This document shows positions 1 to 64,000 of a DNA stretch of 64,000 bases, piece by piece. This DNA comes from Glutamicibacter uratoxydans. GTDB taxonomy: Bacteria > Actinomycetota > Actinomycetes > Actinomycetales > Micrococcaceae. The stretch is from positions 62,001 to 126,000 of the forward strand of contig NZ_BJNY01000002.1 of NCBI RefSeq assembly GCF_006539925.1, read 5' to 3'. Within the stretch, counting starts at the first letter, position 1. Each line of letters opens with the position of its first letter. A program made the translations under genes and the position numbers. The notes beneath the pieces are model-generated. The model saw nothing but the letters and a program-made list of their open reading frames with translations, was not told the DNA's origin and searched no databases.

Positions 1-3000
1 CCCGCCAGCCCCGCATAGCTCCAGCCCAGGCCGCCTGCCGGATGGAAGCAGTACAGCGGGGCGGCCGCCTCGCTGCCCACGCTGGGGCCGCTCAGCGGCA
101 GCACCACGTCGAATGACGCATCGGTGCCGGCCGACAGTTTTGCAGCGAGGGATTCAACGCTCGGGGCAGCGGCAAGGGCGCCCACCGTCAACGGCGCATC
201 AAAGCGCGCACGCAGCAGCGAAACCGCGCGCATCGCCTTCAACGAGTCGCCTCCCAGCAGGTAGAAATCATCCTCGGCGGCGACGTTTTCCACACCGAGC
301 ACCGTGCTGAACACCTCGGCTACCGCATTTTCGGCAATCCCCTCAGGGGCACGTCCCGAGCTCGGTGCGGGCATCGGCAGCGCCGCCACATCGAGCTTCG
401 TGTTCGAGGTCAGCGGCAGTTTCTCAATAACCACCAGATGGCTTGGCACCATGTAGTCCGGAAGCTCGCGGCGTGCCCGCGCCTTGACCGCCTCCGTCAT
501 CCGGTCCCGGTCCTCGTTTTCCGCTGCAGGAACCGCCGGGACGATGTAGCCGATGAGCGCCACATTGCCCTGGGGCATGCGGCGCGCGAGCACCGCTGCG
601 CTGGCCACGCGCGGGTCGGCGGCAATCACCGCCTGCACCTCTCCAGGTTCGATGCGGTATCCCCTGATCTTCACCTGTGAGTCTGATCGGCCATGGAAGT
701 GCAGCTGGCCGGAGGAGTCGAGGGAAACGATGTCGCCAGTGCGGTACATCAGGCTTCCCCGCTCGCCATGGGGGCTCGCCACGAAACGCGAAGCTGTCAG
801 CGCCGGGCGGGACACATACCCGTGCGCCAGCCCGGCGCCGGCCAGGTACAGCTCCCCTGGCGTGCCATTGCGCACCGGGCGCAGCGCGCTGTCAAGAACC
901 CAGGCGCTGGTGTTCTCGATCGGCGCCCCCACCACCGGGACGCTGCTGTCATCGGTGCCAGCGCCCAGGGCGTTGATGGTGTATTCGGTGGGGCCGTAGA
1001 GGTTGTATCCCTCTGATACTGGATCGTTGCGCAGCGCCTCCCAGACATCGGCCCCTACCGCCTCGCCGCCCAGCAGCACCAGCGCCGGGTGGTGCTGCCC
1101 CTCTTCCAGCAGGCCCTCGGCAAGCAGCGCCGAGGCCACCGATGGTGTCACGTTGATGACGTCCACCGATTTTTCACGCAGGTAGCCAACCATCTGTTCC
1201 GCATCCCGGCGCAGCGATTCGTCCAAGACGTGTACGGTATGTCCTTCGATGAGCCAGAAGAGTTCTTCCCATGACATGTCAAAGGCAAAGGAGACGGTGT
1301 GCGCCACCGCCAGCGCGCGGTCCCCCACCCGGCCGATGGCAGGGTCGAAGATTTCGCGCCGGTGGTTTGCCAGCATGTTCACCAGCCCGCGATGCGGCAC
1401 CGACACCCCCTTGGGTTCGCCGGTGGAGCCGGAGGTGAACATCAAGTAGGCGGTGTCTTGATGCGAATAGCCGGGATTCAGCGCCGCGGCGGAGATCGGC
1501 CGGTGGCCAAGCGCCGTCTCGTCGAGCACCAACACCCGGGCCCCTGAGGCCGCCAGCTGCGCGGCATCGCGTGTCGAACCAGGTTCCAGCAGCACCGCGT
1601 CGGCCCCCGCGGTGGCGAACATCTTCGCCGCCCGGGAATCCGGGTAGGCGGCATCCAGCGGAATATACGCGGCCCCCGTGGCAAGGATGCCGAAGATCGA
1701 GGTCACGAACCGGTTCGAGCGCTCAAGGCCGATGCCTACCTTCGACCCCGCACCGATCCCCTGCCCTGACAGCCAGCAAGCAATCGAAGAAACCTCTGCC
1801 CACAAACCGGCATAGTCAAGCACCTGCGGGCCATCGATGAGCGCCGGGCGTTCCGGGTGGGCTGCTGCCGTGCGCTCAAGCAGCTGGACCAGCGAGGCGT
1901 CAGCCAGCTGCCTGTCGGTCCCGGCCAGGATCGCAGGCCGTCCGACGGTGTTCACCGCGGCCAGCGCGGTGCCCAGCGGCTGGTCTGCATGCGCCGCGAG
2001 GGCGCCCAGCGTGGAAATCACCGAATCCACAATCTCTTGGGCGCTGTCGGCGCAGAAGCACTCGCCCTGATAGGCGAGGATCAGCCGGTAGATTTCATCG
2101 GGATGGACGATGAATGTCAGCGGATAGTGCGTGGCGTCTCCGCCGTCGATCTCCAGCAGGCCGGTGTCCTGGCTCAGCGTGTCCAGCTCCTGGTCGTCCT
2201 CCGGGGTGTTGCGCATGACATACAGGGTGTCGAACAGGGCGCCGATCCCGGCATCCTGCTGGATGGTTGACAGTCCGACGAATTGGGCCTGCAGGCTTTC
2301 GCCCTGGCGGCTCTGCACCTGGCGCAGCAGGTCGCCCACCTGGGTATGCGGATCCAGTTCGGTGACCACCGGGACGGTGTTCAAGAACAGCCCGATCATC
2401 TCATCCACCCCCGAAAGCTCCGGCGGGCGGCCCGACACCGTGGAGCCGAACACCACGGTGTCCTGGCCCGTCAGCCGGCGCAGCGCCAGCGACCAGGCCA
2501 GCGAGTACACGGTGTTGATCGATACGCGCGCTGAACGGGCCAGGGCGATCAGCTCGTCGCTCAGCCCCGCGGGCAGCTGCTGCTCTACAACTTCCGGAAG
2601 CACCGCCGCGCGCTGCGCCGCTGGGGGCGCCACGAGCGTGCCGCCAGAAAGACCCGCCAGCTGCCCGCGCCAGGTGCCCCGCGCCGCCTCGGTGTCCTGG
2701 TCCTGCAGCCACTGCAGGTACTGGCGGAATTGGGCTGGTTCGCCAAGGCTCTTCTCTCGCCCGCCGGCGCGGTAGTGGCGCAGCAGTTCGGTGACCAGCA
2801 GCGCATCGGACCAGCCGTCAATCAAGATGTGGTGGTTGGTCACGACCAACGCTCCACCGTCTTCGCCAAGGTCCGCGTAGGCGAAACGGATCAGCGGCGG
2901 GCGGCTCATCTCAAATTTCTGCTGGCGTTCATCCACCTGCAGGCGTTCAAGCTCGCGCTGCGCCGCCGGCGCCCCCGACAGGTCCAGCTCGCGCCACGGC

Positions 3001-3284
3001 AGGGGCACTGCCGCCGGGATGAACTGCACCGGGGTGTCGAACTGCTCATGGGCAAATCCGGCCCGCAGGATCGGATGGCGTTCGAGCAGGGTGGCGCAGG
3101 CGGTGCGCAGGGCCGTCACGTCCACCGGCGCGGCGAAGCGGTAGGTCGACTGCATGGTGTAGACGTCCAGGGCTTCAGGGTCTGCCAGCGCATGGAAGAG
3201 CAGGCCGTACTGGAGGGGAGCCAGGGGCAGGACGTCGATGATTTCCGGTTCGTCGTGGCTGGCTTCGGTGGTTGGCGCTGTCAC
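1..3284 (-). CDS. Terminal NRPS, C-A-T-TE, N5-hydroxyornithine-specific (partial at window edge)
   Basis: This is the last assembly-line protein of the siderophore operon; about 1094 codons are visible and the 3' end lies beyond base 1. It starts at a GTG whose G is shared with the TAG stop of the preceding NRPS. A condensation domain comes first, with the active motif HHILIDG near residue 147. The adenylation domain follows, with TSGSTGEPKG near residue 620, and then a carrier domain with GGDSL near residue 1012. The start of a thioesterase, with the segment LYCFHPAGG, runs off the edge. Aligning the A domain to GrsA by hand gives pocket residues D-M-E-N-L-G-L-I-N plus the usual Lys, which is the code known for N5-hydroxyornithine. 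The inferred role is to add hydroxyornithine last and release the siderophore by hydrolysis or cyclisation. I am very sure of the family and fairly sure of the substrate. Confidence 0.95.
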   Translation of the reverse strand, partial: MTAPTTEASHDEPEIIDVLPLAPLQYGLLFHALADPEALDVYTMQSTYRFAAPVDVTALRTACATLLERHPILRAGFAHEQFDTPVQFIPAAVPLPWRELDLSGAPAAQRELERLQVDERQQKFEMSRPPLIRFAYADLGEDGGALVVTNHHILIDGWSDALLVTELLRHYRAGGREKSLGEPAQFRQYLQWLQDQDTEAARGTWRGQLAGLSGGTLVAPPAAQRAAVLPEVVEQQLPAGLSDELIALARSARVSINTVYSLAWSLALRRLTGQDTVVFGSTVSGRPPELSGVDEMIGLFLNTVPVVTELDPHTQVGDLLRQVQSRQGESLQAQFVGLSTIQQDAGIGALFDTLYVMRNTPEDDQELDTLSQDTGLLEIDGGDATHYPLTFIVHPDEIYRLILAYQGECFCADSAQEIVDSVISTLGALAAHADQPLGTALAAVNTVGRPAILAGTDRQLADASLVQLLERTAAAHPERPALIDGPQVLDYAGLWAEVSSIACWLSGQGIGAGSKVGIGLERSNRFVTSIFGILATGAAYIPLDAAYPDSRAAKMFATAGADAVLLEPGSTRDAAQLAASGARVLVLDETALGHRPISAAALNPGYSHQDTAYLMFTSGSTGEPKGVSVPHRGLVNMLANHRREIFDPAIGRVGDRALAVAHTVSFAFDMSWEELFWLIEGHTVHVLDESLRRDAEQMVGYLREKSVDVINVTPSVASALLAEGLLEEGQHHPALVLLGGEAVGADVWEALRNDPVSEGYNLYGPTEYTINALGAGTDDSSVPVVGAPIENTSAWVLDSALRPVRNGTPGELYLAGAGLAHGYVSRPALTASRFVASPHGERGSLMYRTGDIVSLDSSGQLHFHGRSDSQVKIRGYRIEPGEVQAVIAADPRVASAAVLARRMPQGNVALIGYIVPAVPAAENEDRDRMTEAVKARARRELPDYMVPSHLVVIEKLPLTSNTKLDVAALPMPAPSSGRAPEGIAENAVAEVFSTVLGVENVAAEDDFYLLGGDSLKAMRAVSLLRARFDAPLTVGALAAAPSVESLAAKLSAGTDASFDVVLPLSGPSVGSEAAAPLYCFHPAGGLGWSYAGLA

Positions 3285-6200
3285 TAGTTGTCCTTCAGCA
3301 AGTTGGTCAGTGAGGCCATCGAGGCCCCATCGAGGGTGATCATTGGTTTGGCATTCGGTGCAGGCGTGCTGTTCTTTGCTGCGCCGGCCGCTTTGCGCGC
3401 CACCGCGGCAAGCTCGGCGGCGAGGGGGTTGGCGAAGACCTGCGAAATGGTTGCCGTGTATCCGGCCCGGCGCAGGGCCGCCAGCAAGGACATGGCGCTC
3501 ATCGAATCTCCGCCGGCGGCAAAGAAGTCGGTCTGTCCGGTTGCCTGGGGCAGGCCAAGCACCTGGGCGAAGGCTCCGGCCACCGCCGCGACCGCCGCCG
3601 CATCGGCGTTCTGGGCTCCGGCGTGTTCTAACTGGATGCGCGCCAGCGCGCCGCGTGCCGGGGCAAGACGCGTCGACAGCAGCTCGCGCAGCACCGACAG
3701 CTCGGTGCCCAGGGCGATGCATTCGACCGCCACCACCAGTGCAGAGAGGATCTGCCCGGCGGTTTCCCGCGGGATCTCAGCCGCGTATTCGACCTCGATC
3801 TGCAGGGTGTCGGCGATGGATGCGCTGATTGCCAGCGGGTATTCGGTGGCATCCTGTGAGTGGATGCTGCCGATGCGCGGGGCTCCTGGCTCCGTGCTGT
3901 CATCGGTCTGCGGATAGTTCTCGATGACAAGCAGCGTGTCGAAGAGCGTGCCGACGCCCAGTGCGCCGGTGATGCCGGCCAGCGGCACGCCTGCCGATTC
4001 GATGATCCGCCCGCCAGCAGCGTGGGCGCTTGAAAGCAGTTCAGCGCAGTTTTGCTGCTCCAGGCTGATTGCCATGGGCAGGGTGTCGATGAACATGCCC
4101 GGCAGCGTGGCGATGCCCGGGACCTCGATGCTGCGTCCGGAGCTGACAGTTCCGTAGACCGGATGCTGGGTTTGCAGCAGTTCTCCGAGCACCAATGCCC
4201 AGGCGGCATTCAGCGCATCAGCCACCGTGGCAGAGGCGCCGCGGACCCTTTTGACAAGGGCCTGGTGCAGCGGCGCATCCATCGTGTGCGCCATCAGCGA
4301 GGGTGCTGCGGTGTTCTTCGCGTCGCGGTGGCGCAGCACATGTCCTGCGGTGCCCGCGGACAGCCGCCGGCGCCATTCCTCGATGCGCTGCTGATCCTTG
4401 CGGGTCATGACCAGCCGGGCGAATCGGTCGTAGCCGCTGCCCGCCGGGTGCACCGGCGCCGCGGCGGCCCCGCCCTTGGCGAAGTGTGCATAATGGCTGA
4501 ACAGCTCATCGATCAGCGGCGGGATGGACCAGCCGTCAAGCAGCAAGTGGTGGTTGGCGATGATCAGCTGGCTGTGCGGCTCGCCGGTCACCGGGTGTTC
4601 CCCGAAGTCGATCAGTTCGACACGCAGCAGCGGACCGTGTTCAAGATCGAAGCCCTGCTGCATCTGGGCGTTTCGGGCCAGCTGCGCGCAGTCCTCTCTT
4701 TGCTCAAGGCCCAGTCCCGGGCGGTGCAGCGTGGTGACAGGGGCAGCAAATTCCGCCAGCGGGACAAGTACCGGGGCGCCATCGGCCGGCCAGTACACGG
4801 TGCCGCGCAGCTGCGGATGGGCAGCTCCCAGCGCCTCCAGCGCTTGGCGCAATACCGCGAGGTCAACGGTTCCAAACAGTTCCAGGCCTGCCAATGACAG
4901 GTAGCTGTCGCTCGGTGCGCTGTGCGCATGCACCGCCATTGCCTGCTGGACTCCGGTCAGCGGCCAGATGGCCTGCGCGCTGGGGCGCGCTGCCAGCAGC
5001 GCCGAGGTTTCTTCGGTTCCCAAGCCCACAACATCATGCAGCGCCCCTGGCGCTGTGCGCTGCGGGGCCTGAATTGCCGCCAGTTGGCCCAGGGCCTCCA
5101 GCGCCGCGCCCGGCAGCGCCCGCCCGGCAGCGTTGGGGCAGGCAAGCTGCCAGCGCAGCACCAGCCGGGGGCCGTCTGCCGCGTCGCTGACATAGGCGTT
5201 GAGCTCCACCGGGTGGGTGGCAGGCAGCCGGTGGTGCAGGCCGAGCGCGCTTTCCAGCGCCGCCGCGTCGGCGGCCGGCTGCCAGGGGCCTTCGCGCAGC
5301 GCATCGCGGCCAAGGTAGTTGACCAGCAGCTGCGGGCGGGCGCGGGTTTCCGCGGCTTCCAGCGCAGCGCGGGCCGGACCTGGCAGGTAGCGCAGCATGC
5401 CGTAGCTGGCGCTATCCGCGGGGATCGAGGCGGCCGCCGCGCGGGCTGCGCGCAGCCACGCCTCCGGGCCCTTCTGCTGGCCTTCGCCGTTCAGGCGCAG
5501 CGGCCAGGTGGCGGTGAACCAGCCTGTCATCGAGCCGGCCTCAACCGTGTCCCGGGCGTCGTTGAACCGGGTGCCTGCCGGTCGGCCGTGGCCTTCGGCT
5601 TCCAGCACCACCGACTCGTTCTCCCGGATCGCGGCGCACAGCGCCGCATGCAGCACCGTGTCCATGCCGTAGCCCTCGCCCAGGGCGAGCAGCCTTTCGG
5701 TGGCTTCAGGCTCAAGGGTGTGCACGATTTCCTCGGTGTCTGCCAAGGATCCCAGCGCTGCACAATCGGTGTAGTGCACCTGGCTGTTCCCGCCGGCATC
5801 CAGCACCGACAGCCAGCGTTCGCGCAGCGTCGTGTCTTCGGCCAGGGTGCCGGCCGCCTGGTTCACCGCGGCGGCCCACGCGCGCAGGCTTCCGCTGGCC
5901 TGCTGCCCGGGCAGGCCTTCGACAAGTCGGCGCAGATCCTCGGTAAGCAGACGCCAGGAGTAGATGTCCACCGCCACATGGTGGATCGCCAGCGCCAAGT
6001 TCCCGTAGCCGCTGAAGGACCTGCGGTAGACCGCTGCCGCGACGTTTCCAGCGCGCTCGTCGATCCACTGGCAGGCTGCGCGCAGGGCCTGCACGAATTC
6101 TTCCTCTCCGGCGTGCTCATCGACCGTGGCCAGCGGGATCTTCGCATGGTCCATGACCGTCGCTGACTCGGCGTCCACACGCAGGCGCAGTGCCGGGTGC

Positions 6201-9200
6201 AGTTCGGCCAGCTGGTTGAGCGCGGCTTCCAGTTGCGCAGGATCAAGCTCTGCCGGAACATTGAGCACCCGCAGCTGCTGGAATCCGCGTCCGTCGGCGC
6301 CGGTGCGCCGCAATAGCTCCGAGTACCAGGCAATGGCAGGCGTTGGCTCAAGTTTTCCGGAGTCGGGCAGTTCCAGTGCGTGGGCGTCGGGCGCATCTGC
6401 CGCGGCGGCCGCCAGCGCCGCGGCGGTGGGGTTGCGGTAGATCTCTGCCAGGGTGATGACCAGCCCGCGTGAGCGCAGGGCCCCGATCAGCGCAATGACG
6501 GCCATCGAGTCTGCGCCCAGGGCGAAGATGTCCTTGTTGGCGTCCACCGCAGGCAGCGCAAGCACCTGTGCAATGGCCTGTGCGGCCTTGCCCGTGCGAT
6601 GCTGGTCTGCCTGTGCCATGTCGTGGCCCGGCTGTGTCTTCGGCGCAGCGGCCTGCCTCGGTGCGGTGGGCGCAGCCAGCTGGCGGCGCAGCGGCTCAAG
6701 GCCCAGCAGTTCAGGCTGCGGCTGGATGCCTGAGGCCAGCACGGCGAGCGCGGTGCGCACCGCCGCCGCCAATGCCGCCGCGGCCAGCGGGTCCCCGCCG
6801 TTCAGTTCCACCTCCAGCTCAAGCTGCCGCCCCGGCGTCACGGTGAGGCACACTGGATAGTTCGTGCCGTCCTCGCCGCCCGCGGCGTTGACCTGGACCC
6901 CTGAATTTGCCGCCGGGGTGCGGTCCGGGTAGTTCTCCACGACCAAAAGCGTGTCAAAAGGCTCGGCGCCCAGCGCCGCCTTGATTCGCCCCATGCCCAG
7001 GTGGGCGGCCCGGGCCAGTTCGATGTTCTGCCGGCGAGCCTCTAAGAACAGGTCGGCGGCGGCAGCACCGGGGGTCGGCTGCAAGCGGACCGGGGCGGTG
7101 GTGATGAACATTCCCACCATTGATTCAATCCCCGGTACCTGGGCGTCGCGCCCGGAGCGGGTGGCACCCAGTGCCACGTCGGGAGTGCCGGTCAGTGCAG
7201 CCAGTACCGTTGCCCACGCTGCCTGCGCAGCATCTGCCAGGGTGCAGCCCGCAGCGCGGGCCACGGCAGCTAGTTCCTGCGCCGCAGACTGCTCCAGGCT
7301 GGCGGTGGCGCGCACGGTTCCCCTGCCTTCCTCGATCAGGTCCTGCAGCCGCGTCGGCTCGCCGAAGCCGGCGAACTCGTTGCGCCACTGGGCCTGAAGC
7401 TCTGAGGAGTCTTCTTCCACAGCGTGCAGCCATCGCAGGTAACCTGTCATCGGCGCGGCGTGGGCAAGGGGACCGCCCTCCAGCAGCGCCTGCAGTTCTT
7501 CGGTGAGCACCGCGGTGGACCAGCCGTCCACCAGCAGGTGGTGCATGAGCACCAGAAGCTCCCATGAGGTATCCGAGGTGCGCAGCAGCTTGGCGCGGAC
7601 CAGCGGCCCGGTGGCCAGGTCCATGGACGCCGCGCGCAGCGCCTGCTGATCGGCGCGCACCGCTGCTTCGTTATCTGCTGCGCCACGCAGGTCGAGCGCT
7701 TCGAACTGCCATCTGGCCCGGTCCATGATGGCAAGCTGCGGAGCGGGAAGATCATGCTGGAAGAGGATGCCGCGCAGCTGCGGATGGCGCTGGGCCAGGG
7801 CGTCCAGCGCCTGTTCAACCTGCGCCGCGGTGGGCAGCTGGTGGGCCTGCGCGGCGGTGATCGACCAGCGGGTGGTTGTCAGGAAGCTTCCATCCGCTTC
7901 GCGTTCGTGGTGCAGGACCATGCCCAACTGCGTCGGGGTCAGTTCCCACAGGTCTACCGCGGTGCAGCCCACTGCCGCCGCCTGGGCCGCCAGGGCGCGG
8001 CCGCGCTGCGCACCAAGCGCAGCCAGCCGGGATTCCTTGTGGGCCCCGGCGTCGGGGATGGGGTCCTGGGCACTTTCCAGCGGCTGCAATCCGGCAGCCA
8101 TCTGCCCCAGGTTCACCGCGGCGAGCAGGGCCTGCACCGAGCTTGAGTAGCCTTCGCGGTGCAGCGCCGCCACGAGCTGGATGGCGGAAATCGAGTCCCC
8201 TCCTAGGGCCATGAATCTGTCGCTGGCCGTCGGCTCCTGTGCCAGCGACAGCACGCGCTGCACCGCCTGGAGCACCGCGGCAAGTTCGGCGCTTGCTGCT
8301 TCCGGAGACGAAGCGGCGGGTGCGCCGGGTGCCGGCACGCCGAAATCTGGCATGGGCAGGGCACGAAGATCCAGCTTGCCGCTGCCGGTGAGCGGCAGCT
8401 GCTCCAGCAGCACCACCGCGGCGGGCACCATGGCCCGCGGCAGGCCCTGCGCGCAGGCATCGCGCAATTGCGCGGCGAGCTGGTCATCGCTCACGCGGCC
8501 GGTCTGCTCCGGGACCACCCAGACCACTAGCCGTTCGCCCAGCCGTGGATCGGTGACCTTGTGCACCGCGGCGCGGCGCACCGCCTGCTGGCTGGCAAGG
8601 AATGCCTCGATCTCTCCTGGCTCGATGCGCACCCCATGCAATGAAATCTGGGAGTCAGTGCGTCCGAGCAGCAGCAGCTGCCCGTCCAGGCCCCAGCTGG
8701 CGGCGTCGCCCGTGCGATACAGCCGCTGCCCGGAGGCGAAGGGGTGGGCGATAAAGCGGGCGGCGGTCAGCGCGCCACGGGCAAGGTACCCGTCGGCCAG
8801 CTGCGGGCCTGCCAGGTACAGTTCGCCGACGGTGCCGGGGGCAACCCGGCGCAGCATCGAGTCGAGCACCAGTGCACCGGTTGACCCCACCGGGCGGCCC
8901 ACCACAGGCTTCTGCGAGTCAGCCACCGACGCGGCCAGCGCATCCACCGTCGCCTCTGTGGGACCGTATAGGTTGTACACCGAAGCGTTGGATTCGCGGG
9001 CCAGCTGCGCCATGCGGCTCCACAGGGCCGGCGGGAAATTCTCCCCGCCGGCCACGCAGATTTCCGGCAGGCGTGTCATTGCACCGCTTGAAATCACCGC
9101 ATTCCACAGGGTCGGGGTGAAGTCGAGGTAGCCGATCTGCGCAGTTTCCACGTAGTCGGCGAGGGCAAACGGGTCCAGGTATTCGTCTTCGCTCAGCACA

Positions 9201-11170
9201 TGCAGGGTATGCCCGGCGAACAGCGCAAGGAATGCGTCCCAGTGCGCGTCGAAGTGGAAAGCCGAGGTATGCGCCACCTGCACGGTGCGCCCGTGCGGGT
9301 AGAGCTCGCACTGCTGACGGGCAAACAGCGCCGCCAGGGCGCGGTGCGAGATGGCAACGCCCTTTGGTTCTCCGGTGGATCCGGAGGTGAACACGATGCC
9401 CACGGTGTGCCCCGGCTCCACCACGCCAGGCACCGGGGTCGCCGACTGTCCCAGCCCGGTCTGGCGCGGCCCTTCGCTGTCCCAGATCAGCGCCGGACGC
9501 GCCAGCTGCAGGGCGCGCTGCACGCGGGCCTGGGGCCACTGGTAATCCAGCACCATCAACGTGATGCCTGTGCGCAGCGCCGCCAAGTGGGCTACCACCA
9601 TCTGCAGCCCGCGCGGTAGGCGCAGCGCCAGAATCGGCTCGCCGGTAGCCCTGTCAAGCAGCCCGTTCAGCCGCTGCGCGGCCCGGGCCGCCAGTTCATC
9701 CAGCTGGCTGTAGCTATAGCTGTCCCCCGCGCAGATCAGCGCTGGAGCCTGCGGTGTTGCGGCCGCCTGACGGGCAAAGAGCTGCGGCAGCAGCGGCTGC
9801 TCGGGCTCGTAGTGGCGGCCGGAGGACTCGAAACTACTGACCACTTCCGGATCCATCAGCTCCAGCCGGGCGATGGCTTCACCTCCTGCCGCCAGCGTTG
9901 AAAGGGCACGCAGCAGCGCGTCGGCCAGCGCCTGCGCTGCATGCTGCGCAACCCGCTCGTCGTATTCCAGCTCGATGCTCCAGCTGGCTCCCGCTACCAC
10001 GTGTACGTTGATCGGGTAGTGGCTTGAATCCTTGGTGGATTCGAGCACCGCATCCAGCCCGTCGATCCCAAATTCCGGCCGGTTTCCTGCCGCTTCGAAG
10101 CTGAGCAGCGACCAGGCTAGTTCCGTTTCCCCTTGCAGCGCGCGTTCGATGCCCGGGACCCCGAGGTGCTGGTGTTCCAGGCTCTGGTTCCACCATTCCT
10201 GCTGGCTGGCGGCGGCGGTGGCCAGGGTGTCTTCAGGCTGGTAGCCGGCGGTGCACAGCACTGTCTCGGTGAGCATGCCGCACACGTTTTGGGCATCGGG
10301 CTGTGCCGGGTCGCGCAGCGCCACCGGCACCGCGAAGGCGTTGCCGCGGCTGCCAGCCACGAAGTCTGCAGCCACCGACCATGCGGTGCGCAGCGCCGTC
10401 GCCAAGGTGAATCCGCGGGACCTGGCTGTGGCGGCGAGCTGTTCGACGGTGTCTTCCAGAAGCTCGCGGTGCAGGCGCCGCACCGGCGCGCCTGAGGTCA
10501 GGGCAGCGGAAATGAAGTGCGGGCGCGGCCCGGTGTTCGCATGATCCAGGGTCCTGGCAAAGAAGCTTCCGGCCGCAGTCTTGTCAGCTCCGGCGATCCA
10601 GCGCAGGTGTTCGGCATAGTCACCGGTGGCCGCGGGCAGCTGTGCGGGCGGCCGCTGGCCGCGCAATGCAGCCAGTTCGCGAAGCCATTGGCCCAGCAGC
10701 AGCGGCATCGACCATCCGTCAAGCACCGTGTGGTGGGCAGTGATGATCAACTGGTGCTCGGTGCCGCCGGCGCTTGCCAGGGCCATCCGCAGCAGCGGCG
10801 GATCGGCCAGGTTGAATCCTTCTGCCAGGTCTGCCGCGGCAAGGCGCTTCGCATCGGGTCCAACTGAGAAGACCCGCTGGGCCAGGCTCTCATCGAATGG
10901 CTCGATAAAGGACACCGGGTCACCGGTATCATCCACCAAGAAGCCTGCGCGCAGGTTCTGCACCCGGCGCAGCAGGTTCAGCGTGGCGCTGCGGGCTTCG
11001 TTCTCCCGCAGTTCGCCGTCCAGCCGGATGCGGGTCTGCCCGATATACGGGTCATCGCTGTGATGCCCTGAGTCTTCTGCGATCAGCGTGTGGGCCACCA
11101 GGCCGCGCTGCAGGGCGGTGGTGGGCCACCAGAGCACCTGCTCGGTGGTGGATTTGGTCAGCTCGGTCAT
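3284..11170 (-). CDS. NRPS, C-A-T-C-T-E-C-T, two modules without A domain
   Basis: A 2628-residue synthetase. Domains read from motifs are C1 (HHTVLDGW near 146), A (TSGSTGEPKG near 593), T1 (GGDS near 988), C2 (HHLLVDGW near 1209), T2 (GADS near 1550), E (HHVAVDIYSW near 1729, EGHGR near 1859, WFT and NYLGR later), C3 (HHLLLDGW near 2205) and T3 (GGDS near 2555). All three C domains keep HHxxxDG and all carrier domains keep the serine. Only one A domain is present; its hand-read pocket is D-A-D-D-V-G-L-V-D-K, whose acidic residues suit a basic amino acid such as Arg, Lys or Orn. Carriers T2 and T3 must therefore be loaded in trans or bypassed. The E domain predicts a D-residue in the product. 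An AAAGGA ribosome site precedes the ATG, and the gene lies 38 bases after the first NRPS. Confidence 0.95.
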   Translation of the reverse strand: MTELTKSTTEQVLWWPTTALQRGLVAHTLIAEDSGHHSDDPYIGQTRIRLDGELRENEARSATLNLLRRVQNLRAGFLVDDTGDPVSFIEPFDESLAQRVFSVGPDAKRLAAADLAEGFNLADPPLLRMALASAGGTEHQLIITAHHTVLDGWSMPLLLGQWLRELAALRGQRPPAQLPAATGDYAEHLRWIAGADKTAAGSFFARTLDHANTGPRPHFISAALTSGAPVRRLHRELLEDTVEQLAATARSRGFTLATALRTAWSVAADFVAGSRGNAFAVPVALRDPAQPDAQNVCGMLTETVLCTAGYQPEDTLATAAASQQEWWNQSLEHQHLGVPGIERALQGETELAWSLLSFEAAGNRPEFGIDGLDAVLESTKDSSHYPINVHVVAGASWSIELEYDERVAQHAAQALADALLRALSTLAAGGEAIARLELMDPEVVSSFESSGRHYEPEQPLLPQLFARQAAATPQAPALICAGDSYSYSQLDELAARAAQRLNGLLDRATGEPILALRLPRGLQMVVAHLAALRTGITLMVLDYQWPQARVQRALQLARPALIWDSEGPRQTGLGQSATPVPGVVEPGHTVGIVFTSGSTGEPKGVAISHRALAALFARQQCELYPHGRTVQVAHTSAFHFDAHWDAFLALFAGHTLHVLSEDEYLDPFALADYVETAQIGYLDFTPTLWNAVISSGAMTRLPEICVAGGENFPPALWSRMAQLARESNASVYNLYGPTEATVDALAASVADSQKPVVGRPVGSTGALVLDSMLRRVAPGTVGELYLAGPQLADGYLARGALTAARFIAHPFASGQRLYRTGDAASWGLDGQLLLLGRTDSQISLHGVRIEPGEIEAFLASQQAVRRAAVHKVTDPRLGERLVVWVVPEQTGRVSDDQLAAQLRDACAQGLPRAMVPAAVVLLEQLPLTGSGKLDLRALPMPDFGVPAPGAPAASSPEAASAELAAVLQAVQRVLSLAQEPTASDRFMALGGDSISAIQLVAALHREGYSSSVQALLAAVNLGQMAAGLQPLESAQDPIPDAGAHKESRLAALGAQRGRALAAQAAAVGCTAVDLWELTPTQLGMVLHHEREADGSFLTTTRWSITAAQAHQLPTAAQVEQALDALAQRHPQLRGILFQHDLPAPQLAIMDRARWQFEALDLRGAADNEAAVRADQQALRAASMDLATGPLVRAKLLRTSDTSWELLVLMHHLLVDGWSTAVLTEELQALLEGGPLAHAAPMTGYLRWLHAVEEDSSELQAQWRNEFAGFGEPTRLQDLIEEGRGTVRATASLEQSAAQELAAVARAAGCTLADAAQAAWATVLAALTGTPDVALGATRSGRDAQVPGIESMVGMFITTAPVRLQPTPGAAAADLFLEARRQNIELARAAHLGMGRIKAALGAEPFDTLLVVENYPDRTPAANSGVQVNAAGGEDGTNYPVCLTVTPGRQLELEVELNGGDPLAAAALAAAVRTALAVLASGIQPQPELLGLEPLRRQLAAPTAPRQAAAPKTQPGHDMAQADQHRTGKAAQAIAQVLALPAVDANKDIFALGADSMAVIALIGALRSRGLVITLAEIYRNPTAAALAAAAADAPDAHALELPDSGKLEPTPAIAWYSELLRRTGADGRGFQQLRVLNVPAELDPAQLEAALNQLAELHPALRLRVDAESATVMDHAKIPLATVDEHAGEEEFVQALRAACQWIDERAGNVAAAVYRRSFSGYGNLALAIHHVAVDIYSWRLLTEDLRRLVEGLPGQQASGSLRAWAAAVNQAAGTLAEDTTLRERWLSVLDAGGNSQVHYTDCAALGSLADTEEIVHTLEPEATERLLALGEGYGMDTVLHAALCAAIRENESVVLEAEGHGRPAGTRFNDARDTVEAGSMTGWFTATWPLRLNGEGQQKGPEAWLRAARAAAASIPADSASYGMLRYLPGPARAALEAAETRARPQLLVNYLGRDALREGPWQPAADAAALESALGLHHRLPATHPVELNAYVSDAADGPRLVLRWQLACPNAAGRALPGAALEALGQLAAIQAPQRTAPGALHDVVGLGTEETSALLAARPSAQAIWPLTGVQQAMAVHAHSAPSDSYLSLAGLELFGTVDLAVLRQALEALGAAHPQLRGTVYWPADGAPVLVPLAEFAAPVTTLHRPGLGLEQREDCAQLARNAQMQQGFDLEHGPLLRVELIDFGEHPVTGEPHSQLIIANHHLLLDGWSIPPLIDELFSHYAHFAKGGAAAAPVHPAGSGYDRFARLVMTRKDQQRIEEWRRRLSAGTAGHVLRHRDAKNTAAPSLMAHTMDAPLHQALVKRVRGASATVADALNAAWALVLGELLQTQHPVYGTVSSGRSIEVPGIATLPGMFIDTLPMAISLEQQNCAELLSSAHAAGGRIIESAGVPLAGITGALGVGTLFDTLLVIENYPQTDDSTEPGAPRIGSIHSQDATEYPLAISASIADTLQIEVEYAAEIPRETAGQILSALVVAVECIALGTELSVLRELLSTRLAPARGALARIQLEHAGAQNADAAAVAAVAGAFAQVLGLPQATGQTDFFAAGGDSMSAMSLLAALRRAGYTATISQVFANPLAAELAAVARKAAGAAKNSTPAPNAKPMITLDGASMASLTNLLKDN

Positions 11171-11208
11171 TTCAATCCTTTGGGCTGAAGGGATTATCGG
11201 GATGGTTC

Positions 11209-14200
11209 TCAGCGGCGCGGTCGGCGCCGGGCCAGCATCGCGGCGAGCCTGTCGCGGGCCCCGTCCTCCAGTGCCACCAGCTCGGGGCGCTGCGCGGCGG
11301 GATTTTCCGGGCCGGCGGACAGCACGGTGGCTGCGGCGGCAATCGAGGCAATGGTGCGCAGGGCGAATACTTCTCCGACGCTTGAGGAATATCCGGCTTC
11401 GCGCAGGCCGGAGACCAGCGCGATGGCGGTGATCGAGTCCCCACCCTGGGCGAAGAAGTCGGAGTCGGGGCCAAGCTGCTCCGGCTGCATCCCCAGCGCC
11501 TCAGCCATGGCCGCTGCCACCGCCTGCTGCAGGCTGCCGGTGAGCGGCGCAGCTGGCGCGGCGGCACCGGCGGCAGGATCTGGCAGCTGTTTTTCATCGA
11601 GCTTCCCGGTGCTGCCCAGCGGCAGCTGCTCGATGATTCCTAGCGCGTGTGGGATCATCTGCGGCGGCAGAATCTGGCCCAGTGCCTCGCGCCAGCCTGC
11701 CGCGTCGAACTCCTGTCCCGCCACCGCCCAGGCCAGCAGCCTGGCACCGCGGGCGCGGACCACCGCGTGTGCGACGCCGGGCAGGGTAGCCAGCGCGCTT
11801 TCCACTTCCCCCACGTCGATCCGGTAGCCGCGGATCTTTACCTGTGAGTCCTCGCGGCCCAGGAAGCGCAATAGCCCGTCGTGTCCAATGACCGCGCGGT
11901 CCCCCGTGCGGTACATCCGGGTGCCGGTGGCCGACGGGTCCGCGACAAAGCGGGCGGCCGTCAAGGCACCCTGCCCCAGGTAGCCGTGCGCTTCCTGCGG
12001 GCCTGCGAGGTAAAGTTCCCCTGGCAGTCCTGCAGGCAGCGGACGCAGCGACGCGTCAAGCACCATGGCCTTCAGACCGTTCAGCGGGCGGCCAACCACC
12101 ACATCCGGGCTGTCGGCGACGTTGGCCACCAGCGCGTCAACGGTGAACTCGGTGGGCCCATAGAGGTTCTCAACCACCAGATGGCCCAGCCCGCGCAGCT
12201 TCTCCCAGAGCACCTGGCTGCAGCCTTCACCGCCCACCGACAGCCTGCGCACCGGCGTGCCAGGGTCGAAAACTCCGGTGTCAAGCAACGGAGCCGCCAG
12301 TGACGGGGTCATGTCCATCCAGGTCATCGAGTGCTCGCGCACCTGAGCTGCCAGCTGCTGGGGATCCCTGGCACTCTCGTGGCTGATCAGGTGCAGGTGG
12401 TGGCCCAGCGCCACGCCGAGCAGCGTGCACCAGGCGCCGTCGAAGTGCAGCGGCAGCGACTGGGCAATGCGCTGCACGCCCGCATTGAAGAAGCCTGCGT
12501 GCCGGTGGTACCCGGCCCAGTGGGAAAATGCCTCGCGGGAGACCACCACCGCCTTGGGTTCGCCGGTGGAGCCAGAGGTGTGCAGCAGGTAGCCGGGGGT
12601 GCTGCGCGGCACCGCCGGCAGCTGCAGTTCAAGGCCTGCTGGCGGCAGCTGCGCTGGGTCCAGCACGCTGAATCCTGTCCAGTGCTCGGCCTGGCCGCTG
12701 AGCACCAGCGGCGGGTTCTCCTCCAGCTGCGCAAGCCTGGCGGCGATGCGCTGGTTGCGTTGCCGCGGCGCGTTCGGGTCAAGCGGAACACTGGTGGCGC
12801 CCGCCGCGGCGATCCCCAGGATTGACGCCACATAGTCGATGCCACGCTCCAGGGCGATCAGCACATAGCCTCCGGGACCGATCCCTGCCCGCAGCAGCCC
12901 AGCTGCCACCGCGTCGGCGCGCAGGGACAGTTGGCGGTAGCTCAGCGTGATGCCCTCGCAGGTGATCGCGGGGGCCTCGGGGGTGGCCGCCACGCTGGCG
13001 GCGAAGAGTTCTTCAAGCACCGGCGGGACGGCCTCGGCGGCCGGCGCACCGGCCAACGGGCCGCGCTGCACTTGCGGCGACAGCATCAAGGCCGTGTGCG
13101 GTGTGGTCCCCGGGGCGGCGGCAAGCTGCTCGAAAAGCAGCCCATAGGCTTCAAGGAGCACCGCCGCGTCGGCTACTGCCAGCGTTCCGGCCGGAGCTGT
13201 GAGCACCGCGGTGACCTTCTGCGCCTGGTAATCGGGCAGCAGGTTCAGGCAGATGTCATCCACCGGCCCCTCGGACAGGGCGTGCAGCGCCACGGTTCCG
13301 CCTGGCACCTCAAGCGGTGCGTCGAAGGCTTTGATGTTGATTTCGCTGGCTGTCAGGGCAGTATCCGAGCCAACCAGCGACAAATCGCGCATGAGCTGTT
13401 CGGCGCGGTAGCGGCCGTGGACCGTGAGCTTGGCCCGGGCTGCGGACACTTCCTCCAGCAGCGTATCGATGCTGCCCGAGGGGTCGATATCGACCACCAG
13501 CGGCAACACGTTAATGGTGGGTGCCGGGCACAATGCGGCGGCCCCGGTGCGGTTCATTGCCGGCAGGCCGAGCACCGCACGGGTGGAGCCGGTCAGCCGC
13601 GCGGCGAGCAACGCATGGGCTGCAATCGCGGCGTCGGCCCAGGTACCGGGGCCCTGCACCGCATTCGGGGCGGCGAACCGGCCAAGATCCAGCGGGCGAC
13701 CGCTGATGCGCAGCCGCTGCACTGCTGCTGCATCAGGGCGTTGCCCCGCGGCACCGAGCAGGCCAGCCAGCCGGGTCGGTCGGTATTCTTCCCCCTGCGC
13801 CGGCTGCAGGCGTTCATGCCAATAGGACGCATCGCGCGCCAGCGCGTTCGATGCGTGGTATTGCTCTTCACCGCGGCGGACCGCTTCGGGCTGCGTGAAC
13901 GGCGCCGGGGCAGGTTCGGTCCCCTGCACCAGAGCTGTGTAGTGTTCGCTCACCCGTCGGGCGAGCAGCGAGATGCTGTACCCGTCGATGAGGATATGGT
14001 GCGCCGCCAGCACCCACACCGCGACCGGCTGCACGTCGTCTTCGGCGCAGGTCAGCAGCAGCTGTTCGCGCAGCAGCTGGGAGTCGAGCGTGATTCGCGG
14101 CAGGTGCGTTGCACGCAGTGCATCGGCCAGCACCTTGTCGGAATCTCCTGTCAGCTCCCCGCGCAGCACCCCCGAAGGCAGCAGCCCAGGGGCCGCTGGG

Positions 14201-14448
14201 CGCCGTGGCATGCAATCCGGTACCAGCGCCATCTGCTGCACGTCGAAGCGGCACGCCAGCCAGGGCACCTCGTCCAGGGTGCTGCGCACCGCCTCCGCCA
14301 GCGCGGCGGCGGAGATGCGTCCCCTGAAAACAACCGCATCTCCCACGGAGAAGTCGGCGGTATCCGGCGCGGCGAGTTCGGCGTGGACGATGCCCCGCTG
14401 GGCGTCGGTCAGCGGGTAGGTTTTCACTGTGTCGGGGGCGAGGGTCAT
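11209..14448 (-). CDS. NRPS, C-A-T, first elongation module
   Basis: This 1079-residue single-module synthetase probably accepts 2,3-dihydroxybenzoate from the neighbouring free-standing carrier protein. The condensation domain covers about residues 1-430, with HHILIDGY near 149. The adenylation domain runs from about 480 to 970 (TSGSTGEPKA near 624, NLYGPTE, GELYLAGPQ, YRTGD, GSTGKLD). The carrier domain near 985-1050 has GGDS near 1000. The hand-read pocket is D-G-C-D-S-G-L-V-D-K. Asp at position 278 suggests a basic side chain, but I do not recognise the code. AAAGGA lies eight bases before the ATG. The gene sits between the aryl carrier protein and the multi-module NRPS, which suggests colinear order. 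Confidence 0.94.
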   Translation of the reverse strand: MTLAPDTVKTYPLTDAQRGIVHAELAAPDTADFSVGDAVVFRGRISAAALAEAVRSTLDEVPWLACRFDVQQMALVPDCMPRRPAAPGLLPSGVLRGELTGDSDKVLADALRATHLPRITLDSQLLREQLLLTCAEDDVQPVAVWVLAAHHILIDGYSISLLARRVSEHYTALVQGTEPAPAPFTQPEAVRRGEEQYHASNALARDASYWHERLQPAQGEEYRPTRLAGLLGAAGQRPDAAAVQRLRISGRPLDLGRFAAPNAVQGPGTWADAAIAAHALLAARLTGSTRAVLGLPAMNRTGAAALCPAPTINVLPLVVDIDPSGSIDTLLEEVSAARAKLTVHGRYRAEQLMRDLSLVGSDTALTASEINIKAFDAPLEVPGGTVALHALSEGPVDDICLNLLPDYQAQKVTAVLTAPAGTLAVADAAVLLEAYGLLFEQLAAAPGTTPHTALMLSPQVQRGPLAGAPAAEAVPPVLEELFAASVAATPEAPAITCEGITLSYRQLSLRADAVAAGLLRAGIGPGGYVLIALERGIDYVASILGIAAAGATSVPLDPNAPRQRNQRIAARLAQLEENPPLVLSGQAEHWTGFSVLDPAQLPPAGLELQLPAVPRSTPGYLLHTSGSTGEPKAVVVSREAFSHWAGYHRHAGFFNAGVQRIAQSLPLHFDGAWCTLLGVALGHHLHLISHESARDPQQLAAQVREHSMTWMDMTPSLAAPLLDTGVFDPGTPVRRLSVGGEGCSQVLWEKLRGLGHLVVENLYGPTEFTVDALVANVADSPDVVVGRPLNGLKAMVLDASLRPLPAGLPGELYLAGPQEAHGYLGQGALTAARFVADPSATGTRMYRTGDRAVIGHDGLLRFLGREDSQVKIRGYRIDVGEVESALATLPGVAHAVVRARGARLLAWAVAGQEFDAAGWREALGQILPPQMIPHALGIIEQLPLGSTGKLDEKQLPDPAAGAAAPAAPLTGSLQQAVAAAMAEALGMQPEQLGPDSDFFAQGGDSITAIALVSGLREAGYSSSVGEVFALRTIASIAAAATVLSAGPENPAAQRPELVALEDGARDRLAAMLARRRPRR

Positions 14449-14484
14449 ATTCGGTCCTTTGAGGGTGCTGCTGAGCGGGTGGGG

Positions 14485-14730
14485 TTAACTGCTGGAAACT
14501 GCGCCGAGCACGGCCGCGACCAGTGCTTCGACGCTTTCGCTGGCAGCAAGCCGCGGGAAGTCGACCGCTGCGCCGGCGGCGCGCCAGCTGTTCACCAGGG
14601 ACATCAAGCGGATTGAATCGATGCCCAGGTCCGCCAGCGCATCGCCGGGTTCGACTTCGTCCACCGGCAGTCCGGCGCAGGTCGCAAGTTCGGCAAAGAT
14701 GCGTGCTTCGGTCAGTGCCGGGGTGCTCAT
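14485..14730 (-). CDS. Stand-alone aryl carrier protein for 2,3-DHB
   Basis: An 81-residue carrier protein with the phosphopantetheine serine in LGIDSIRLMSL, near residue 36, and the helical acyl/aryl carrier fold. Its ATG overlaps the stop of the N-monooxygenase (ATGA). In enterobactin- and bacillibactin-type systems the aryl carrier is the C-terminal domain of the isochorismatase. Here the isochorismatase gene is short and carries no such domain, so this small gene very likely supplies it. The DHB-AMP ligase would load it and the first NRPS condensation domain would unload it. It could be a generic peptidyl carrier, but its position argues for the aryl role. Confidence 0.88.
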   Translation of the reverse strand: MSTPALTEARIFAELATCAGLPVDEVEPGDALADLGIDSIRLMSLVNSWRAAGAAVDFPRLAASESVEALVAAVLGAVSSS

Positions 14731-16067
14731 GCGCTGGCCTTTCGGATCTCGGCTTGCATCGCGGTGCCCTGGCCCGCGCTCAGGATGGATTCAAGGATCT
14801 CCCCTGCACGAACTGCGATATTCGACAACAGCGTCGCAGAGATCCCGTGCTGATGTTCTGTCTGTCCCACCAGGAAGAGCTTCGCGTCATCGGGCAGCAC
14901 TGTGTGTGCACTGTAGTCCCGGCGTGCGCTGGGCCGCCCCTGGTCATCGCGGACCAGAATCCCGGCGTGGGAGCCAAGAACGGTCGTCGGGTCCAAGGCG
15001 CGGTAGCCGGTGGCGAAGATCGCCACGTCTGCCTCCAGCAAACCGGGGCCGTCACCCAGGCCCTCGTGCAGTTCAAGGTGCACAGTGCGGGATTCGTAGT
15101 CCTCGCGAACGGCTTTCACGCGTGCTGCCCGGTGCCAGTTCAGGCGCTCGGTGCCCAGCCACTGATCGCGGTACTCCAGGTCGTAGAGCGCTGCAATGGT
15201 GTTGGGATTAACTACGGAGTTGTTGGTATTGCGATGAACGTCGGTGAGCGCCTGGCGCACCTGAGGCTCCGCCGTAAATTGTTCATCCACCGCCAGCGGG
15301 TCGAAAATTCGATTCGCATAGGCCGAGGCGTCAGATGGGATCAGCCCGAACCGGGAGATGACCGAATGGATCTGGGCCTGCGGGAAGCGGTGGTACATCT
15401 GCTCAATGACTTCCGCCGCGCTCTGTCCGCCACCGATGACCGCCACGGAGCGGACGCTGGAGGCCTCAAAGTTCGCAACCCGCTCGAGGAATTCGGCGCT
15501 GTGCCAGACCCTTGCCCCTGACCGCACACCGGCGGGGAAGGTTGGCTGCAGCCCTCCGGCCAGCACCACGTGCCGCGCGGTGACGGTGCGCACCCCGTTG
15601 GCATCGGCGATGTCTACCTCATATCCGGTAATGCGCCCGGAGCTGGTCTGCGGAACCACTCGGACCACTTCGGAGGAATAGTTGACGTAGTGCGCCAGCT
15701 GCTGCGCTGCCCAGCGCAGATAGGCGACGAATTCGATGCGCAGCGGGGCCATGGAGCCGCGGTTGAAAAAGTCCGCGAGCCGTCCGTGCTGATGCAGGAA
15801 GTTCAAGAACGACAACTCGCTGGTCGGGTTGCGGAAGCTGACCAGGTCTTTGGCGAAGGCCACCTGCATGCTGGCATCCTCGAAGAGCAAGTTCTTGTGC
15901 CACCCAGTTTGCTGTTCCCGGTCTAGGAAGAGCGCACGCAGCTGTGCCGAGGCGCCCGCCGCAGCGTTGTGCTCGTCAATGGCCGCAGCCAGTGCCATGT
16001 TGCTCGGTCCGAAGCCCAGCCCTACAACGTCGTAGTCCGGTTCGTTGTTGTCCTGCGTCTGGTTCAT
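14727..16067 (-). CDS. L-ornithine N5-monooxygenase (SidA/PvdA/IucD family)
   Basis: A 446-residue flavoprotein that hydroxylates the side-chain amine of ornithine (or lysine) with FAD, NADPH and O2, making the hydroxamate precursor. FAD binding is visible at residues 13-21 (GLGFGPSNM). The NADPH site is AVIGGGQSAAEV in the middle, and the family's ATGY motif is near the C terminus. Length is normal for the family. It overlaps the DHB-AMP ligase upstream and the carrier protein downstream by four bases each, so it is translationally coupled to the NRPS genes. The hydroxyornithine-type pocket of the last NRPS makes ornithine the likely substrate. No acyl- or formyl-transferase gene is in view, so the hydroxylamine may stay free, cyclise or be condensed directly. 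Confidence 0.93.
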   Translation of the reverse strand: MNQTQDNNEPDYDVVGLGFGPSNMALAAAIDEHNAAAGASAQLRALFLDREQQTGWHKNLLFEDASMQVAFAKDLVSFRNPTSELSFLNFLHQHGRLADFFNRGSMAPLRIEFVAYLRWAAQQLAHYVNYSSEVVRVVPQTSSGRITGYEVDIADANGVRTVTARHVVLAGGLQPTFPAGVRSGARVWHSAEFLERVANFEASSVRSVAVIGGGQSAAEVIEQMYHRFPQAQIHSVISRFGLIPSDASAYANRIFDPLAVDEQFTAEPQVRQALTDVHRNTNNSVVNPNTIAALYDLEYRDQWLGTERLNWHRAARVKAVREDYESRTVHLELHEGLGDGPGLLEADVAIFATGYRALDPTTVLGSHAGILVRDDQGRPSARRDYSAHTVLPDDAKLFLVGQTEHQHGISATLLSNIAVRAGEILESILSAGQGTAMQAEIRKASA

Positions 16068-17716
16068 GATTCTCCTTGAAGTTCAGCTGCTTTGGAACCC
16101 AGCGTGTTGCGGCTGATTTTGCCGATATGGGTAGTGGGTAGCGACTCGACCACCGTGATCATGTCTGGAATGTGGTGGTCCGCAATGTGCTCTCCGCGCA
16201 TCCAGGCACGTAGCGTTTTGGCGCGCGGCGGCGGTGAAATCTCGCGCGGCACGACGTAGGCATGGGTACGTTCGCCCAGTAATTCGTCCGGAACGCCGAT
16301 GACCGATGCATCGTGCACCGCTGGGTGGCGCAATAGCACCGCCTCGATCTGTTCGGGGCTGACCTTCTCGCCGCCCCGGTTGATGACGTCCTTGGTGCGC
16401 CCGACTACGCTCAGGTAGCCCCGGGCATCGCGCACCACAATGTCCCCTGAACCATAGAACCCGTCGGGCGTGAAGCTGGCTGCATTGGCTTCTGGATTGT
16501 TGTAGTAGCCCCTGAAGGTATATGGTCCGCGCACCCACAGATTCCCCGGCGTGCCTTCTGGCACAGGATTGCCTTGGGCATCGAGCACCAGGACTTCATC
16601 GGCGTCGCTCATCGGCTTGCCCTGGGTCGAGGCGATGGTCTCCAGATCATCGTCCAGCCGGGTATAGCAGACCAAGCCCTCGGCCATCCCAAAAACTTGT
16701 TGCAGCGTGCACCCCAGTTCCTGCTCGACGCGTACTGCCACCGCGCGGGCGAGCTTGGCGCCGCCGACTTGAAGCAGCTTCCAGCTGGACAAGTCGTACT
16801 GGTGCTTCACGTTGGAGTTCAGCCATGCCTGCGCCAGCGGCGGAACTGCCGCCACCATGGTGACCCGATGCTCGGCGATGAGCTCGAAGACCCGTTCAGC
16901 ACTGCCGTCCAGGGCGCAGACCACCGTCCCGCCCGTGGCGAATACCCCCATGTAGCCCGGCGAGCTGGCGGCGAAATTGTGTGCCAGGGGAATGCCCGAG
17001 AGGTATACGGTGTGATCGCCAAGGGCGCAGATCTGCGCCGATCGTTCGAAGGAGTAGGCGTAGTCGCGGTGGGTCTTAGGGATCAGCTTCGGCTTGCCGG
17101 TGGTGCCTCCAGACAGCTGCAGAAAAGCCGCCGCATGCGCTGGCCGAGGGCAGCCCTGGCGGGGAACGTCCCAGCCGCTGCATGCCAGGTGAAGCCCGCG
17201 CTCATAGAGGTCCTCGGCATACATCACACGCAGCCCGGGCAGCCGGCTTGCCAGCTGCGAAGCAATGGCCTGCGGGTCCGCTGCAGGGATCTGGCGGCTG
17301 GTCAGCAACAGCACGGCGCCAGAAGAATTGGCAAGGTGTTCCAACTCGCTGGCACGGTGCGAATGCACCGCGAACACCGGGATTGCACCGATAGAGATGA
17401 CGGCGTAGACGGCGTCGAAGAACTCAAGCACGTTGGGGACGTGGATAATCACCCTCTCGCCCTGAGCAATGCCGCAGGCCGAAAGCGCTGTTTGCGAAAC
17501 ATCGATTCGGTTGACCAGTTCGGCATAGGAAACGCGGCGCCCGCGATCGATCACTGCAGGATGCCCGGCCCGTCGAACGGCGGTTTCACGCAGAATTTGA
17601 TCCAGTGTGCGCTCTGCCCAGTAGCCTGCGGCAATATACCGTTCAGCAAATTCGGCCGGATACGGCTTCACACCGGCAAGCAGCGGATCGGCAGCGGCTA
17701 GTGGCTGGTGATTCAT
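16064..17716 (-). CDS. dhbE: 2,3-dihydroxybenzoate-AMP ligase
   Basis: A 550-residue stand-alone adenylating enzyme of the EntE/DhbE type. It activates 2,3-DHB with ATP and transfers it to the aryl carrier protein. The P-loop-like motif reads SGGTTGKPKLIPKTH near residue 200, typical of aryl-acid ligases. Further motifs are FGMAEGLVCYTR, GDIV, and GRTKDVINRGGEKVSPEQIE near 440. The C-terminal lysine region ends in HIGKISR. Length matches the family. It starts at an ATG overlapping the stop of the isochorismate synthase by four bases and overlaps the monooxygenase start likewise. Salicylate is the main alternative substrate, but the complete isochorismate-to-DHB gene set points to DHB. Confidence 0.95.
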   Translation of the reverse strand: MNHQPLAAADPLLAGVKPYPAEFAERYIAAGYWAERTLDQILRETAVRRAGHPAVIDRGRRVSYAELVNRIDVSQTALSACGIAQGERVIIHVPNVLEFFDAVYAVISIGAIPVFAVHSHRASELEHLANSSGAVLLLTSRQIPAADPQAIASQLASRLPGLRVMYAEDLYERGLHLACSGWDVPRQGCPRPAHAAAFLQLSGGTTGKPKLIPKTHRDYAYSFERSAQICALGDHTVYLSGIPLAHNFAASSPGYMGVFATGGTVVCALDGSAERVFELIAEHRVTMVAAVPPLAQAWLNSNVKHQYDLSSWKLLQVGGAKLARAVAVRVEQELGCTLQQVFGMAEGLVCYTRLDDDLETIASTQGKPMSDADEVLVLDAQGNPVPEGTPGNLWVRGPYTFRGYYNNPEANAASFTPDGFYGSGDIVVRDARGYLSVVGRTKDVINRGGEKVSPEQIEAVLLRHPAVHDASVIGVPDELLGERTHAYVVPREISPPPRAKTLRAWMRGEHIADHHIPDMITVVESLPTTHIGKISRNTLGSKAAELQGES

Positions 17717-18894
17717 GCAGCGCGTACCCTCGTGTCAATACCCAGTGCGCTGAGCATGGTCCCGAACTTTGCAGCGGTTTCCTCATGTTCATCGAAGGAA
17801 TCTGAATCGGCAACGATTCCAGCGCCCGCGTGAAGTACCGCGCTGGCACCGTTGAGTATTGCGCTGCGCAGCAACAACGCCCACTCGCCTTCGCCGTCCT
17901 GGTTCATCCAGCCGACAAGCCCTCCGTAGAAGCCGCGTGGGGCGGGCTCCAATTCTTCGATCAGGTTCCGTGCCTCTGCGGTGGGTGAGCCGCAGATGGC
18001 AGGCGTTGGATGGATTGCCAACGCCGCGTCAAGCGAGCCGAGCCCTTTATACAGGTCGGCCCGAATCATGGTTCCCAGGTGCCACATGCGGCCGGTGGCC
18101 AGCAGGTCCGGGCGCGCGGGAACGCGCAAATTGGTGGCCACGCTGCGCAGTGTCTGGGCAATGTGGTTAACCACAAAGTCGTGCTCCGACAGGTTCTTCG
18201 GCGACCGGGCCAGGGTTGCGGCAGTTTCTTGATCTTCGCTGATTTCTGCCATGCGCGGAGCGGAGCCAGCCAATGGGTGGCTGGTGAGCTGTCCGTGTCG
18301 AACTCCTGCAATGAGTTCTGGACTGTTGCCAACGATGCTTCCGCCATTATCCGGAAGTCCGATCTCAAAGCTGTGTCCTGCCGGATTTTGGTCGTAGAGC
18401 CTTCTCCAGATCGCTTCCGGATTCCAGTTTCCGTCGGCGAGTACTTCAAGCGTCCTAGAAAGAACTACCTTGCTGACGGTTCCTGTCCTAATCTCGTCAA
18501 TCGCCGCGCCGACGGCGCAGATGAAATCCGGGTTGTACTCTCCAAGAACCTGTGTGACCGCTGGGGGCTCAGAGTCCGCTCTGGCCACGTCGCGCATTGA
18601 TAATTCGTCAAAGGATTCTGGGACGAATAGGAATGGTGCCTGGGAGCTGTCAAAGGGGATGACGCCTGCAAGAATGCTTCCGGAGGACTGCTCGGCAAGC
18701 AGCTGTCGTGCTGCTGCTCCCAGGCCTAGGCGTTTGACCCGCTGGACATCGAGGGTTGCCTTCCGGCCGTGGCCGATAATGGCACGGCCATAGGATGCGA
18801 AGCGAAACGAAGCCCCACCGCTCGGGGAAAGTCCCTGAGCTGTTGATTCGCGGGTATTTGGTTCGTGCTGGCTCGACAAGAGCTGAGCGTTCAT
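17713..18894 (-). CDS. dhbC: Isochorismate synthase
   Basis: A 393-residue chorismate-binding enzyme that converts chorismate to isochorismate, the first step toward 2,3-DHB. Family motifs are clear: SKVVLSRTLE near 140, GNSPELIAGVRHG near 190, HPLAGSAPR, the catalytic HPTPAICGSP near 295, and FYGGLVGW with GEWALLLRSA near 325-345. Length matches EntC/DhbC. The ATG lies 50 bases after the DHB dehydrogenase gene, and the stop overlaps the ligase start. A menaquinone-pathway MenF is the alternative, which the operon context makes unlikely. Confidence 0.95.
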   Translation of the reverse strand: MNAQLLSSQHEPNTRESTAQGLSPSGGASFRFASYGRAIIGHGRKATLDVQRVKRLGLGAAARQLLAEQSSGSILAGVIPFDSSQAPFLFVPESFDELSMRDVARADSEPPAVTQVLGEYNPDFICAVGAAIDEIRTGTVSKVVLSRTLEVLADGNWNPEAIWRRLYDQNPAGHSFEIGLPDNGGSIVGNSPELIAGVRHGQLTSHPLAGSAPRMAEISEDQETAATLARSPKNLSEHDFVVNHIAQTLRSVATNLRVPARPDLLATGRMWHLGTMIRADLYKGLGSLDAALAIHPTPAICGSPTAEARNLIEELEPAPRGFYGGLVGWMNQDGEGEWALLLRSAILNGASAVLHAGAGIVADSDSFDEHEETAAKFGTMLSALGIDTRVRAA

Positions 18895-18944
18895 GAGCTT
18901 GGGTCCTCAAAATCGAGAAGTTTGGTTGTAGATCTGCGTCGAGA

Positions 18945-19703
18945 TCAGGGAAGGGTTGCCCCACCGTCGACAACTAGTTCGGCGCCAGTGAGGTGTTTGG
19001 CTCGCGGCGACAAGAGGAATTCGACAGAATCCGCGATGTCTTCCGGATCTGCGATTCTTCCCAGCAGGATCGGGTGCCTGAAGTTCGCTGGATCGCCGAG
19101 GACCGATTGCTTGGCAGTATCTTCACTGCCATTGAGCGCACGCAACATCTCGGTTCTTGTTGACCCAGGACTGACGATGTTTGCCCTGATACCGTGCTTT
19201 GCAAGTTCAATGCTGAAACACCGGGTTGTCATGGTAGCCGCCGACTTTGACGCGCAATATCCTCCAAGGTTGTACCGCGGAGTTGTTCCGGCATTTGAAC
19301 TGATGGTGACAATGCCGCGCGAATTTCCTGCTTCGTGTTCTTGCTGCCTGACCATGAGCCTCGCGACCAATTGCGTGGTCCGAAATACTGAGCGGGTGTT
19401 CACCGCATGCATCGCATCCCAGTCGTCAACAGACAAGTCAAGCAATTGCCCGCTGCGTAGAATTCCAGCTACATTCACCAATCCATGCAGGATGTGTCCT
19501 TGCGCGATGCGGGAGTTAATTGCATCGCCCAGTTGAGCTAAACCGTCGTCAGCGGAAATGTCTGCTTGAAGATCCACGGTTCCCACTCGATCGGTGCCAA
19601 GGACGAAGTAGCCAGCTTGCTCCAGCCTCGCGGCTACCGAAGCGCCGATACCACCGGCGGCTCCCGTCACGACAACCAACCGGGGTTCAGTTCGATGCTT
19701 CAC
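18945..19703 (-). CDS. dhbA: 2,3-dihydro-2,3-dihydroxybenzoate dehydrogenase
   Basis: A 252-residue short-chain dehydrogenase of the EntA type. It oxidises 2,3-dihydro-2,3-DHB to 2,3-DHB with NAD. The nucleotide-binding motif TGAAGGIGASVA is near residue 14. A serine (VTISSNAG) and the catalytic YCASK pair lie near 145-160. The start is a GTG that overlaps the TGA of the isochorismatase, so the two are translationally coupled. General SDR enzymes look similar; the exact EntA role rests on its place between isochorismatase and isochorismate synthase. Confidence 0.93.
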   Translation of the reverse strand: MKHRTEPRLVVVTGAAGGIGASVAARLEQAGYFVLGTDRVGTVDLQADISADDGLAQLGDAINSRIAQGHILHGLVNVAGILRSGQLLDLSVDDWDAMHAVNTRSVFRTTQLVARLMVRQQEHEAGNSRGIVTISSNAGTTPRYNLGGYCASKSAATMTTRCFSIELAKHGIRANIVSPGSTRTEMLRALNGSEDTAKQSVLGDPANFRHPILLGRIADPEDIADSVEFLLSPRAKHLTGAELVVDGGATLP

Positions 19704-20356
19704 AGCGCCGTTGCCATCGATTCCTGGAGCTGATCGACGATTGACCGGGTGCTTGCCACCGAAGCGCAGCGGCCATAACCGTAGTTAATTGCCATCAGGT
19801 GTTCGTCGAGGGAAAAATCGGCCTGCGCATCAGCAACGAAGAATGGCTGGACATCGCGCATAAACGCATCCAGCGCGGTCGTCAGGCAGCCGATATGCGA
19901 GTAAACGCCCGTAATCATCAATTGGTCACGCCCGGCTTCGTGCATCCACTCTTGCAGTTTTGTTTTGGCGAATGCGCTGTAGCGCCATTTCGTGAGCACA
20001 GTATCCGATTCGCGGGGCGACAGGTCCGCTGTGATTTCTTCCCTGCCGTCATCGGTCAGCCCGCCTCCCCAAAAATCTGTGAGAAGTGCCCGGTCCGACG
20101 GGCGCTGGTTGGGAGGCTGCGCCGTGTAGACCACTGGGATTCCTGCCTCGTCGGCGGCATCTCTGAGCGTGCGGATGTTCTCAATCGCCAGGCAGATCTG
20201 CGACTGCGGGTCTGCCTGGTCGAAGGCATCGATAAAGTAGCGCTGCATGTCGTGGATCAGCAACACCGCACGAGAGGCATCAGCCTTCCAGTTCACACGA
20301 GGTACAGGCAAGTCTTCGGCCGGCAGTCGGTAGGAGGATATGAGGGGCAGTCCCAT
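19700..20356 (-). CDS. dhbB: Isochorismatase, single-domain
   Basis: This enzyme hydrolyses the enol-pyruvyl ether of isochorismate to give 2,3-dihydro-2,3-DHB and pyruvate. I place the start at the ATG at 20356 ([12 protein letters not shown], 218 residues), which has AAAGG eight bases upstream; a longer reading to 20416 would run through the iron box. Family motifs are [10 protein letters not shown] with the catalytic Asp, KWRYSAF, and [19 protein letters not shown]. EntB and DhbB are about 285-310 residues because they carry a C-terminal aryl carrier domain. That domain is absent here and appears as a separate gene later in the operon. It is the first gene of the siderophore operon. Confidence 0.94.
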
Positions 20357-20415
20357 GGCGTTACCTTTCAAAAGTCTGCTTCTGTGATCGCTGCGAACGA
20401 TCACGAAAAGACACA

Positions 20416-20434
20416 TTACATGAGGCTTACCTAA
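20416..20434 (-). promoter_or_regulatory. DtxR/IdeR/DmdR1-type iron box
   Basis: On the plus strand the 19 bases read TTACATGAGGCTTACCTAA. They match 15 of 19 positions of the actinobacterial iron-box consensus TTAGGTTAGGCTAACCTAA, with the CCTAA half perfect. The box ends 60 bases before the isochorismatase start, in the AT-rich promoter region of the siderophore operon. An Fe(II)-loaded DtxR-family repressor would be expected to shut the operon off in iron-replete cells. Confidence 0.85.
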
Positions 20435-20900
20435 TTAAGAAATGGTTGTCTGACTTAAAATTCTTAGCTGATCCGAAGTTCGCCCGCGCCAATATTCCTT
20501 GAGTTACTGCTATGAAATCGTTGCGTCTTGGCATTTTTTCATCAATCTACTTGCATTCGGCAGGTGTCGCGTCTCACGAAGATCTATAACGTTAATCTTT
20601 ACTTACTTATTTGAAGGTCAACATGTGGTGCGTCATTGGGTGTAATACTTGCCGCAAGCACAAATATGCCTCCAAGACCTCAGCGAAGTTTTGCCCGCGA
20701 GGCTGTCCGATAGATCCGTCGGTTGTTGACCGGGAGGCTGCCAGCAGGCCGTCTTTCGGGGTGGAATGCCTCCTGATTTCGACCCCTTCCCAACTGGTAC
20801 AACTCTCCTGCACAAAGCCAAAAAGGAGTTTGCTGGTCTGCAACCAAGTTTCTGGTGGAGACAAAAATCGACGCCGAAGTTGTTTGCCGAAGACTGATTT
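20435..20900. other. AT-rich stretch without a convincing gene
   Basis: About 465 bases lie between the siderophore promoter and the DUF2695 gene. The part up to about 20610 is clearly richer in A/T than its surroundings and probably holds the upstream promoter region. Short reading frames exist on both strands around 20607-20904. None has a good ribosome site or a recognisable protein family, and their codon use is unlike that of neighbouring genes. I see no RNA gene or repeat here. Confidence 0.5.
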
Positions 20901-21257
20901 CTAGGCACTGCGGGAACGGAACCGTCCACCTCCCCATTGCACGCCGCGGCGCATCGCCCACTGCTCGCAGGGCTGAATGCTCCCGCGGCGCGTTCCTTTA
21001 CACACCATTTCCTTCTCATGGTCCACGGCGAGCGCGGCTTCCCTGGTGATGGGGCGAAAGGCGTTGAGCAGCACCTCGCAATCGCAGTAGCCTCCGAGCA
21101 GAACGATCTTCTTTTCCAGCGCCGTGGCACGCGGCGCGCTGAGGTCGCGATAGTTTTTCAAGGCCCGCAGATCTCCATAGCAGGGGTGGTCCACCCCTAC
21201 CCGGTAGAGATAACAGGGCAGGCATTCGTGGTCCACAGGATCCGGCAGTTGTTGCAT
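20901..21257 (-). CDS. DUF2695 family protein
   Basis: A 118-residue protein that resembles the small actinobacterial DUF2695 family: an early cysteine pair (ECLPCYLYR), a central RDLSAPRATALEKKIVLLGGYCDCEVLLNAF block, and RRGSIQPCEQW near the end. No function is established that I know of. The ATG has AGGAG upstream, which fixes the start. About 20 low-complexity Arg/Gly-rich residues follow the family's usual end, suggesting that the stop has drifted. It is divergent from the peptidase-operon regulator and shares its promoter region. Confidence 0.7.
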   Translation of the reverse strand: MQQLPDPVDHECLPCYLYRVGVDHPCYGDLRALKNYRDLSAPRATALEKKIVLLGGYCDCEVLLNAFRPITREAALAVDHEKEMVCKGTRRGSIQPCEQWAMRRGVQWGGGRFRSRSA

Positions 21258-21382
21258 GTTTCTTCTCCTCTTTCTGCCATCTGTGCTTCAGCCAGGATCT
21301 TTCCCGGTTGCCTTCAAGTCTTGGCCCGTACCGCACACGGCGGCCGATGCAGGCATCCAATTGTGGAGAACCTGCCCGTCGC

Positions 21383-21406
21383 TTTTACGACAGCGTTGTC
21401 ATAAAA
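21383..21406. promoter_or_regulatory. 24-bp palindrome upstream of the LuxR-type regulator (candidate operator)
   Basis: Left arm TTTTACGACAGC and right arm GTTGTCATAAAA are complementary at 10 of 12 positions. The site lies in the divergent region between the DUF2695 gene and the regulator gene. The same left arm recurs at 22299-22310, just before the peptidase operon. An operator bound by the neighbouring LuxR-type protein is the simplest reading; this is inference from repetition and symmetry. Confidence 0.55.
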
Positions 21407-21493
21407 CGGCCGAATCACTGCCCCTGCAGGCCTAAATTTCTGTGCCATGATTCAAGTACCATCACCCACAGATTTCAGAGGTACCAGCGATTT

Positions 21494-22261
21494 ATGGACG
21501 CCGATTCCCTGCAACTCATTGCCCAGCAGCTTGCCTCGCTGGCTGATGACCTGCGCCAAAACCACGACTCCAGTTCCGGCGCGGTCAAGCAGGTCGATGG
21601 CCTGTCGATGAGGCTGATCTATACCCGCAGCGATCTGATCGACACCTTCAATGCCATGCAGGACAAGGCGGTCCACTCGATCGACGCATTGGACTGCGGA
21701 GAGCGCCCGCCCCAGGCTGAAACCCAAGCCAAGTCCCAGCCGGGTGCCCTCAAGCGCGGGGTGCGTTTCCGCGTGGTCTACGATCCGGTGGTGTTCGAGC
21801 GCGAAGACCTCACCCGGGCCATGCTTGAATCGGTGCGCCAGGGCGAGAATGCCAGGGTCTCGACGAACTTCACGAACCGGCTGCTGATCCGAGACCGCGA
21901 AGAGTTCATCGTCCACACTTCTACATCCTCTCCTTCCGACTATCTTGCCGTGCAGTTCACCTCGCCGGTGCTGGCCGAGTTCATCAACAACGCCTTCGCC
22001 AAGGTCTGGGACAACGCCCTGCAGGTAAGCAACCGAAAATTTGAAACCGGCACCATCCTTGAAGACGACGAAATCCAGATCCTTCGGCTGCTGGCCGCCG
22101 GGCAAAAGGACGAGTCAGTGGCTCGCGCCCTGGGTGTCAGCGTGCGCACAGTGCAGCGCAAGATCCAAAACCTGCAGCGCAATTTCGGCGCCGCAAGCCG
22201 CTTCCAGCTCGGCGCCATCAGCGCTCGCCACCTGTTTGTCGACAGGCCCGAAAGCAGCTAG
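21494..22261 (+). CDS. LuxR-type HTH transcriptional regulator of the peptidase operon
   Basis: A 255-residue regulator. The C terminus (about 190-250) is a LuxR/FixJ-like helix-turn-helix: EIQILRLLAAGQKDESVARAL followed by GVSVRTVQRKIQNLQ. The N-terminal part has the IYTRSDLIDTFN / RVVYDPVVFE / EFIVHTS pattern seen in TrmB-like regulators with a phospholipase-D-like sensor fold, so an effector may bind there. I start at the ATG at 21494 because the upstream in-frame residues are not protein-like and AGAGG lies 12 bases before it. It sits 152 bases ahead of three proline-peptidase genes on the same strand. Control by peptides or proline is plausible but not shown. Confidence 0.8.
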   Translation: MDADSLQLIAQQLASLADDLRQNHDSSSGAVKQVDGLSMRLIYTRSDLIDTFNAMQDKAVHSIDALDCGERPPQAETQAKSQPGALKRGVRFRVVYDPVVFEREDLTRAMLESVRQGENARVSTNFTNRLLIRDREEFIVHTSTSSPSDYLAVQFTSPVLAEFINNAFAKVWDNALQVSNRKFETGTILEDDEIQILRLLAAGQKDESVARALGVSVRTVQRKIQNLQRNFGAASRFQLGAISARHLFVDRPESS

Positions 22262-22282
22262 CGCTGGCGAGCCGACAGGGCA

Positions 22283-22310
22283 GTTAACGACGTGTCGGTT
22301 TTACGACAGC
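22283..22310. promoter_or_regulatory. Repeated TTTTACGACAGC element before the peptidase operon
   Basis: The 12 bases at 22299-22310 are identical to the left arm of the palindrome at 21383-21406. A second, weaker inverted pair (TTAACGAC then GTCGGTTT) precedes and overlaps it. The site is about 100 bases before the aminopeptidase start, where an activator site could lie. Shared elements suggest that the adjacent LuxR-type protein controls both itself and this operon. Confidence 0.5.
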
Positions 22311-22413
22311 ACTTTTACACACCTAACGGTCTTTGAACGTGAAAAGCTAAAAGTGCTGGTTTCCACCGGAACCAGCACCCAGCAAAGTTACGTGTCAAAG
22401 GAGCACCACGAAC

Positions 22414-23865
22414 ATGAGTGCAGAACTGCCCAAGTCCATGCCGGCGCCGTCCAACGGGGAGAACGCGATTCCGCGGCTGGCCTCCAGCCAACCCTTCGTC
22501 GACTTCATGGCCACCGGCTGGGCCACGCCAGATCTGCCGGCTCCGGTAGCACCCGACGCGGCGGCGGCCGCCGCCGCCCACCGCGAAAAGCTTTCGGAGG
22601 CCTTCCCCGGCCAGGGCATCTTGGTCTTTGCAGGCTCCGCACCGGTGCGCTCCAATGACTGCTACTACGAGTTCCGTGCGCACTCAGACTTCGTCTACCT
22701 GATCAACGCACAGATCGAGGATGCAGTGTTGGTGGGCCATCCAACCGGCCACGGCCACGATTTTGAGCTGTTCCTGCCGGTGCCATTCACCCCTGGCACC
22801 GCTGACTTCTTCTCCAATGCCATCCATGGTGAACTGTGGGTGGGCCCAAGCCACAACACCGCTCAGTGGAGCGCTGCCCTGGGCATTCCCGTTCGTTCTA
22901 TCACCGAGCTGGAAACTGCTGTGCGCGCAGGCACCTTCGCCGCTGCAGGCTCCGCCAAGGCCTCCGAGCTGGCCACGCTGAATGCGCAGGATTCACCGGT
23001 GCTGCGCCGCGTACTCTCGCAGCTGCGCATGGTCAAGGACGCCTGGGAGATCGGCCAGCTGCGCGCCTCGGTGGACCACACAGTGGAGGGCTTCCGCCAG
23101 GTGCTGGCGGCCATCCCGCAGTCAATCGCCGAAGGCGGCGAGCGCTGGCTGCAGGGCACCTTCGACCGTGTGGCCCGCACCTACGGCAATGGCCCGGGCT
23201 ATGCGACGATCATCGGCGCCGGCATCCACGCGCCGACCCTGCACTGGACCCGCTGCGATGGACCGGTGAGCGAAGACCAGCTGCTGCTGCTGGACATGGG
23301 CGTGGAGGAACGCTCCTGCTACACCGCGGATGTCACCCGCACCTTCCCGGTAGCCGGCTCCTTCTCCGAGCCCCAGCGCCTGGTGCACGACCTGGTGGAG
23401 AAGTCGCACCGCGCAGGCCTTGCCACGCTGGCCCCGGGCAATTCCTTCAGCGACTTCCACTTCGCCTGCATGGAGGTCATCGCCCAGGGCCTAAGCGACT
23501 GGGACCTGCTGCCGGTCTCCGTGGATGAGGCGCTCTCCCCCACCGGCCAGCAGCACCGCCGCTGGCTGGTCTGCGGCGTGGGCCACCACCTAGGCCTAGA
23601 CGTGCACGACTGCTCGCATTCCCACTACGAGGACTACCAGGGCGCGGCGCTGGAAGAGAACATGGTGCTCACCGTGGAGCCGGGCCTCTACTTCCACGCC
23701 CACGACCAGCTGGTCCCGCCGGAGCTGCGCGGCCTGGGCGTGCGCATCGAGGACGACCTGCTGATCACCGCAAACGGCTATGAGAACCTCTCCGCCGAGC
23801 TGCCGCTGGATGCGGCCGGCCTGCAGAACTGGATGAACCAGGCAATGAAAGGAGCCAACGCATGA
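22414..23865 (+). CDS. Aminopeptidase P-like Xaa-Pro peptidase (M24)
   Basis: A 483-residue M24 metallopeptidase with an N-terminal creatinase/aminopeptidase-P domain (about 1-200) and a pita-bread catalytic domain. All five metal ligands are visible: the two Asp in LLLDMGVEE and TADVTRTF, the His in VGHHLGLDVHD, and the two Glu in TVEPGLYF and RIEDDLL. The family cleaves an N-terminal residue that precedes proline, acting in the cytoplasm. AAAGGAG precedes the ATG. Its stop overlaps the next gene's ATG by four bases, starting a three-gene operon of proline-directed peptidases. The product is surely an M24 peptidase; exact specificity is inferred. Confidence 0.93.
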   Translation: MSAELPKSMPAPSNGENAIPRLASSQPFVDFMATGWATPDLPAPVAPDAAAAAAAHREKLSEAFPGQGILVFAGSAPVRSNDCYYEFRAHSDFVYLINAQIEDAVLVGHPTGHGHDFELFLPVPFTPGTADFFSNAIHGELWVGPSHNTAQWSAALGIPVRSITELETAVRAGTFAAAGSAKASELATLNAQDSPVLRRVLSQLRMVKDAWEIGQLRASVDHTVEGFRQVLAAIPQSIAEGGERWLQGTFDRVARTYGNGPGYATIIGAGIHAPTLHWTRCDGPVSEDQLLLLDMGVEERSCYTADVTRTFPVAGSFSEPQRLVHDLVEKSHRAGLATLAPGNSFSDFHFACMEVIAQGLSDWDLLPVSVDEALSPTGQQHRRWLVCGVGHHLGLDVHDCSHSHYEDYQGAALEENMVLTVEPGLYFHAHDQLVPPELRGLGVRIEDDLLITANGYENLSAELPLDAAGLQNWMNQAMKGANA

Positions 23866-25079
23866 GCACCTATACGCTGGCTAATGCGCTGGTCTTCGAC
23901 GGCCAGCAGTTCCTCGACGCTCCCACCAACATCACCGTCGCCGACGGCGTGATCACTGCAGTCGGAGACCAGTCCGAGGGCACCGTGATCGACGCCGCAG
24001 GGCGCTGCGTGCTGCCCGGGCTGATCGACGCCCACTTCCATGCCTACGCGGTGGCCCTGCAGGGGCTGGACAATGAGCTGGGCCCGCTGTCCTATTCGGC
24101 ACTGGCAGGTTCGCACCGGCTGGCCGATGCGCTGCGCCGCGGCTTCACCACCGTGCGCGACGTGGCCGGCGGAGACCTGGGCCTGGCCCGGGCCATCGAG
24201 GAGAAGCTCTTCGCCTCCCCGCGCTACTACTTCACCGGGCCTGCCTTCAGCCAGACCGGCGGCCACGGCGACCCGCGCGAGGCGCACCTTGACTCCTGCT
24301 TCACCCACGGGCACATGTGCCGGATCGTCGACGGGCCAGACGCCCTGCGCGTAGCGGTGCGCGATGCCTTCCGCACCGGGGCGCACGCCATCAAGATCAT
24401 GACCAGCGGCGGGGTCATCTCGCTGACCGACCCGCTGGAAATTCCGCAGTATTCCCCCGAGGAGATCCGCACCATCACCTCCGAGGCCGCCCGCCGTGGC
24501 TCCTATGTCTGCGCGCACGCCTACTCGGTTCCAGCCATCCGCCACTCGGTGGAAAACGGGGTGCGCAGCATCGAGCATGGCAACCTGCTCGATGCAGACA
24601 CCGCCAAGCTCATGGCCGAGCACGACGCCTTCCTGGTCCCCACCCTTGCCGCCTATGCGGCTATGGATTCGCGCGGCGAAGAACTGGGTCTGGCCGAGGT
24701 CTCCCAGCAGAAGAACAGGATCGTGCTCGAGCGCGGGCAAGAAGCCGTGCGCCATGCACTGGCTGCTGGGGTCAAGGTGGGCTTTGGCAGCGATTTGATG
24801 GGCGAGCTGGGCGACGAGCAGCTGCACGGCCTGGCCCTGCAGGCGGCCGCCTCCACCGTGGACGACGTGCTGCGTTCTGCAACCTCGGTCAATGCGCAGC
24901 TGATCGGCAATGACTCGATCGGCCAGTTGGGCGCCGGGAAGATCGCCGACCTGCTGGTGCTCGACGGGGATCCGCGCGAGGACCTTGACTATCTGGTTTC
25001 CGAAAACCAGCACCGCACCGTCATCCAGTCGGGCGCCGCGAGCGTCGACGGGCTGAACCTGCTGGCAGGGGTGAAATGA
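23862..25079 (+). CDS. Amidohydrolase, probable Xaa-Pro-type dipeptidase
   Basis: A 405-residue metal-dependent hydrolase of the amidohydrolase superfamily. The HxH pair is in DAHFHAYA near residue 60. Further ligands lie in KIMTSGG (Lys near 180), CAHAYS, EHGNLLD and the catalytic Asp of GFGSDLMG near 310. The N- and C-terminal strands form the small beta-sandwich typical of the group (AGRCVLPGLID, GKIADLLVLDGDP). Close relatives include imidazolonepropionase-like prolidases that cut C-terminal-proline dipeptides. Overlaps of four bases with both neighbours tie it to the peptidase operon, which favours a dipeptidase over another amidohydrolase role. Confidence 0.85.
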   Translation: MSTYTLANALVFDGQQFLDAPTNITVADGVITAVGDQSEGTVIDAAGRCVLPGLIDAHFHAYAVALQGLDNELGPLSYSALAGSHRLADALRRGFTTVRDVAGGDLGLARAIEEKLFASPRYYFTGPAFSQTGGHGDPREAHLDSCFTHGHMCRIVDGPDALRVAVRDAFRTGAHAIKIMTSGGVISLTDPLEIPQYSPEEIRTITSEAARRGSYVCAHAYSVPAIRHSVENGVRSIEHGNLLDADTAKLMAEHDAFLVPTLAAYAAMDSRGEELGLAEVSQQKNRIVLERGQEAVRHALAAGVKVGFGSDLMGELGDEQLHGLALQAAASTVDDVLRSATSVNAQLIGNDSIGQLGAGKIADLLVLDGDPREDLDYLVSENQHRTVIQSGAASVDGLNLLAGVK

Positions 25080-26374
25080 ACCCAACCTTGATCGCCAGCT
25101 GCACCGTGGCAGGCAGGCACTTCAAAGACTACTCGCTCCAGGTCCCGCTGAACTGGGAAGACCCCGCCGGCGAGCACATCACCGTGTTCTACCGCGAGGT
25201 GTCCGCCACCCACCGCGAGCACGAAGAACTTCCGCTGATGATCTACCTGCAGGGCGGACCCGGCGGGGCCGGTCCACGCCCCATCGGGGATTCCGGCTGG
25301 CTGTCGGTAGTGCTCGAACGCTACCGCGTGATCCTCATGGACCAGCGCGGCACCGGCGCCTCCACCCCGGTGACCAAGCAGGTCATCGACGGCTTCGACT
25401 CCGGAGAGGCGGGCGCTGCCTACCTTGAGAATTTCCGCGCAGATTCGATCATCCGCGATGCTGAAGCCATCCGCATCCACGGCTACGATTCCAAGCCATG
25501 GGTCACCCTGGGCCAAAGCTATGGCGGGTTTCTCACGCTGAGCTATCTCAGCTTCTTCCCCGAGGCGCTGGCCGGCTGCCTGATCACTGGCGGACTGCCC
25601 AGCCTGTATCCCTGCGCGGCCTCGGTATACGCGCGGACCATCAACAGGGTGCGGGCCAAGAATGAGAAGTTCTACAAGCTCTACCCGGCTGACCGGCAGC
25701 GCGTGGAAAACCTTGTCCGCACGCTGAACGAGGGCGAATACTTCCTGCCGGACGGCGACCGCTTCACCGTGCGCAGGCTGCAGTCGCTGGGCATCGACTT
25801 CGGCATGGGACCGGGCTTCGAGCGCCTGCACTGGCTGCTGGAGCTCTCGGCAGACGGTACGAACATCAGCAATGCGCTGCTGCAGGAAGTCCAGAACCGC
25901 ACCAGCTTCGCCTCCAACCCGCTGTTCGCCGTGCTGCAGGAAGACATCTACGGCGACGGGGCCAACGGGGCTGCACGCTTCGCGGCCGAGGCAGAGCTGG
26001 AGCTTCATCCGGAGTTCTCCACCGAAGCGCAGCCTCTGCTGTTCACCGGGGAGATGATGTTCCGCTGGACCTTCGAGGAAACCAAGCTGCTACGGCCTTT
26101 CCTGCCTGCGGTCAAGGAGCTGGCGGTGCGCCGCACCCACCGGAAGATCTACGACCGCGAAAAGCTGGCAGCCAACCAGGTGCCGATCGCCGCGGCCGTC
26201 TACCACGACGACATGTATGTGGATGCCGGCCTATCCCTGGATACAGCGTCCAAGGTGGGCAATCTGCATGCCTGGGTGACCAATGAGCATGAGCACGACG
26301 GGATCAACGATCCATCGGTGCTGCGCCGCCTGCTGAAGAATCTGGATGCACTCGGCGGTCCGCTGCAGCATTAA
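25076..26374 (+). CDS. Prolyl aminopeptidase-like alpha/beta hydrolase (S33)
   Basis: A 432-residue serine hydrolase. The oxyanion-hole motif LQGGPGGAGPR is near residue 60, the DQRGTGAS strand follows, and the nucleophile elbow is GQSYGG near 145. The likely acid and His are in HDDMYVD and NEHEHDG near the C terminus. The long form matches proline iminopeptidases that release N-terminal proline from peptides. It is the last gene of the peptidase operon and is followed by a strong hairpin. Together the three enzymes should strip Xaa-Pro, Pro-Xaa and short proline peptides. Confidence 0.9.
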   Translation: MNPTLIASCTVAGRHFKDYSLQVPLNWEDPAGEHITVFYREVSATHREHEELPLMIYLQGGPGGAGPRPIGDSGWLSVVLERYRVILMDQRGTGASTPVTKQVIDGFDSGEAGAAYLENFRADSIIRDAEAIRIHGYDSKPWVTLGQSYGGFLTLSYLSFFPEALAGCLITGGLPSLYPCAASVYARTINRVRAKNEKFYKLYPADRQRVENLVRTLNEGEYFLPDGDRFTVRRLQSLGIDFGMGPGFERLHWLLELSADGTNISNALLQEVQNRTSFASNPLFAVLQEDIYGDGANGAARFAAEAELELHPEFSTEAQPLLFTGEMMFRWTFEETKLLRPFLPAVKELAVRRTHRKIYDREKLAANQVPIAAAVYHDDMYVDAGLSLDTASKVGNLHAWVTNEHEHDGINDPSVLRRLLKNLDALGGPLQH

Positions 26375-26400
26375 ATTTTGATCCTTATTACCCAGATAAT

Positions 26401-26434
26401 CGGAGGCTCGAGCAACATGGTCGAGCCTCCGTTT
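26401..26434 (+). terminator. Hairpin after the peptidase operon
   Basis: A perfect 11-bp stem (CGGAGGCTCGA and TCGAGCCTCCG) with a 9-base loop is followed by GTTTG. It lies 26 bases after the prolyl aminopeptidase stop. The T-run is short, so termination may be partial. Confidence 0.75.
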
Positions 26435-26480
26435 GACTTGACGACGTTAAAAAGTGAGGAGAAGTGCCTGCGCCTGAAAA

Positions 26481-27023
26481 TCAGCGAAGCACACGGTAGA
26501 TCAGGTGGGTCTCACTTGCGAAAGCCGAAGTTTCCAACCGTTCAAGTTCAATACGTTTTCCCAAACCTGCAAACAAGGAAATCCCATTGCCAAGCAGTAC
26601 TGGAGCGATATCAAGGTGCAGTTCGTCAACCAATCCAAGCAGAAGGCACTGCCGGGAAATCTTCCCACCCAACAAACTGACGATTCCGTCTCCAGCATCC
26701 CGTTTAGCTGATGCAACGGCACCGGAAATGTCATCAACAACGAACGTGTAAGTGATGCCGTCGCGTTCTACCGGTGCCGTGGCAGTGTGCGTCATTAGAT
26801 AAACCGGCACCTGAAGCATTCCGCCATAGGGAATTTCACCGTCTTCAATCGTCTGCGTTGGATTTGCGCCGCCAACAATAGCGCCGATTCGACTCATGAC
26901 GGAGGCAACGACTAAGTCATCCTCAGGTGCGGAAGGACGGCCAAACATCCAGTCCACACCACCCTCAGGGTCAGCCATGTACCCGTCAAGTGTGATGGTT
27001 GCGTGGACAATCACCGTAGCCAT
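26481..27023 (-). CDS. Dihydrofolate reductase/RibD C-terminal-like protein
   Basis: A 180-residue protein of the DHFR/RibD reductase-like fold common in actinobacteria. The N-terminal strand VHATITLDGYMADPEG, the VSLLGGKISRQCLLLGLVDEL segment (GG nucleotide contact) and the LDIAPVLLGNGISLF segment are typical. Members bind NADPH-like cofactors, but most have no proven substrate. It is a lone gene facing the peptidase operon, with only the hairpin between them. It looks unrelated to the neighbouring peptide-use genes. Confidence 0.85.
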   Translation of the reverse strand: MATVIVHATITLDGYMADPEGGVDWMFGRPSAPEDDLVVASVMSRIGAIVGGANPTQTIEDGEIPYGGMLQVPVYLMTHTATAPVERDGITYTFVVDDISGAVASAKRDAGDGIVSLLGGKISRQCLLLGLVDELHLDIAPVLLGNGISLFAGLGKRIELERLETSAFASETHLIYRVLR

Positions 27024-27219
27024 GTTTCAATCCCATCGGCATGAGAAGAGTGGTCGACAAATTGACTCTAACCACCAAAACAGCCAACCCATGGAAAATG
27101 CCAGAACATTCACAGAGTCAAGCTAAAAATTAGGTGGCCACCCATCCCTCCCATGGCACAGCGATCTCCTTCAGACCTGTCATCACGGCATTGACGCTTG
27201 AGGAACTCAACGCAAAGAA

Positions 27220-27255
27220 GCCCCGCACCTCAAGCAATAGCTTGAGGTGCGGGGC
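27220..27255 (-). terminator. 16-bp perfect hairpin terminating the collagenase gene
   Basis: GCCCCGCACCTCAAGC and its exact complement flank a four-base AATA loop. On the minus strand the stem is followed by TTCTTTG. It lies 13 bases beyond the collagenase stop and is a convincing intrinsic terminator. Confidence 0.9.
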
Positions 27256-27268
27256 ATTACTCAGTTCT

Positions 27269-29626
27269 CTAGCGGGTGGTTGCCTTCAGGCTCACCCCCG
27301 AGTAGGCGTCGTTGGTGCTCAGCGAAATGTAGTTGTAGCCGGCTGGCGGGTTCGGAACGGTGATCGACTCGTTGTTTCCGGACTCGGTGGAGCGGTAGTT
27401 GTGGTGGTTCGGTCCGGCCCAGTTCCAGGGGCTGTAGAACAGGTCTGCATTGCCGGTGCCGCCGCTGGTGTTGATCTGCAGTTCCTTTGTGCCCTCGGGA
27501 ACGTAGATGTAGAAGTAGTTCAGGTTGTCCTTGGTGCCCGAGAGGTTCTTCGCGGTGCAGCTGGAGGTCAGCGCCTGGCCGGTGGTTTCGGTGCAGGTTT
27601 CAGGATCGGTCGGATCCACTGGGTCCACCGGGTCGGTTGGCACGCTCGGCTTGCATTCGCCGTTGGCGCAGCCGTCCAGGAAGGTGGAGAACTCGGCGTC
27701 AAGGCTCGTGCCGATGGTGTTCTTCAGGTAGTTGCGGGATTCCTGCCACTTGCCCTGGCGGTAGAAGTCGAGGATGGTCTGCGTTTCCTGCGGGTGCTTG
27801 TTCAGCATGAAGTTCACCGCAAGGTAGCCCCAGCGGTAGATGCGGTTGGTGTCGCTGTTCTCGTAGGTGTTGTCGAAGATCTCGCTGAGCTTGTAGGTCT
27901 TCTGCGCGGCCAGCTGGTTCGCAGCGGTGTAGTCCTCGCCGCGGTAGCCGTAGTTCACGTACTCGGCGAAGCCTTCAACCCACCAGATGGTCGGCACCGT
28001 CAGTCCGGCGCCGAAGTCTCCGTACATGTCGAAGCGGCCGTCGAGGTAGTGGGTGTACTCGTGGTTCAGGTTCCAGATGTGGAAGGTGGGCTTGAGCCAT
28101 TCGGCCTCATAGGCGATGAATGCAGGCTTGTTGCCCTCCTGGCTCGGGTCGCCCTCCAGGTACATGCCGCCGTTGTTGGTGTCGATGCCGAAGATGGCGC
28201 CGGCATAGGTCTGGTAGTCGCTGCTGGAGGAGAAGACGTTCACGTCGATGCTCGTGTTCACATCGTCCGCTACCGGGGTCTTGGTGCCTGCGGCCTTGTA
28301 GAAGTACTCGTCCTGTTCCTTGAGCGAGGTGCAGGATTCATCGAATTCTTCGTTGCTCACCGACTGGGTGTTGAACTTGATGCTGGTGCTGCATTCGCGG
28401 TTCTGGCTGAGCACGGCGGTGCGCAGCTTGCCCGAGAGGTCGCAGGTTCCGTAGTCCGAGCAGTTGCCCTCGTCGTAGTAGTTGACCATGTCCGCCAGGC
28501 CAACCCAGAGCTTCGCGGTATCCCCGGTCATTGAGGTGCGCGAAAGCAGGTCGATGACCTTTGGCTTGACCGATTGCTTCAGCTGTTCGTCGCCCAGGAA
28601 GCGTGCGAGTTCGCGGCCGGCGTTGGCGACCAGGAAGTCGCTGTTGGTGCCCATCAAGTCGAGGTGCTTGACTGCGAAATCATGCAGGGTGGAAAGGATC
28701 TGCGGGTTGGCAGCAACTGCTTCGGAGAAGCCGTCGAACTGGTGGCCGCGGAAGAGCACGGTGAACACGTTGTTGGTGGCGTTGCGGAAGTTCCAGCTGG
28801 CTTCGCGCTCGGCATTGAAGCCTTCGAGCAGGTCGACCAGCACGCCGAGGAATCGGGCGTTGTTCTCTGAGGAGTCGATCAGCGTCACCGATTCGCCGAG
28901 CACCTGGGCGCTGTCTTCATTGAGCGTCAGGGACTTCGGGTTGGCGAAGAATGCCTGCAGTGCATCGCCTACCAGGGCCTTGAGCTCCGGGCCGTAGCTG
29001 CCCACGGTGTCCGACTGGTAGTACTGCACAAAGTAGCCGGCGCGCAGGTAGAGCACCAGCTGCAAGGTGGAGGCCGAGTTGCTGCCGTCGTAGTTCGCGG
29101 CGTCGTTCTTGAACGCCTGGGCCACGGTGAGCATGTCTGCCTGGTTGAACAGGTCCTTCGCGGTGGTGCCGGTGGCGTTGAACAGCGAGTTCACACAGTT
29201 GAAATCTGCGGCCTTGATGGCCTGGACCAGGCCCGAGCCGCTCTGGTTTCCAATGGCTCCGGGGCTGCATTCGCCCGCCGCGCCGGTTGCGTTCTCCGGG
29301 CCGGAAGTGCTTGCCTTGGCCTTTTTGGCCTTTTTGTCCTTCTTTTCGAGCTTCTGGTTTTCCTTCTGGTTCTTTTCAACCAGCTTCATGTCCACCAGCG
29401 GACGCGGAGCCTCGTTCTTGCCGAGCACCGGATCCAGTTCCGGCGAATACTCGCCCTGGATGAAGTTTGGAGCCGGAACCGACTGTGCCTTGTCCGCGCC
29501 CTGGTCCGCGGCTGGCTTCTGTGCCATCGCCGGGGCGACGCCGCTGGTCAGCGACAGTCCCAGTGCTGCGATGGACACCGCGGCGGCAATGCGCCGCACC
29601 GGTGCTGATGATGACAAACCCTGCAT
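27269..29626 (-). CDS. Secreted M9 microbial collagenase with C-terminal PPC domain
   Basis: A 785-residue exoenzyme. I start at the ATG at 29626, which opens a Sec signal peptide: basic PVRRI, hydrophobic core, cleavage at AMA-Q near residue 35. A Lys/Glu-rich linker follows (about 75-100). The M9 activator and peptidase regions come next. The zinc site is HEYTH with the third ligand in VEGFAEY about 30 residues on. The last 100 residues form a pre-peptidase C-terminal (PPC) beta domain ending in LKATTR, as in clostridial and Vibrio collagenases. The enzyme should cut native or denatured collagen outside the cell. It is divergent from a peptide importer and 12 kb from hydroxyproline catabolism genes, suggesting a shared purpose. 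Confidence 0.93.
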   Translation of the reverse strand: MQGLSSSAPVRRIAAAVSIAALGLSLTSGVAPAMAQKPAADQGADKAQSVPAPNFIQGEYSPELDPVLGKNEAPRPLVDMKLVEKNQKENQKLEKKDKKAKKAKASTSGPENATGAAGECSPGAIGNQSGSGLVQAIKAADFNCVNSLFNATGTTAKDLFNQADMLTVAQAFKNDAANYDGSNSASTLQLVLYLRAGYFVQYYQSDTVGSYGPELKALVGDALQAFFANPKSLTLNEDSAQVLGESVTLIDSSENNARFLGVLVDLLEGFNAEREASWNFRNATNNVFTVLFRGHQFDGFSEAVAANPQILSTLHDFAVKHLDLMGTNSDFLVANAGRELARFLGDEQLKQSVKPKVIDLLSRTSMTGDTAKLWVGLADMVNYYDEGNCSDYGTCDLSGKLRTAVLSQNRECSTSIKFNTQSVSNEEFDESCTSLKEQDEYFYKAAGTKTPVADDVNTSIDVNVFSSSSDYQTYAGAIFGIDTNNGGMYLEGDPSQEGNKPAFIAYEAEWLKPTFHIWNLNHEYTHYLDGRFDMYGDFGAGLTVPTIWWVEGFAEYVNYGYRGEDYTAANQLAAQKTYKLSEIFDNTYENSDTNRIYRWGYLAVNFMLNKHPQETQTILDFYRQGKWQESRNYLKNTIGTSLDAEFSTFLDGCANGECKPSVPTDPVDPVDPTDPETCTETTGQALTSSCTAKNLSGTKDNLNYFYIYVPEGTKELQINTSGGTGNADLFYSPWNWAGPNHHNYRSTESGNNESITVPNPPAGYNYISLSTNDAYSGVSLKATTR

Positions 29627-29871
29627 TGAGTTCTTCTTTCGTAGATTTACTTCCGCAAATGCGATGTGCATCACGGCCCCATGAGGTTGAACGCTAGGCC
29701 ACGCCGACTGGGCTCTGCAATGGTTTTTGAGCAATTGTCGCCACCCCGACAGGCGCGTCAGGTTTACGCCGTGCAATTTTCGAATGATCAGCCCAAGTAA
29801 CAGTGCAATGGTGCTAATCTGGATTTCGATCACCATCCTGTGAGCCAACCCACACACCCTTGGAGGACCCG

Positions 29872-31641
29872 ATGACACCGCAAAAACGCCTTATGGTTCC
29901 GCTCTCGCTCTTCGCCGCCTCGGCGGTCCTGCTCTCGGGCTGCGCCATCGATACGGGCAACAGCTCGACCCCGACCGGAGAAGCCCAGAAAGGCGGCATC
30001 CTGAAGGTCGGCAGCAACGGCGACAACGACCACCTCGACCCGGCACTGACCTCCTACGTGCCCACCCAGAACTTCATCCGCGCCACCAACCGCCAGCTGC
30101 TCAGCTACGAGGCATCCACTGATGAGAACACCCGAATCCAGGTCAAGGCAGACCTGGCCGAGGAAGTCCCGGAAGCCACCAACGGCGGCAAGACCTACAC
30201 CTTCACCATCAAGGAAGGCGCCAACTGGGACGCCGCCGACGGCCCGCGCCAGATCGTCGCAGAAGACGTGGTGCGCGGCTTCAAGCGCCTGTGCAACCCC
30301 TACCGCTCCAGCCCGCTGCTCGGCTACTTCCAGACCCTGCTGACCGGCATGGACGAATACTGTGCAGGCTTCGCCAAGATCGAGGCGAAGCCGGAGCCGA
30401 TGGCCAAGTACATCAACTCCGCCAAGCTGCCCGGCGTGCGCGCGGTGGACGAGCGCACCGTCGAGTTCAACCTCAAGGAGCCGGCAGGCGACTTCATCTA
30501 CATGCTGACCCTTGCCACCGCCACCCCTGCCCCAGAAGAGGTGCTCGACTACCTGCCAGACTCCCCCGAGTACCGCGAGAACTTCGTGGCCTCCGGCCCC
30601 TACACCGTCGAGGAATACACCGCTGACAAGTCGTTGAAGCTGGTGCGCAACGAAGCCTGGAAGCCGGAGACCGACACCCTGCGCAAGGCAAATGTGGACT
30701 CCATCGAGATGACCATGGGCCTAAGCGCCGACGCAGTGACCCAGCAGCTGCAGGCAGGCACCCTGGACATGTCCTTCGACACCGGCCTGGCCCCCTCCGT
30801 GGCAGCCCAGCTGGCGGCGGCCAAGGACCCTGACTTCTCCACCGTCGACGCCGGCTCGGTCAACCCGTTCCTGTGGATCAACGTGGATTCCCCGAGCAAC
30901 GACGGAGCGCTGGCGGATAAGAAGGTCCGCGAGGCCATCCAGTACGCCACCGACAAGGCATCGGTAGTCCAGACCCTGGGCGGCGAGGCAGTGGCCAAGG
31001 TGCAGAACGGCATCTTCGGCCCGGGCGTGCTGGGCTATCACGACTTCGACCTCTACCCCACCGAAGGGCACAAGGGAGACCCGGAGAAGGCAAAGAAGCT
31101 GCTGGCAGAGGCAGGCTACCCGGACGGCATCACCCTGAAGATGCCATACCGCAACAAGGACATCGAACCGCAGATCGCCCAGACCCTGCAGGCAGGCTTC
31201 GAGAAGGCAGGAATCAAGATCGAGCTGATCCCGGTCAGCCCGACCGACTACTACACCGAGTTCCTCGTCAACCGCGAGGAGACCAAAGCCGGTAAATGGG
31301 ACATCGCCCCGATGGGCTGGAGCCCTGACTGGCAGGGCGGCGCCGCCCGCTCGGTCTTCCAGCCGCTGTTCACCTACAACGGCACCGAAAGCACCTACAA
31401 CCTGACCAACTATGACAATAAGGAAGCCGACAAGCTTGCTGCCAAGGCGGTCCAGGAGCCGGATGCCGCCAAGGCCCAGGAGCTGTGGGCGCAGGTGGAT
31501 GAGATCGTCATGGGCGATTCGATCATCGTGCCGGTCGCGGCCCCGACCACCCGCCTCTACCACTCCAAGCGCGTGCAGAACTTCCAGCCCTACGCTCTGG
31601 CCACCCAGGGCGACTGGACCAATGTCTGGGTCCAGGACTAG
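29872..31641 (+). CDS. Peptide ABC transporter substrate-binding lipoprotein
   Basis: A 589-residue family-5 (OppA/DppA) solute-binding protein. The start at 29872 has GGAGG six bases upstream. A lipoprotein signal with LLSGC puts the lipidated Cys near residue 23. The family landmarks ADLAEEVPEATNGGKTYTF and REAIQYATDK are present. It captures oligopeptides at the outer face of the membrane and hands them to the permeases encoded downstream. It opens the importer operon, divergent from the collagenase gene across a 245-base promoter region. That makes collagen peptides the natural cargo, by inference. Confidence 0.95.
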   Translation: MTPQKRLMVPLSLFAASAVLLSGCAIDTGNSSTPTGEAQKGGILKVGSNGDNDHLDPALTSYVPTQNFIRATNRQLLSYEASTDENTRIQVKADLAEEVPEATNGGKTYTFTIKEGANWDAADGPRQIVAEDVVRGFKRLCNPYRSSPLLGYFQTLLTGMDEYCAGFAKIEAKPEPMAKYINSAKLPGVRAVDERTVEFNLKEPAGDFIYMLTLATATPAPEEVLDYLPDSPEYRENFVASGPYTVEEYTADKSLKLVRNEAWKPETDTLRKANVDSIEMTMGLSADAVTQQLQAGTLDMSFDTGLAPSVAAQLAAAKDPDFSTVDAGSVNPFLWINVDSPSNDGALADKKVREAIQYATDKASVVQTLGGEAVAKVQNGIFGPGVLGYHDFDLYPTEGHKGDPEKAKKLLAEAGYPDGITLKMPYRNKDIEPQIAQTLQAGFEKAGIKIELIPVSPTDYYTEFLVNREETKAGKWDIAPMGWSPDWQGGAARSVFQPLFTYNGTESTYNLTNYDNKEADKLAAKAVQEPDAAKAQELWAQVDEIVMGDSIIVPVAAPTTRLYHSKRVQNFQPYALATQGDWTNVWVQD

Positions 31642-31643
31642 TC

Positions 31644-33428
31644 ATGGCGCTGCTTGAAGTAAAAAACCTCAGCGTTTCCTTCCCCACCGCTGACGGCACC
31701 CTGCATGTGGTGCGCGATGTCAGCTTCAGTGTTGAAGCCGGCGACTTCTTCGGGATCGTCGGCGAATCAGGCTCCGGCAAATCCGTGCTGGTCCAGGCGA
31801 TCCTGGGCCTGGTGCCCGGAGCCAAGCTCAGCGGCCAGGCGCTGTTCAACGGGCGGGATTTGATCGGGCTGCCGGCCGAGGAGCTGCGCAGGATCCGCGG
31901 GGCGAAGATCAGCATGATCTTCCAGGACCCGCTCTCCTCGCTGCACCCGCAGTACACAGTGGGCCAGCAGCTAGTTGAGGCGATCACCACCCACCAGAAG
32001 GTGCCCAAATCCGAGGCCCGCTCCCGGGCGATCTCCATGATGCGCAAGGTAGGCATCAAGGACGCCGAACGCCGAGCCGACAGCTACCCGCACCAGTTCT
32101 CCGGCGGCATGCGCCAGCGCATCATGATCGCCATGGCGCTGCTGCTTCAACCGGAGCTGATCATTGCCGACGAGCCGACCACCGCATTGGATTCCACGGT
32201 GCAGGCGCAGATCTTGGACCTGCTTAGCTCCATGCAGCGGGAGCTGAACACCACGGTCATTATGATCTCCCACGACCTGTCGGTGGTCTCCCGAGTGGCG
32301 AGCCAGATGATGGTGCTCTACGCGGGCACCTGCATGGAACTCGGTGCGGCGGACGAGGTCTTCACCAGCCCCTCGCACCCCTACACCGCCCGGCTGCTGG
32401 CGGCCACGCCCTCGGTGCACAACACCGAGCACCGGCTGCGGCCCATTGACGGTTCGCTGCCCAGCCTGCTGGCCCCTCCCACCGGCTGTGCCTTCGCCCC
32501 GCGCTGCGAGCTGGCCGACGAGCGGTGCCGCGGCACGCTGCCACCGCTTGAAGAGCACCGGTCCGGCCGGCTGGCAGCCTGCTTCCACCCGGACACCGAG
32601 CTGGCTGCGCCCGAACCGGTTATCGCCCGCAGCGCCGGGCAGCAGGAAGGGGCGCCGCCGATTATCAGCGCCCAGGGCATCAAGCTGTCATTCAGCGCTG
32701 GCTCCTGGCCGCACAAGCGCCAGGTGAACGTGCTCAAGGGCGTTGACCTGCAGCTGTTTGAAGGCGAAACACTGGGCCTGGTGGGAGAATCAGGCTGCGG
32801 AAAATCCACCCTGGTCCGCGTAATTGCTGGCCTGCTGCAGCCGCAGGAAGGCAGCGTGCTGGTCGAGGGCCAAGAGCTCGGGGCGCCAAACACCGAATCC
32901 TGGAAGCAGGCGCGGCACCTGGTGCAGATGGTCTTCCAAGACCCTTTCGGCTCGCTGAACCCCAAGCGCCGGGTGGGCTCGATCATCGCCGACCCATTCA
33001 TGATCCACACGGACCTGCGCGGCGAGCAGCTCAAGTCCCGGGTGCGCGAGCTGATGGACCTGGTGGGGCTGAATCCCGAGCACTACAACCGCTTCCCCTC
33101 GGAGTTCTCCGGCGGGCAGCGCCAGCGCATTGGCATTGCCCGGGCCCTGGCGCTCAAGCCCAAGGTGGTGCTCTTCGACGAACCCGTTTCAGCGCTGGAC
33201 GTGTCGGTGCAGGCGCAGATCCTGAACCTGATCTCCGACCTGCAGCGCGAACTGGGGCTGAGCTACATCTTCATCTCTCACGACCTGTCGGTGGTGCGCC
33301 ATATCTCCGACCGGGTAGCCGTCATGGACCGTGGGCAGATCATCGAGCTTGCCGGCGCGCAGCAGCTCTATGAGAACCCGCAGACCGACTTCACCAAGAC
33401 CCTGCTGGCCGCCAGCGCAAGGAGCTGA
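31644..33428 (+). CDS. Peptide ABC transporter, two fused ATP-binding domains (DppD-DppF type)
   Basis: A 594-residue protein with two complete nucleotide-binding domains. The first (about 1-260) has Walker A GESGSGKS, signature FSGGMRQR and Walker B LIIADEP. The second (about 330-590) has GESGCGKS, FSGGQRQR and VVLFDEP. Between them is the peptide-transporter tail GCAFAPRCELADERC. In many bacteria DppD and DppF are separate; here they are fused, which is common in actinobacteria. The gene starts two bases after the binding-protein stop, and the permease starts three bases after its own stop. Confidence 0.96.
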   Translation: MALLEVKNLSVSFPTADGTLHVVRDVSFSVEAGDFFGIVGESGSGKSVLVQAILGLVPGAKLSGQALFNGRDLIGLPAEELRRIRGAKISMIFQDPLSSLHPQYTVGQQLVEAITTHQKVPKSEARSRAISMMRKVGIKDAERRADSYPHQFSGGMRQRIMIAMALLLQPELIIADEPTTALDSTVQAQILDLLSSMQRELNTTVIMISHDLSVVSRVASQMMVLYAGTCMELGAADEVFTSPSHPYTARLLAATPSVHNTEHRLRPIDGSLPSLLAPPTGCAFAPRCELADERCRGTLPPLEEHRSGRLAACFHPDTELAAPEPVIARSAGQQEGAPPIISAQGIKLSFSAGSWPHKRQVNVLKGVDLQLFEGETLGLVGESGCGKSTLVRVIAGLLQPQEGSVLVEGQELGAPNTESWKQARHLVQMVFQDPFGSLNPKRRVGSIIADPFMIHTDLRGEQLKSRVRELMDLVGLNPEHYNRFPSEFSGGQRQRIGIARALALKPKVVLFDEPVSALDVSVQAQILNLISDLQRELGLSYIFISHDLSVVRHISDRVAVMDRGQIIELAGAQQLYENPQTDFTKTLLAASARS

Positions 33429-33430
33429 GA

Positions 33431-34369
33431 ATGAGCGCACATACACTGACTCCGGCCGCGGCAACCGCCGCCCCGGAGGTGAAACAGCGCAGCTCGCTGC
33501 GCATGACCGTCGACTACCTGCTCAAGGACCGCGCCTCGCTAATCGCCGCCAGCTTCCTGGTGCTGCTGGTGCTCTTTGCGCTGGCCGCCCCGCTGCTGGC
33601 GGGCATCACCGGCCACCCGGCCAACGACCAGTTCCGCGAAACCGGGCTGACCCCGGCCGGCGTGCCGGTGGGCCCGGGCACAGAATTCTGGCTGGGCGCG
33701 GACCAGCTGGGCCGCGATGTGCTGGTGCGCCTGGCCTATGGCGCAAGGGTCTCGCTGATCGTCGGCGTGGTGGCCTCCCTGGCCGCGGCCAGCATCGGCA
33801 TCATGGTGGGCATGGTGGCCGGGTACTTCGGCGGGAAGGTGGATACGGTGCTCAGCCGCTGCATCGATCTGGTCATGTCCGTGCCCTTCCTGCTCGCCGC
33901 CCTGGCGCTGGTGTCGGTCCTCGGAGCCAGCCTGCCGCTGAGCGTGGGGGTGATCGTGTTCTTCTCCTGGACCTCGCTGGCCCGCGTGATCCGCGGGCAG
34001 GTCATCGCCCTGCGCCAGCGCGAATTCGTGGAGGCCGCCCGGAGCTTGGGGGCCGGGCACTGGGGCATCATCTTCCGCGACATCCTGCCCAACCTGGCCG
34101 CCCCGATCATCATCTACGCAACGCTGATGATCCCCAGCTCCATCGTCTTCGAGGCGACCCTGTCATTTTTGGGCATGGGCATCGTCCCACCTGATGCCAG
34201 CTGGGGCGGCATGCTGGCCGAGGCCTCCGGCAACTCCATCTACCTGACCGCCTGGTGGCTGGTGCTCTTCCCGGGCCTGGCGCTGCTGTTCACCACCCTG
34301 GCGTTCAACGTCCTGGGCGACGGGCTGCGCGATGCACTGGATCCGCGCACCCGCAGAAAGGCCAAGTAA
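33431..34369 (+). CDS. Peptide ABC transporter permease (DppC type)
   Basis: A 312-residue inner-membrane permease with about six transmembrane helices. The first is at about 38-58 (LIAASFLVLLVLFALAAP), followed by the WLGADQLGRDVLVRLAYGAR motif typical of DppC proteins. The cytoplasmic EAA loop (EAARSLGAGHWGIIFRDILPN) sits near 200. It lies between the ATPase and the second permease in a tight operon. Some importers place DppB before DppC; here the order is reversed. Confidence 0.95.
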   Translation: MSAHTLTPAAATAAPEVKQRSSLRMTVDYLLKDRASLIAASFLVLLVLFALAAPLLAGITGHPANDQFRETGLTPAGVPVGPGTEFWLGADQLGRDVLVRLAYGARVSLIVGVVASLAAASIGIMVGMVAGYFGGKVDTVLSRCIDLVMSVPFLLAALALVSVLGASLPLSVGVIVFFSWTSLARVIRGQVIALRQREFVEAARSLGAGHWGIIFRDILPNLAAPIIIYATLMIPSSIVFEATLSFLGMGIVPPDASWGGMLAEASGNSIYLTAWWLVLFPGLALLFTTLAFNVLGDGLRDALDPRTRRKAK

Positions 34370-34371
34370 AA

Positions 34372-35331
34372 ATGTTCATGTTCCTTCTCAAGCGCCTGGG
34401 CTTCGGGCTGCTGGTCTTGTTCCTGCTCAGCCTGTTCGTCTTCCTGCTCTTCTTCGTGGCCCCGGGCGACCCGGCCCGGGCGATCGCCGGAGACAAGGCC
34501 ACCGAGGAGCTGCTCGCGCAGATCCGCGACACCCTCGGCTTGAACCAGCCGCTGTACCAGCAGTACCTGGACTTCGCCTCCCGGCTGCTGCACGGAGACC
34601 TGGGATTCTCCTACCGCTCCCAGCAGCCTGTCACCGAGCTGATCTTCGACCGGCTGCCAGTGACCATGTCCCTGGTGGGTGGGGCGATGGTGCTCTGGCT
34701 GCTGATCGGCATCCCGGTGGGCGTGGCCTCCGCCCGCAAGCCCGGCAGCCTGCGCGATCGGATCGGGCAGAGCTTCGCGATGACCGGCATCAGCTTCCCC
34801 ACCTTCGTGCTGGGCATGATCCTGCTCTACACGCTGTATTCGCTGCCGGCCAAGGCAGGCTTCCTGCTCTTCCCGCCTAGCGGATACATCGAGCTGGCCC
34901 AGAGCCCGGTGCAGTGGGCCTGGCATCTGGTCCTGCCGTGGATCACCCTAGCGCTGGTCACCGCGGCGGTCTATGCGCGGCTGACCCGTGCGCAGATGCT
35001 TGAGGTGCTCGGCGAGGATTACATCCGCACTGCCCGCGCCAAGGGCGTGCGCGAGCAGTCGGTGATCTACAAGCACGCGTTCCGCAGCGCGATGACCCCG
35101 CTGGTCACCCAGCTGGGCATCGACATCGGAGTGATGCTCGGCGGCGTGATCGTCATCGAGCAGGTCTTCGGCCTGGCCGGCGTCGGTTCGCTGGCGGTGC
35201 AGGCAGTCCAGACCCAGGACCGCCCGGTGATCATCGGCGTGGTGCTGCTTGGCGGCCTGTTCGTCGCGGTGGCGAACATCCTTGTCGACATCGCCTACAC
35301 CCGGCTGGATGCGCGGGTGCGCACCGCCTAG
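34372..35331 (+). CDS. Peptide ABC transporter permease (DppB type)
   Basis: A 319-residue permease. I start at the ATG at 34372, two bases after the DppC stop, because residues upstream of it overlap that gene. The N-terminal helix (FMFLLKRLGFGLLVLFLLS), the FVAPGDPAR motif, and the EAA-type loop (DYIRTARAKGVREQSVIYKH) near 220 identify DppB. It pairs with DppC to form the channel. It is the last gene of the importer operon, followed by a strong hairpin. Confidence 0.95.
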   Translation: MFMFLLKRLGFGLLVLFLLSLFVFLLFFVAPGDPARAIAGDKATEELLAQIRDTLGLNQPLYQQYLDFASRLLHGDLGFSYRSQQPVTELIFDRLPVTMSLVGGAMVLWLLIGIPVGVASARKPGSLRDRIGQSFAMTGISFPTFVLGMILLYTLYSLPAKAGFLLFPPSGYIELAQSPVQWAWHLVLPWITLALVTAAVYARLTRAQMLEVLGEDYIRTARAKGVREQSVIYKHAFRSAMTPLVTQLGIDIGVMLGGVIVIEQVFGLAGVGSLAVQAVQTQDRPVIIGVVLLGGLFVAVANILVDIAYTRLDARVRTA

Positions 35332-35344
35332 TCATTAACCTGAC

Positions 35345-35392
35345 AGCTGTGCGGACAACCCCCTCAAGGTGGTTGTCCGCACAGCTTCTTTG
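35345..35392 (+). terminator. Intrinsic terminator of the peptide importer operon
   Basis: A perfect 16-bp stem (AGCTGTGCGGACAACC and its complement) with a 10-base loop, followed by TCTTTGT. It lies 13 bases after the permease stop. Confidence 0.9.
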
Positions 35393-35473
35393 TATTGGCT
35401 GCGCCGTTGAATGCCAGGCAGCTGGTGCAGTCATTCAGAATAAAGTCTCGCCGAAAAAATTGTTCTGCAATTT

Positions 35474-35504
35474 CCAATCCGCAATACTGCGCGCCCCGAA
35501 TACC
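35474..35504 (+). promoter_or_regulatory. SigK-type promoter of the fasciclin gene
   Basis: CCAATCC at 35474-35480, 15 bases, then CCGAATACC at 35496-35504. It is 71 bases before the GTG start. The same two blocks with the same spacing occur at 37838-37868, before the molybdopterin oxidoreductase. As I remember it, the mycobacterial SigK consensus is CCATCC and CCGAAT, very close to this pair, and a sigK gene is adjacent. Confidence 0.75.
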
Positions 35505-35574
35505 TCGTGACAGCCCAAACCAAAGGGTTTGGTTCATCGGTTGGCCCCACGGGCCGCGAGGCAAGGAGATCGAC

Positions 35575-36267
35575 GTGAAAAACACACAACGCAGGATGGT
35601 GGGACTTCTTTCGATTGCAGCGGTAGCCGCTTTCGGACTCAGCGCCTGCTCAATGGACAGCAACACCGATGCATCGCAGAGCACCGGCTCTTCCGAATCG
35701 AGCATGGCACCGAGCAGCTCTGCGATGTCCGATAGTTCGAGCATGGCCTCAGAATCGGCAATGGACCCTGCCGCCAATCTGGTCGGCACCGGGTGCGCCG
35801 CCTACGCTGAGGCAGTTCCTGAAGGCGAAGGTTCCGTAGCAGGCATGGCCAAGGACCCTGTAGCGGTCGCCGCTTCGAACAATCCTCTGCTGACCACTTT
35901 GACCAAGGCAGTTTCCGGCAAGCTGAACAAGGACGTCAACCTCGTTGATACGTTGAACGGCGATCAGTTCACTGTGTTCGCACCGGTCGATGACGCGTTC
36001 AAGGCACTGCCTGAAAAAGATTTGAAGGCGGTCGTAGAAAACGCGGACATGCTGACCAAGGTGCTGACCTACCATGTCGTTCCAGGCCAGATTTCGCCTG
36101 ATGATTTGAAGGGCGAGGTGAAGACCGTAGAAGGAGATGCCGTCAAGATCAGCGGCAGCGGCGATGACCTGATGGTCAACGATGCAAAGGTCATTTGCGG
36201 CGGAGTGCAGACTGCCAACGCCACGGTGTATCTGGTCGACTCGGTGCTGATGCCGCCATCAAAATAG
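35575..36267 (+). CDS. Fasciclin-domain surface lipoprotein (MPT83-like)
   Basis: A 230-residue lipoprotein. The GTG start at 35575 has AAGGAG six bases upstream. The signal ends in FGLSAC with the lipidated Cys near residue 23. A Ser-rich linker (about 27-60) precedes a fasciclin domain (about 90-230) with the motifs [15 protein letters not shown] and LTYHVVPGQ, ending in [11 protein letters not shown]. In mycobacteria the fasciclin antigens MPT70 and MPT83 are the best known targets of SigK. Here a SigK-like promoter precedes the gene and sigK itself follows. The protein probably mediates surface adhesion; its ligand is unknown. Confidence 0.92.
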
Positions 36268-36292
36268 CAGTTCAGCCCAACGAGATGAAACC

Positions 36293-36338
36293 GCTAGGGT
36301 CTGGGCGGCCGGCATAAATCCGCCGCCCATTCCCTAGC
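36293..36338 (+). terminator. Hairpin after the fasciclin gene
   Basis: GCTAGGG pairs with CCCTAGC and, inside that, GGGCGG pairs with CCGCCC, around an AT-containing loop. It begins 26 bases after the stop and is followed by a weakly pyrimidine-rich tract. It separates the fasciclin gene from sigK. Confidence 0.65.
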
Positions 36339-36421
36339 CTTCGCTCTTGCAGCGCTAGAGCAACTTCAAAGCTTGCTGAACTCAGCATGCGATCCTTAGA
36401 CATTGTGAGAACCTTGAGCCC

Positions 36422-37000
36422 ATGATTCCGAATCGATCAAGTGAACCTATAGCTGGTTCCACGACTGCGGAAGATCTTTTGATTCAAGTTGCCCAGGGCC
36501 AAGCTGAAGCATTCGCACAACTGTACGACCTGCTTGCCCCCAGAGTTTATGGCTTAGTCCGGCGTCTGCTGCGTGATGAGGCCCAAAGCGAAGAAGTAAC
36601 CCAAGAGATCTTCGTCGAAGCCTGGCAGTATGCTGCCCGTTTCGATCCACACCGTTCTTCCGCCGCTACATGGCTGTTGACCATTGCCCACCGGCGCGCT
36701 GTCGATCGCATTCGATCGAGCCAAGCCAGCCGCGACCGCGATCTAAAAATCGGCATGCAGAATTTCCAAGCCAGCTACGAGGGCGTGGAAGAACACATAG
36801 TCCTGCTTGATGAGAGTCATCGTATGATCAAAGCCATGGGGGAGCTCAGCGAAGCACAACGCGATGCCATCCACCTGGCCTATTTCAATGGACTAACGCA
36901 TGTGGAAATCGCTGATCATCTCAAGCTTCCGGTCGGTACGGTCAAGACGCGCATACGAGATGGCATGAAGAAACTACGAGATCTGATGGGAGTCGCGTGA
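36422..37000 (+). CDS. sigK: ECF RNA polymerase sigma factor SigK
   Basis: A 192-residue ECF sigma factor. Region 2 covers about 25-90 (FAQLYDLLAPRVYGLVRRLL, EEVTQEIFVEAWQYA). Region 4 covers about 135-190, with the helix-turn-helix THVEIADHLKLPVGTVKTRIRDG. The sequence and the gene for an RskA-like anti-sigma factor directly after it identify SigK. It should be held at the membrane by RskA until regulated proteolysis frees it. Likely targets in view are the fasciclin and oxidoreductase genes, which share a promoter motif. I see no copy of that motif before sigK itself. Confidence 0.92.
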   Translation: MIPNRSSEPIAGSTTAEDLLIQVAQGQAEAFAQLYDLLAPRVYGLVRRLLRDEAQSEEVTQEIFVEAWQYAARFDPHRSSAATWLLTIAHRRAVDRIRSSQASRDRDLKIGMQNFQASYEGVEEHIVLLDESHRMIKAMGELSEAQRDAIHLAYFNGLTHVEIADHLKLPVGTVKTRIRDGMKKLRDLMGVA

Positions 37001-37797
37001 TGGAAAAAAATGAGCATGAACTACTGAGCAGTTTCGCCCTGAACGCGCTGACTGATGCTGAACGCGAAGAGGTGCTCCGCTACGCCGCCACCAGCGACTC
37101 AGCACGTCAAGAACTTGATGATCTTCAGGATACTGCGGCTCAAATCAGCTTGAGCGAACCGGCCATCCAGCCGCCTGACAGACTCAAAGCCAGCATCATG
37201 AATGCCATCCAGGATGTGGAACAACTGCCGCCTACCCCGCTGGTGCAGTCCGAATCGGCTTCGCCTGCATCAGATCCTCATGCCGCAGAAGCACACAAAA
37301 GCGAACTGCCACGGGGAGGCGGAAAGTCCCAGAAGTTCTTCGCGCTGGCCGCTGGGGTTCTTCTGCTTGCCGCCGGTTCACTGGGTGCTGTTGCCTGGAA
37401 CCTGAATGCGCAGCAGAAGCAGCTTGATGCCCAGATGCAGGCCATAAGCGGCGAACGCGATGACATGCGTCAAATCATGAGCGCTCCCGATATGAAATCT
37501 AAGTCTCAAACTCTCGAAGACGGAGCAACTGTAAGAATTACCTATTCTGCCCAATCAGGCTTGATGGCAGTATCTACCGCTGGAATGCCTGAACTTCCCG
37601 AAGGCAAGGCCTATGAACTGTGGATCATCTCCGACAAGGGTGCAGCCTCCGCCGGAATGATTCATGATGTGAAAGCCACTGAAACCATGATGATTGCCGA
37701 ACCGATGCAGGGCGCAACACACTTCGGCATCACGGTGGAACCAGCTTCCGGCTCTCCAACCCCGACAACTCAACCGATCATGCTGCAAACTCTCTAA
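37000..37797 (+). CDS. rskA: Anti-sigma-K factor RskA
   Basis: A 265-residue membrane anti-sigma factor. The cytoplasmic N terminus (MEKNEHELLSSFALNALTDAER) is the zinc-less anti-sigma domain typical of RskA. A single transmembrane helix lies near 112-133 (FFALAAGVLLLAAGSLGAVAW), and the extracytoplasmic RskA domain (about 165-265) has ELPEGKAYELWI and HFGITVEPASGS. The ATG at 37000 shares a base with the sigK TGA. A GTG one codon earlier is possible. In mycobacteria RskA is cut by Rip-type proteases to release SigK. Confidence 0.92.
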   Translation: MEKNEHELLSSFALNALTDAEREEVLRYAATSDSARQELDDLQDTAAQISLSEPAIQPPDRLKASIMNAIQDVEQLPPTPLVQSESASPASDPHAAEAHKSELPRGGGKSQKFFALAAGVLLLAAGSLGAVAWNLNAQQKQLDAQMQAISGERDDMRQIMSAPDMKSKSQTLEDGATVRITYSAQSGLMAVSTAGMPELPEGKAYELWIISDKGAASAGMIHDVKATETMMIAEPMQGATHFGITVEPASGSPTPTTQPIMLQTL

Positions 37798-37837
37798 CTA
37801 TCCATAAACGCGCAGATATCCACGGCTATTGATCGAC

Positions 37838-37868
37838 CCAATCCAGAACCCGGACGACTCCGAATACC
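37838..37868 (+). promoter_or_regulatory. SigK-type promoter of the molybdopterin oxidoreductase, inside a hairpin
   Basis: CCAATCC at 37838-37844, 15 bases, then CCGAATACC at 37860-37868, the same layout as before the fasciclin gene. The -10-like block is exactly the loop of a perfect 10-bp inverted repeat (CCGGACGACT at 37850-37859 and AGTCGTCCGG at 37869-37878). The hairpin could also act as the rskA transcription end. Confidence 0.75.
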
Positions 37869-37932
37869 AGTCGTCCGGTGTTCTGGCCGATAGACAAGAA
37901 CACATCGCATCAAGTGACAGGGGTTGAGTCCT

Positions 37933-39492
37933 ATGAAGAATGCATCGAGTAGGCATGGTCGCTCGGCATGGCTTTATCCATTGGCCGGCGTCAGTTCGGC
38001 CATCGTTCTCTTCACCACTGCTCATGCCGTTTCAACGTTCTACGCAACGGCCAGCGCACCGTTGGTTGCACTCGGATCAGCGATCATAGATTTCACACCT
38101 GGTTGGCTCAAAGATCTAGCCATCAACATTTTCGGAACCAATGACAAGCTGTTTCTTTTTGGTGTCTTGTCCGTAGCGGCCGTGCTCTTTGCAGCACTGA
38201 TAGGACGTTTCGCTCGACGCAGCATGGCTGCTGCAACTATTGCGGTTCTCATTCTCGCGGCGGTCCTCGGCGTCGCTGTGCTCAGCCGCTCGGCGACTTC
38301 GCTGCAGGACATAGTACCGACCCTCATCGGAACGGTCCTAGGACTCGGAACCCTGAAAATGCTGGTTGCTTTGGTTCCCGACAGCATTCTGCCGCCAGAG
38401 GAGGGCTCAGCGGCGCCAGCGATTTCACGCAGGCGATTCATGTTCGCGGCGGCAGGTTCTGTGGCTGTCGGGCTGCTCGCCGCAGGTTCCACACAGGCGC
38501 TCCGAGGCGCCCGCAACGTCGCTGAGATGGCCCGCTCCGCACTGGGGCTGCCGCCTGCAAAAATGAAAGCCGCTCCCCTGCCAAGCGGCGCCGATATGAA
38601 CATCCCGGGAGTATCGTCCTTCCTAACTCCCAGCAAAGACTTCTATCGCATCGATACTGCGCTTTCAGTTCCAAAAATCGATCCACAGCAGTGGACGCTG
38701 CGAATCCACGGCATGGTGGAAGAGGAATACTCGCTGAACTTCAGCGACCTGCTGGGCATGGACCTTGTGGAGCACTATCTGACACTGACCTGCGTTTCCA
38801 ACCCTGTCGGCGGGGATTTGATTGGAAACGCCAAGTGGCTGGGCTACCCGCTCAGAGATCTGCTAGCCAGGGCCAAACCACTACAGGGTGCCGACATGGT
38901 GCTCTCCACATCTATCGACGGCTTCAGCGCTTCGACTCCCCTGGAGATCCTCACAGACAACCGCCAAGCACTCCTGGCTATTGGCATGAACGATGAGCCT
39001 CTCCCTTTGGAGCACGGATTTCCCGCGAGAATGGTCGTCCCCGGCCTCTACGGATATGTTTCTGCGACTAAATGGGTGGTTGATCTTGAAGTGACGAGGT
39101 TCCAGGACAAAACCGCCTATTGGACCACTCGGGGATGGTCCGCGAAAGGCCCGATCAAGATGTCTTCACGAATAGAAACCCCACGCTCATTCGCAAAGCT
39201 CCCCTCAGGTCCAATTGTCTTCGGTGGAACCGCATGGTCGCAGCATGTCGGCATCTCCAAGGTTGAAATCAGCATTGACGGCGGGCCGTGGCAGGAGGCA
39301 ACCCTCTCCACCGACGTCTCGGTCGATACTTGGCGCCAATGGCGCTATGAATGGAAAGGCGCAGCACCTGGCAACCACACCGCGACGGTTCGGGCAACCA
39401 ATAGCCAAGGCGAGCTCCAGAGCGAAATTACTGCTGCCCCGGCCCCCAACGGATCTTCCGGATGGCACCGGCTGCAGTTCAGCGTCGAATAG
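37933..39492 (+). CDS. Membrane-anchored sulfite-oxidase-family molybdopterin oxidoreductase
   Basis: A 519-residue protein. The N-terminal 165 residues hold about four transmembrane helices. A twin-arginine-like SRRRFMFAAAGS stretch and another helix follow near 160-185. The catalytic sulfite-oxidase fold (about 220-420) has the Mo-ligating Cys in LTCVSNPVGG near 285, and a Mo-co dimerisation-like domain ends the protein. Electron donor and substrate are unknown; in related proteins peptide methionine sulfoxide or sulfite are candidates. I choose the ATG at 37933, nine bases after AGGGG, because the TTG at 37924 would overlap that site. The SigK-like promoter upstream puts it in the SigK regulon. 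Confidence 0.9.
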   Translation: MKNASSRHGRSAWLYPLAGVSSAIVLFTTAHAVSTFYATASAPLVALGSAIIDFTPGWLKDLAINIFGTNDKLFLFGVLSVAAVLFAALIGRFARRSMAAATIAVLILAAVLGVAVLSRSATSLQDIVPTLIGTVLGLGTLKMLVALVPDSILPPEEGSAAPAISRRRFMFAAAGSVAVGLLAAGSTQALRGARNVAEMARSALGLPPAKMKAAPLPSGADMNIPGVSSFLTPSKDFYRIDTALSVPKIDPQQWTLRIHGMVEEEYSLNFSDLLGMDLVEHYLTLTCVSNPVGGDLIGNAKWLGYPLRDLLARAKPLQGADMVLSTSIDGFSASTPLEILTDNRQALLAIGMNDEPLPLEHGFPARMVVPGLYGYVSATKWVVDLEVTRFQDKTAYWTTRGWSAKGPIKMSSRIETPRSFAKLPSGPIVFGGTAWSQHVGISKVEISIDGGPWQEATLSTDVSVDTWRQWRYEWKGAAPGNHTATVRATNSQGELQSEITAAPAPNGSSGWHRLQFSVE

Positions 39493-39495
39493 CAA

Positions 39496-39542
39496 AAGGG
39501 CATGCCAATCACTGGCTATGTGCCTATGGTTGGCATGCCCTT
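39496..39542. terminator. Hairpin between convergent genes
   Basis: AAGGGCATGCCAA and TTGGCATGCCCTT form a perfect 13-bp stem around a 21-base loop. It lies between the oxidoreductase (plus) and the aldehyde dehydrogenase (minus) and can serve both. A second, smaller repeat (CCCTTCGAAGGG) adjoins it. Confidence 0.8.
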
Positions 39543-39560
39543 CGAAGGGCACTGCAACAG

Positions 39561-41018
39561 CTACCGGCGCTGCCCGTTCAGCAACGCAGTACCTTCCGCA
39601 TCATCCCGTAGTGCTGCAGGCAGCAGGCTCTGTGGGAAGCCCTGGTAGGCCACCGGGCGCAGGAAGCGGGTGATCGCGGCGGTTCCCACCGAGGTGGAGT
39701 TGGCAACGGTGGAGGCAGGGTACGGTCCGCCGTGCTGCTGGGCGTAGGTCACCGAGACTCCGGTGGGCCACTGGTTCCACAGCACGCGGCCTGCCTTGTT
39801 CTGCAGCGTGAACAGCAGCTGCGCCACATTGTCGCTTTCCTCGCCGCAGATCGTAGCGGTGAGCTGCCCGGAGAAGCTGCCGGCGATCTGAAGCAGCTGG
39901 GCCTCGTCCTTGTAGGTCACGACCAGTGCCGCTGGGCCGAAGCATTCTTCCTGCAGCGCCTGCGGGTCGGCTAGCAGCTGCTCGCCGGTGGCGACCAGCA
40001 AGGTGGGCTGGATCTGGCCGTTCTCCGCCTCTGGGTGCTGGGCTAGGACCTCGACGCCGGCATGGGCCTTTAGCTGCGCCAGGATCTGCAGGTAGCCGGC
40101 TTCAATGCGCTCGTTGAGCAGCTTGTGAACCGCTGGCAGCTGCCTGGATGCGAGGATCTGGGTGAAGTTCGAGTCTTCGGGAACCACCAGGGTGCCCGGC
40201 TTGGTGCAGAACTGGCCGGCGCCCATGGTGAAGGAGCCGATGAACTGGTCAACGATGCCCTCGGCATTCGCCGCGGCGGCGGAGCCGGTGACGAAGACCG
40301 GGTTGTTGCTGCCCAGCTCGCCGAAGAACGGGATCGGCTCCGGGCGGGCGTTGGCCTTGTCGAACAGCGCGCGGCCGCCGGGGATCGACCCGGTGAATCC
40401 GGCAGCCTTGATGCGCGGGTCTTCAATCGCGGCGCTGCCCGAGGCGGTGCCGAAGATGATGGAGAAGAGACCTTCCGGTGCACCTGCTTCTTCCAGTGCG
40501 GCGGCGAAGATGGAGGCGGTGGCCTGCGAGAGCTTCGGGTGGCCGGAGTGTGCTTTGAGCACCACTGAGTTGCCGGCGGCCAGCGCGGAGGCGGTGTCGC
40601 CGCCTGCCACGGAGAAAGCGAAGGGGAAGTTGCTGGCGGCGAAGACCAGCACCGGGCCCACCGGAATCAGGATGCGGCGCAGGTCCGGGCGGGCTGCGCC
40701 CATGGGCCACTGCGCGTCGGCGTGGTCGATGCGGGCATCGAAGCAGGCGCAGTCGCGGATGGTTTCGCCGAACAGCCCCAGCTGGAACGCGGTGCGCTTC
40801 AGCTCCCCGCGCAGGCGGGCTTCGGGAAGGTTGGTTTCTTCCATGGCCAGGGCAACCAGCGCATCCCCGGCGGCTTCCAGGGCTGCGGCTGCATGCTCGA
40901 TGATCCTTGCGCGCTCGGCGGCAGGAGTCTGCGCCCACTGTGCGCTGGCCTTCTGGGCATTGTCGAGGATCTGTTCCAGCTGCGCTGCTGAGGTCTGTTC
41001 AATCGTGGTCTGAGGCAT
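39561..41018 (-). CDS. 2-Oxoglutarate semialdehyde dehydrogenase (NADP-type ALDH)
   Basis: A 485-residue aldehyde dehydrogenase, started at the ATG at 41018 with AAGGAG upstream. The catalytic Cys is in MGAGQFCTKPG near 285, and the general-base Glu is in FFGELGSNNP. The sequence resembles the ketoglutaric-semialdehyde branch, with NFPFAFSVAGGDTASALAAGN as the nucleotide region. It should oxidise 2,5-dioxopentanoate to 2-oxoglutarate, the last step of hydroxyproline breakdown, feeding the TCA cycle. It is the last gene of the hydroxyproline operon, four bases after the FAD subunit. Confidence 0.92.
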   Translation of the reverse strand: MPQTTIEQTSAAQLEQILDNAQKASAQWAQTPAAERARIIEHAAAALEAAGDALVALAMEETNLPEARLRGELKRTAFQLGLFGETIRDCACFDARIDHADAQWPMGAARPDLRRILIPVGPVLVFAASNFPFAFSVAGGDTASALAAGNSVVLKAHSGHPKLSQATASIFAAALEEAGAPEGLFSIIFGTASGSAAIEDPRIKAAGFTGSIPGGRALFDKANARPEPIPFFGELGSNNPVFVTGSAAAANAEGIVDQFIGSFTMGAGQFCTKPGTLVVPEDSNFTQILASRQLPAVHKLLNERIEAGYLQILAQLKAHAGVEVLAQHPEAENGQIQPTLLVATGEQLLADPQALQEECFGPAALVVTYKDEAQLLQIAGSFSGQLTATICGEESDNVAQLLFTLQNKAGRVLWNQWPTGVSVTYAQQHGGPYPASTVANSTSVGTAAITRFLRPVAYQGFPQSLLPAALRDDAEGTALLNGQRR

Positions 41019-41022
41019 GGTG

Positions 41023-42489
41023 CTACTCCTTCGGTGAATCTTCGAGGTCTGCAATTTCACCCAGCGGAACCGGGATGGAGACTGGTCGTTTATAGGTATT
41101 GGCAACTGACTGGGCAAAGGCTTCATGCTTGTCCCCACAGGTGGCCAGGCAGGAGGCCGCGTAGCCGCAGACCCTTCCCTGGCACCAGCCCATGCCTGCA
41201 CGGGTGGTCGACTTGATGCTGCGGGCATCGACTGCCTTGAGCTCGTCGCGGGCCTGGATGATCTCCCCGGCGGTGACTTCCTCGCAGCGGCACACCACGG
41301 TGTCTTCCTCCAGGTTCCCGCTCCAGTAGTCGGGGACCTGGTGGGCCTGGTGCATGGCGCGGGCAAAGGCGCGGTGCCGGGAGATGGTCTTCAGTTCCTT
41401 GGCCACTTCGCTTTGCTGCGGTGCCTGTCCGGAGCCCAACGCCGCACGGTAGCCGGCGACGGTTCCTTCTGCCACGGCGAGCGCCGCTCCCCCGATGCCG
41501 GTCACTTCCCCGGCGGCCAGGACGTTGGCTCCGCTGGTCAGCTGGAATTCGTCCACATCTGCCACCAGTGAGCCGTCCACGTCCATGTGGGTTGCCACGC
41601 CGAAGGCGGTGAGCAGCTCCAGCTGGGTGGTGAAGCCGAAGCCCAGGCCCACGCAGTCGACGTTCTCTATGCGCTCCTCGCTGCCTGCGATGACAGCGCC
41701 GGTCTTGTCGGTGCGGGCGATGCTCACTGCTTCCACCTTCTCGGCGCCGTGGATTGCGGTGATGACGGTGCTGCGTTTGTAGGGAATGCGGTGGCGCAGC
41801 AGGTCCCAGATGTATTCGGCTCCTTCGATGCCCTTGGCCGGCACCGCCAGCGGGGCTTTCAGGTTTTTGAGCCATCCGCTCAGGTCGGCTGACTCGCAGA
41901 TGGCAAGCACGCTGCCGCCGGCATGGGCAACGTTGCTGGCTACGGGCAGCAGGAAGGGTCCGGTGCCTGCGAGCACGATCCGCTGTCCTGCCAGCACTCC
42001 CTGCCCCTTGATCAGCGCCTGCACGGCTCCTGCTGTCATGACTCCGGGAAGGTCCCATCCGGGGATCGGGATCTGCCGGTCGTAGGCGCCCGTGGCCACC
42101 ACCAGCCGGTCTGCGGTCAGGGTGCTGGCCGGGGCCTGCGTCCCGGCGGCGGTGGCGCTGGTCAGCTGCAGGGTGATGCGCTCATCTTCACGCTGCTGCG
42201 CCATCCACACCTGGGTGTTGGGCAGGTAGGCCAGGGTTCCGGCGGCGATGCCCGCGTCAAAGGCGGCGCGCAGCGAGAGGTAGGTTTTCCAGTCGTGGTG
42301 GCCGGTGGAATCCGGCTGTACGCCTGGCTGTCTTCCCGGCTGTTCAAGGCGGTGGCGCCAGTATTGGCCGCCAGGCTGGTCATTGGCGTCGATGCAGGTG
42401 ACCTGTGCTCCGTGGGCCAAGGCGTTGGCGGCGGCGGCCAGTCCGGCAGGCCCGGCTCCGATGACTGCCACATGGATCTTCTGGCTCAT
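41023..42489 (-). CDS. D-hydroxyproline dehydrogenase, FAD/2Fe-2S large subunit
   Basis: A 488-residue flavoprotein. The ATG at 42489 has AAGGAG upstream and overlaps the stop of the small ferredoxin gene by four bases. A Rossmann FAD motif opens the protein (AVIGAGPAGLAAA), and a second nucleotide site lies near 160 (VLAGTGPFLLPVA). The C terminus has a BFD-like 2Fe-2S site with Cys pairs in VVCRCEEV and GWCQGRVCG. This layout matches the alpha subunit of heteromeric D-hydroxyproline dehydrogenases and opine oxidases. With the two preceding genes it should oxidise cis-4-hydroxy-D-proline to pyrroline-4-hydroxy-2-carboxylate. Confidence 0.9.
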   Translation of the reverse strand: MSQKIHVAVIGAGPAGLAAAANALAHGAQVTCIDANDQPGGQYWRHRLEQPGRQPGVQPDSTGHHDWKTYLSLRAAFDAGIAAGTLAYLPNTQVWMAQQREDERITLQLTSATAAGTQAPASTLTADRLVVATGAYDRQIPIPGWDLPGVMTAGAVQALIKGQGVLAGQRIVLAGTGPFLLPVASNVAHAGGSVLAICESADLSGWLKNLKAPLAVPAKGIEGAEYIWDLLRHRIPYKRSTVITAIHGAEKVEAVSIARTDKTGAVIAGSEERIENVDCVGLGFGFTTQLELLTAFGVATHMDVDGSLVADVDEFQLTSGANVLAAGEVTGIGGAALAVAEGTVAGYRAALGSGQAPQQSEVAKELKTISRHRAFARAMHQAHQVPDYWSGNLEEDTVVCRCEEVTAGEIIQARDELKAVDARSIKSTTRAGMGWCQGRVCGYAASCLATCGDKHEAFAQSVANTYKRPVSIPVPLGEIADLEDSPKE

Positions 42490-42773
42490 GGGCGCTCCTT
42501 GGCGGTCTCGGTGTCTACCTGCTGGCCTTCGCACACCCGCACCATGCAGGCACGCTGGTTCGGCTGCCCGTCGATGCTGACCAGGCAGTCGAAGCAGGCG
42601 CCGATGCCGCAGAACAGCCCGCGGGGGCGTTCGTTTTTCCGCGTGCTGCGCCAGGCGGTGATGCCATGGGCGATCAGCGCCCCGGCCACGGTGGTGCCAG
42701 CCTCGACGGTCAGCTGGGCGTCGTCAACGCTGATGGTGATGGGGTTTTCCACTGATTTCACGACTGGTTTCAC
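42486..42773 (-). CDS. D-hydroxyproline dehydrogenase, small 2Fe-2S subunit
   Basis: A 95-residue ferredoxin-like subunit of the SoxA-N/opine-oxidase gamma type. The cluster ligands are visible in GLFCGIGACFDCLVS, with a later Cys in NQRACMV. I start at the GTG at 42773, which overlaps the TGA of the FAD oxidase subunit. AAGGAG is only two bases before it, so the in-frame GTG codons at the fifth and eighth positions are alternatives. It lies between the two flavin subunits, as expected for a three-part dehydrogenase that passes electrons through the cluster. Confidence 0.88.
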   Translation of the reverse strand: MKPVVKSVENPITISVDDAQLTVEAGTTVAGALIAHGITAWRSTRKNERPRGLFCGIGACFDCLVSIDGQPNQRACMVRVCEGQQVDTETAKERP

Positions 42774-43936
42774 GACTCCTTGCTCACGAGCGGCTGGTTG
42801 GAAAAGCGGTGCGGCGCAAAGGGGGAAAGGTCCATGTCGGTGTCCATGCCTGCCAGCGCCTGGGCCAGCAGCTTGCCGGTGCCCACCGACAGGCCGATGC
42901 CGGCGCCCTCGTGGCCGGCTGCATGCCATAGGCCAGGCGCGCGCTCGTCGTGGCCGATCACCGGAAGGTGGTCTGGGCAGTAGGGGCGGAAGCCGTGGTA
43001 GTGGCGCAGGATCTTGACATCTCGCAGGAAGGGGAAGAGGTTGATGGCGTTGTTCGCCATCGCCTTGAGCGCCTCCAGGTTCACGGATCCGTCGAAGCCC
43101 ACGCGTTCACGGCTGGAGCCGATCAGGATGGAGCCGGCAGGCGTGCCCTCCACCACCGGGGAGCTTTGCAGGCCCGCATCGGAGCTGCCCACATTGTCCA
43201 CGTATTCGGCGGCGTAGACCTTGTGGAAGATCTTCGGCGGCAGCGGTTCGGTGACCATGACAAAGCCCTTGCGCGGGTTCACCGGAACCGCCACCTCTGC
43301 CATGCCGGCAATGTTCGAGGCCCAGGTGCCGGTGGCGTTCACGACGCTGCCGGCGGCGAAGAACCCGGCGGTGCTGCGCACCCCGGTGATCCGTCCGTGC
43401 TCCTGGTGCAGGGCGGTGACGCGGGCGTTGGGCACGAACCTTGCCCCAGCATCGCAGGCAAGGCGCAGCAGCCAGGAGGCGGCGAGCATCGGCTGGACCT
43501 GGCTGTCCTGCGGGTAGTAGGCGGCGGACAGCGCCTCGGGGCTGATATGCGGTTCGGCGTCCACCAGCTGGCTGCGGTCGAGGATTTCGGCGGTGACTCC
43601 GTTGCTGCGCTGGGCAGTGGTCAGCCGGTCCAGCGAGGCCCGGGAGGATTCCTTGGAGGCGACCACCAGGCCGCCCTTGGCTTCAAATTCCCACAGCTGC
43701 GCGAACTCGGCCAGGTCGTTCTTCCAGACGCCCAGCGAGTACTGGGAGAGTTCCAGCTCTGGGCCCAGTTCTTTGTCGGACAGCAGGATGTTTCCCTCGC
43801 AGCGCGAGCTGGTGCCGGAGGCGGGGCCGGCGCTGTCGAGCACCGTGACGCCCAGCCCCTGCTTGGCGGCGAAGTAGGCGATGGCGCTGCCGATGATGCC
43901 GGCGCCGATGATGAGAACGTCACTGCCTTGTGCCAT
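42770..43936 (-). CDS. D-hydroxyproline dehydrogenase, DAO-type FAD subunit
   Basis: A 388-residue D-amino-acid-oxidase-family flavoprotein. The dinucleotide motif LIIGAGIIGSAIAY is at residues 8-21. The glycine-rich GHEGAGIGLSVGTGKLLAQ is near the C terminus. Its size and fold match the catalytic (beta) subunit of D-hydroxyproline dehydrogenase and sarcosine-oxidase-like complexes. It starts three bases after the regulator stop and overlaps the ferredoxin gene. The role as D-hydroxyproline dehydrogenase is inferred from the whole operon; D-proline or an opine is the alternative. Confidence 0.88.
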   Translation of the reverse strand: MAQGSDVLIIGAGIIGSAIAYFAAKQGLGVTVLDSAGPASGTSSRCEGNILLSDKELGPELELSQYSLGVWKNDLAEFAQLWEFEAKGGLVVASKESSRASLDRLTTAQRSNGVTAEILDRSQLVDAEPHISPEALSAAYYPQDSQVQPMLAASWLLRLACDAGARFVPNARVTALHQEHGRITGVRSTAGFFAAGSVVNATGTWASNIAGMAEVAVPVNPRKGFVMVTEPLPPKIFHKVYAAEYVDNVGSSDAGLQSSPVVEGTPAGSILIGSSRERVGFDGSVNLEALKAMANNAINLFPFLRDVKILRHYHGFRPYCPDHLPVIGHDERAPGLWHAAGHEGAGIGLSVGTGKLLAQALAGMDTDMDLSPFAPHRFSNQPLVSKES

Positions 43937-43939
43937 TCA

Positions 43940-44629
43940 TTAGTCCTTGCGTTTGACCTCGTCGTTCGGGTCTCCGACGTTCCAGAAACCGCGGGCGTGC
44001 GAGATGTGCTTGATCAATAGGGTGTGCAGGGCGGCGCTGTCGCCCTTCTTCATGAGCTTGACCATGTCCAGGTGCTCGGCGGCCATGGTGGTCAGCTTGC
44101 GCTCGCGCATCAGGGACTTGAGCCCGTATTGGCGGGTGCGCATCCGGTAGCTGGTGGCCAGGTCCACCAGTTCGGCGTTGCCGCAGGGTCCCATCAGTTC
44201 GTGGTGGAAGGCGCGGTCTGCGCTCAGGTAGCCGTCAATGTCATTCGCCGCGGCGGCGGCGATGATGTCCTGGGCCATGGCGGAGAGCTTGTCGATGTTG
44301 GCGGCCTTGTGGTTTTCGGCGGCCAGCCTGGTGGCTTCCGGCTCGATGAGCAGGCGGATCGCGGCGATGTCCTCAAGTTCCTTGTCGGTCATGCCGGTGA
44401 CCCTGAAGCCCTTGTTCTTGATGGTTTCCACCAGGCCCTCGCGGGTCAGGTCCATCATCGCCTCGCGCACCGGGGTGGCGGAGACGCCCAGCGCCTCGCC
44501 CAGCACCGGCGCCGAGTACAGCTGGCCCTCGACCAGGTCTCCGGAGATGATGGCGGCGCGCAGCTTCTCCGCGACGGTTTCGCGCAGGCTGCGGCGTTCA
44601 TTCAGTGGTTCAAGCGCTAAGGCGTTCAT
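43940..44629 (-). CDS. GntR/FadR-family regulator of the hydroxyproline operon
   Basis: A 229-residue regulator with an N-terminal winged helix-turn-helix (about 15-75, LGEALGVSATPVREAMMDLTREGLVE) and a C-terminal FCD domain (about 90-215). The FCD metal/effector residues include Asp in SADRAFHHEL and His in AAEHLDM. Such regulators usually repress, releasing DNA when a pathway metabolite binds. It is encoded inside the operon it probably controls. A palindrome lies 32 bases before its start, and TGTA-N6-TACA sites precede the operon and the symporter. Confidence 0.9.
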   Translation of the reverse strand: MNALALEPLNERRSLRETVAEKLRAAIISGDLVEGQLYSAPVLGEALGVSATPVREAMMDLTREGLVETIKNKGFRVTGMTDKELEDIAAIRLLIEPEATRLAAENHKAANIDKLSAMAQDIIAAAAANDIDGYLSADRAFHHELMGPCGNAELVDLATSYRMRTRQYGLKSLMRERKLTTMAAEHLDMVKLMKKGDSAALHTLLIKHISHARGFWNVGDPNDEVKRKD

Positions 44630-44656
44630 GGCTCCCCATCCATAGGTACTGTCAAC

Positions 44657-45604
44657 TTACTGCAATGCTACATTGCATAAATCCACAGCGGCACTGGCCA
44701 TCGCCAGGTCCTCCCAGGCCATGCCCACCCCGGTGTACACCGCTGGCCTGCCCTTGGTACGCGTGAACTGGCCCGCCGCCAGTTCCCTGACATTCAGCGG
44801 CGCGGGACCGAGCCACTGGCCGCCTGCGTGCAGATCCACGGTGTTGCCGTTTTCGCGCAGCGCCGAGGCGCGGCCCTCCACGATGACCTCAGCCCGCAGC
44901 ATCAGCTGCGCATCAAGCTCGCGGTGCTCCAGCCCATGCTGGCCGATGGCCGCCACCAGTGCGTGGCCCGCCACCCGCGCACCGTCAAAGAGCGGAGCTG
45001 GCGAGGAACTGGCGCAGATGATGACATCCGCTTCCTCCACCGCGGGGTCTTCCTCGGCGTGAATTGAGATGCCCTCGGCCGCCAGCTCTGCGGCCGCGGC
45101 CTGGGCCTTGGCCAGCGCGCGGCCTACCAGCACGAATTCGGACTGGCCGAACAGGGCATGGAAGTAGCGGATATGGTTCTTGGCCTGGATACCGGTGCCG
45201 TAGACCAATACCTGCGGTTTGGCGCTGAAGAACGGCGTGGCCTTGGCCATTTCGCGCAGTGCCAGCACGGTGGTGCCCGGGGTGCGCAGGGCCGTCAGGG
45301 CAGTGCCGTCCAGCACCGCGATCACTGCACTGGTGGCGGCGTCGAAGAGCAGGTAGGAACCCTGGATCTTCGGCAGCCCCACGGCGGTGTTCTGCGGGTC
45401 GACAGTCAGCACCTTCACGCCGTTGCGCTCGGTACCCAGCGCCGGCATGATCAGGAATTCTCCGCGCTGAGTAGGCGCGAACAGGCGGGGCGAATCGGCT
45501 TCCGGGTCAAGCCCCGCCGCCAGCGCATCGCCCAGGATCTGCACCGCGGCGGCGGGGCCGATCTGGGAGTACAGGGTGTCTGCATCAAGGTAGGGCAGGC
45601 TCAT
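44657..45604 (-). CDS. Ornithine cyclodeaminase/mu-crystallin-family enzyme
   Basis: A 315-residue NAD(P)-dependent enzyme. The Rossmann core (VLVYGTGIQAKNHIRYF) is near residue 135, and the family's KVLTVDPQN and GSYLLFDAATSAVIAVLDGTA motifs (split across about 65-100) are present. Members act as ornithine cyclodeaminase or as reductases of delta-1-pyrroline-2-carboxylate to proline. In hydroxyproline clusters the latter handles the trans-3-hydroxyproline or D-proline branch. It overlaps the epimerase by four bases. In this operon the pyrroline reductase role fits best; true ornithine cyclodeamination is less likely. Confidence 0.85.
   Translation of the reverse strand: MSLPYLDADTLYSQIGPAAAVQILGDALAAGLDPEADSPRLFAPTQRGEFLIMPALGTERNGVKVLTVDPQNTAVGLPKIQGSYLLFDAATSAVIAVLDGTALTALRTPGTTVLALREMAKATPFFSAKPQVLVYGTGIQAKNHIRYFHALFGQSEFVLVGRALAKAQAAAAELAAEGISIHAEEDPAVEEADVIICASSSPAPLFDGARVAGHALVAAIGQHGLEHRELDAQLMLRAEVIVEGRASALRENGNTVDLHAGGQWLGPAPLNVRELAAGQFTRTKGRPAVYTGVGMAWEDLAMASAAVDLCNVALQ
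44661..44677. promoter_or_regulatory. Perfect palindrome TGCAATG-CTA-CATTGCA before the regulator gene
   Basis: The seven-base arms are exact complements around CTA. The site sits inside the last codons of the cyclodeaminase-family gene and ends 32 bases before the FadR-type regulator start. A role as an internal operator for the regulator is inferred from symmetry and place only. Confidence 0.4.
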
Positions 45605-46602
45605 AGGATGAATCCTTCCGGGAACGGATCGGTGGGGTCCAAGAAGTACTGTGCGGTGCCGGTGACCCAGGCGCGTCCGGTGACGGTGGGGATCACCGCT
45701 TCCTTGTCCCCGACGGTGGTCGTTCCCACCAGCCGGCCGGTGAACTGCGAGCCGATGAACGACTCGTTGAGGAAGTCGGTCTCCAGGGCCAGCTCGCCGC
45801 GGGCGTGCAGCTGGGCCATGCGGGCGCTGGTTCCGGTGCCGCAGGGCGAACGGTCGAACCAGCCGGGGTAGATGGCCATCGCGTGGCGCGAGTGCTGCGC
45901 GTTGGAACCCTGAGCTTTGAGGTACACGTGGTGGCAGCCGCGGATGTCGCTGCGCTCGGGGTGCACCGGTTCGTCCTGCTGGTTGATGGCTTCCATGATG
46001 GCAAGCCCGGCCTCGACCAGCTGCTGCTTGCTCTCCCGCTCGAAGGGCAGGCCCAGGGATTCCAGGTCCACCACGGCGTAGAAGTTTCCGCCGAAGGCCA
46101 GGTCGTAGCCCACTTCCCCAAAGCCGGGAACCTGGACGGTGGCATCCAGCCGGTCTACGAAGGACGGCACATTGCGGATGGTCACCGCTTTAGCGTGCCC
46201 ATCTTCAACCTGGACCGAGGCGACCACCAGGCCGGCAGGGGTGTCCAGCCGGATATCGGTGACCGGCTCAACCACCTCCACCATGCCGGTTTCCACCAGC
46301 ACCGTGGCCACGCCGATGGTGCCGTGTCCGCACATCGGCAGCAGGCCAGAAACCTCAATGTAGAGCACGCCGTAGTCTGCATCCTCGCGGGTGGGAGGCT
46401 GCAGGATTGCGCCGCTCATGGCCGCATGCCCGCGTGGTTCGTTCATCAGCAGCTTACGGATGTGGTCGCTGTTTTCCATGAACCAAAGCCGGCGTTCAGC
46501 CATGGTCTTGCCCGGAATGGTTCCCACTCCCCCGGTGATGACCCTGGTGGGCATGCCTTCGGTGTGGGAATCAACAGCGTGGAATACACGGGTGGTGCGC
46601 AT
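45601..46602 (-). CDS. 4-Hydroxyproline 2-epimerase (proline racemase family)
   Basis: A 333-residue cofactor-independent epimerase that turns trans-4-hydroxy-L-proline into cis-4-hydroxy-D-proline. Both catalytic cysteines are present, in LLPMCGHGT near 88 and SPCGTGTSARM near 253. The trans-3-hydroxyproline dehydratases of the family replace one of them, so an epimerase is favoured. I start at the ATG at 46602 with AAAGGA upstream. Its stop overlaps the next gene. As the first enzyme of the pathway, it defines the operon as hydroxyproline catabolism. Confidence 0.93.
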   Translation of the reverse strand: MRTTRVFHAVDSHTEGMPTRVITGGVGTIPGKTMAERRLWFMENSDHIRKLLMNEPRGHAAMSGAILQPPTREDADYGVLYIEVSGLLPMCGHGTIGVATVLVETGMVEVVEPVTDIRLDTPAGLVVASVQVEDGHAKAVTIRNVPSFVDRLDATVQVPGFGEVGYDLAFGGNFYAVVDLESLGLPFERESKQQLVEAGLAIMEAINQQDEPVHPERSDIRGCHHVYLKAQGSNAQHSRHAMAIYPGWFDRSPCGTGTSARMAQLHARGELALETDFLNESFIGSQFTGRLVGTTTVGDKEAVIPTVTGRAWVTGTAQYFLDPTDPFPEGFIL

Positions 46603-46630
46603 TGACGTCCTTTGGAGATTGGTGGGCGGC

Positions 46631-46669
46631 GCCGGTGCCACAAAGAATTCTCATCTTCATGGCACCGGC
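46631..46669 (-). other. Intercistronic hairpin in the hydroxyproline operon
   Basis: GCCGGTGCCA and TGGCACCGGC form a perfect 10-bp stem with a 19-base loop between the deaminase and epimerase genes. No T-run follows, so it is more likely an RNA-stability or partial-attenuation element than a full terminator. Confidence 0.45.
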
Positions 46670-46686
46670 TGGGCAAGTGCTGCTCT

Positions 46687-47592
46687 TTACTTGTAGCCGC
46701 GGGCCAGGGCGGCTTCGGTGTCTGCGGTGATTGCAGCGTGGTACTCGGCGCTCAGCGGGCCGCGCGGCGGACGGCAGGTGCCGCCCTTCAGGCCTGCCAG
46801 GTCCATGGACAGCTTGATGGCCTGGACGAATTCGGTCTTGGTGTCCCAGCGCAGCAGCGAGTGCGATTCGCGGTAGAGGGACTTGGCCTTCTCCAGGTCG
46901 TTCAAGTCTCCGCTGGTGGACAGGCGGTAGAGCTCCATCATGGTCTGCGGGAAGGCGTTGGTGTAGCCCGATACCCAGCCCACAGCGCCGGCGACGCCCA
47001 TTTCCAGCACGCTGTCGTCGGTGCCGATCAGCAGGTCCAGTTCCGGGACCAGCTCGCTGATTTCGTAGGCGCGGCGCACGTCGCCGGTGAATTCCTTGAC
47101 GCCCACGATGTAGCCGGCCTCGAACAGGCGGGCAATCAGCTTAGGAGTCAGGTCCACCTTGGTGTCGATCGGGTTGTTGTAGGCAACCACCGGGATGCCC
47201 ACCTCGGCGACCAGGCGGTAGTGCTCAACGACTTCGTCGTCGTTGGCGCGGTAGATGTTCGGCGGAAGCAGCATGACCGAGGAGGCGCCGGCTTCTGCGG
47301 CCTGGTTAGCCCAGTGGCGGGCCTGCAGGCCGCCGTAGGAGCCGATGCCTGCCATGACGGTGAAGCCGTCCGGGGCCGCGTCGATGGCGGTGGTGATGAC
47401 ACGGGCGCGCTCTTCTTCGCTCAGCGCCTGGTACTCGCCCAGCGAACCATTCGGGGCGATGCCGTCGCAGCCGTTGGCTGCCAGGAATGCCACGTGCTCT
47501 GCGAAGGCGTCGTAGTCAATGCTGAAATCTTCGTTGAACTGCAGCGAGGAGGCAACGTGTACACCCTGCCATGGCTTGCGAGTCTGAGACAT
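46687..47592 (-). CDS. Pyrroline-4-hydroxy-2-carboxylate deaminase (DapA family)
   Basis: A 301-residue class-I aldolase-fold enzyme, started at the ATG at 47592 with GGAAG upstream. The family's GSLGEYQALSEEER, YNNP near 140 and the Schiff-base lysine in GVKEFTGD near 168 are clear. True dihydrodipicolinate synthases look similar, but in a hydroxyproline operon this family deaminates pyrroline-4-hydroxy-2-carboxylate to 2-oxoglutarate semialdehyde. It is the first enzyme gene of the operon, separated from the symporter by 150 bases that hold a candidate operator. Confidence 0.9.
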   Translation of the reverse strand: MSQTRKPWQGVHVASSLQFNEDFSIDYDAFAEHVAFLAANGCDGIAPNGSLGEYQALSEEERARVITTAIDAAPDGFTVMAGIGSYGGLQARHWANQAAEAGASSVMLLPPNIYRANDDEVVEHYRLVAEVGIPVVAYNNPIDTKVDLTPKLIARLFEAGYIVGVKEFTGDVRRAYEISELVPELDLLIGTDDSVLEMGVAGAVGWVSGYTNAFPQTMMELYRLSTSGDLNDLEKAKSLYRESHSLLRWDTKTEFVQAIKLSMDLAGLKGGTCRPPRGPLSAEYHAAITADTEAALARGYK

Positions 47593-47687
47593 CTTTGTTC
47601 TTCCTTTCAATGAAGTTCATGTTGCGGACGGTGGGGCTGCACCTCGCCACCGGGAGCTTTGTTTGTGATCCGCTACACCAAAGGTAC

Positions 47688-47703
47688 TATGTACAATTTT
47701 ACA
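47688..47703 (-). promoter_or_regulatory. Candidate operator TGTAAAATTGTACATA
   Basis: On the minus strand the 16 bases read TGTAAAATTGTACATA and contain TGTA-N6-TACA symmetry. They differ by one base from the site at 49302-49317, upstream of the symporter. The site is 95 bases before the deaminase start. It is probably read by the FadR-type regulator of the operon. Confidence 0.65.
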
Positions 47704-47742
47704 GTGCAATAGAAAAAGCTGATTATTTTTGTCGCTTTCCCG

Positions 47743-49230
47743 TCAGCGGTCCTCGCTATCCAAAAGCGGCGCATGCTCCGTCGTCGCATAGCCGCGCTCG
47801 CGCTCGATCGAGCGCACCTTCCAGTACTCCGCGCCCTCGATGCCCAGCGGCCGAGGGTCAAAATGGACCTCCACGCCCAGCTTGCGCTGGCGGTCGTAGT
47901 CGCGGATCACCTTGCGCACAATCGGCGCAAGGAACAGCAGGCAGACCATATTGACCCAGCCCAGCGATGCGTAGCCGATGTCGCCAAGCGTCCAGATCAC
48001 GGCGGCCGACTCCACCGAACCGTAGAAGGTCATCGCCAGCATGCCGAGCTTGAGCAGCAGCGCCATCACCCTGCCCGGCTCCCTGCCAAAGAGGAACACC
48101 AGATTGGTATGCGCAATATAGTAGAAGGCCACCAGCGTGGTGAAGGCGAAGAAGAACAGCGCCACTGCGACAAAGCTTGGGCCAAAGCCCGGAAGCACCT
48201 GGTCGACGGCGTTCTGCGTGTAGCCGGCTCCCGCCTCCACTCCCGGAAGGTTTTCAACGACCGTGCCGCCGCTGGAAGACAACACGTTATACGAACCGGT
48301 AATGACGATCATGATGCCCGTGGCAAAGCAGACCACCACGGTGTCGATGAAGATGGAGAATCCCTGCAGCAGGCCCTGGGTCGCCGGGTGGTTGGCCGAA
48401 GCGGCGGCCGAGCCATAGGTACCCTCGCCGACGCCTGCCACATTGGAGAATACTGCGCGGCGCACGCCCCAGGCGATGGCCATGCCGGCCATGCCGCCGA
48501 ACACTTCATGTAGACCAAAAGCGCTTTCGAAGATCAATTGGAGCGCTGGGATGATTTCGGTGAAGTTCGCAAAGACAACGATCAAGGCAACAAGAATGTA
48601 TCCCAGGGCCATGAACGGCACCATCAGGTCCACCGCCTTGACTAGGCGCTTGGTACCTCCGAAGATCACCACGCCGAGAATGCCCGTCACCACCACGGCG
48701 CTGACCCATGGGGAGACCCCAAAGGCGTTCTTCATCCCGGCGGCGATGTTATTGGACTGGACGCCGGGGAAAACGACGCCATATCCCACCGCCGTCATGA
48801 CAGCGAGGGTTGCGGCGAGCCATTTGATGCGCAGGCCGAATTTCACATAGAAGGGCATGCCTCCGCGGTGCTCGCCGTTAATCTTGCGCTTGAACACCTG
48901 AGCCAGGCAGGATTCGGCAAAGGAGCTGGCAGCGCCGAGCAGTGCGCAGACGACCATCCAGAAAAGGGCGCCGGGTCCGCCGGCGGCGATGGCGGTGCCC
49001 ACGCCGGCAATATTGCCCACGCCGACGCGTGAGGCGATGGTCAACAGCAGCGCCTGCAGCGGCGCAATGCCAGAGTCGTCAACCTTGGGCTTGAAGATGA
49101 GCGTGAGCGTATGGGGCAGCAGCCTGAACTGCGCGCCGTAGGTGAGAACCGTGAAGAAGAGTCCGACAGCCAAGGCGAAATACGCCATGGGGTTCCATAA
49201 TCCATCGCTGATCGCGGTAAGTGTTTCCAT
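47743..49230 (-). CDS. Sodium/alanine symporter family (AGCS) transporter, possible hydroxyproline importer
   Basis: A 495-residue secondary transporter with about ten or eleven hydrophobic helices. AGCS signature stretches are present: ASRVGVGNIAGVGTAIAAGGPGALFWM near 65-90 (given here in parts: ASRVGVGNIAGV, GGPGALFWM), and NVAGVGEGTYGSAAAS near 265. The family carries alanine, glycine or related small amino acids with Na+ or H+. AGAGGAAA precedes the ATG. It is first in line with the hydroxyproline genes, and an operator-like site upstream is nearly identical to the one before the deaminase. Hydroxyproline or proline uptake is therefore a reasonable guess. Confidence 0.9.
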   Translation of the reverse strand: METLTAISDGLWNPMAYFALAVGLFFTVLTYGAQFRLLPHTLTLIFKPKVDDSGIAPLQALLLTIASRVGVGNIAGVGTAIAAGGPGALFWMVVCALLGAASSFAESCLAQVFKRKINGEHRGGMPFYVKFGLRIKWLAATLAVMTAVGYGVVFPGVQSNNIAAGMKNAFGVSPWVSAVVVTGILGVVIFGGTKRLVKAVDLMVPFMALGYILVALIVVFANFTEIIPALQLIFESAFGLHEVFGGMAGMAIAWGVRRAVFSNVAGVGEGTYGSAAASANHPATQGLLQGFSIFIDTVVVCFATGIMIVITGSYNVLSSSGGTVVENLPGVEAGAGYTQNAVDQVLPGFGPSFVAVALFFFAFTTLVAFYYIAHTNLVFLFGREPGRVMALLLKLGMLAMTFYGSVESAAVIWTLGDIGYASLGWVNMVCLLFLAPIVRKVIRDYDRQRKLGVEVHFDPRPLGIEGAEYWKVRSIERERGYATTEHAPLLDSEDR

Positions 49231-49301
49231 AGATTTCCTCTGAGCATTCGAAGATGTCGCATCGAGGTAAGACGCTTGTGAGAGTAAGTTGGATCACAAC
49301 A

Positions 49302-49317
49302 TGTAAAATGGTACATA
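49302..49317 (+). promoter_or_regulatory. Candidate operator TGTAAAATGGTACATA before the symporter
   Basis: Sixteen bases with TGTA-N6-TACA symmetry, 72 bases upstream of the symporter start. They match the site at 47688-47703 at 15 of 16 positions, although the two lie in opposite orientation relative to their genes. Confidence 0.65.
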
Positions 49318-49394
49318 ACACTGCAAAGCGCTGACAATGGTTTTGAAAGTTTTTTTGGAGACGGATTTTCCGTTCGCAAGGTCCGCATTAACGT

Positions 49395-49429
49395 CAGTAG
49401 CCAGCCGTCCTTTCGGTGGCTGGCTACTG
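49395..49429 (-). terminator. Hairpin after the aminotransferase gene
   Basis: CAGTAGCCAGCC and GGCTGGCTACTG form a perfect 12-bp stem with an 11-base loop, 17 bases beyond the aminotransferase stop. The tail on the minus strand is not T-rich. Confidence 0.65.
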
Positions 49430-49445
49430 GCTGATCAGGTAATAG

Positions 49446-50645
49446 TTAATGCTCAGGCTGCAATGACTGGGAGATAAAACCGTCGACGCGTTCAAGTGCC
49501 TCGGCCACCCTGTCATAGCCTGCCGCGAACGACAGGCGAATGAAGTGCTGGCCCTCAAAGGGATCGAAATCGCCGCCCGGAGTCAACGCGACATGCACAG
49601 CTTCCAGGACTGCGCGGCAAAATGCACTGGCAGAGCCAAAACGATCCAGGATTTTCGGACCGAGCCGGCCATAGAGGTAGAAGGCCCCGTCGGCCGGGGC
49701 AGCCTCTTCAATTCCGAACTTGTCGAAGTTTCCCAAAACCAGGTCGCGCGTTGCGGCAAAATCTGCGACCCTGCGCTGGGCCTCCGCGATGCTCGCAGGC
49801 TCAAACGCCGCTACCACTGCACACTGGGCAGGGGCCGGCGCGCAGAGGGCAAGGTTGGAGGCCAACGCGTCGACCGTTGTCACGAGGTCGTCAGGAACGA
49901 TCATCCATCCCAGGCGCCATCCGGTCATGCCCCAGTACTTGGAGAATGATGAAACGACGATCGAGTTGCGGGAAAACTCCCATGAGGTGTGTCCCCGCCG
50001 CTCAGAGACGAACTCGATACCGTGATAGATTTCATCGCTGATCAGGCGCACCTGGTGTTCTTCGCACCAGTCGCTCAACGCCTCCAGCTCTTGGGCGCTG
50101 AACATGGTTCCCGTGGGGTTGTTCGGAGAGGCAATCACCAGCCCGTCCAGACCACCATGTTCGGCATAGGCCCGTTCAAGAATTTCAACTGTTGGCTGGA
50201 ATCTCTGCTCGGGACCGGTAGGAAGGTCTATGACATCCAGCCCCAACGCTCCGAGGATATTCGCATAGGCCGGGTAGCCTGGACGCGCCAGCGCTACCTT
50301 GTCTCCGGCGTCGAAGGCCGCCAGAAAGGCCAACTGAAACGCTCCGGAAGAACCGGTCGTCATGACAAAATTCCGTGCCGGAATTTGAACGCCATAGCTG
50401 CGGAAGTAGTGTGAAGCCAGCGCCTCTCGGGTCTGCGCCAACCCCGCAGTCGCCGTGTAGCCGAAGTCGGCACCCTGCTCATGCAGCTGAGCGGCCAGCT
50501 GGTTAACTGCCGTGGGTGCCCCGCCGCCCGGCTCCCCGACGCACAGCGAGATCACGTCATGCCCGGCGGCACGCAGGTGCGCAACTTCCTCGACAATCTG
50601 CATGACCTCGAACGGTGGCACCTGGCCGCGCTGTGAAACCTTCAT
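49446..50645 (-). CDS. PLP-dependent aminotransferase, class I/II
   Basis: A 399-residue fold-type-I aminotransferase. The PLP lysine is in SSFSKYWGMTGWRLG near 235. The family landmarks SPNNPTGTMFS near 170, DEIYHGI near 205 and FIRLSFAAGYD near 375 are present. Its ATG shares a base with the stop of the AhpD-like gene, so the two are coupled. Substrate is not evident; aspartate, aromatic or branched-chain amino acids are possible. The coupling with a peroxidase-like protein gives no clear pathway. Confidence 0.9.
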   Translation of the reverse strand: MKVSQRGQVPPFEVMQIVEEVAHLRAAGHDVISLCVGEPGGGAPTAVNQLAAQLHEQGADFGYTATAGLAQTREALASHYFRSYGVQIPARNFVMTTGSSGAFQLAFLAAFDAGDKVALARPGYPAYANILGALGLDVIDLPTGPEQRFQPTVEILERAYAEHGGLDGLVIASPNNPTGTMFSAQELEALSDWCEEHQVRLISDEIYHGIEFVSERRGHTSWEFSRNSIVVSSFSKYWGMTGWRLGWMIVPDDLVTTVDALASNLALCAPAPAQCAVVAAFEPASIAEAQRRVADFAATRDLVLGNFDKFGIEEAAPADGAFYLYGRLGPKILDRFGSASAFCRAVLEAVHVALTPGGDFDPFEGQHFIRLSFAAGYDRVAEALERVDGFISQSLQPEH

Positions 50646-51130
50646 TACTTGGCCGACTTCCCCAGTTCGCGCTCCTTGACGGGGTGGCGCGAAAGGATCG
50701 AGATGCGGTTAAAGGCATTCATCGCCACCGCAATCCACTGGATTGCGGCAACCTGCTCGTCGCTGAGCACCAAGCGTGCGGTGGCCACGGCGGCAACGCG
50801 TTCTTCAGAGCTTGGCAGATCGGTGGCTGCCTCGGCCAGGCCAAGGGCTGCGCACTCTTCCTCGTCGAACAGCCCTCCGCACTCATTCCACGTGCTCAAC
50901 AGGTTGATCCGCTGCATGCTCTCACCGGCGGCCATGGCGCGGCGGGCATGTAAGTCAAGGCAAAAAGCGCACCCGTTGATTTGCGAAACCCTGAGGTTGA
51001 CGAGTTCTGCGATGCGGTCGCTAATGCCGGCCGCTTGGTAGGACTTGGTGACCTGATTGGCGAACTTCCCAATGGAGTTCCACAATTCGGGGTTGGTCTT
51101 GTCGAGAAATAGTGGGTCTGAGACTGCCAT
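50645..51130 (-). CDS. AhpD-like carboxymuconolactone decarboxylase-family protein
   Basis: A 161-residue helical protein with the redox motif CAFCLDLHAR near residue 55, the CxxC-plus-His signature of alkylhydroperoxidase D-like proteins. The family reduces peroxides or acts as a disulfide partner. AAGG precedes the ATG. It overlaps the aminotransferase start by one base. True carboxymuconolactone decarboxylases lack this CxxC pair, so a redox role is favoured. Confidence 0.88.
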   Translation of the reverse strand: MAVSDPLFLDKTNPELWNSIGKFANQVTKSYQAAGISDRIAELVNLRVSQINGCAFCLDLHARRAMAAGESMQRINLLSTWNECGGLFDEEECAALGLAEAATDLPSSEERVAAVATARLVLSDEQVAAIQWIAVAMNAFNRISILSRHPVKERELGKSAK

Positions 51131-51272
51131 ACCTGAACCTTACCTGTGGCGCTGACATTCCAGCCATTTAGCATCCAGATGCAACGATTGGCCATTAATA
51201 TTCATAGCTGTTTCACTTCACCCGGCGTTACCTTGGCACTAGGCAGCAAAGTTAGAGAAGCCGGTGAACGCC

Positions 51273-51614
51273 ATGCAGATACCCAACGGGTTACTTCCAC
51301 TGATCATAATCATGCCTCTGGTGCTGTTCTTCTCGGCAGTCTCCTGCCGGGCGGCAGCCTCGGGAAAACTGACGCAAAACCATCTTGCGGGTTACCGCTT
51401 CCCTGCGTTATTAGCGTCTGACAAAGCTTGGAAGGCCGGACACGAAGCTGCCTACCGTCCTTCGGTGTTTGGCTTCTTCGGCGCCGCCTTGGCCGCCATC
51501 GGGATTTTCACCATTCATCCGCTGCTGATCCTTGTCGAAATTCTGTGCTTCATTCTTGGCCTTGGCTCGGCAATCACCTCAGCACTCAAGGCCGCCCAGG
51601 ACGTTGGCTTCTAG
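51273..51614 (+). CDS. SdpI/YhfL-like small membrane protein
   Basis: A 113-residue membrane protein with three hydrophobic segments (about 5-25, 60-80 and 82-102). The middle segment GYRFPALLASDKAWKAGHEA resembles the conserved loop of SdpI-family proteins, which in Bacillus confer immunity to the SdpC toxin. Many actinobacterial members have no known role. The start is uncertain: ATG at 51273 or GTG at 51264, with AGAGAAG upstream. No toxin gene is nearby, so immunity is not suggested here. Confidence 0.7.
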   Translation: MQIPNGLLPLIIIMPLVLFFSAVSCRAAASGKLTQNHLAGYRFPALLASDKAWKAGHEAAYRPSVFGFFGAALAAIGIFTIHPLLILVEILCFILGLGSAITSALKAAQDVGF

Positions 51615-51764
51615 GTTTCCCTGCCACTTGGGATCCAGCAGAAATTTTCTTTTAATATATCTGCGAAATAGATCAATCACAGTTCTCTTGTGTGTAAGAT
51701 CAATTTATCGCTTCCATCCATTGAGATGAATAATTGCGACACGATCTTACTCGTTGGAGGAAAC

Positions 51765-52469
51765 ATGAAACGTACCAAAGCACTAGGTTTCACTTCGCTG
51801 GCGCTGGCATCTGCACTGGCATTGGCAGGCTGTTCAGGCAGCGGGGATAAAGCTGGTGAAAGCACGACTCCTTCGCCAACTGTTTCCTCGACGACTTCGG
51901 AAAGCCCCGTGACTACCGATGCTTCCCCGACCGAGAGCAGCTCCCCCACCGAGTCGGCAAGCGAATCGAGCACTGAGTCCGCCGAGGCTGATGCGAAGCA
52001 GGCGGACAACGGCAAACTGAAGATCTACAAGGCGACCTCTCCGAGCTACACCGACACCGTCATGGGCCATAAGTTCCAGGTCACCGGGGTCGCCCTGGAC
52101 TTCAAGGGCGAAGGTGAATTCGCCGAAGCACCGGGCAAGGACACCTACGTCGCAGTACAGTACAAGGTCACCGCCGGCGACAAGTACTTCAACGGCACTT
52201 CCTGCACCAACACCAAGCTGGCTTCCACCGACTCGCCATACCCTCGCGGAGATTCAACCAGCATCCAGAAGAAGGCAATGGAAAAGGCCGGGCTGACTCC
52301 AATGGGAACAGTGCGCCAGGGCGAAAGCACCGAGGGATGGTGCCTCTACTATGTCCCGAATCCAACCACCGACAACCTCACCGCGAACTACTCCCGGCTC
52401 GCAATGAAGGATTCAAAGAAGACCTACAAGGAAGAATCCAAGGATCTGAAGATCACCGTGGAGAAGTAG
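51765..52469 (+). CDS. Secreted lipoprotein with DUF4352-like domain
   Basis: A 234-residue lipoprotein. GGAGG is four bases before the ATG at 51765. The signal ends in LALAGC with the lipidated Cys near residue 23. A long Ser/Thr/Glu-rich linker (about 30-90) leads to a beta-rich domain (about 95-234) with TYVAVQYKVTAG and GWCLYYVPNP. The domain resembles telokin-like DUF4352 modules, but I am unsure of that. Function is unknown. It ends at a very strong hairpin shared with rlmN. Confidence 0.8.
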   Translation: MKRTKALGFTSLALASALALAGCSGSGDKAGESTTPSPTVSSTTSESPVTTDASPTESSSPTESASESSTESAEADAKQADNGKLKIYKATSPSYTDTVMGHKFQVTGVALDFKGEGEFAEAPGKDTYVAVQYKVTAGDKYFNGTSCTNTKLASTDSPYPRGDSTSIQKKAMEKAGLTPMGTVRQGESTEGWCLYYVPNPTTDNLTANYSRLAMKDSKKTYKEESKDLKITVEK

Positions 52470-52484
52470 ACCCCTTCCGCAGCA

Positions 52485-52533
52485 ACAACAATGGCAGGGC
52501 AGAAGAATTAATCTTCTGCCCTGCCATTGTTGT
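52485..52533. terminator. Bidirectional terminator between the lipoprotein gene and rlmN
   Basis: A perfect 22-bp stem with a five-base ATTAA loop lies between convergent stops at 52469 and 52540. One side is followed by ATAAAAC; the other, on the minus strand, by TGCTGCGG. Confidence 0.9.
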
Positions 52534-52539
52534 ATAAAA

Positions 52540-53838
52540 CTACTTGTCGCCGTCGGCGGCCAACTGGCCGCAGGCGCCGTCGATCTCCTTGCCGCGGGTG
52601 TCGCGCAGCGTGGTTGGGACGCCCAGCTCGTCAAGGCGGCGCACGAACTTGGACGTGATGTCAGGCTCGCTGCGGGTCCAGATGGAGCCCGGCACCGGGT
52701 TCAGCGGAATCGGGTTCACATGCACCCAGCCGCGGCCGCGGGCATTGAGTTTTTTGGCAAGCATTTCGGCGCGCCACTCGTGGTCGTTCATGTCCTTGAT
52801 CAGCGCGTACTCAATGGAGACGCGGCGTCCGGTCTTCACGTAGTAGTCGTAGGCGGCATCCAGCGCCTCGTCGACCTTCCAGCGCGAGTTCACCGGGATC
52901 AGTTCGTCACGCAGCTCGTCATCCGGAGCATGCAGCGACAGCGCGAAGGTGACAGGAACGTTCTCGTCGGCCAGCTTGCGGATGGCCGGCACCAGGCCCA
53001 CGGTGGAGACGGTGATGCCGCGGGCGCTCATGCCCAAGCCTTCGGGAACGTCGGCGACCATGCGGTGCACCGCGTTCATGACGCGCTTGTAGTTGGCCAG
53101 CGGCTCGCCCATGCCCATGAACACGATGTTGCCCACGCGCTCGTCCGGATGCTTCTGCCCGCCCAGGCCGCCTTCCGCGATGACGCGGTTAGCCTGGACG
53201 ATCTGGTCCAGGATTTCGGCGGTGGACATGTTGCGGGTCAGACCCGCCTGGCCGGTGGCGCAGAACGGGCAGTTCATGCCGCAGCCGCACTGCGAAGAGA
53301 TGCACAGGGTGATGCGGTTCGGGTAGCGCATCAGCACCGACTCGACCAGCGAGCCGTCGAACAAGCGCCACAGGAACTTGATGGTCTTGCCGTCATCGGT
53401 GGTCAGCCGCTTGACCTCGGTGAGCAGGGTCGGGAACATGGCATCGACCAGTTCTTCGCGGCCGTTCTTGGGCAGATCGCTCATCTTGGCCGGGTCGGTG
53501 GTGTAGTGCTGGAAGTAGTGCACCGAAAGCTGCTTGGCGCGGAAAGCCGGAAGGCCCAGTTCTTTCAGCTTCTCCTGGCGCTCGGCAAGGGTGAGGTCTG
53601 CAAGGTGCACCGGCGGCTGGGAGACACGGCGCTTGGTGGTGAACTGCAGTTCCGGGCGGCCGTCGGCGCCCATTTCCTGCTTCCAGCCTTCAGCTGTAGG
53701 GATTACCTGCGCACGGCCCTCGGCCTCGGCACGGGACTTGGAAATGCGCAGCTGCTGGGCGCGCTGGGCCGCGGCCTGCTCTTGACGCAGGGCCTTGCGC
53801 TCATCGGCGGAAAGTGTGGTGGAGTTGCTGGAAGTCAT
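52540..53838 (-). CDS. rlmN: 23S rRNA (adenine-2503-C2)-methyltransferase RlmN
   Basis: A radical-SAM enzyme that methylates A2503 of 23S rRNA and A37 of some tRNAs. The 4Fe-4S cluster motif is [13 protein letters not shown] near residue 175. The methyl-carrying Cys is in the C-terminal block [16 protein letters not shown]. The family's [12 protein letters not shown] and [17 protein letters not shown] are present. I use the ATG at 53838 (432 residues); in-frame starts at 53844 and 53856 cannot be excluded, as none has a strong ribosome site. The N-terminal 60 residues are a charged extension beyond the usual family start. Confidence 0.95.
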
Positions 53839-53906
53839 CACCATCCATTGTTTCATGTATTCGCGCAGATCTCTCGGTGAGTTTGGGCACCACTTGGCAA
53901 AGGCGC

Positions 53907-55013
53907 CTAGGGGGACATGGTGAAGCTTTTGGCCACCGCGAGATGGACGCGTTCGGACGAGGCAGCCAGCCGGAACATGGCATCGCGCAAGGGCAGCGAC
54001 CAGCAGGGCGCCGGCCTGCCGAGAAACATGTTGATCCGGGCCCGGCGGGCCGCGGCGCGGGCGGCCGCCAACCTGAACAGGGACAGTTCCTCCAGCCCGC
54101 TGCCCTGCTCCATGGCCTGGGACAGCGCCTGCGCGTCAGCCAACCCCAGGCACAGCCCCTGCCCGCCGATCGGGCTGATCTGGTGCGCGGCATCCCCCAA
54201 CAGCACCACCCGCCCCTGGGCCATCGAGGAGGCAAAGCGCGTCGCGGTGGTGAAGTTGCTGTGCATGCTGCAGCGCTCCGGATCCACGATGAACCCGGTG
54301 CGCCGGGCCACCTGGCGGGCGAGCCCGGCGCTAGTCCCGCCGCAGCCCGCAGGATCCGTGCGCACGACCCAGCGCCGCAGGCCGCCGGGCAGCGGAAAGG
54401 ATTCGACGATCCCCTCGGAATGCAGGAACAACGCCGCCGTATGCCGCAGCCCTGTCGTGTCCGGGAAGTCGCCCATGCTGTAGCGGTCCGGGTGCGCTTT
54501 TCCATGGAAGCCGATGCCCAGCTGGGCGCGGACCTGCGAGTGCACCCCGTCGGCCCCAACCAGCCATCGTGCCCCATGCTTGGATCCGCCTGCGCTGAAT
54601 TCCACGTGGCGCCCGGATAGTGCAGATACCGATTCGAAGGCGCAGCCGGTTTCCAGCGCCCCGGGGGCCAGCTGCCGCAGCCGGGCCCGCAGCAGGGACT
54701 CGGTCTGCGCCTGCGGCAGCGAGAGGATCTGCGGGTATTCGCCGCCCAGCACGCTGAAGTCCATGGCGCCGATGAGCTTGCCGCGCGAGATGCCCAGACC
54801 GCGCCGGATGGGGACTCCCAGCGCCTGCAGCTGCTCGCCGATGCCCAGGGAAGCAAGAATCTGCTGTGCCGGGGGATGCAGCCCGATGGCCCGCGAATGG
54901 GTGCTCGGCGTGCTGCGCTGCTCGAAGACTCTGACGCGCTGGCCTCTCAGTGCCAGAAATATCGCCAGCGACAGGCCCACGGGGCCGGCGCCGATGACCG
55001 CCGCATCATCCAT
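53907..55013 (-). CDS. FAD-dependent aromatic hydroxylase (SrsC-like)
   Basis: A 368-residue flavoprotein monooxygenase. The FAD motif [12 protein letters not shown] is at residues 6-17, [14 protein letters not shown] follows near 145, and [20 protein letters not shown] near 275 is the second FAD/NADPH signature. Such enzymes hydroxylate phenolic rings. Its ATG overlaps the methyltransferase stop by eight bases. With the preceding methyltransferase and type III PKS it reproduces the srsA-srsB-srsC order of Streptomyces, where phenolic lipids are made, methylated and oxidised to quinones. The product here is not known. Confidence 0.85.
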
Positions 55014-55719
55014 CGCGATCCGGCCGCCAGGTCAACAGGTTGCGGTAGGGCCTGCCCGCCTCGACCTGCCAGCCTGGCCGCGCCAGCTGCGCAAGCTCTG
55101 CGGCGGTGAAGCTGCGCCGGATGGACGTCAGCCCGTCGCGGCGGATGAACGATGTTCCCGCCAGCGGCAGGGTTGCCGCCCCAAAGAGGCCCAGCGCAGC
55201 CCGCGAGCGCCTGATGTCGCTGTGGACTGCCACCTCCGTGCACAGCTTTTCGCTGTCCGCCATCAACTGCTGCAGCTCGCCCGGGTGCAGGTGGTGCATC
55301 AGGTGGTTGGAGATCACGACGTCGAAGGCCGCCCCTTCAGCCGCCAGCTGGGTGCTGTTCTGGCGGTGGAATTCCACTGCCTGGCGCGGCAGCCCGCGGC
55401 TCAGGGCCGCCGCCCGGGCAAAATCAATGGCCCGCGGATCCGGATCGATGCCGCGCACGGCGACGCTGAATCCGTCGGCCAGCGCCCTGCGGTAGAGGTC
55501 CACGGCGATATCCCCGCCTCCGCAGCCGATGTCGAGGATTCGTGCCTGGCGGCGGCGTTGAAGCACGGGGCGGATGAACTGCTCGTAGTTCTTCCGCCAG
55601 CCGCCGACGGCCCGGTTCACCAGCGGGAATTGCGCATAGGTGCGACGCAGGAGGCGTTCGCTGCAGTCGGGCCGGTCCATTTCTTCGATGGCGGCGTCGT
55701 CTCTGGGCAGTGCGCGCAT
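55006..55719 (-). CDS. Class I SAM-dependent methyltransferase (SrsB-like)
   Basis: A 237-residue methyltransferase with the SAM motif ARILDIGCGGGDIAVDL near residue 60, acidic motif RGIDPDP near 90, and DVVISNHLMHHL near 132. AGGAG precedes the ATG, which is three bases after the PKS stop. It most likely O-methylates the phenolic product of the neighbouring type III PKS. A ubiquinone/menaquinone-type methylation role is possible but less supported by context. Confidence 0.87.
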   Translation of the reverse strand: MRALPRDDAAIEEMDRPDCSERLLRRTYAQFPLVNRAVGGWRKNYEQFIRPVLQRRRQARILDIGCGGGDIAVDLYRRALADGFSVAVRGIDPDPRAIDFARAAALSRGLPRQAVEFHRQNSTQLAAEGAAFDVVISNHLMHHLHPGELQQLMADSEKLCTEVAVHSDIRRSRAALGLFGAATLPLAGTSFIRRDGLTSIRRSFTAAELAQLARPGWQVEAGRPYRNLLTWRPDRDG

Positions 55720-55722
55720 CGG

Positions 55723-56838
55723 CTACTCCTGGTTCAGGGTGAACAGCCCGGTTTCCACGGTCAGGCCGGGTCCAAAGGCCATGGCGCAGACCTTCTCCGG
55801 CGGCTCCCGGCGCGCAGATTCGACGATGTCCTTCAAGACGAACAGGACGGTGGCGCTGGACATGTTGCCGTAGTCCCGCAGCACGCGGCGTGCCGGGGCC
55901 AACTGTTCATCGGTCAGTTCCAGTCGTTTCTGGATGCGGTCCAGGATTGCCCTGCCGCCGGGGTGGATGCCCCAGTGGCGGATCTCTGAAACAGGGATAT
56001 CCCGCTGACCGTTGTGCAGCAGGGGCTGCAGGGCGCCGGTGATGTTCTCGTCGATAATATGCGGGACGTAGGTGCCCAGCACCATCTCAAAGCCGTGGTC
56101 GCCGATATTCCACGCCATGGCCTCCTCCCCCACCGGGGTCAGCGTGGTCTGGAAATCCTCGATGGCCAGCCCCGAGTGCTCCCCGCTGGACACCACCGCG
56201 GCGGCCGCACCGTCGGCAAAGATCGCCGAGCCCATGATGGTATCGGGGTCGTTGGAGCTGTGCACATGCAGGGTGCACAGTTCGGCGCTGACCACCAGGA
56301 CCACTGCCTTCGGGTCGGCGCGGCAGAAGTCCCAGGCAGCACGCAGTGCGGGGAAGGCCGCATAGCAGCCCATGAAGCCCAAGTGGTGGCGCACTGTGCT
56401 GGGCTTCAGGCCAAGTTCGCGGACCAGCTGGTAGTCGGGTCCGGGGTTGTAAAACCCGGTGCAGGAGACGGTGATGACATGGGTGATATCGCCTGGCGAC
56501 AGGTCCGGGCAGGCTTCCAGGGCCCGGCGCGCGGCCTGGATGAACAACTGCGGCGCGTGGCGGACGTAATGCTGGTTGCGCTGCCTGGTGGTGGGAGAGA
56601 GCAGCGCTCCGGTAGTGCGGTCATAGAAGGTCGGTTCCTGCGGCACCGGGGTGCTCGCGTCGAACTCGGCGACGCAGCTGTAGCGGGTGCTGATCGCCGC
56701 CGAATCAAAGGATGTATGGATCAGCCGCCGGCCCAGCCTCGTCAGGTGTTCCTGGGCGGCAAAGACGTCTCGGATCTCGCTTTGGCCAAGCTTCACGGCG
56801 GGGATGCTGGTTTGAATCGTTCGAATCGTCACTGGCAT
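55723..56838 (-). CDS. Type III polyketide synthase
   Basis: A 371-residue chalcone-synthase-family enzyme. The catalytic triad is clear: Cys in LGFMGCYAAFPALR near 160, His in HWGIHPGG near 300, and Asn in YGNMSSATVLF near 335. The C-terminal GFGPG-like loop reads AFGPGLTVE. Such enzymes extend an acyl-CoA starter with malonyl-CoA and cyclise it to pyrones, resorcinols or phenols. It is followed by a methyltransferase and a FAD hydroxylase, which points to alkyl-resorcinol or quinone lipids like the srs products. Starter and ring type are not decided by the sequence I can read. Confidence 0.93.
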   Translation of the reverse strand: MPVTIRTIQTSIPAVKLGQSEIRDVFAAQEHLTRLGRRLIHTSFDSAAISTRYSCVAEFDASTPVPQEPTFYDRTTGALLSPTTRQRNQHYVRHAPQLFIQAARRALEACPDLSPGDITHVITVSCTGFYNPGPDYQLVRELGLKPSTVRHHLGFMGCYAAFPALRAAWDFCRADPKAVVLVVSAELCTLHVHSSNDPDTIMGSAIFADGAAAAVVSSGEHSGLAIEDFQTTLTPVGEEAMAWNIGDHGFEMVLGTYVPHIIDENITGALQPLLHNGQRDIPVSEIRHWGIHPGGRAILDRIQKRLELTDEQLAPARRVLRDYGNMSSATVLFVLKDIVESARREPPEKVCAMAFGPGLTVETGLFTLNQE

Positions 56839-56913
56839 GCCCCGAGACTACGATGCGCCGCCGGCAACTGGAACAGCTTCGGCAAATTGCCAGCTAGTCA
56901 GCGTGCCGTGTGC

Positions 56914-57579
56914 CTAGACGGAGCCTCCTGCTATGCCCGGCATAATCACGGTGGTCATCAGCACCGTATTCATCGCGGCCACCGCCTTGCCCACGGCATC
57001 GCCGGTGGGAGAATTCTGCGCGAGGTATTTGATCCTCTCCTTGGCCTGTTTCCTGTTCAGCGGCGCCAGCTCCATGGCAAGCACCTTAGGTGCCAGGTCA
57101 AGCCCCTGCAGAATCGACAGCAGCGTCACGTCTTCCAACTCCGGTTCTTTTTCGCCGTGGATCGCGGCCCGAAGCGAGGCGCGGATCTGTGCTTCCAGTT
57201 CGGGCTTGAGCACCACTGCCCGTTCCTTGCCCAGACCGAAGAAGCCGCGTTCCCCGTACTCGACGATTCCCGCGGAGGCCAGCGAATCGGTGACCAAGCG
57301 GATGTCGCACAGGTTGGAGATGGTGACCACCGATTCAAGGCGCTTGCCGTGCTTCTTGGCGAGCTTGGCCAGCGCGGCGGCAAGCAGCGGATCAGTGCAG
57401 GGGCCCTCATCGAGAACAAGGACCCGGGGGCGCTTCTCATCCGTCAGTTCAATGCGGCCGGCAAGCATGAGGTCGCTGAGCACGGCGGCGTTCATGCCGT
57501 AGCCCATCTGGGCCATCACCGACTCGGGCTTCCCGTCGTCCTTGGTCAACAGCAGGTAGAGCATCTGGCAGAGCATCAT
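56914..57579 (-). CDS. GPP34-family protein
   Basis: A 221-residue member of the Golgi phosphoprotein 3 (GPP34) family, frequent in actinobacteria. The pattern LLLTKDDGKPES, the LSDLMLAGRIELTDEKR hairpin region and the helical repeats with DPLLAAALAKLAKKHGKRLES are typical. Function in bacteria is unknown; lipid binding is assumed from the eukaryotic proteins. A second ATG at the next codon may be the start, since GGAG is spaced better for it. It lies 75 bases upstream of the PKS on the same strand, so the two could be cotranscribed. Confidence 0.88.
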   Translation of the reverse strand: MMLCQMLYLLLTKDDGKPESVMAQMGYGMNAAVLSDLMLAGRIELTDEKRPRVLVLDEGPCTDPLLAAALAKLAKKHGKRLESVVTISNLCDIRLVTDSLASAGIVEYGERGFFGLGKERAVVLKPELEAQIRASLRAAIHGEKEPELEDVTLLSILQGLDLAPKVLAMELAPLNRKQAKERIKYLAQNSPTGDAVGKAVAAMNTVLMTTVIMPGIAGGSV

Positions 57580-57597
57580 GGCTCCAGCCTAGCCACT

Positions 57598-58770
57598 TCA
57601 CGCGCCCTTGTGCAGATACGGGTCGTCGACCTCGATGCCGTGCGACGCATGCGGGCGCCGACGGTCCCTGATCATGGCCGCAGTGGTGCGGATGAACACC
57701 GAGATCCAGGTGAAGAGGATTGCCACGGCAGACAGTTCAAAGCCGGTCAGGTTGTAGTAGGACCACGAGTCCCACAGCAGGAACGCCAGCCAGAGCGCGC
57801 CCACCGCGGACAGGGACATCAGGTGGAAGACCGCCGGGTGGCCGGGCAGCAGCACCCAGGTCCCCACCAGCAGGATCACCATGGCGCCCGAGGCCAGTTG
57901 GACGAACGCAGAATGCACCAGCGGGGCAAGGTCCATCGGCACGCTGCCAACCCCGATGACTCCAATGGACACGGCGATCAGGCACCAGCGCACCACGCGC
58001 GGCCGGGGCCGCAGCTTGCGGATCATCGGGTAGCGTTCAAGGCTCGGACGGCATCGATAGGCCTGAGACAGCACCACCAGGTCGCGGGTGAGGAATTCGG
58101 TGAAGGCTACAAGCACCAGCCCTGAAATCACCATCGTGGTATTGAAGGTCCAAAATGAGCCGAGCCCGGAATCCGAGGTCCCCAGGGCGGAGAACATGCC
58201 CTTCCACCAGCCCTGGTTTTCGGCCAGAAGCATGCTGAGCAGCACGCCGGCAGCCATGTAGATTCCAAGGACCACCGACAGGTTCTCTGCATTGGTGCGC
58301 GCCGTGGCGACCAGGCACAGGTAGGAGCTCAGGCCGCTGATCGCGGCGACAAACAGGGAGCTAGAGAGCACATCCAGGTGCAGGCCGAAGAAGGCTTGGC
58401 TGAACAGGTAGGTCACCACCAGGATGATCATGACGGTGCTGGCGACGTGGACAAGTATCAGGCCCAGCCCCACCACATACTGCCGCCATGTGGGAATGGC
58501 CCGCAGCCAGGCTTCGCGGCGGCGCAGCAGCCTGCGGAAGGCATAGGCGCTGGAGGTGCCGGCGGAAACCGCCCCGGTCACCGAGGCAACGCCGCCTACA
58601 GACAGCCCGCCGAAGAGCAGCGGGCTCGCCCCGGCAAAGATGATCATGCCCACGGCCATGCCGAACAGCGCGCAGAACAGCCCTGCCCACAGCGCATAGC
58701 GCTCGATGTCGAGCTCTGTGACGCGGTGGACCTTCAGGTTCTTTTCGGCTGGTGGCTGCACATGGTCCAT
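57598..58770 (-). CDS. DUF998-like integral membrane protein
   Basis: A membrane protein of about 390 residues with nine or ten hydrophobic helices, including AGLFCALFGMAVGMIIFAG near the N terminus and LILVHVASTVMIILVVTYLF near 105. It has an arginine-rich cytoplasmic tail, and its repeated topology resembles DUF998 proteins. I see no catalytic motif or transporter signature. The start is uncertain between the ATG at 58770 and a GTG at 58782. It sits seven to twenty bases after the TauE/SafE gene, so they may share a transcript. Function unknown. Confidence 0.75.
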   Translation of the reverse strand: MDHVQPPAEKNLKVHRVTELDIERYALWAGLFCALFGMAVGMIIFAGASPLLFGGLSVGGVASVTGAVSAGTSSAYAFRRLLRRREAWLRAIPTWRQYVVGLGLILVHVASTVMIILVVTYLFSQAFFGLHLDVLSSSLFVAAISGLSSYLCLVATARTNAENLSVVLGIYMAAGVLLSMLLAENQGWWKGMFSALGTSDSGLGSFWTFNTTMVISGLVLVAFTEFLTRDLVVLSQAYRCRPSLERYPMIRKLRPRPRVVRWCLIAVSIGVIGVGSVPMDLAPLVHSAFVQLASGAMVILLVGTWVLLPGHPAVFHLMSLSAVGALWLAFLLWDSWSYYNLTGFELSAVAILFTWISVFIRTTAAMIRDRRRPHASHGIEVDDPYLHKGA

Positions 58771-58789
58771 TCTTCCATGCACCGCCGGG

Positions 58790-59533
58790 CTAGCTCAGGT
58801 GGCGGATTCCATTGACCAGCAGGCTGATGGCTCCGGAGAACGCAACCAGCACCACGAAGGCGCGGCTGAACTTCGGCGGGATCTTCGGTGCCAGGAAATT
58901 ACCCAGCAGGATGCCCAGGACCAGGGCGCCGAAGCAGGCGATCCACTGCGCCACTGACAAGTCCGGGATGCCACCCTTGGCGATCAGCGAGGACGAAGAG
59001 ACCACAAGGAAGTACAACTGCACCGAGATCGCGAACTTCGCCTGCGGCCACCGGCTCGCCACCGCGTAGCCGGCAATGGCTGGGCCTGAAACTCCGGCGG
59101 TCACCGACATGAATCCGGAGACTGCGCCGGCTCCGATCGCCAGGCCATTGCTCTGCGCGGCGGGAAGATTGCGGATCAGGAAGCTGGAACCCAGGGCGAG
59201 GATCACCATGACTGCAATGCCGATGGACAGCCACGGCCCGTCCATTTTCGAGGCGACCCAGGCTCCGGGGAAAGTCATCAGCACTGCCGGGACCAGCAGC
59301 AGCGCGACCTTCTTGTACTCCACCTGCCTGAAAACCTGCAGGAAGATCAGCAGGCTGCTGCAGGCGCCGAGCAGGTTGACCACCATGATGCCGTGGTACG
59401 GACCCAGCGCCATGACGATGAACGGCGAGGACACCAGGGCAAAACCCATGCCGGAGATCCGCTGCGTGGATGCGCCCAGGAAGACAGCGGCCGCCAGGCC
59501 GAGCACTGCACTAAGTTGTACCGCCTGATCCAC
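58790..59533 (-). CDS. TauE/SafE-family sulfite/anion exporter
   Basis: A 247-residue transporter with about eight short hydrophobic helices in two repeats. The AVFLGASTQRISGMGFALVSSPF stretch (given in parts: AVFLGASTQRISG, MGFALVSSPF) near the N terminus and GAVSGFMSVTAGVSGPAIAGYA near 135 are family hallmarks. Members move sulfite, sulfoacetate or other small organic anions. The start is a GTG with GGAGG five bases upstream. Substrate cannot be told from context. Confidence 0.88.
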   Translation of the reverse strand: MDQAVQLSAVLGLAAAVFLGASTQRISGMGFALVSSPFIVMALGPYHGIMVVNLLGACSSLLIFLQVFRQVEYKKVALLLVPAVLMTFPGAWVASKMDGPWLSIGIAVMVILALGSSFLIRNLPAAQSNGLAIGAGAVSGFMSVTAGVSGPAIAGYAVASRWPQAKFAISVQLYFLVVSSSSLIAKGGIPDLSVAQWIACFGALVLGILLGNFLAPKIPPKFSRAFVVLVAFSGAISLLVNGIRHLS

Positions 59534-59633
59534 GCAGCCTCCGATCCCAAAAAACCAACCACTATTACGGTAGTCGACAAGGTAGATAGGAAACGAATGG
59601 AATCAGGTAGCCTCCCGGAAATAAGCTGGAGCC

Positions 59634-60809
59634 ATGAACGCAGACACCGAGTACCTGGTCATCGGCGGCGGGGCCATGGGCTCGGCAACCGCCTACTTCC
59701 TTGCCGCGGCTGGCCGTGAGGTGGTGCTGCTTGAACGCTTCGAGCCCGGCCATGTGCAGGGAGCCTCGCACGGCAGCACCCGCAACTTCAACCCGGCCTA
59801 CGACCACCTGGACTATGTGCGCCTGCTGCAGCGCTCGCATCTGCTCTGGGACGAGGTCTCGCAGCGGGCAGGCGTCGAACTGCTCAGGCGCACCGGACTG
59901 GTCAACCACGGCGATGTCCCCGGCCAGCGGGCCATCCACCAGGTGCTTCCGCGGGCTGGATTCACCAGCGAGCTGCTGGGCATCGACGAGGCCCAGCAGC
60001 GTTTTGCCGGCATGCGCTTTGAAACCGAGGCCCTGTTCATCAAGGAAGGCGGCCAGATCAATGCTGACAAGGCGGTGGCGGCCTTCCAGCAGATTGCCGC
60101 GGCCCGGGGCGCACAGGTTATCCACGAAGCGCGGGCCCTGAGCATCGACGTACTTGATGAGAACCTGGTCTCCGTGCTCGTCCGGCAGTCCTCCGGCGAG
60201 CGCACCATCACTGCCCGGCATCTGGTCGTCGCCGCCGGCGCGTGGACGCAGCGGCTGCTCGGCCATGCTGTTGCGCTGCCGAAGATCCACGTCACCGAGG
60301 AACATCCGGTGCATTTCGCTCTCAAGAATGAAGTTGCCTTCTGGCCGGGCTTCAATCACACCCTCGATCCTGCCCGGGACATCGGCTCCAAGGTGTTTGC
60401 TCCGGTCTACGGCATGCACACCCCCGGCGAAGGCATCAAGGTCGGATGGCACGGTTCGGGGAACATCATCGATCCGGAGCACCGCCCGCACCGGGTCATC
60501 CAGGAGCAGATCGCCGCCCTGCAGGACTATGCCGCCCGCTGGCTGCCGGGGGTGGACTCAGAATCCTTCGAGCCGGTCTCCTGCACCTACGCGAATACCG
60601 AGGACGAGCATTTCATCCTCGACCGCTTCGGGCCGGTCACCGTGGGCGCGGGCTTCAGCGGCCACGGGTTCAAGTTCGTTCCCGCCATCGGCGAGCACCT
60701 GGCGCAGCTGGCCAGCGGGAAGACCGGGGCCATCCCCGCATTCAGCGCCTCGCGGATCATCGACAACCCGGTGTTCCTAAACCGAAGGGCTGAAGCCGGG
60801 TTGGAGTAG
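59634..60809 (+). CDS. Monomeric sarcosine oxidase-like (MSOX/N-methyltryptophan oxidase) flavoprotein
   Basis: A 391-residue flavin oxidase. The dinucleotide motif LVIGGGAMGSATAYF is at residues 8-22, and GASHGSTRNFNPAY near 43 is typical of the MSOX family. The covalent-flavin Cys is probably that in VSCTYANTEDEHFI near 320. GVGFSGHGFKFVP-like residues near 345 (AGFSGHGFKFVPAIGE) complete the substrate site. It oxidises N-methyl or secondary amino acids such as sarcosine, releasing H2O2; proline-type substrates are possible. GGAG is close before the ATG. It is a lone gene, divergent from the TauE/SafE gene. Confidence 0.9.
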   Translation: MNADTEYLVIGGGAMGSATAYFLAAAGREVVLLERFEPGHVQGASHGSTRNFNPAYDHLDYVRLLQRSHLLWDEVSQRAGVELLRRTGLVNHGDVPGQRAIHQVLPRAGFTSELLGIDEAQQRFAGMRFETEALFIKEGGQINADKAVAAFQQIAAARGAQVIHEARALSIDVLDENLVSVLVRQSSGERTITARHLVVAAGAWTQRLLGHAVALPKIHVTEEHPVHFALKNEVAFWPGFNHTLDPARDIGSKVFAPVYGMHTPGEGIKVGWHGSGNIIDPEHRPHRVIQEQIAALQDYAARWLPGVDSESFEPVSCTYANTEDEHFILDRFGPVTVGAGFSGHGFKFVPAIGEHLAQLASGKTGAIPAFSASRIIDNPVFLNRRAEAGLE

Positions 60810-60833
60810 TGCGTGGGAGCCGCGGCCCACTGC

Positions 60834-61133
60834 CTAGCCGCGCGTTCTTTTGCCCAACTTCTGTCGGAGCACTTCATTTTCGGCTTCCAGTTCAAGAATG
60901 ATGCCGATGCCTGCCAGGTTCACTCCACGGTCGATCAGCGCAGAAATTTGTTTCAGCCTGGCCAAGTCTTCTCCGCCATACCTTCGGGTGCCGCCTGCGG
61001 TGCGCGTCGGGGTGATCAAGCCGCGCAGCTCATAGAGCCTCACCGTCTGGACGCTCACGCCCACGCTCTGGGCCGCTGCGGCGATTGAATGAACCGCTCT
61101 GGCGCTCTCAATACCGGTTAAATTTTTTGTCAT
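60834..61133 (-). CDS. HspR-like MerR-family regulator
   Basis: A 99-residue MerR protein containing only the winged helix-turn-helix (about 15-85) and a short coiled coil (GIILELEAENEVLRQKLG). The motif SVGVSVQTVRLYELRGL, then RTAGGTRRYGGEDLARL and GVNLAGIG, matches HspR, the heat-shock repressor of actinobacteria. It lacks an effector domain. It is divergent from hsp20. No copy of the HspR box (CTTGAGT-N7-ACTCAAG) is seen, so the target may be the other repeat in the shared region. Confidence 0.85.
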   Translation of the reverse strand: MTKNLTGIESARAVHSIAAAAQSVGVSVQTVRLYELRGLITPTRTAGGTRRYGGEDLARLKQISALIDRGVNLAGIGIILELEAENEVLRQKLGKRTRG

Positions 61134-61150
61134 TTTTCACCTTGGATTGC

Positions 61151-61208
61151 TTGCTCCCTCGATGACCTCCATGCTATAAAATCTACATCGTTAGACATAG
61201 ATCTAACG
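61151..61208 (+). promoter_or_regulatory. Promoter and CGTTAGA-N6-TCTAACG inverted repeat before hsp20
   Basis: A possible promoter has TTGCTC at 61151-61156 and TATAAA at 61175-61180, 18 bases apart. Just after it, CGTTAGA at 61189-61195 and TCTAACG at 61202-61208 are exact complements. An operator there would block transcription from the promoter. The adjacent MerR-type protein is the natural binder; this is inference. Confidence 0.55.
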
Positions 61209-61260
61209 GAAAGTGAATTGCACCATCACGAGGCGTCAAGCAGGAAAGGAATGAGTTCAG

Positions 61261-61695
61261 ATGATGCAGACCGAGGTACTTCGCGATTTTGACCGCTTGG
61301 TACAGCGTGCTTTCAACACCCAGCTCAGCACCGAGCCCGTCCACCCCATGCCGATGGAAGCATGGCGGGACGAAGACGGATTCCATGCCGAGTTCGATCT
61401 TCCAGGAGTCGACGATGGCCAGATTGACATGGCAGTCGAAAAGAACATCCTGACGATCCGCGCCGAACGTGCCAAGCCCGAAGGCAGGCAGCACATCACC
61501 GGCTCGGAACGGCTCTGGGGCCACTTCACGCGAGAGCTCGTGCTCGGCGACAGCCTAGACACCGAGAGCATCCAAGCCTCCTACGTTGATGGCGTGCTGC
61601 GTGTGGACATCGCCCTGGCAGAGAGCGCCAAGCCCCGCCGCATCCACGTGGCCGCAGCCAAGCATGCCCAAGATCCTAAAGAGATCACCAGCTAA
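61261..61695 (+). CDS. Small heat shock protein Hsp20/alpha-crystallin
   Basis: A 144-residue small chaperone. The alpha-crystallin domain covers about 30-125, with DGFHAEFDLPGVDDGQIDMAVEKN-type strands (seen here as FHAEFDLPGVD and ILTIRAER). The conserved GVLRV of the last strand is at about 115 (YVDGVLRVDIA). It binds unfolding proteins and prevents aggregation. A second ATG directly follows the first. It is divergent from an HspR-like gene, which fits heat-shock control. Confidence 0.93.
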   Translation: MMQTEVLRDFDRLVQRAFNTQLSTEPVHPMPMEAWRDEDGFHAEFDLPGVDDGQIDMAVEKNILTIRAERAKPEGRQHITGSERLWGHFTRELVLGDSLDTESIQASYVDGVLRVDIALAESAKPRRIHVAAAKHAQDPKEITS

Positions 61696-61737
61696 CTACC
61701 CAGTCTCCTTGTGAACACCTAAGGGAGATGAAGTGCC

Positions 61738-62001
61738 ATGCCAGCCCTCACGCACTCGGCGTTCGACCCGCTGGTCGTTGATGACGAACTGCTTTTGGCC
61801 ATGTACGAGCTCGAGCTTTCGACAGCAGCACGTCAAGACCAGCCGCCCCGGGCGCGCAAATACTGCGCGACCGGCGGTGTTCCGCGGCCCAGTCAGCGGT
61901 GTCCGGAAGAAGTGTTCGCTGATGGTGCGGGTGAACAGTCCTTACACAGACCCAAGCCCTTGCGGGTCTACTCTCGTTCACCTCCACCACTCCTCTCCTG
62001 A
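61738..62001 (+). CDS. Small hypothetical protein after hsp20
   Basis: An 87-residue reading frame with GGGAG ten bases before its ATG and 42 bases after the hsp20 stop. The first half (FDPLVVDDELLLAMYELELS) looks like a real helical protein; the second half is rich in Arg, Pro and Ser without any motif. I do not recognise a family. It could be cotranscribed with hsp20. A shifted frame over the same bases is less protein-like. Confidence 0.45.
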   Translation: MPALTHSAFDPLVVDDELLLAMYELELSTAARQDQPPRARKYCATGGVPRPSQRCPEEVFADGAGEQSLHRPKPLRVYSRSPPPLLS

Positions 62002-62026
62002 GGGGAGAACTTGAAAAGTGGTCTGT

Positions 62027-62060
62027 AGGGGTGCGCCCGAACAGTACCGGGCGCACCCCT
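62027..62060 (+). terminator. Hairpin after the hsp20 region
   Basis: AGGGGTGCGCCCG and CGGGCGCACCCCT form a perfect 13-bp stem with an eight-base loop. No T-run follows. It separates the hsp20 transcript from the next small gene. Confidence 0.65.
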
Positions 62061-62088
62061 GGCGGTCATACCAGAAAGGAAACGCGCT

Positions 62089-62346
62089 ATGCGCCAAACA
62101 TTGCTACATCTGCATCTGGACGATGAACAGATCGATGATCTGAATTCGGCGCTATGCACCTACCGGGATCACTTCATCGAACTTGCCGAGTCCAGCATGG
62201 ACGCTGTCACCCCGCTGGCCCAGGAGAACGCCAAATACTGGCAAGACAAAGTCCGCCAGGTACAAGAGCTGATCGACAAGATCAATGACGAGCTCTATGG
62301 ACATCAGGAAAGAGGCAGCGCCAGAAAACCCAGTGCGGCCATCTAG
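62089..62346 (+). CDS. Small helical protein of unknown function
   Basis: An 85-residue protein with AAAGGA eight bases before its ATG. Heptad-like leucines, valines and isoleucines run through about 10-70 (LDDEQIDDLNSALCTYRDHF, DKVRQVQELIDKINDELYG), so it probably forms a helical hairpin or coiled coil. It is acidic with a basic tail. I do not recognise a family. It is a lone gene between two hairpins. Confidence 0.6.
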   Translation: MRQTLLHLHLDDEQIDDLNSALCTYRDHFIELAESSMDAVTPLAQENAKYWQDKVRQVQELIDKINDELYGHQERGSARKPSAAI

Positions 62347-62407
62347 CCGGATAGGCCCACGTGATAGCCGAAGCCGGCATGGCCATGCATTGGCCGCCGA
62401 ACGGAAA

Positions 62408-62476
62408 AATGCCATTGGCATCCACTGGAGATGAAACTCGTCCTGAGAGTATTCACCAGCGGGTGCCAATGGCATT
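62408..62476. repeat. Inverted repeat with long loop near the permease 3' end
   Basis: AATGCCATTGGCA and its exact complement TGCCAATGGCATT are 43 bases apart. They end seven bases before the permease stop position on the minus strand. The loop is too long for a classic terminator, but it lies where the two convergent transcripts end. Confidence 0.5.
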
Positions 62477-62482
62477 GCTGAC

Positions 62483-64000
62483 TTAGGCGTTCTCTTCCAC
62501 CTTCACATACCTGGTTTCAGGCTTCGAGGTGTAGAAGGACTCGCGGCGCTTGCGCGCACCGATCAGGAATACCGCGCCGAGCAGCAGGATGCCTGCACCC
62601 ACCAGGAACACCAATCCCATGCCGCCGATCTCGGTGCCCGAGCCGTAGGCGGGATCCAGCGAGTCGACGATGGTCTGGCCGAACACCGCCACCAGCGCAA
62701 TGCCTCCCAGCAGCGGCGCCAGCCCGCGGGTGAAGAAGTTGCGCGCCGAGGCGAACAGCGTGTGCCGGAAGTACCAGACGCAGGCGAACGCGGTGATGCC
62801 GTAGTAGAAGCAGATCATCATGCCCAGCGCCAGGATCGTATCATTGAGCACGTTCGTGGACACGAAGCGCATCAGCGCGTAGAACCCGGTGGAGATCACC
62901 GCCGCGACAATCGTGGAGAAGGCAGGGGTTCCGAACTTCGGGTGGATGCGGGTGAAGGCCTGCGGCAGCGCGCCGTGGTGGCCCATGGCCAGCATGGAGC
63001 GGGCCGGCGAAATCATGGTGGACTGCAGCGAAGCGGCGCAGGAGGCCAAGGTGGCCAGCGAGAGCAGGATCGCCGCCGGGCCCATGACCGGACCGGCCAA
63101 GGCTGCGAAGACATTGCCGATGCTCTCGGGGTTCGCCAGGCCCAGCCCGGTGTCCCCCACGCCGGCGTAAACCGTGGCGGCCACGGAAGTCAGCAGGTAG
63201 ATGCCCAGCACGATCACCGCGGTGAACCCGGCGGCCAGGCCGGAGGTGCGCTCGCCGTTCTTGGTTTCTTCGTTCATCGACAGGCAGACGTCCCAGCCCC
63301 AGAAGGCGAAGATCGACAGGCTCAGGCCGATGGCCATGGCGGAGAAGGAGTCGATGCCCATCGGGTTGAACCACTCGAAGGAGAAGTCGACAGCCGGGGC
63401 GGCCTTGGAGAAGGCGGCGATGGAGAACCACACCAGCAGCACTACCTGGAAGCCGACCAGCAGGTACTGCACCAGCGAGGCCGCATGCAGGCCGCGCACC
63501 GAAACCCACGTGGCGCCGAGCATGAATACCAGGCAGGTGGCCACGTTGATCCACGGGTTCGCCGCCAACTCGGCCAGCGAATCATTGCCGGTGAGCTGGG
63601 CGAGGAACAGGTAGAAGAAGTCCACCGCCACGCCGGCCAGGTTGGAGAGCACGATGATGTTCGCCGCCAGCATGCCCCAGCCGCCCATCCAGCCGGCGCG
63701 CGGCCCGAAAGCCCGCCATACCCAGGTGAAGGTGGTGCCGTTGTCAGGCATGGCGCGGTTCAGCTCGCGGTAGCCCAGGGCCACCAGGAACATCGGGATG
63801 AACCCGACGATGAAGATTGCCGGCAAGTGCGTGCCCACTGCTTCGGCGGTGGGGCCGAGCGTGCTTGCCACCACATAGCTCGGCGCAATGGTGGAGACGC
63901 CGATGACGATTGCGGTGAACAGGCCGATCTGCCCCGCGGTCAGGCCCTTGCCGGTCTCGGTGACCGGGGTGGTGCTCAGCTTGCTGGTCTTCGCCGCGCC
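62483..64000 (-). CDS. APC-superfamily amino-acid permease (partial)
   Basis: At least 505 residues; the reading frame stays open to the right edge, so the start is outside the window. Many hydrophobic helices follow a start region with GLTAGQIGLFTAIVIGVSTIAPS (seen as TAGQIGLFTAIVIGVSTIAP), typical of the APC family's first helix. Further family stretches are PDNGTTFTWVWRAFGP and FWGWDVCLSMNEETKN. It should import an amino acid or polyamine by proton symport. The C terminus is a charged tail. A shorter reading from an ATG at 63874 would lose helix one and is not right. Confidence 0.9.
   Translation of the reverse strand, partial: GAAKTSKLSTTPVTETGKGLTAGQIGLFTAIVIGVSTIAPSYVVASTLGPTAEAVGTHLPAIFIVGFIPMFLVALGYRELNRAMPDNGTTFTWVWRAFGPRAGWMGGWGMLAANIIVLSNLAGVAVDFFYLFLAQLTGNDSLAELAANPWINVATCLVFMLGATWVSVRGLHAASLVQYLLVGFQVVLLVWFSIAAFSKAAPAVDFSFEWFNPMGIDSFSAMAIGLSLSIFAFWGWDVCLSMNEETKNGERTSGLAAGFTAVIVLGIYLLTSVAATVYAGVGDTGLGLANPESIGNVFAALAGPVMGPAAILLSLATLASCAASLQSTMISPARSMLAMGHHGALPQAFTRIHPKFGTPAFSTIVAAVISTGFYALMRFVSTNVLNDTILALGMMICFYYGITAFACVWYFRHTLFASARNFFTRGLAPLLGGIALVAVFGQTIVDSLDPAYGSGTEIGGMGLVFLVGAGILLLGAVFLIGARKRRESFYTSKPETRYVKVEENA

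Follow-up and report, generated by a model that had tools for sequence, protein, structure and literature searches.

A probable collagen-utilisation locus in Glutamicibacter uratoxydans, mostly on a 23-kb stretch without counterpart in two congeners

Collagen is a large source of nitrogen and carbon in animal remains. Does the region between positions 22414 and 49230 of the window (by which we mean the whole analysed stretch of 64,000 nucleotides) hold one program for feeding on it, or several units that merely lie close together? An earlier note on this DNA had proposed a single collagen program and had called it the best candidate there for an undescribed system. All of the parts that it named, i.e., an M9 collagenase, OppA-DF-C-B, three peptidases of proline-directed type and a complete-looking hydroxyproline (Hyp) route, were recovered with Pfam and NCBIfam models at their places, with motifs intact. 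The named loci counted below are the best 80 of 476 Hyp loci by similarity, not a random draw.

22414 to 23865, plus strand: aminopeptidase P type (AMP_N and Peptidase_M24)
23862 to 25079, plus strand: amidohydrolase-superfamily protein, Xaa-Pro dipeptidase-like (NCBIfam Xaa-Pro dipeptidase, 211 bits, cut-off 500)
25076 to 26374, plus strand: alpha/beta-hydrolase, S33 prolyl-aminopeptidase-like (GQSYGG; best PDB match 8jgn, 321 bits)
26366 to 49475, no strand: 23-kb stretch missing in congeners G023 and G051 (same-site comparison)
26481 to 27023, minus strand: RibD_C domain protein, no evident collagen link (77% DNA identity in G112)
27269 to 29626, minus strand: M9 collagenase (signal-peptide-like start, M9_N, M9 with HEYTH, PPC)
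29627 to 29871, no strand: divergent collagenase/oppA promoter region, three partial HypR-like sites (29770, 29796, 29802)
29872 to 31641, plus strand: OppA oligopeptide-binding protein (SBP_bac_5; lipobox-like LSGC)
31644 to 33428, plus strand: fused OppD-OppF ATPase (Pfam/NCBIfam, motifs)
33431 to 34369, plus strand: OppC permease (Pfam/NCBIfam)
34366 to 35331, plus strand: OppB permease (Pfam; 71% identical homologues by the Hyp cluster in L034 and G1065)
35575 to 39492, plus strand: separate block of fasciclin, SigK-like ECF sigma, RskA anti-sigma and sulfite-dehydrogenase-like genes (Pfam/NCBIfam)
39561 to 41018, minus strand: aldehyde dehydrogenase, probable 2-oxoglutarate semialdehyde dehydrogenase (best NCBIfam model 116 bits, cut-off 750; homologue in 42/80 named loci)
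41023 to 42489, minus strand: D-Hyp dehydrogenase alpha-type subunit (FAD and Fer2_BFD)
42486 to 42776, minus strand: small 2Fe-2S subunit (Fer2_4)
42770 to 43936, minus strand: DAO-family catalytic subunit (Pfam/NCBIfam; homologue in 74/80 named loci)
43940 to 44629, minus strand: GntR/FCD regulator, HypR-like (homologue of at least 38% identity in 71/80 named loci)
44657 to 45604, minus strand: OCD/mu-crystallin family, probable pyrroline-2-carboxylate reductase (147 bits, cut-off 266)
45601 to 46641, minus strand: proline racemase family, probable 4-hydroxyproline 2-epimerase (both cysteines, CGHGT and CGTGT)
46687 to 47610, minus strand: DHDPS-type protein (Pfam/NCBIfam; homologue in 76/80 named loci)
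47743 to 49230, minus strand: AgcS-type sodium:amino-acid symporter, Na:Ala (394 bits, cut-off 273)

By family (PF08453, 200.7 bits; PF01752, 376.5 bits) and by motifs, HEYTH of the HEXXH type with a downstream glutamate in WWVEGFAEY, the M9 protein is a collagenase, with cleavage of the triple helix putative; its likely start is 29626, where the signal-peptide-like N-terminus begins. The Opp importer is complete by domains, having a binding protein, two permeases and two ATPase domains between 29872 and 35331. Among the peptidases, the amidohydrolase-superfamily protein matches PDB entries 3feq/3n2c at 269 bits and has homologues of at least 50% identity in 8 of the 80 named loci, and for the S33-type hydrolase the proline iminopeptidase models score far under their cut-off. 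More generally, the NCBIfam models for the aldehyde dehydrogenase, prolidase, S33-type, OCD and epimerase proteins all score under their own cut-offs.

The epimerase-type, D-Hyp-dehydrogenase-type, DHDPS-type and aldehyde dehydrogenase genes stand together as a complete-looking trans-4-Hyp catabolic cluster with predicted activities. For the racemase-family protein, gene context favours a 4-Hyp epimerase over a proline racemase, the NCBIfam scores not being decisive (357 bits against a cut-off of 376 for the former, 370 against 556 for the latter). In trans-3-hydroxyproline dehydratase, a threonine replaces the second catalytic cysteine; this assignment was ruled out by the presence of both cysteines. 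It is also important to note that the interval holds genes absent from the earlier note, namely the RibD_C gene and the four-gene fasciclin/SigK/RskA/sulfite-dehydrogenase-like block, both of which break up the set.

We read the whole, with a probability of about 0.7, as a collagen-utilisation locus that lies mostly on the 23-kb stretch, beside an older prolyl-peptidase trio. The secreted collagenase would cut collagen or gelatin, Opp would import the oligopeptides, and aminopeptidase P, the S33-type peptidase and the amidohydrolase prolidase would release proline and Hyp. The latter would then be converted into 2-oxoglutarate by HypE, the three-subunit D-Hyp dehydrogenase, the DHDPS-type deaminase and the aldehyde dehydrogenase, with AgcS taking up free amino acids, while the HypR-type GntR/FCD regulator would act on operators before the DHDPS and AgcS genes. 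The sequences themselves show the families and motifs, the two operators, the empty site, and linkage and common operators in other actinobacteria; all substrates, the joint use of the parts and repression by the window's GntR protein are our inference.

In congeners G023 and G051, the trio is present (aminopeptidase P-type homologue 82% identical), and the aminotransferase found at 49446 to 50645 in the window follows it after 0.5 and 1.9 kb. M9 was found in a single genome out of the 395 sampled from the family, that of the organism itself; judging by named matches, this family (f1) is probably Micrococcaceae. The earlier note had made clustering in relatives one test of its proposal; this clustering is kept in more distant actinobacteria (see below) but not in the nearest relatives. 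M9 and close HypE homologues are lacking from all 17 other genomes listed for the genus (best racemase-family match 42% identical), and conservation of the cluster within the genus was rejected on this ground.

Such a pattern might also have arisen as a chance mosaic of horizontal transfer, in which the collagenase was brought in along with unrelated genes and lacks any adaptive tie to its neighbours. The empty site in two congeners, the single M9 genome in the family sample, the uneven composition and the genus-typical SigK block inside (homologous blocks occur elsewhere in genus genomes) all fit this scenario. We nevertheless find it improbable: the stretch joins functions that cluster in other actinobacteria, and the S33-type gene follows OppB in 5/5 other genomes with a close OppB orthologue (395 others searched), with aminopeptidase P after it in 3/3 examined further.

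Of 394 genomes sampled evenly across the class, 28 carried M9 over the cut-off, and all 28 were among the 101 with a HypE homologue (E 1e-90). Two further M9 matches, in G496 and G746, fell under the cut-off and are not counted here; of these two genomes, only G746 belongs to the 101 with a HypE homologue. M9 lay at most 20 kb from hypE in 17/28 genomes (16/27 without our own) against 0.19 expected with ancestry ignored, 23 of the 28 belonging to one genus. Aminopeptidase P lay within the same distance in 14 of 41 genomes (0.41 expected, ancestry ignored), that is, in 11/27 M9 genomes and 3/14 hand-picked others; this sample of 42 genomes consisted of the 28 with M9 and 14 hand-picked ones, some known beforehand to have M24 near hypE. 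OppB at 150 bits or more was found in 17/80 hypE neighbourhoods, where about 1.84 were expected, again with ancestry ignored and with the expectation drawn from counts in a largely overlapping set (79/101 HypE genomes, families f33 and f40 left out). These 80 neighbourhoods, several of which end at contig ends, cover 80 of the 100 other HypE neighbourhoods. Expected numbers were computed from gene counts and genome sizes, and the family, class and OppB-search samples were drawn out of larger groups. Overall, M9, aminopeptidase P and OppB lie close to the HypE gene well above chance expectation in the class sample, kinship being ignored.

Is this linkage matched by common control in the window itself? 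The clear operators there precede only the DHDPS and AgcS genes:

47690 to 47703, no strand: predicted HypR-type operator TGTACAATTTTACA before the DHDPS gene (23.1 bits, best of the window; 0/1000 shuffles)
49302 to 49315, no strand: predicted HypR-type operator TGTAAAATGGTACA before AgcS (18.1 bits, second best of the window; P 0.004)

The pattern TGTNNNATNNTACA occurs at three places in the organism's own genome, two being these promoters, from whose sites it was built, and a reversed-pattern control matched equally often. The best partial site of the collagenase/oppA promoter scores 9.2 bits (shuffle P 0.14), singly no better than chance; its three sites of at least 6.9 bits together give P 0.006, at a threshold picked after the sites had been seen. 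Upstream of the window's peptidase trio, no HypR-type operator was found; the best candidate lies at M24 (5.7 bits, P 0.30). Little weight can be put on partial sites of such size, since the SigK promoter, for which no role is expected, reaches 8.5 bits (P 0.031). Induction of the collagenase and Opp together with the Hyp genes, a presumed part of the collagen-utilisation reading, finds no clear support in this strain's promoters.

Such promoters suit another scenario, in which two independent units are merely close: a HypR-controlled operon for Hyp or imino acids, and a general protein-feeding unit of collagenase, Opp and prolyl peptidases. An unrelated block separates the two, and Arthrobacter-type loci (L007-L018) have the Hyp cluster with no M9, S33-type or M24 matches in the stretches compared. 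In addition, 4/5 of the other genomes with a close OppB orthologue (two less than 90% complete) have no HypE match at E 1e-60, which indicates that a window-type importer can serve without the Hyp pathway. We consider this scenario unlikely, as M9, Opp and M24 are repeatedly linked to hypE elsewhere, where operators precede even 14/18 M9 genes not counted as hypE-linked.

The scan behind this last number deserves a fuller account. The PWM was trained on 47 sites with at most one mismatch in DHDPS promoters, taken from the 77 named loci with DHDPS (51 at up to two mismatches), and the pattern that collected them was shaped by the two window sites, other sites already seen and the published motif. 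Each scanned zone started 350 bases ahead of the furthest in-frame start and reached 60 bases into the match. Zones of identical sequence were counted once; one earlier operator scan still contains duplicates. Of 36 M9 places, 34 were tested, our own M9 (no clear site) and a weak place in G692 (26 bits) being left out. Operators preceded 30/34 M9 genes of other genomes (30/35 with our own included), where 3.1 were expected and 0/200 column-permuted PWMs reached 30. The sites at M24/M9 and oppA genes of L069 and L086 were known before the test, and the L069 genome is G685 of the test set. By the same scan, operators preceded 8/10 oppA, 11/15 M24 (aminopeptidase P) and 48/72 DAO genes, and inner operon genes stayed at or under the expected count (OppB 0/15, ProR 6/87, HpoxA 1/74). 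The proposal of a single collagen program is partly supported: in other actinobacteria, the Hyp cluster is repeatedly tied to M9, Opp, aminopeptidase P and S33-type peptidase genes, with a common operator of HypR type, but the lack of clustering in the nearest relatives, the window's own promoters and the OppB genomes lacking a HypE match speak against it.

For published systems, our comparisons refer to parts of the papers cited. In Streptomyces coelicolor A3(2), the Hyp operon and the M9 gene SCO5912 both have promoters to which HypR binds, and both are up in a hypR deletion (PMC6608401). Like the window, this regulon has a GntR-type regulator and the same Hyp genes (D-Hyp dehydrogenase subunits, DHDPS-type deaminase, epimerase), and its operator core TGCAATGTCAC resembles the window operator (PMC6608401). 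A literal search for the S. coelicolor motif TGCMATGTCAC, two mismatches allowed, matched the window 24 times, less often than shuffled sequence (mean 37). The arrangement differs: SCO5912, although under the repressor of the Hyp genes, lies apart from the Hyp operon SCO6289-6293 (PMC6608401), whereas the set is adjacent in the window but its collagenase lacks a clear operator. The word "oligopeptide" is absent from the main text of that paper, and in the passages compared the one transporter, SCO6295, is not named a peptide importer (PMC6608401).

A published collagen cluster of about 21 kb in the gammaproteobacterium Colwellia shares with the window the M9 collagenase, prolyl aminopeptidase, Hyp epimerase, D-Hyp dehydrogenase and OCD-type enzyme, and its hydroxyproline dipeptidase and KGSA dehydrogenase are likewise matched (PMC7883544). 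It relies on MFS and TonB-dependent transport, a cyclophilin-type isomerase and PutR, in place of the window's Opp, AgcS and GntR (PMC7883544); cyclophilin, MFS and TonB-dependent transport domains were found in none of the genes scanned between 22414 and 49230. In proteobacteria, a GntR-family HypR similarly governs hypE, hypO, hypD, hypH and, in some species, OCD, the transporters named in the passages compared being of HypMNPQ, MFS, TRAP and TonB types, and the main text mentions collagenase once (PMC5343134). As judged from these sources, the S. coelicolor regulon and the Colwellia cluster take away the label of an undescribed system. The principle itself is known; as far as our searches reach, what is new is the linkage of importer and peptidases to the set, and the island itself.

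We would give even odds to a broader view, according to which HypR is a general collagen-feeding switch in Actinobacteria, with one operator on M9 genes of two score classes, an oligopeptide importer, an additional aminopeptidase P and the Hyp operon. Their union would have happened more than once, here as an island that could make a non-collagenolytic lineage a collagen feeder. The operator set amounts to a predicted, testable regulon in many genomes and points to the importer and peptidases, and comparing strains that have the 23-kb stretch with strains that lack it offers a natural way to study how a feeding trait is gained. Within the literature searched, the S. coelicolor study is the only one, from the parts considered, whose experiments tie the collagenase of a Gram-positive soil bacterium to use of the fragments (PMC6608401).

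Finally, we would also like to mention a neighbourhood study of the proline racemase superfamily, which lists, as in the window, DAAO, DHDPS, ALDH and OCD families as neighbours (PMC4113996). The word "collagen" is absent from its main text, and one of its Bacilli clusters has peptidase and ABC-transport neighbours (PMC4113996).

The window under study lies at G000:C2:62001-126000 of a 3.79-Mb genome. Profile and motif scans recovered every part that the earlier note had placed in it (collagenase, importer, proline peptidases and a 4-hydroxyproline (Hyp) route), so this inventory is borne out by domains and motifs. The features are as follows:

11209-20416: siderophore-like NRPS region (NRPS protein, lysine/ornithine monooxygenase, AMP ligase, chorismate-binding enzyme, SDR, isochorismatase)
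22414-26374: peptidase trio (aminopeptidase P (M24), prolidase-like amidohydrolase, S33-type alpha/beta-hydrolase)
27269-29626 (-): M9 collagenase
29872-35331: importer OppA-DF-C-B
39561-49230: Hyp block with HypE, a racemase-family protein
53907-56838: type III polyketide synthase-like gene, methyltransferase and FAD monooxygenase, possibly a small biosynthetic cluster

The collagenase, which has one PPC domain, is nearest to PDB structure 7esi (381 bits), clostridial ColH reaching only 41 bits. The prolidase-like protein is closest to 3feq/3n2c. Proline iminopeptidase models match the S33-type protein weakly; thus, it is a candidate prolyl peptidase whose specificity the models do not fix. 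A cysteine residue rule separates epimerases and racemases from trans-3-Hyp dehydratases. HypE keeps both cysteines and by this rule fits an epimerase or racemase rather than the dehydratase; the DHDPS, DAO and ALDH genes around it make 4-Hyp the likelier substrate. Its first ten named matches come from Arthrobacter and Pseudarthrobacter (81-84% identity), which points to Micrococcaceae as the probable family of the genome. Fasciclin, SigK, RskA and sulfite-dehydrogenase-like genes separate the importer from the Hyp block and have homologues at other places in genus genomes; neither they nor the RibD_C gene adjoining the collagenase belong to the collagen/Hyp set.

In two of 17 other genus genomes (G023 and G051), the peptidase trio, at about 80% DNA identity, is followed 0.5 and 1.9 kb on by the aminotransferase that opens the next block in the window. 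Such a junction means that 26366-49475 is either extra in the window or was lost in these two genomes. Gain is the simpler reading, since M9 occurs in one of 395 sampled family genomes and racemase-family matches in the 17 genus genomes do not exceed 42% identity. The window yielded no tRNA, and the genes scanned (larger ORFs) no mobile-element domain. The genome itself encodes two further racemase-family homologues on G000:C2, L193 (9340-10362, 37%, one in-frame stop) and L192 (8190-9224, 36%, intact); homologues of the latter in both G023 and G051 have an OCD gene as neighbour.

Conserved clustering, which the earlier note set as a check, is thus missing in close relatives, but it reappears farther out. 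M9 exceeded the cut-off in 28 of 394 sampled class genomes, all among the 101 with a HypE homologue, and lay within 20 kb of hypE in 17 of the 28 (own genome counted) versus 0.19 places expected. Aminopeptidase P was near hypE in 14 of 41 genomes (0.41 expected; a set we picked around M9 genomes), and OppB was found in 17 of 80 hypE neighbourhoods (about 1.84 expected). Because 23 of the 28 M9 genomes belong to one genus, with four families represented in all, the linkage events are not independent and these chance figures serve only as a guide. Among the 80 named loci nearest to the window HypE (the best 80 of 476; up to 10 kb per side, 62 spanning at least 20 kb), 26 held at least one of the S33-type (12), M24 (13), prolidase-like (8) and OppB (10) homologues, S33-type and M24 occurring together in ten. 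Leucobacter celer has M24, S33-type, OppB, OppC, OppDF and OppA in this order, followed by the Hyp operon.

A motif for the operator of HypR, the GntR-type regulator of Hyp genes, was trained on the promoters that precede DHDPS in the named loci. At 14 bits or more, sites preceded 30 of 34 M9 genes in other genomes, versus 3.1 expected; with 200 column-permuted motifs the count averaged 6.9 and never exceeded 26. Among M9 genes not counted as linked to hypE, 14 of 18 had such a site; one of these genes sits with other Hyp genes on a short contig. Sites also preceded 8/10 oppA, 11/15 M24, 2/4 S33-type and 48/72 DAO genes, while inner operon genes were at or below expectation (OppB 0/15, ProR 6/87, HpoxA 1/74).

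In S. coelicolor, HypR is reported to bind and repress the Hyp operon and the M9 gene SCO5912 at their promoters (PMC6608401); our predicted sites agree with this regulon and would extend it. This S. coelicolor system and that of Colwellia (PMC7883544) are the nearest described in the open-access full text available. The collagenase–Hyp tie is therefore known, contrary to the idea of a wholly undescribed cluster. The open-access listings and passages covered showed no actinobacterial locus in which M9 and Opp meet prolyl peptidases and a Hyp cluster, and no HypR site assigned to an importer or peptidase gene.

In the 64-kb window, the two top-scoring sites precede DHDPS (23.1 bits) and AgcS (18.1 bits). 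The pattern drawn from them, TGTNNNATNNTACA, occurs at three places in the genome and its reversed control about equally often, so only its placement counts. The regulator gene has a weaker upstream site (13.3 bits, P 0.011), and the SigK promoter scores 8.5 bits (P 0.031). At the collagenase/oppA promoter, three partial sites overlap in a 46-base stretch; the best scores 9.2 bits (P 0.14), and the three jointly give P 0.006 with the threshold set afterwards. The best trio site reaches 5.7 bits (P 0.30). Across all genomes covered, the predicted sites make joint HypR-type control likely in many actinobacteria and no more than possible in the window strain.

Few genomes carry a close orthologue of the window's OppB: among 395 others sampled from the order, 5 do. 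An S33-type gene follows OppB in all five, and M24 comes after it in the three loci covered further. In one (G1065), a DHDPS gene adjoins M24 and HypE lies about 11 kb from OppB; in the other four genomes (completeness 75 to 95%), nothing matched HypE at E 1e-60, which suggests that the window-type Opp imports proline peptides in general. A distinct peptide-type ABC importer adjoins the Hyp operon in nine loci of family f27 (L243, L244, L246, L247, L248, L252, L253, L254, L263), with no M9 match within the stretches covered. Finally, 14 named loci (L007-L011, L013-L017, L022, L023, L025, L026) have an ABC-type ATPase gene upstream of DHDPS; its product is 26-36% identical to OppDF, and the gene has its own HypR-type site and takes the place of the window's AgcS.
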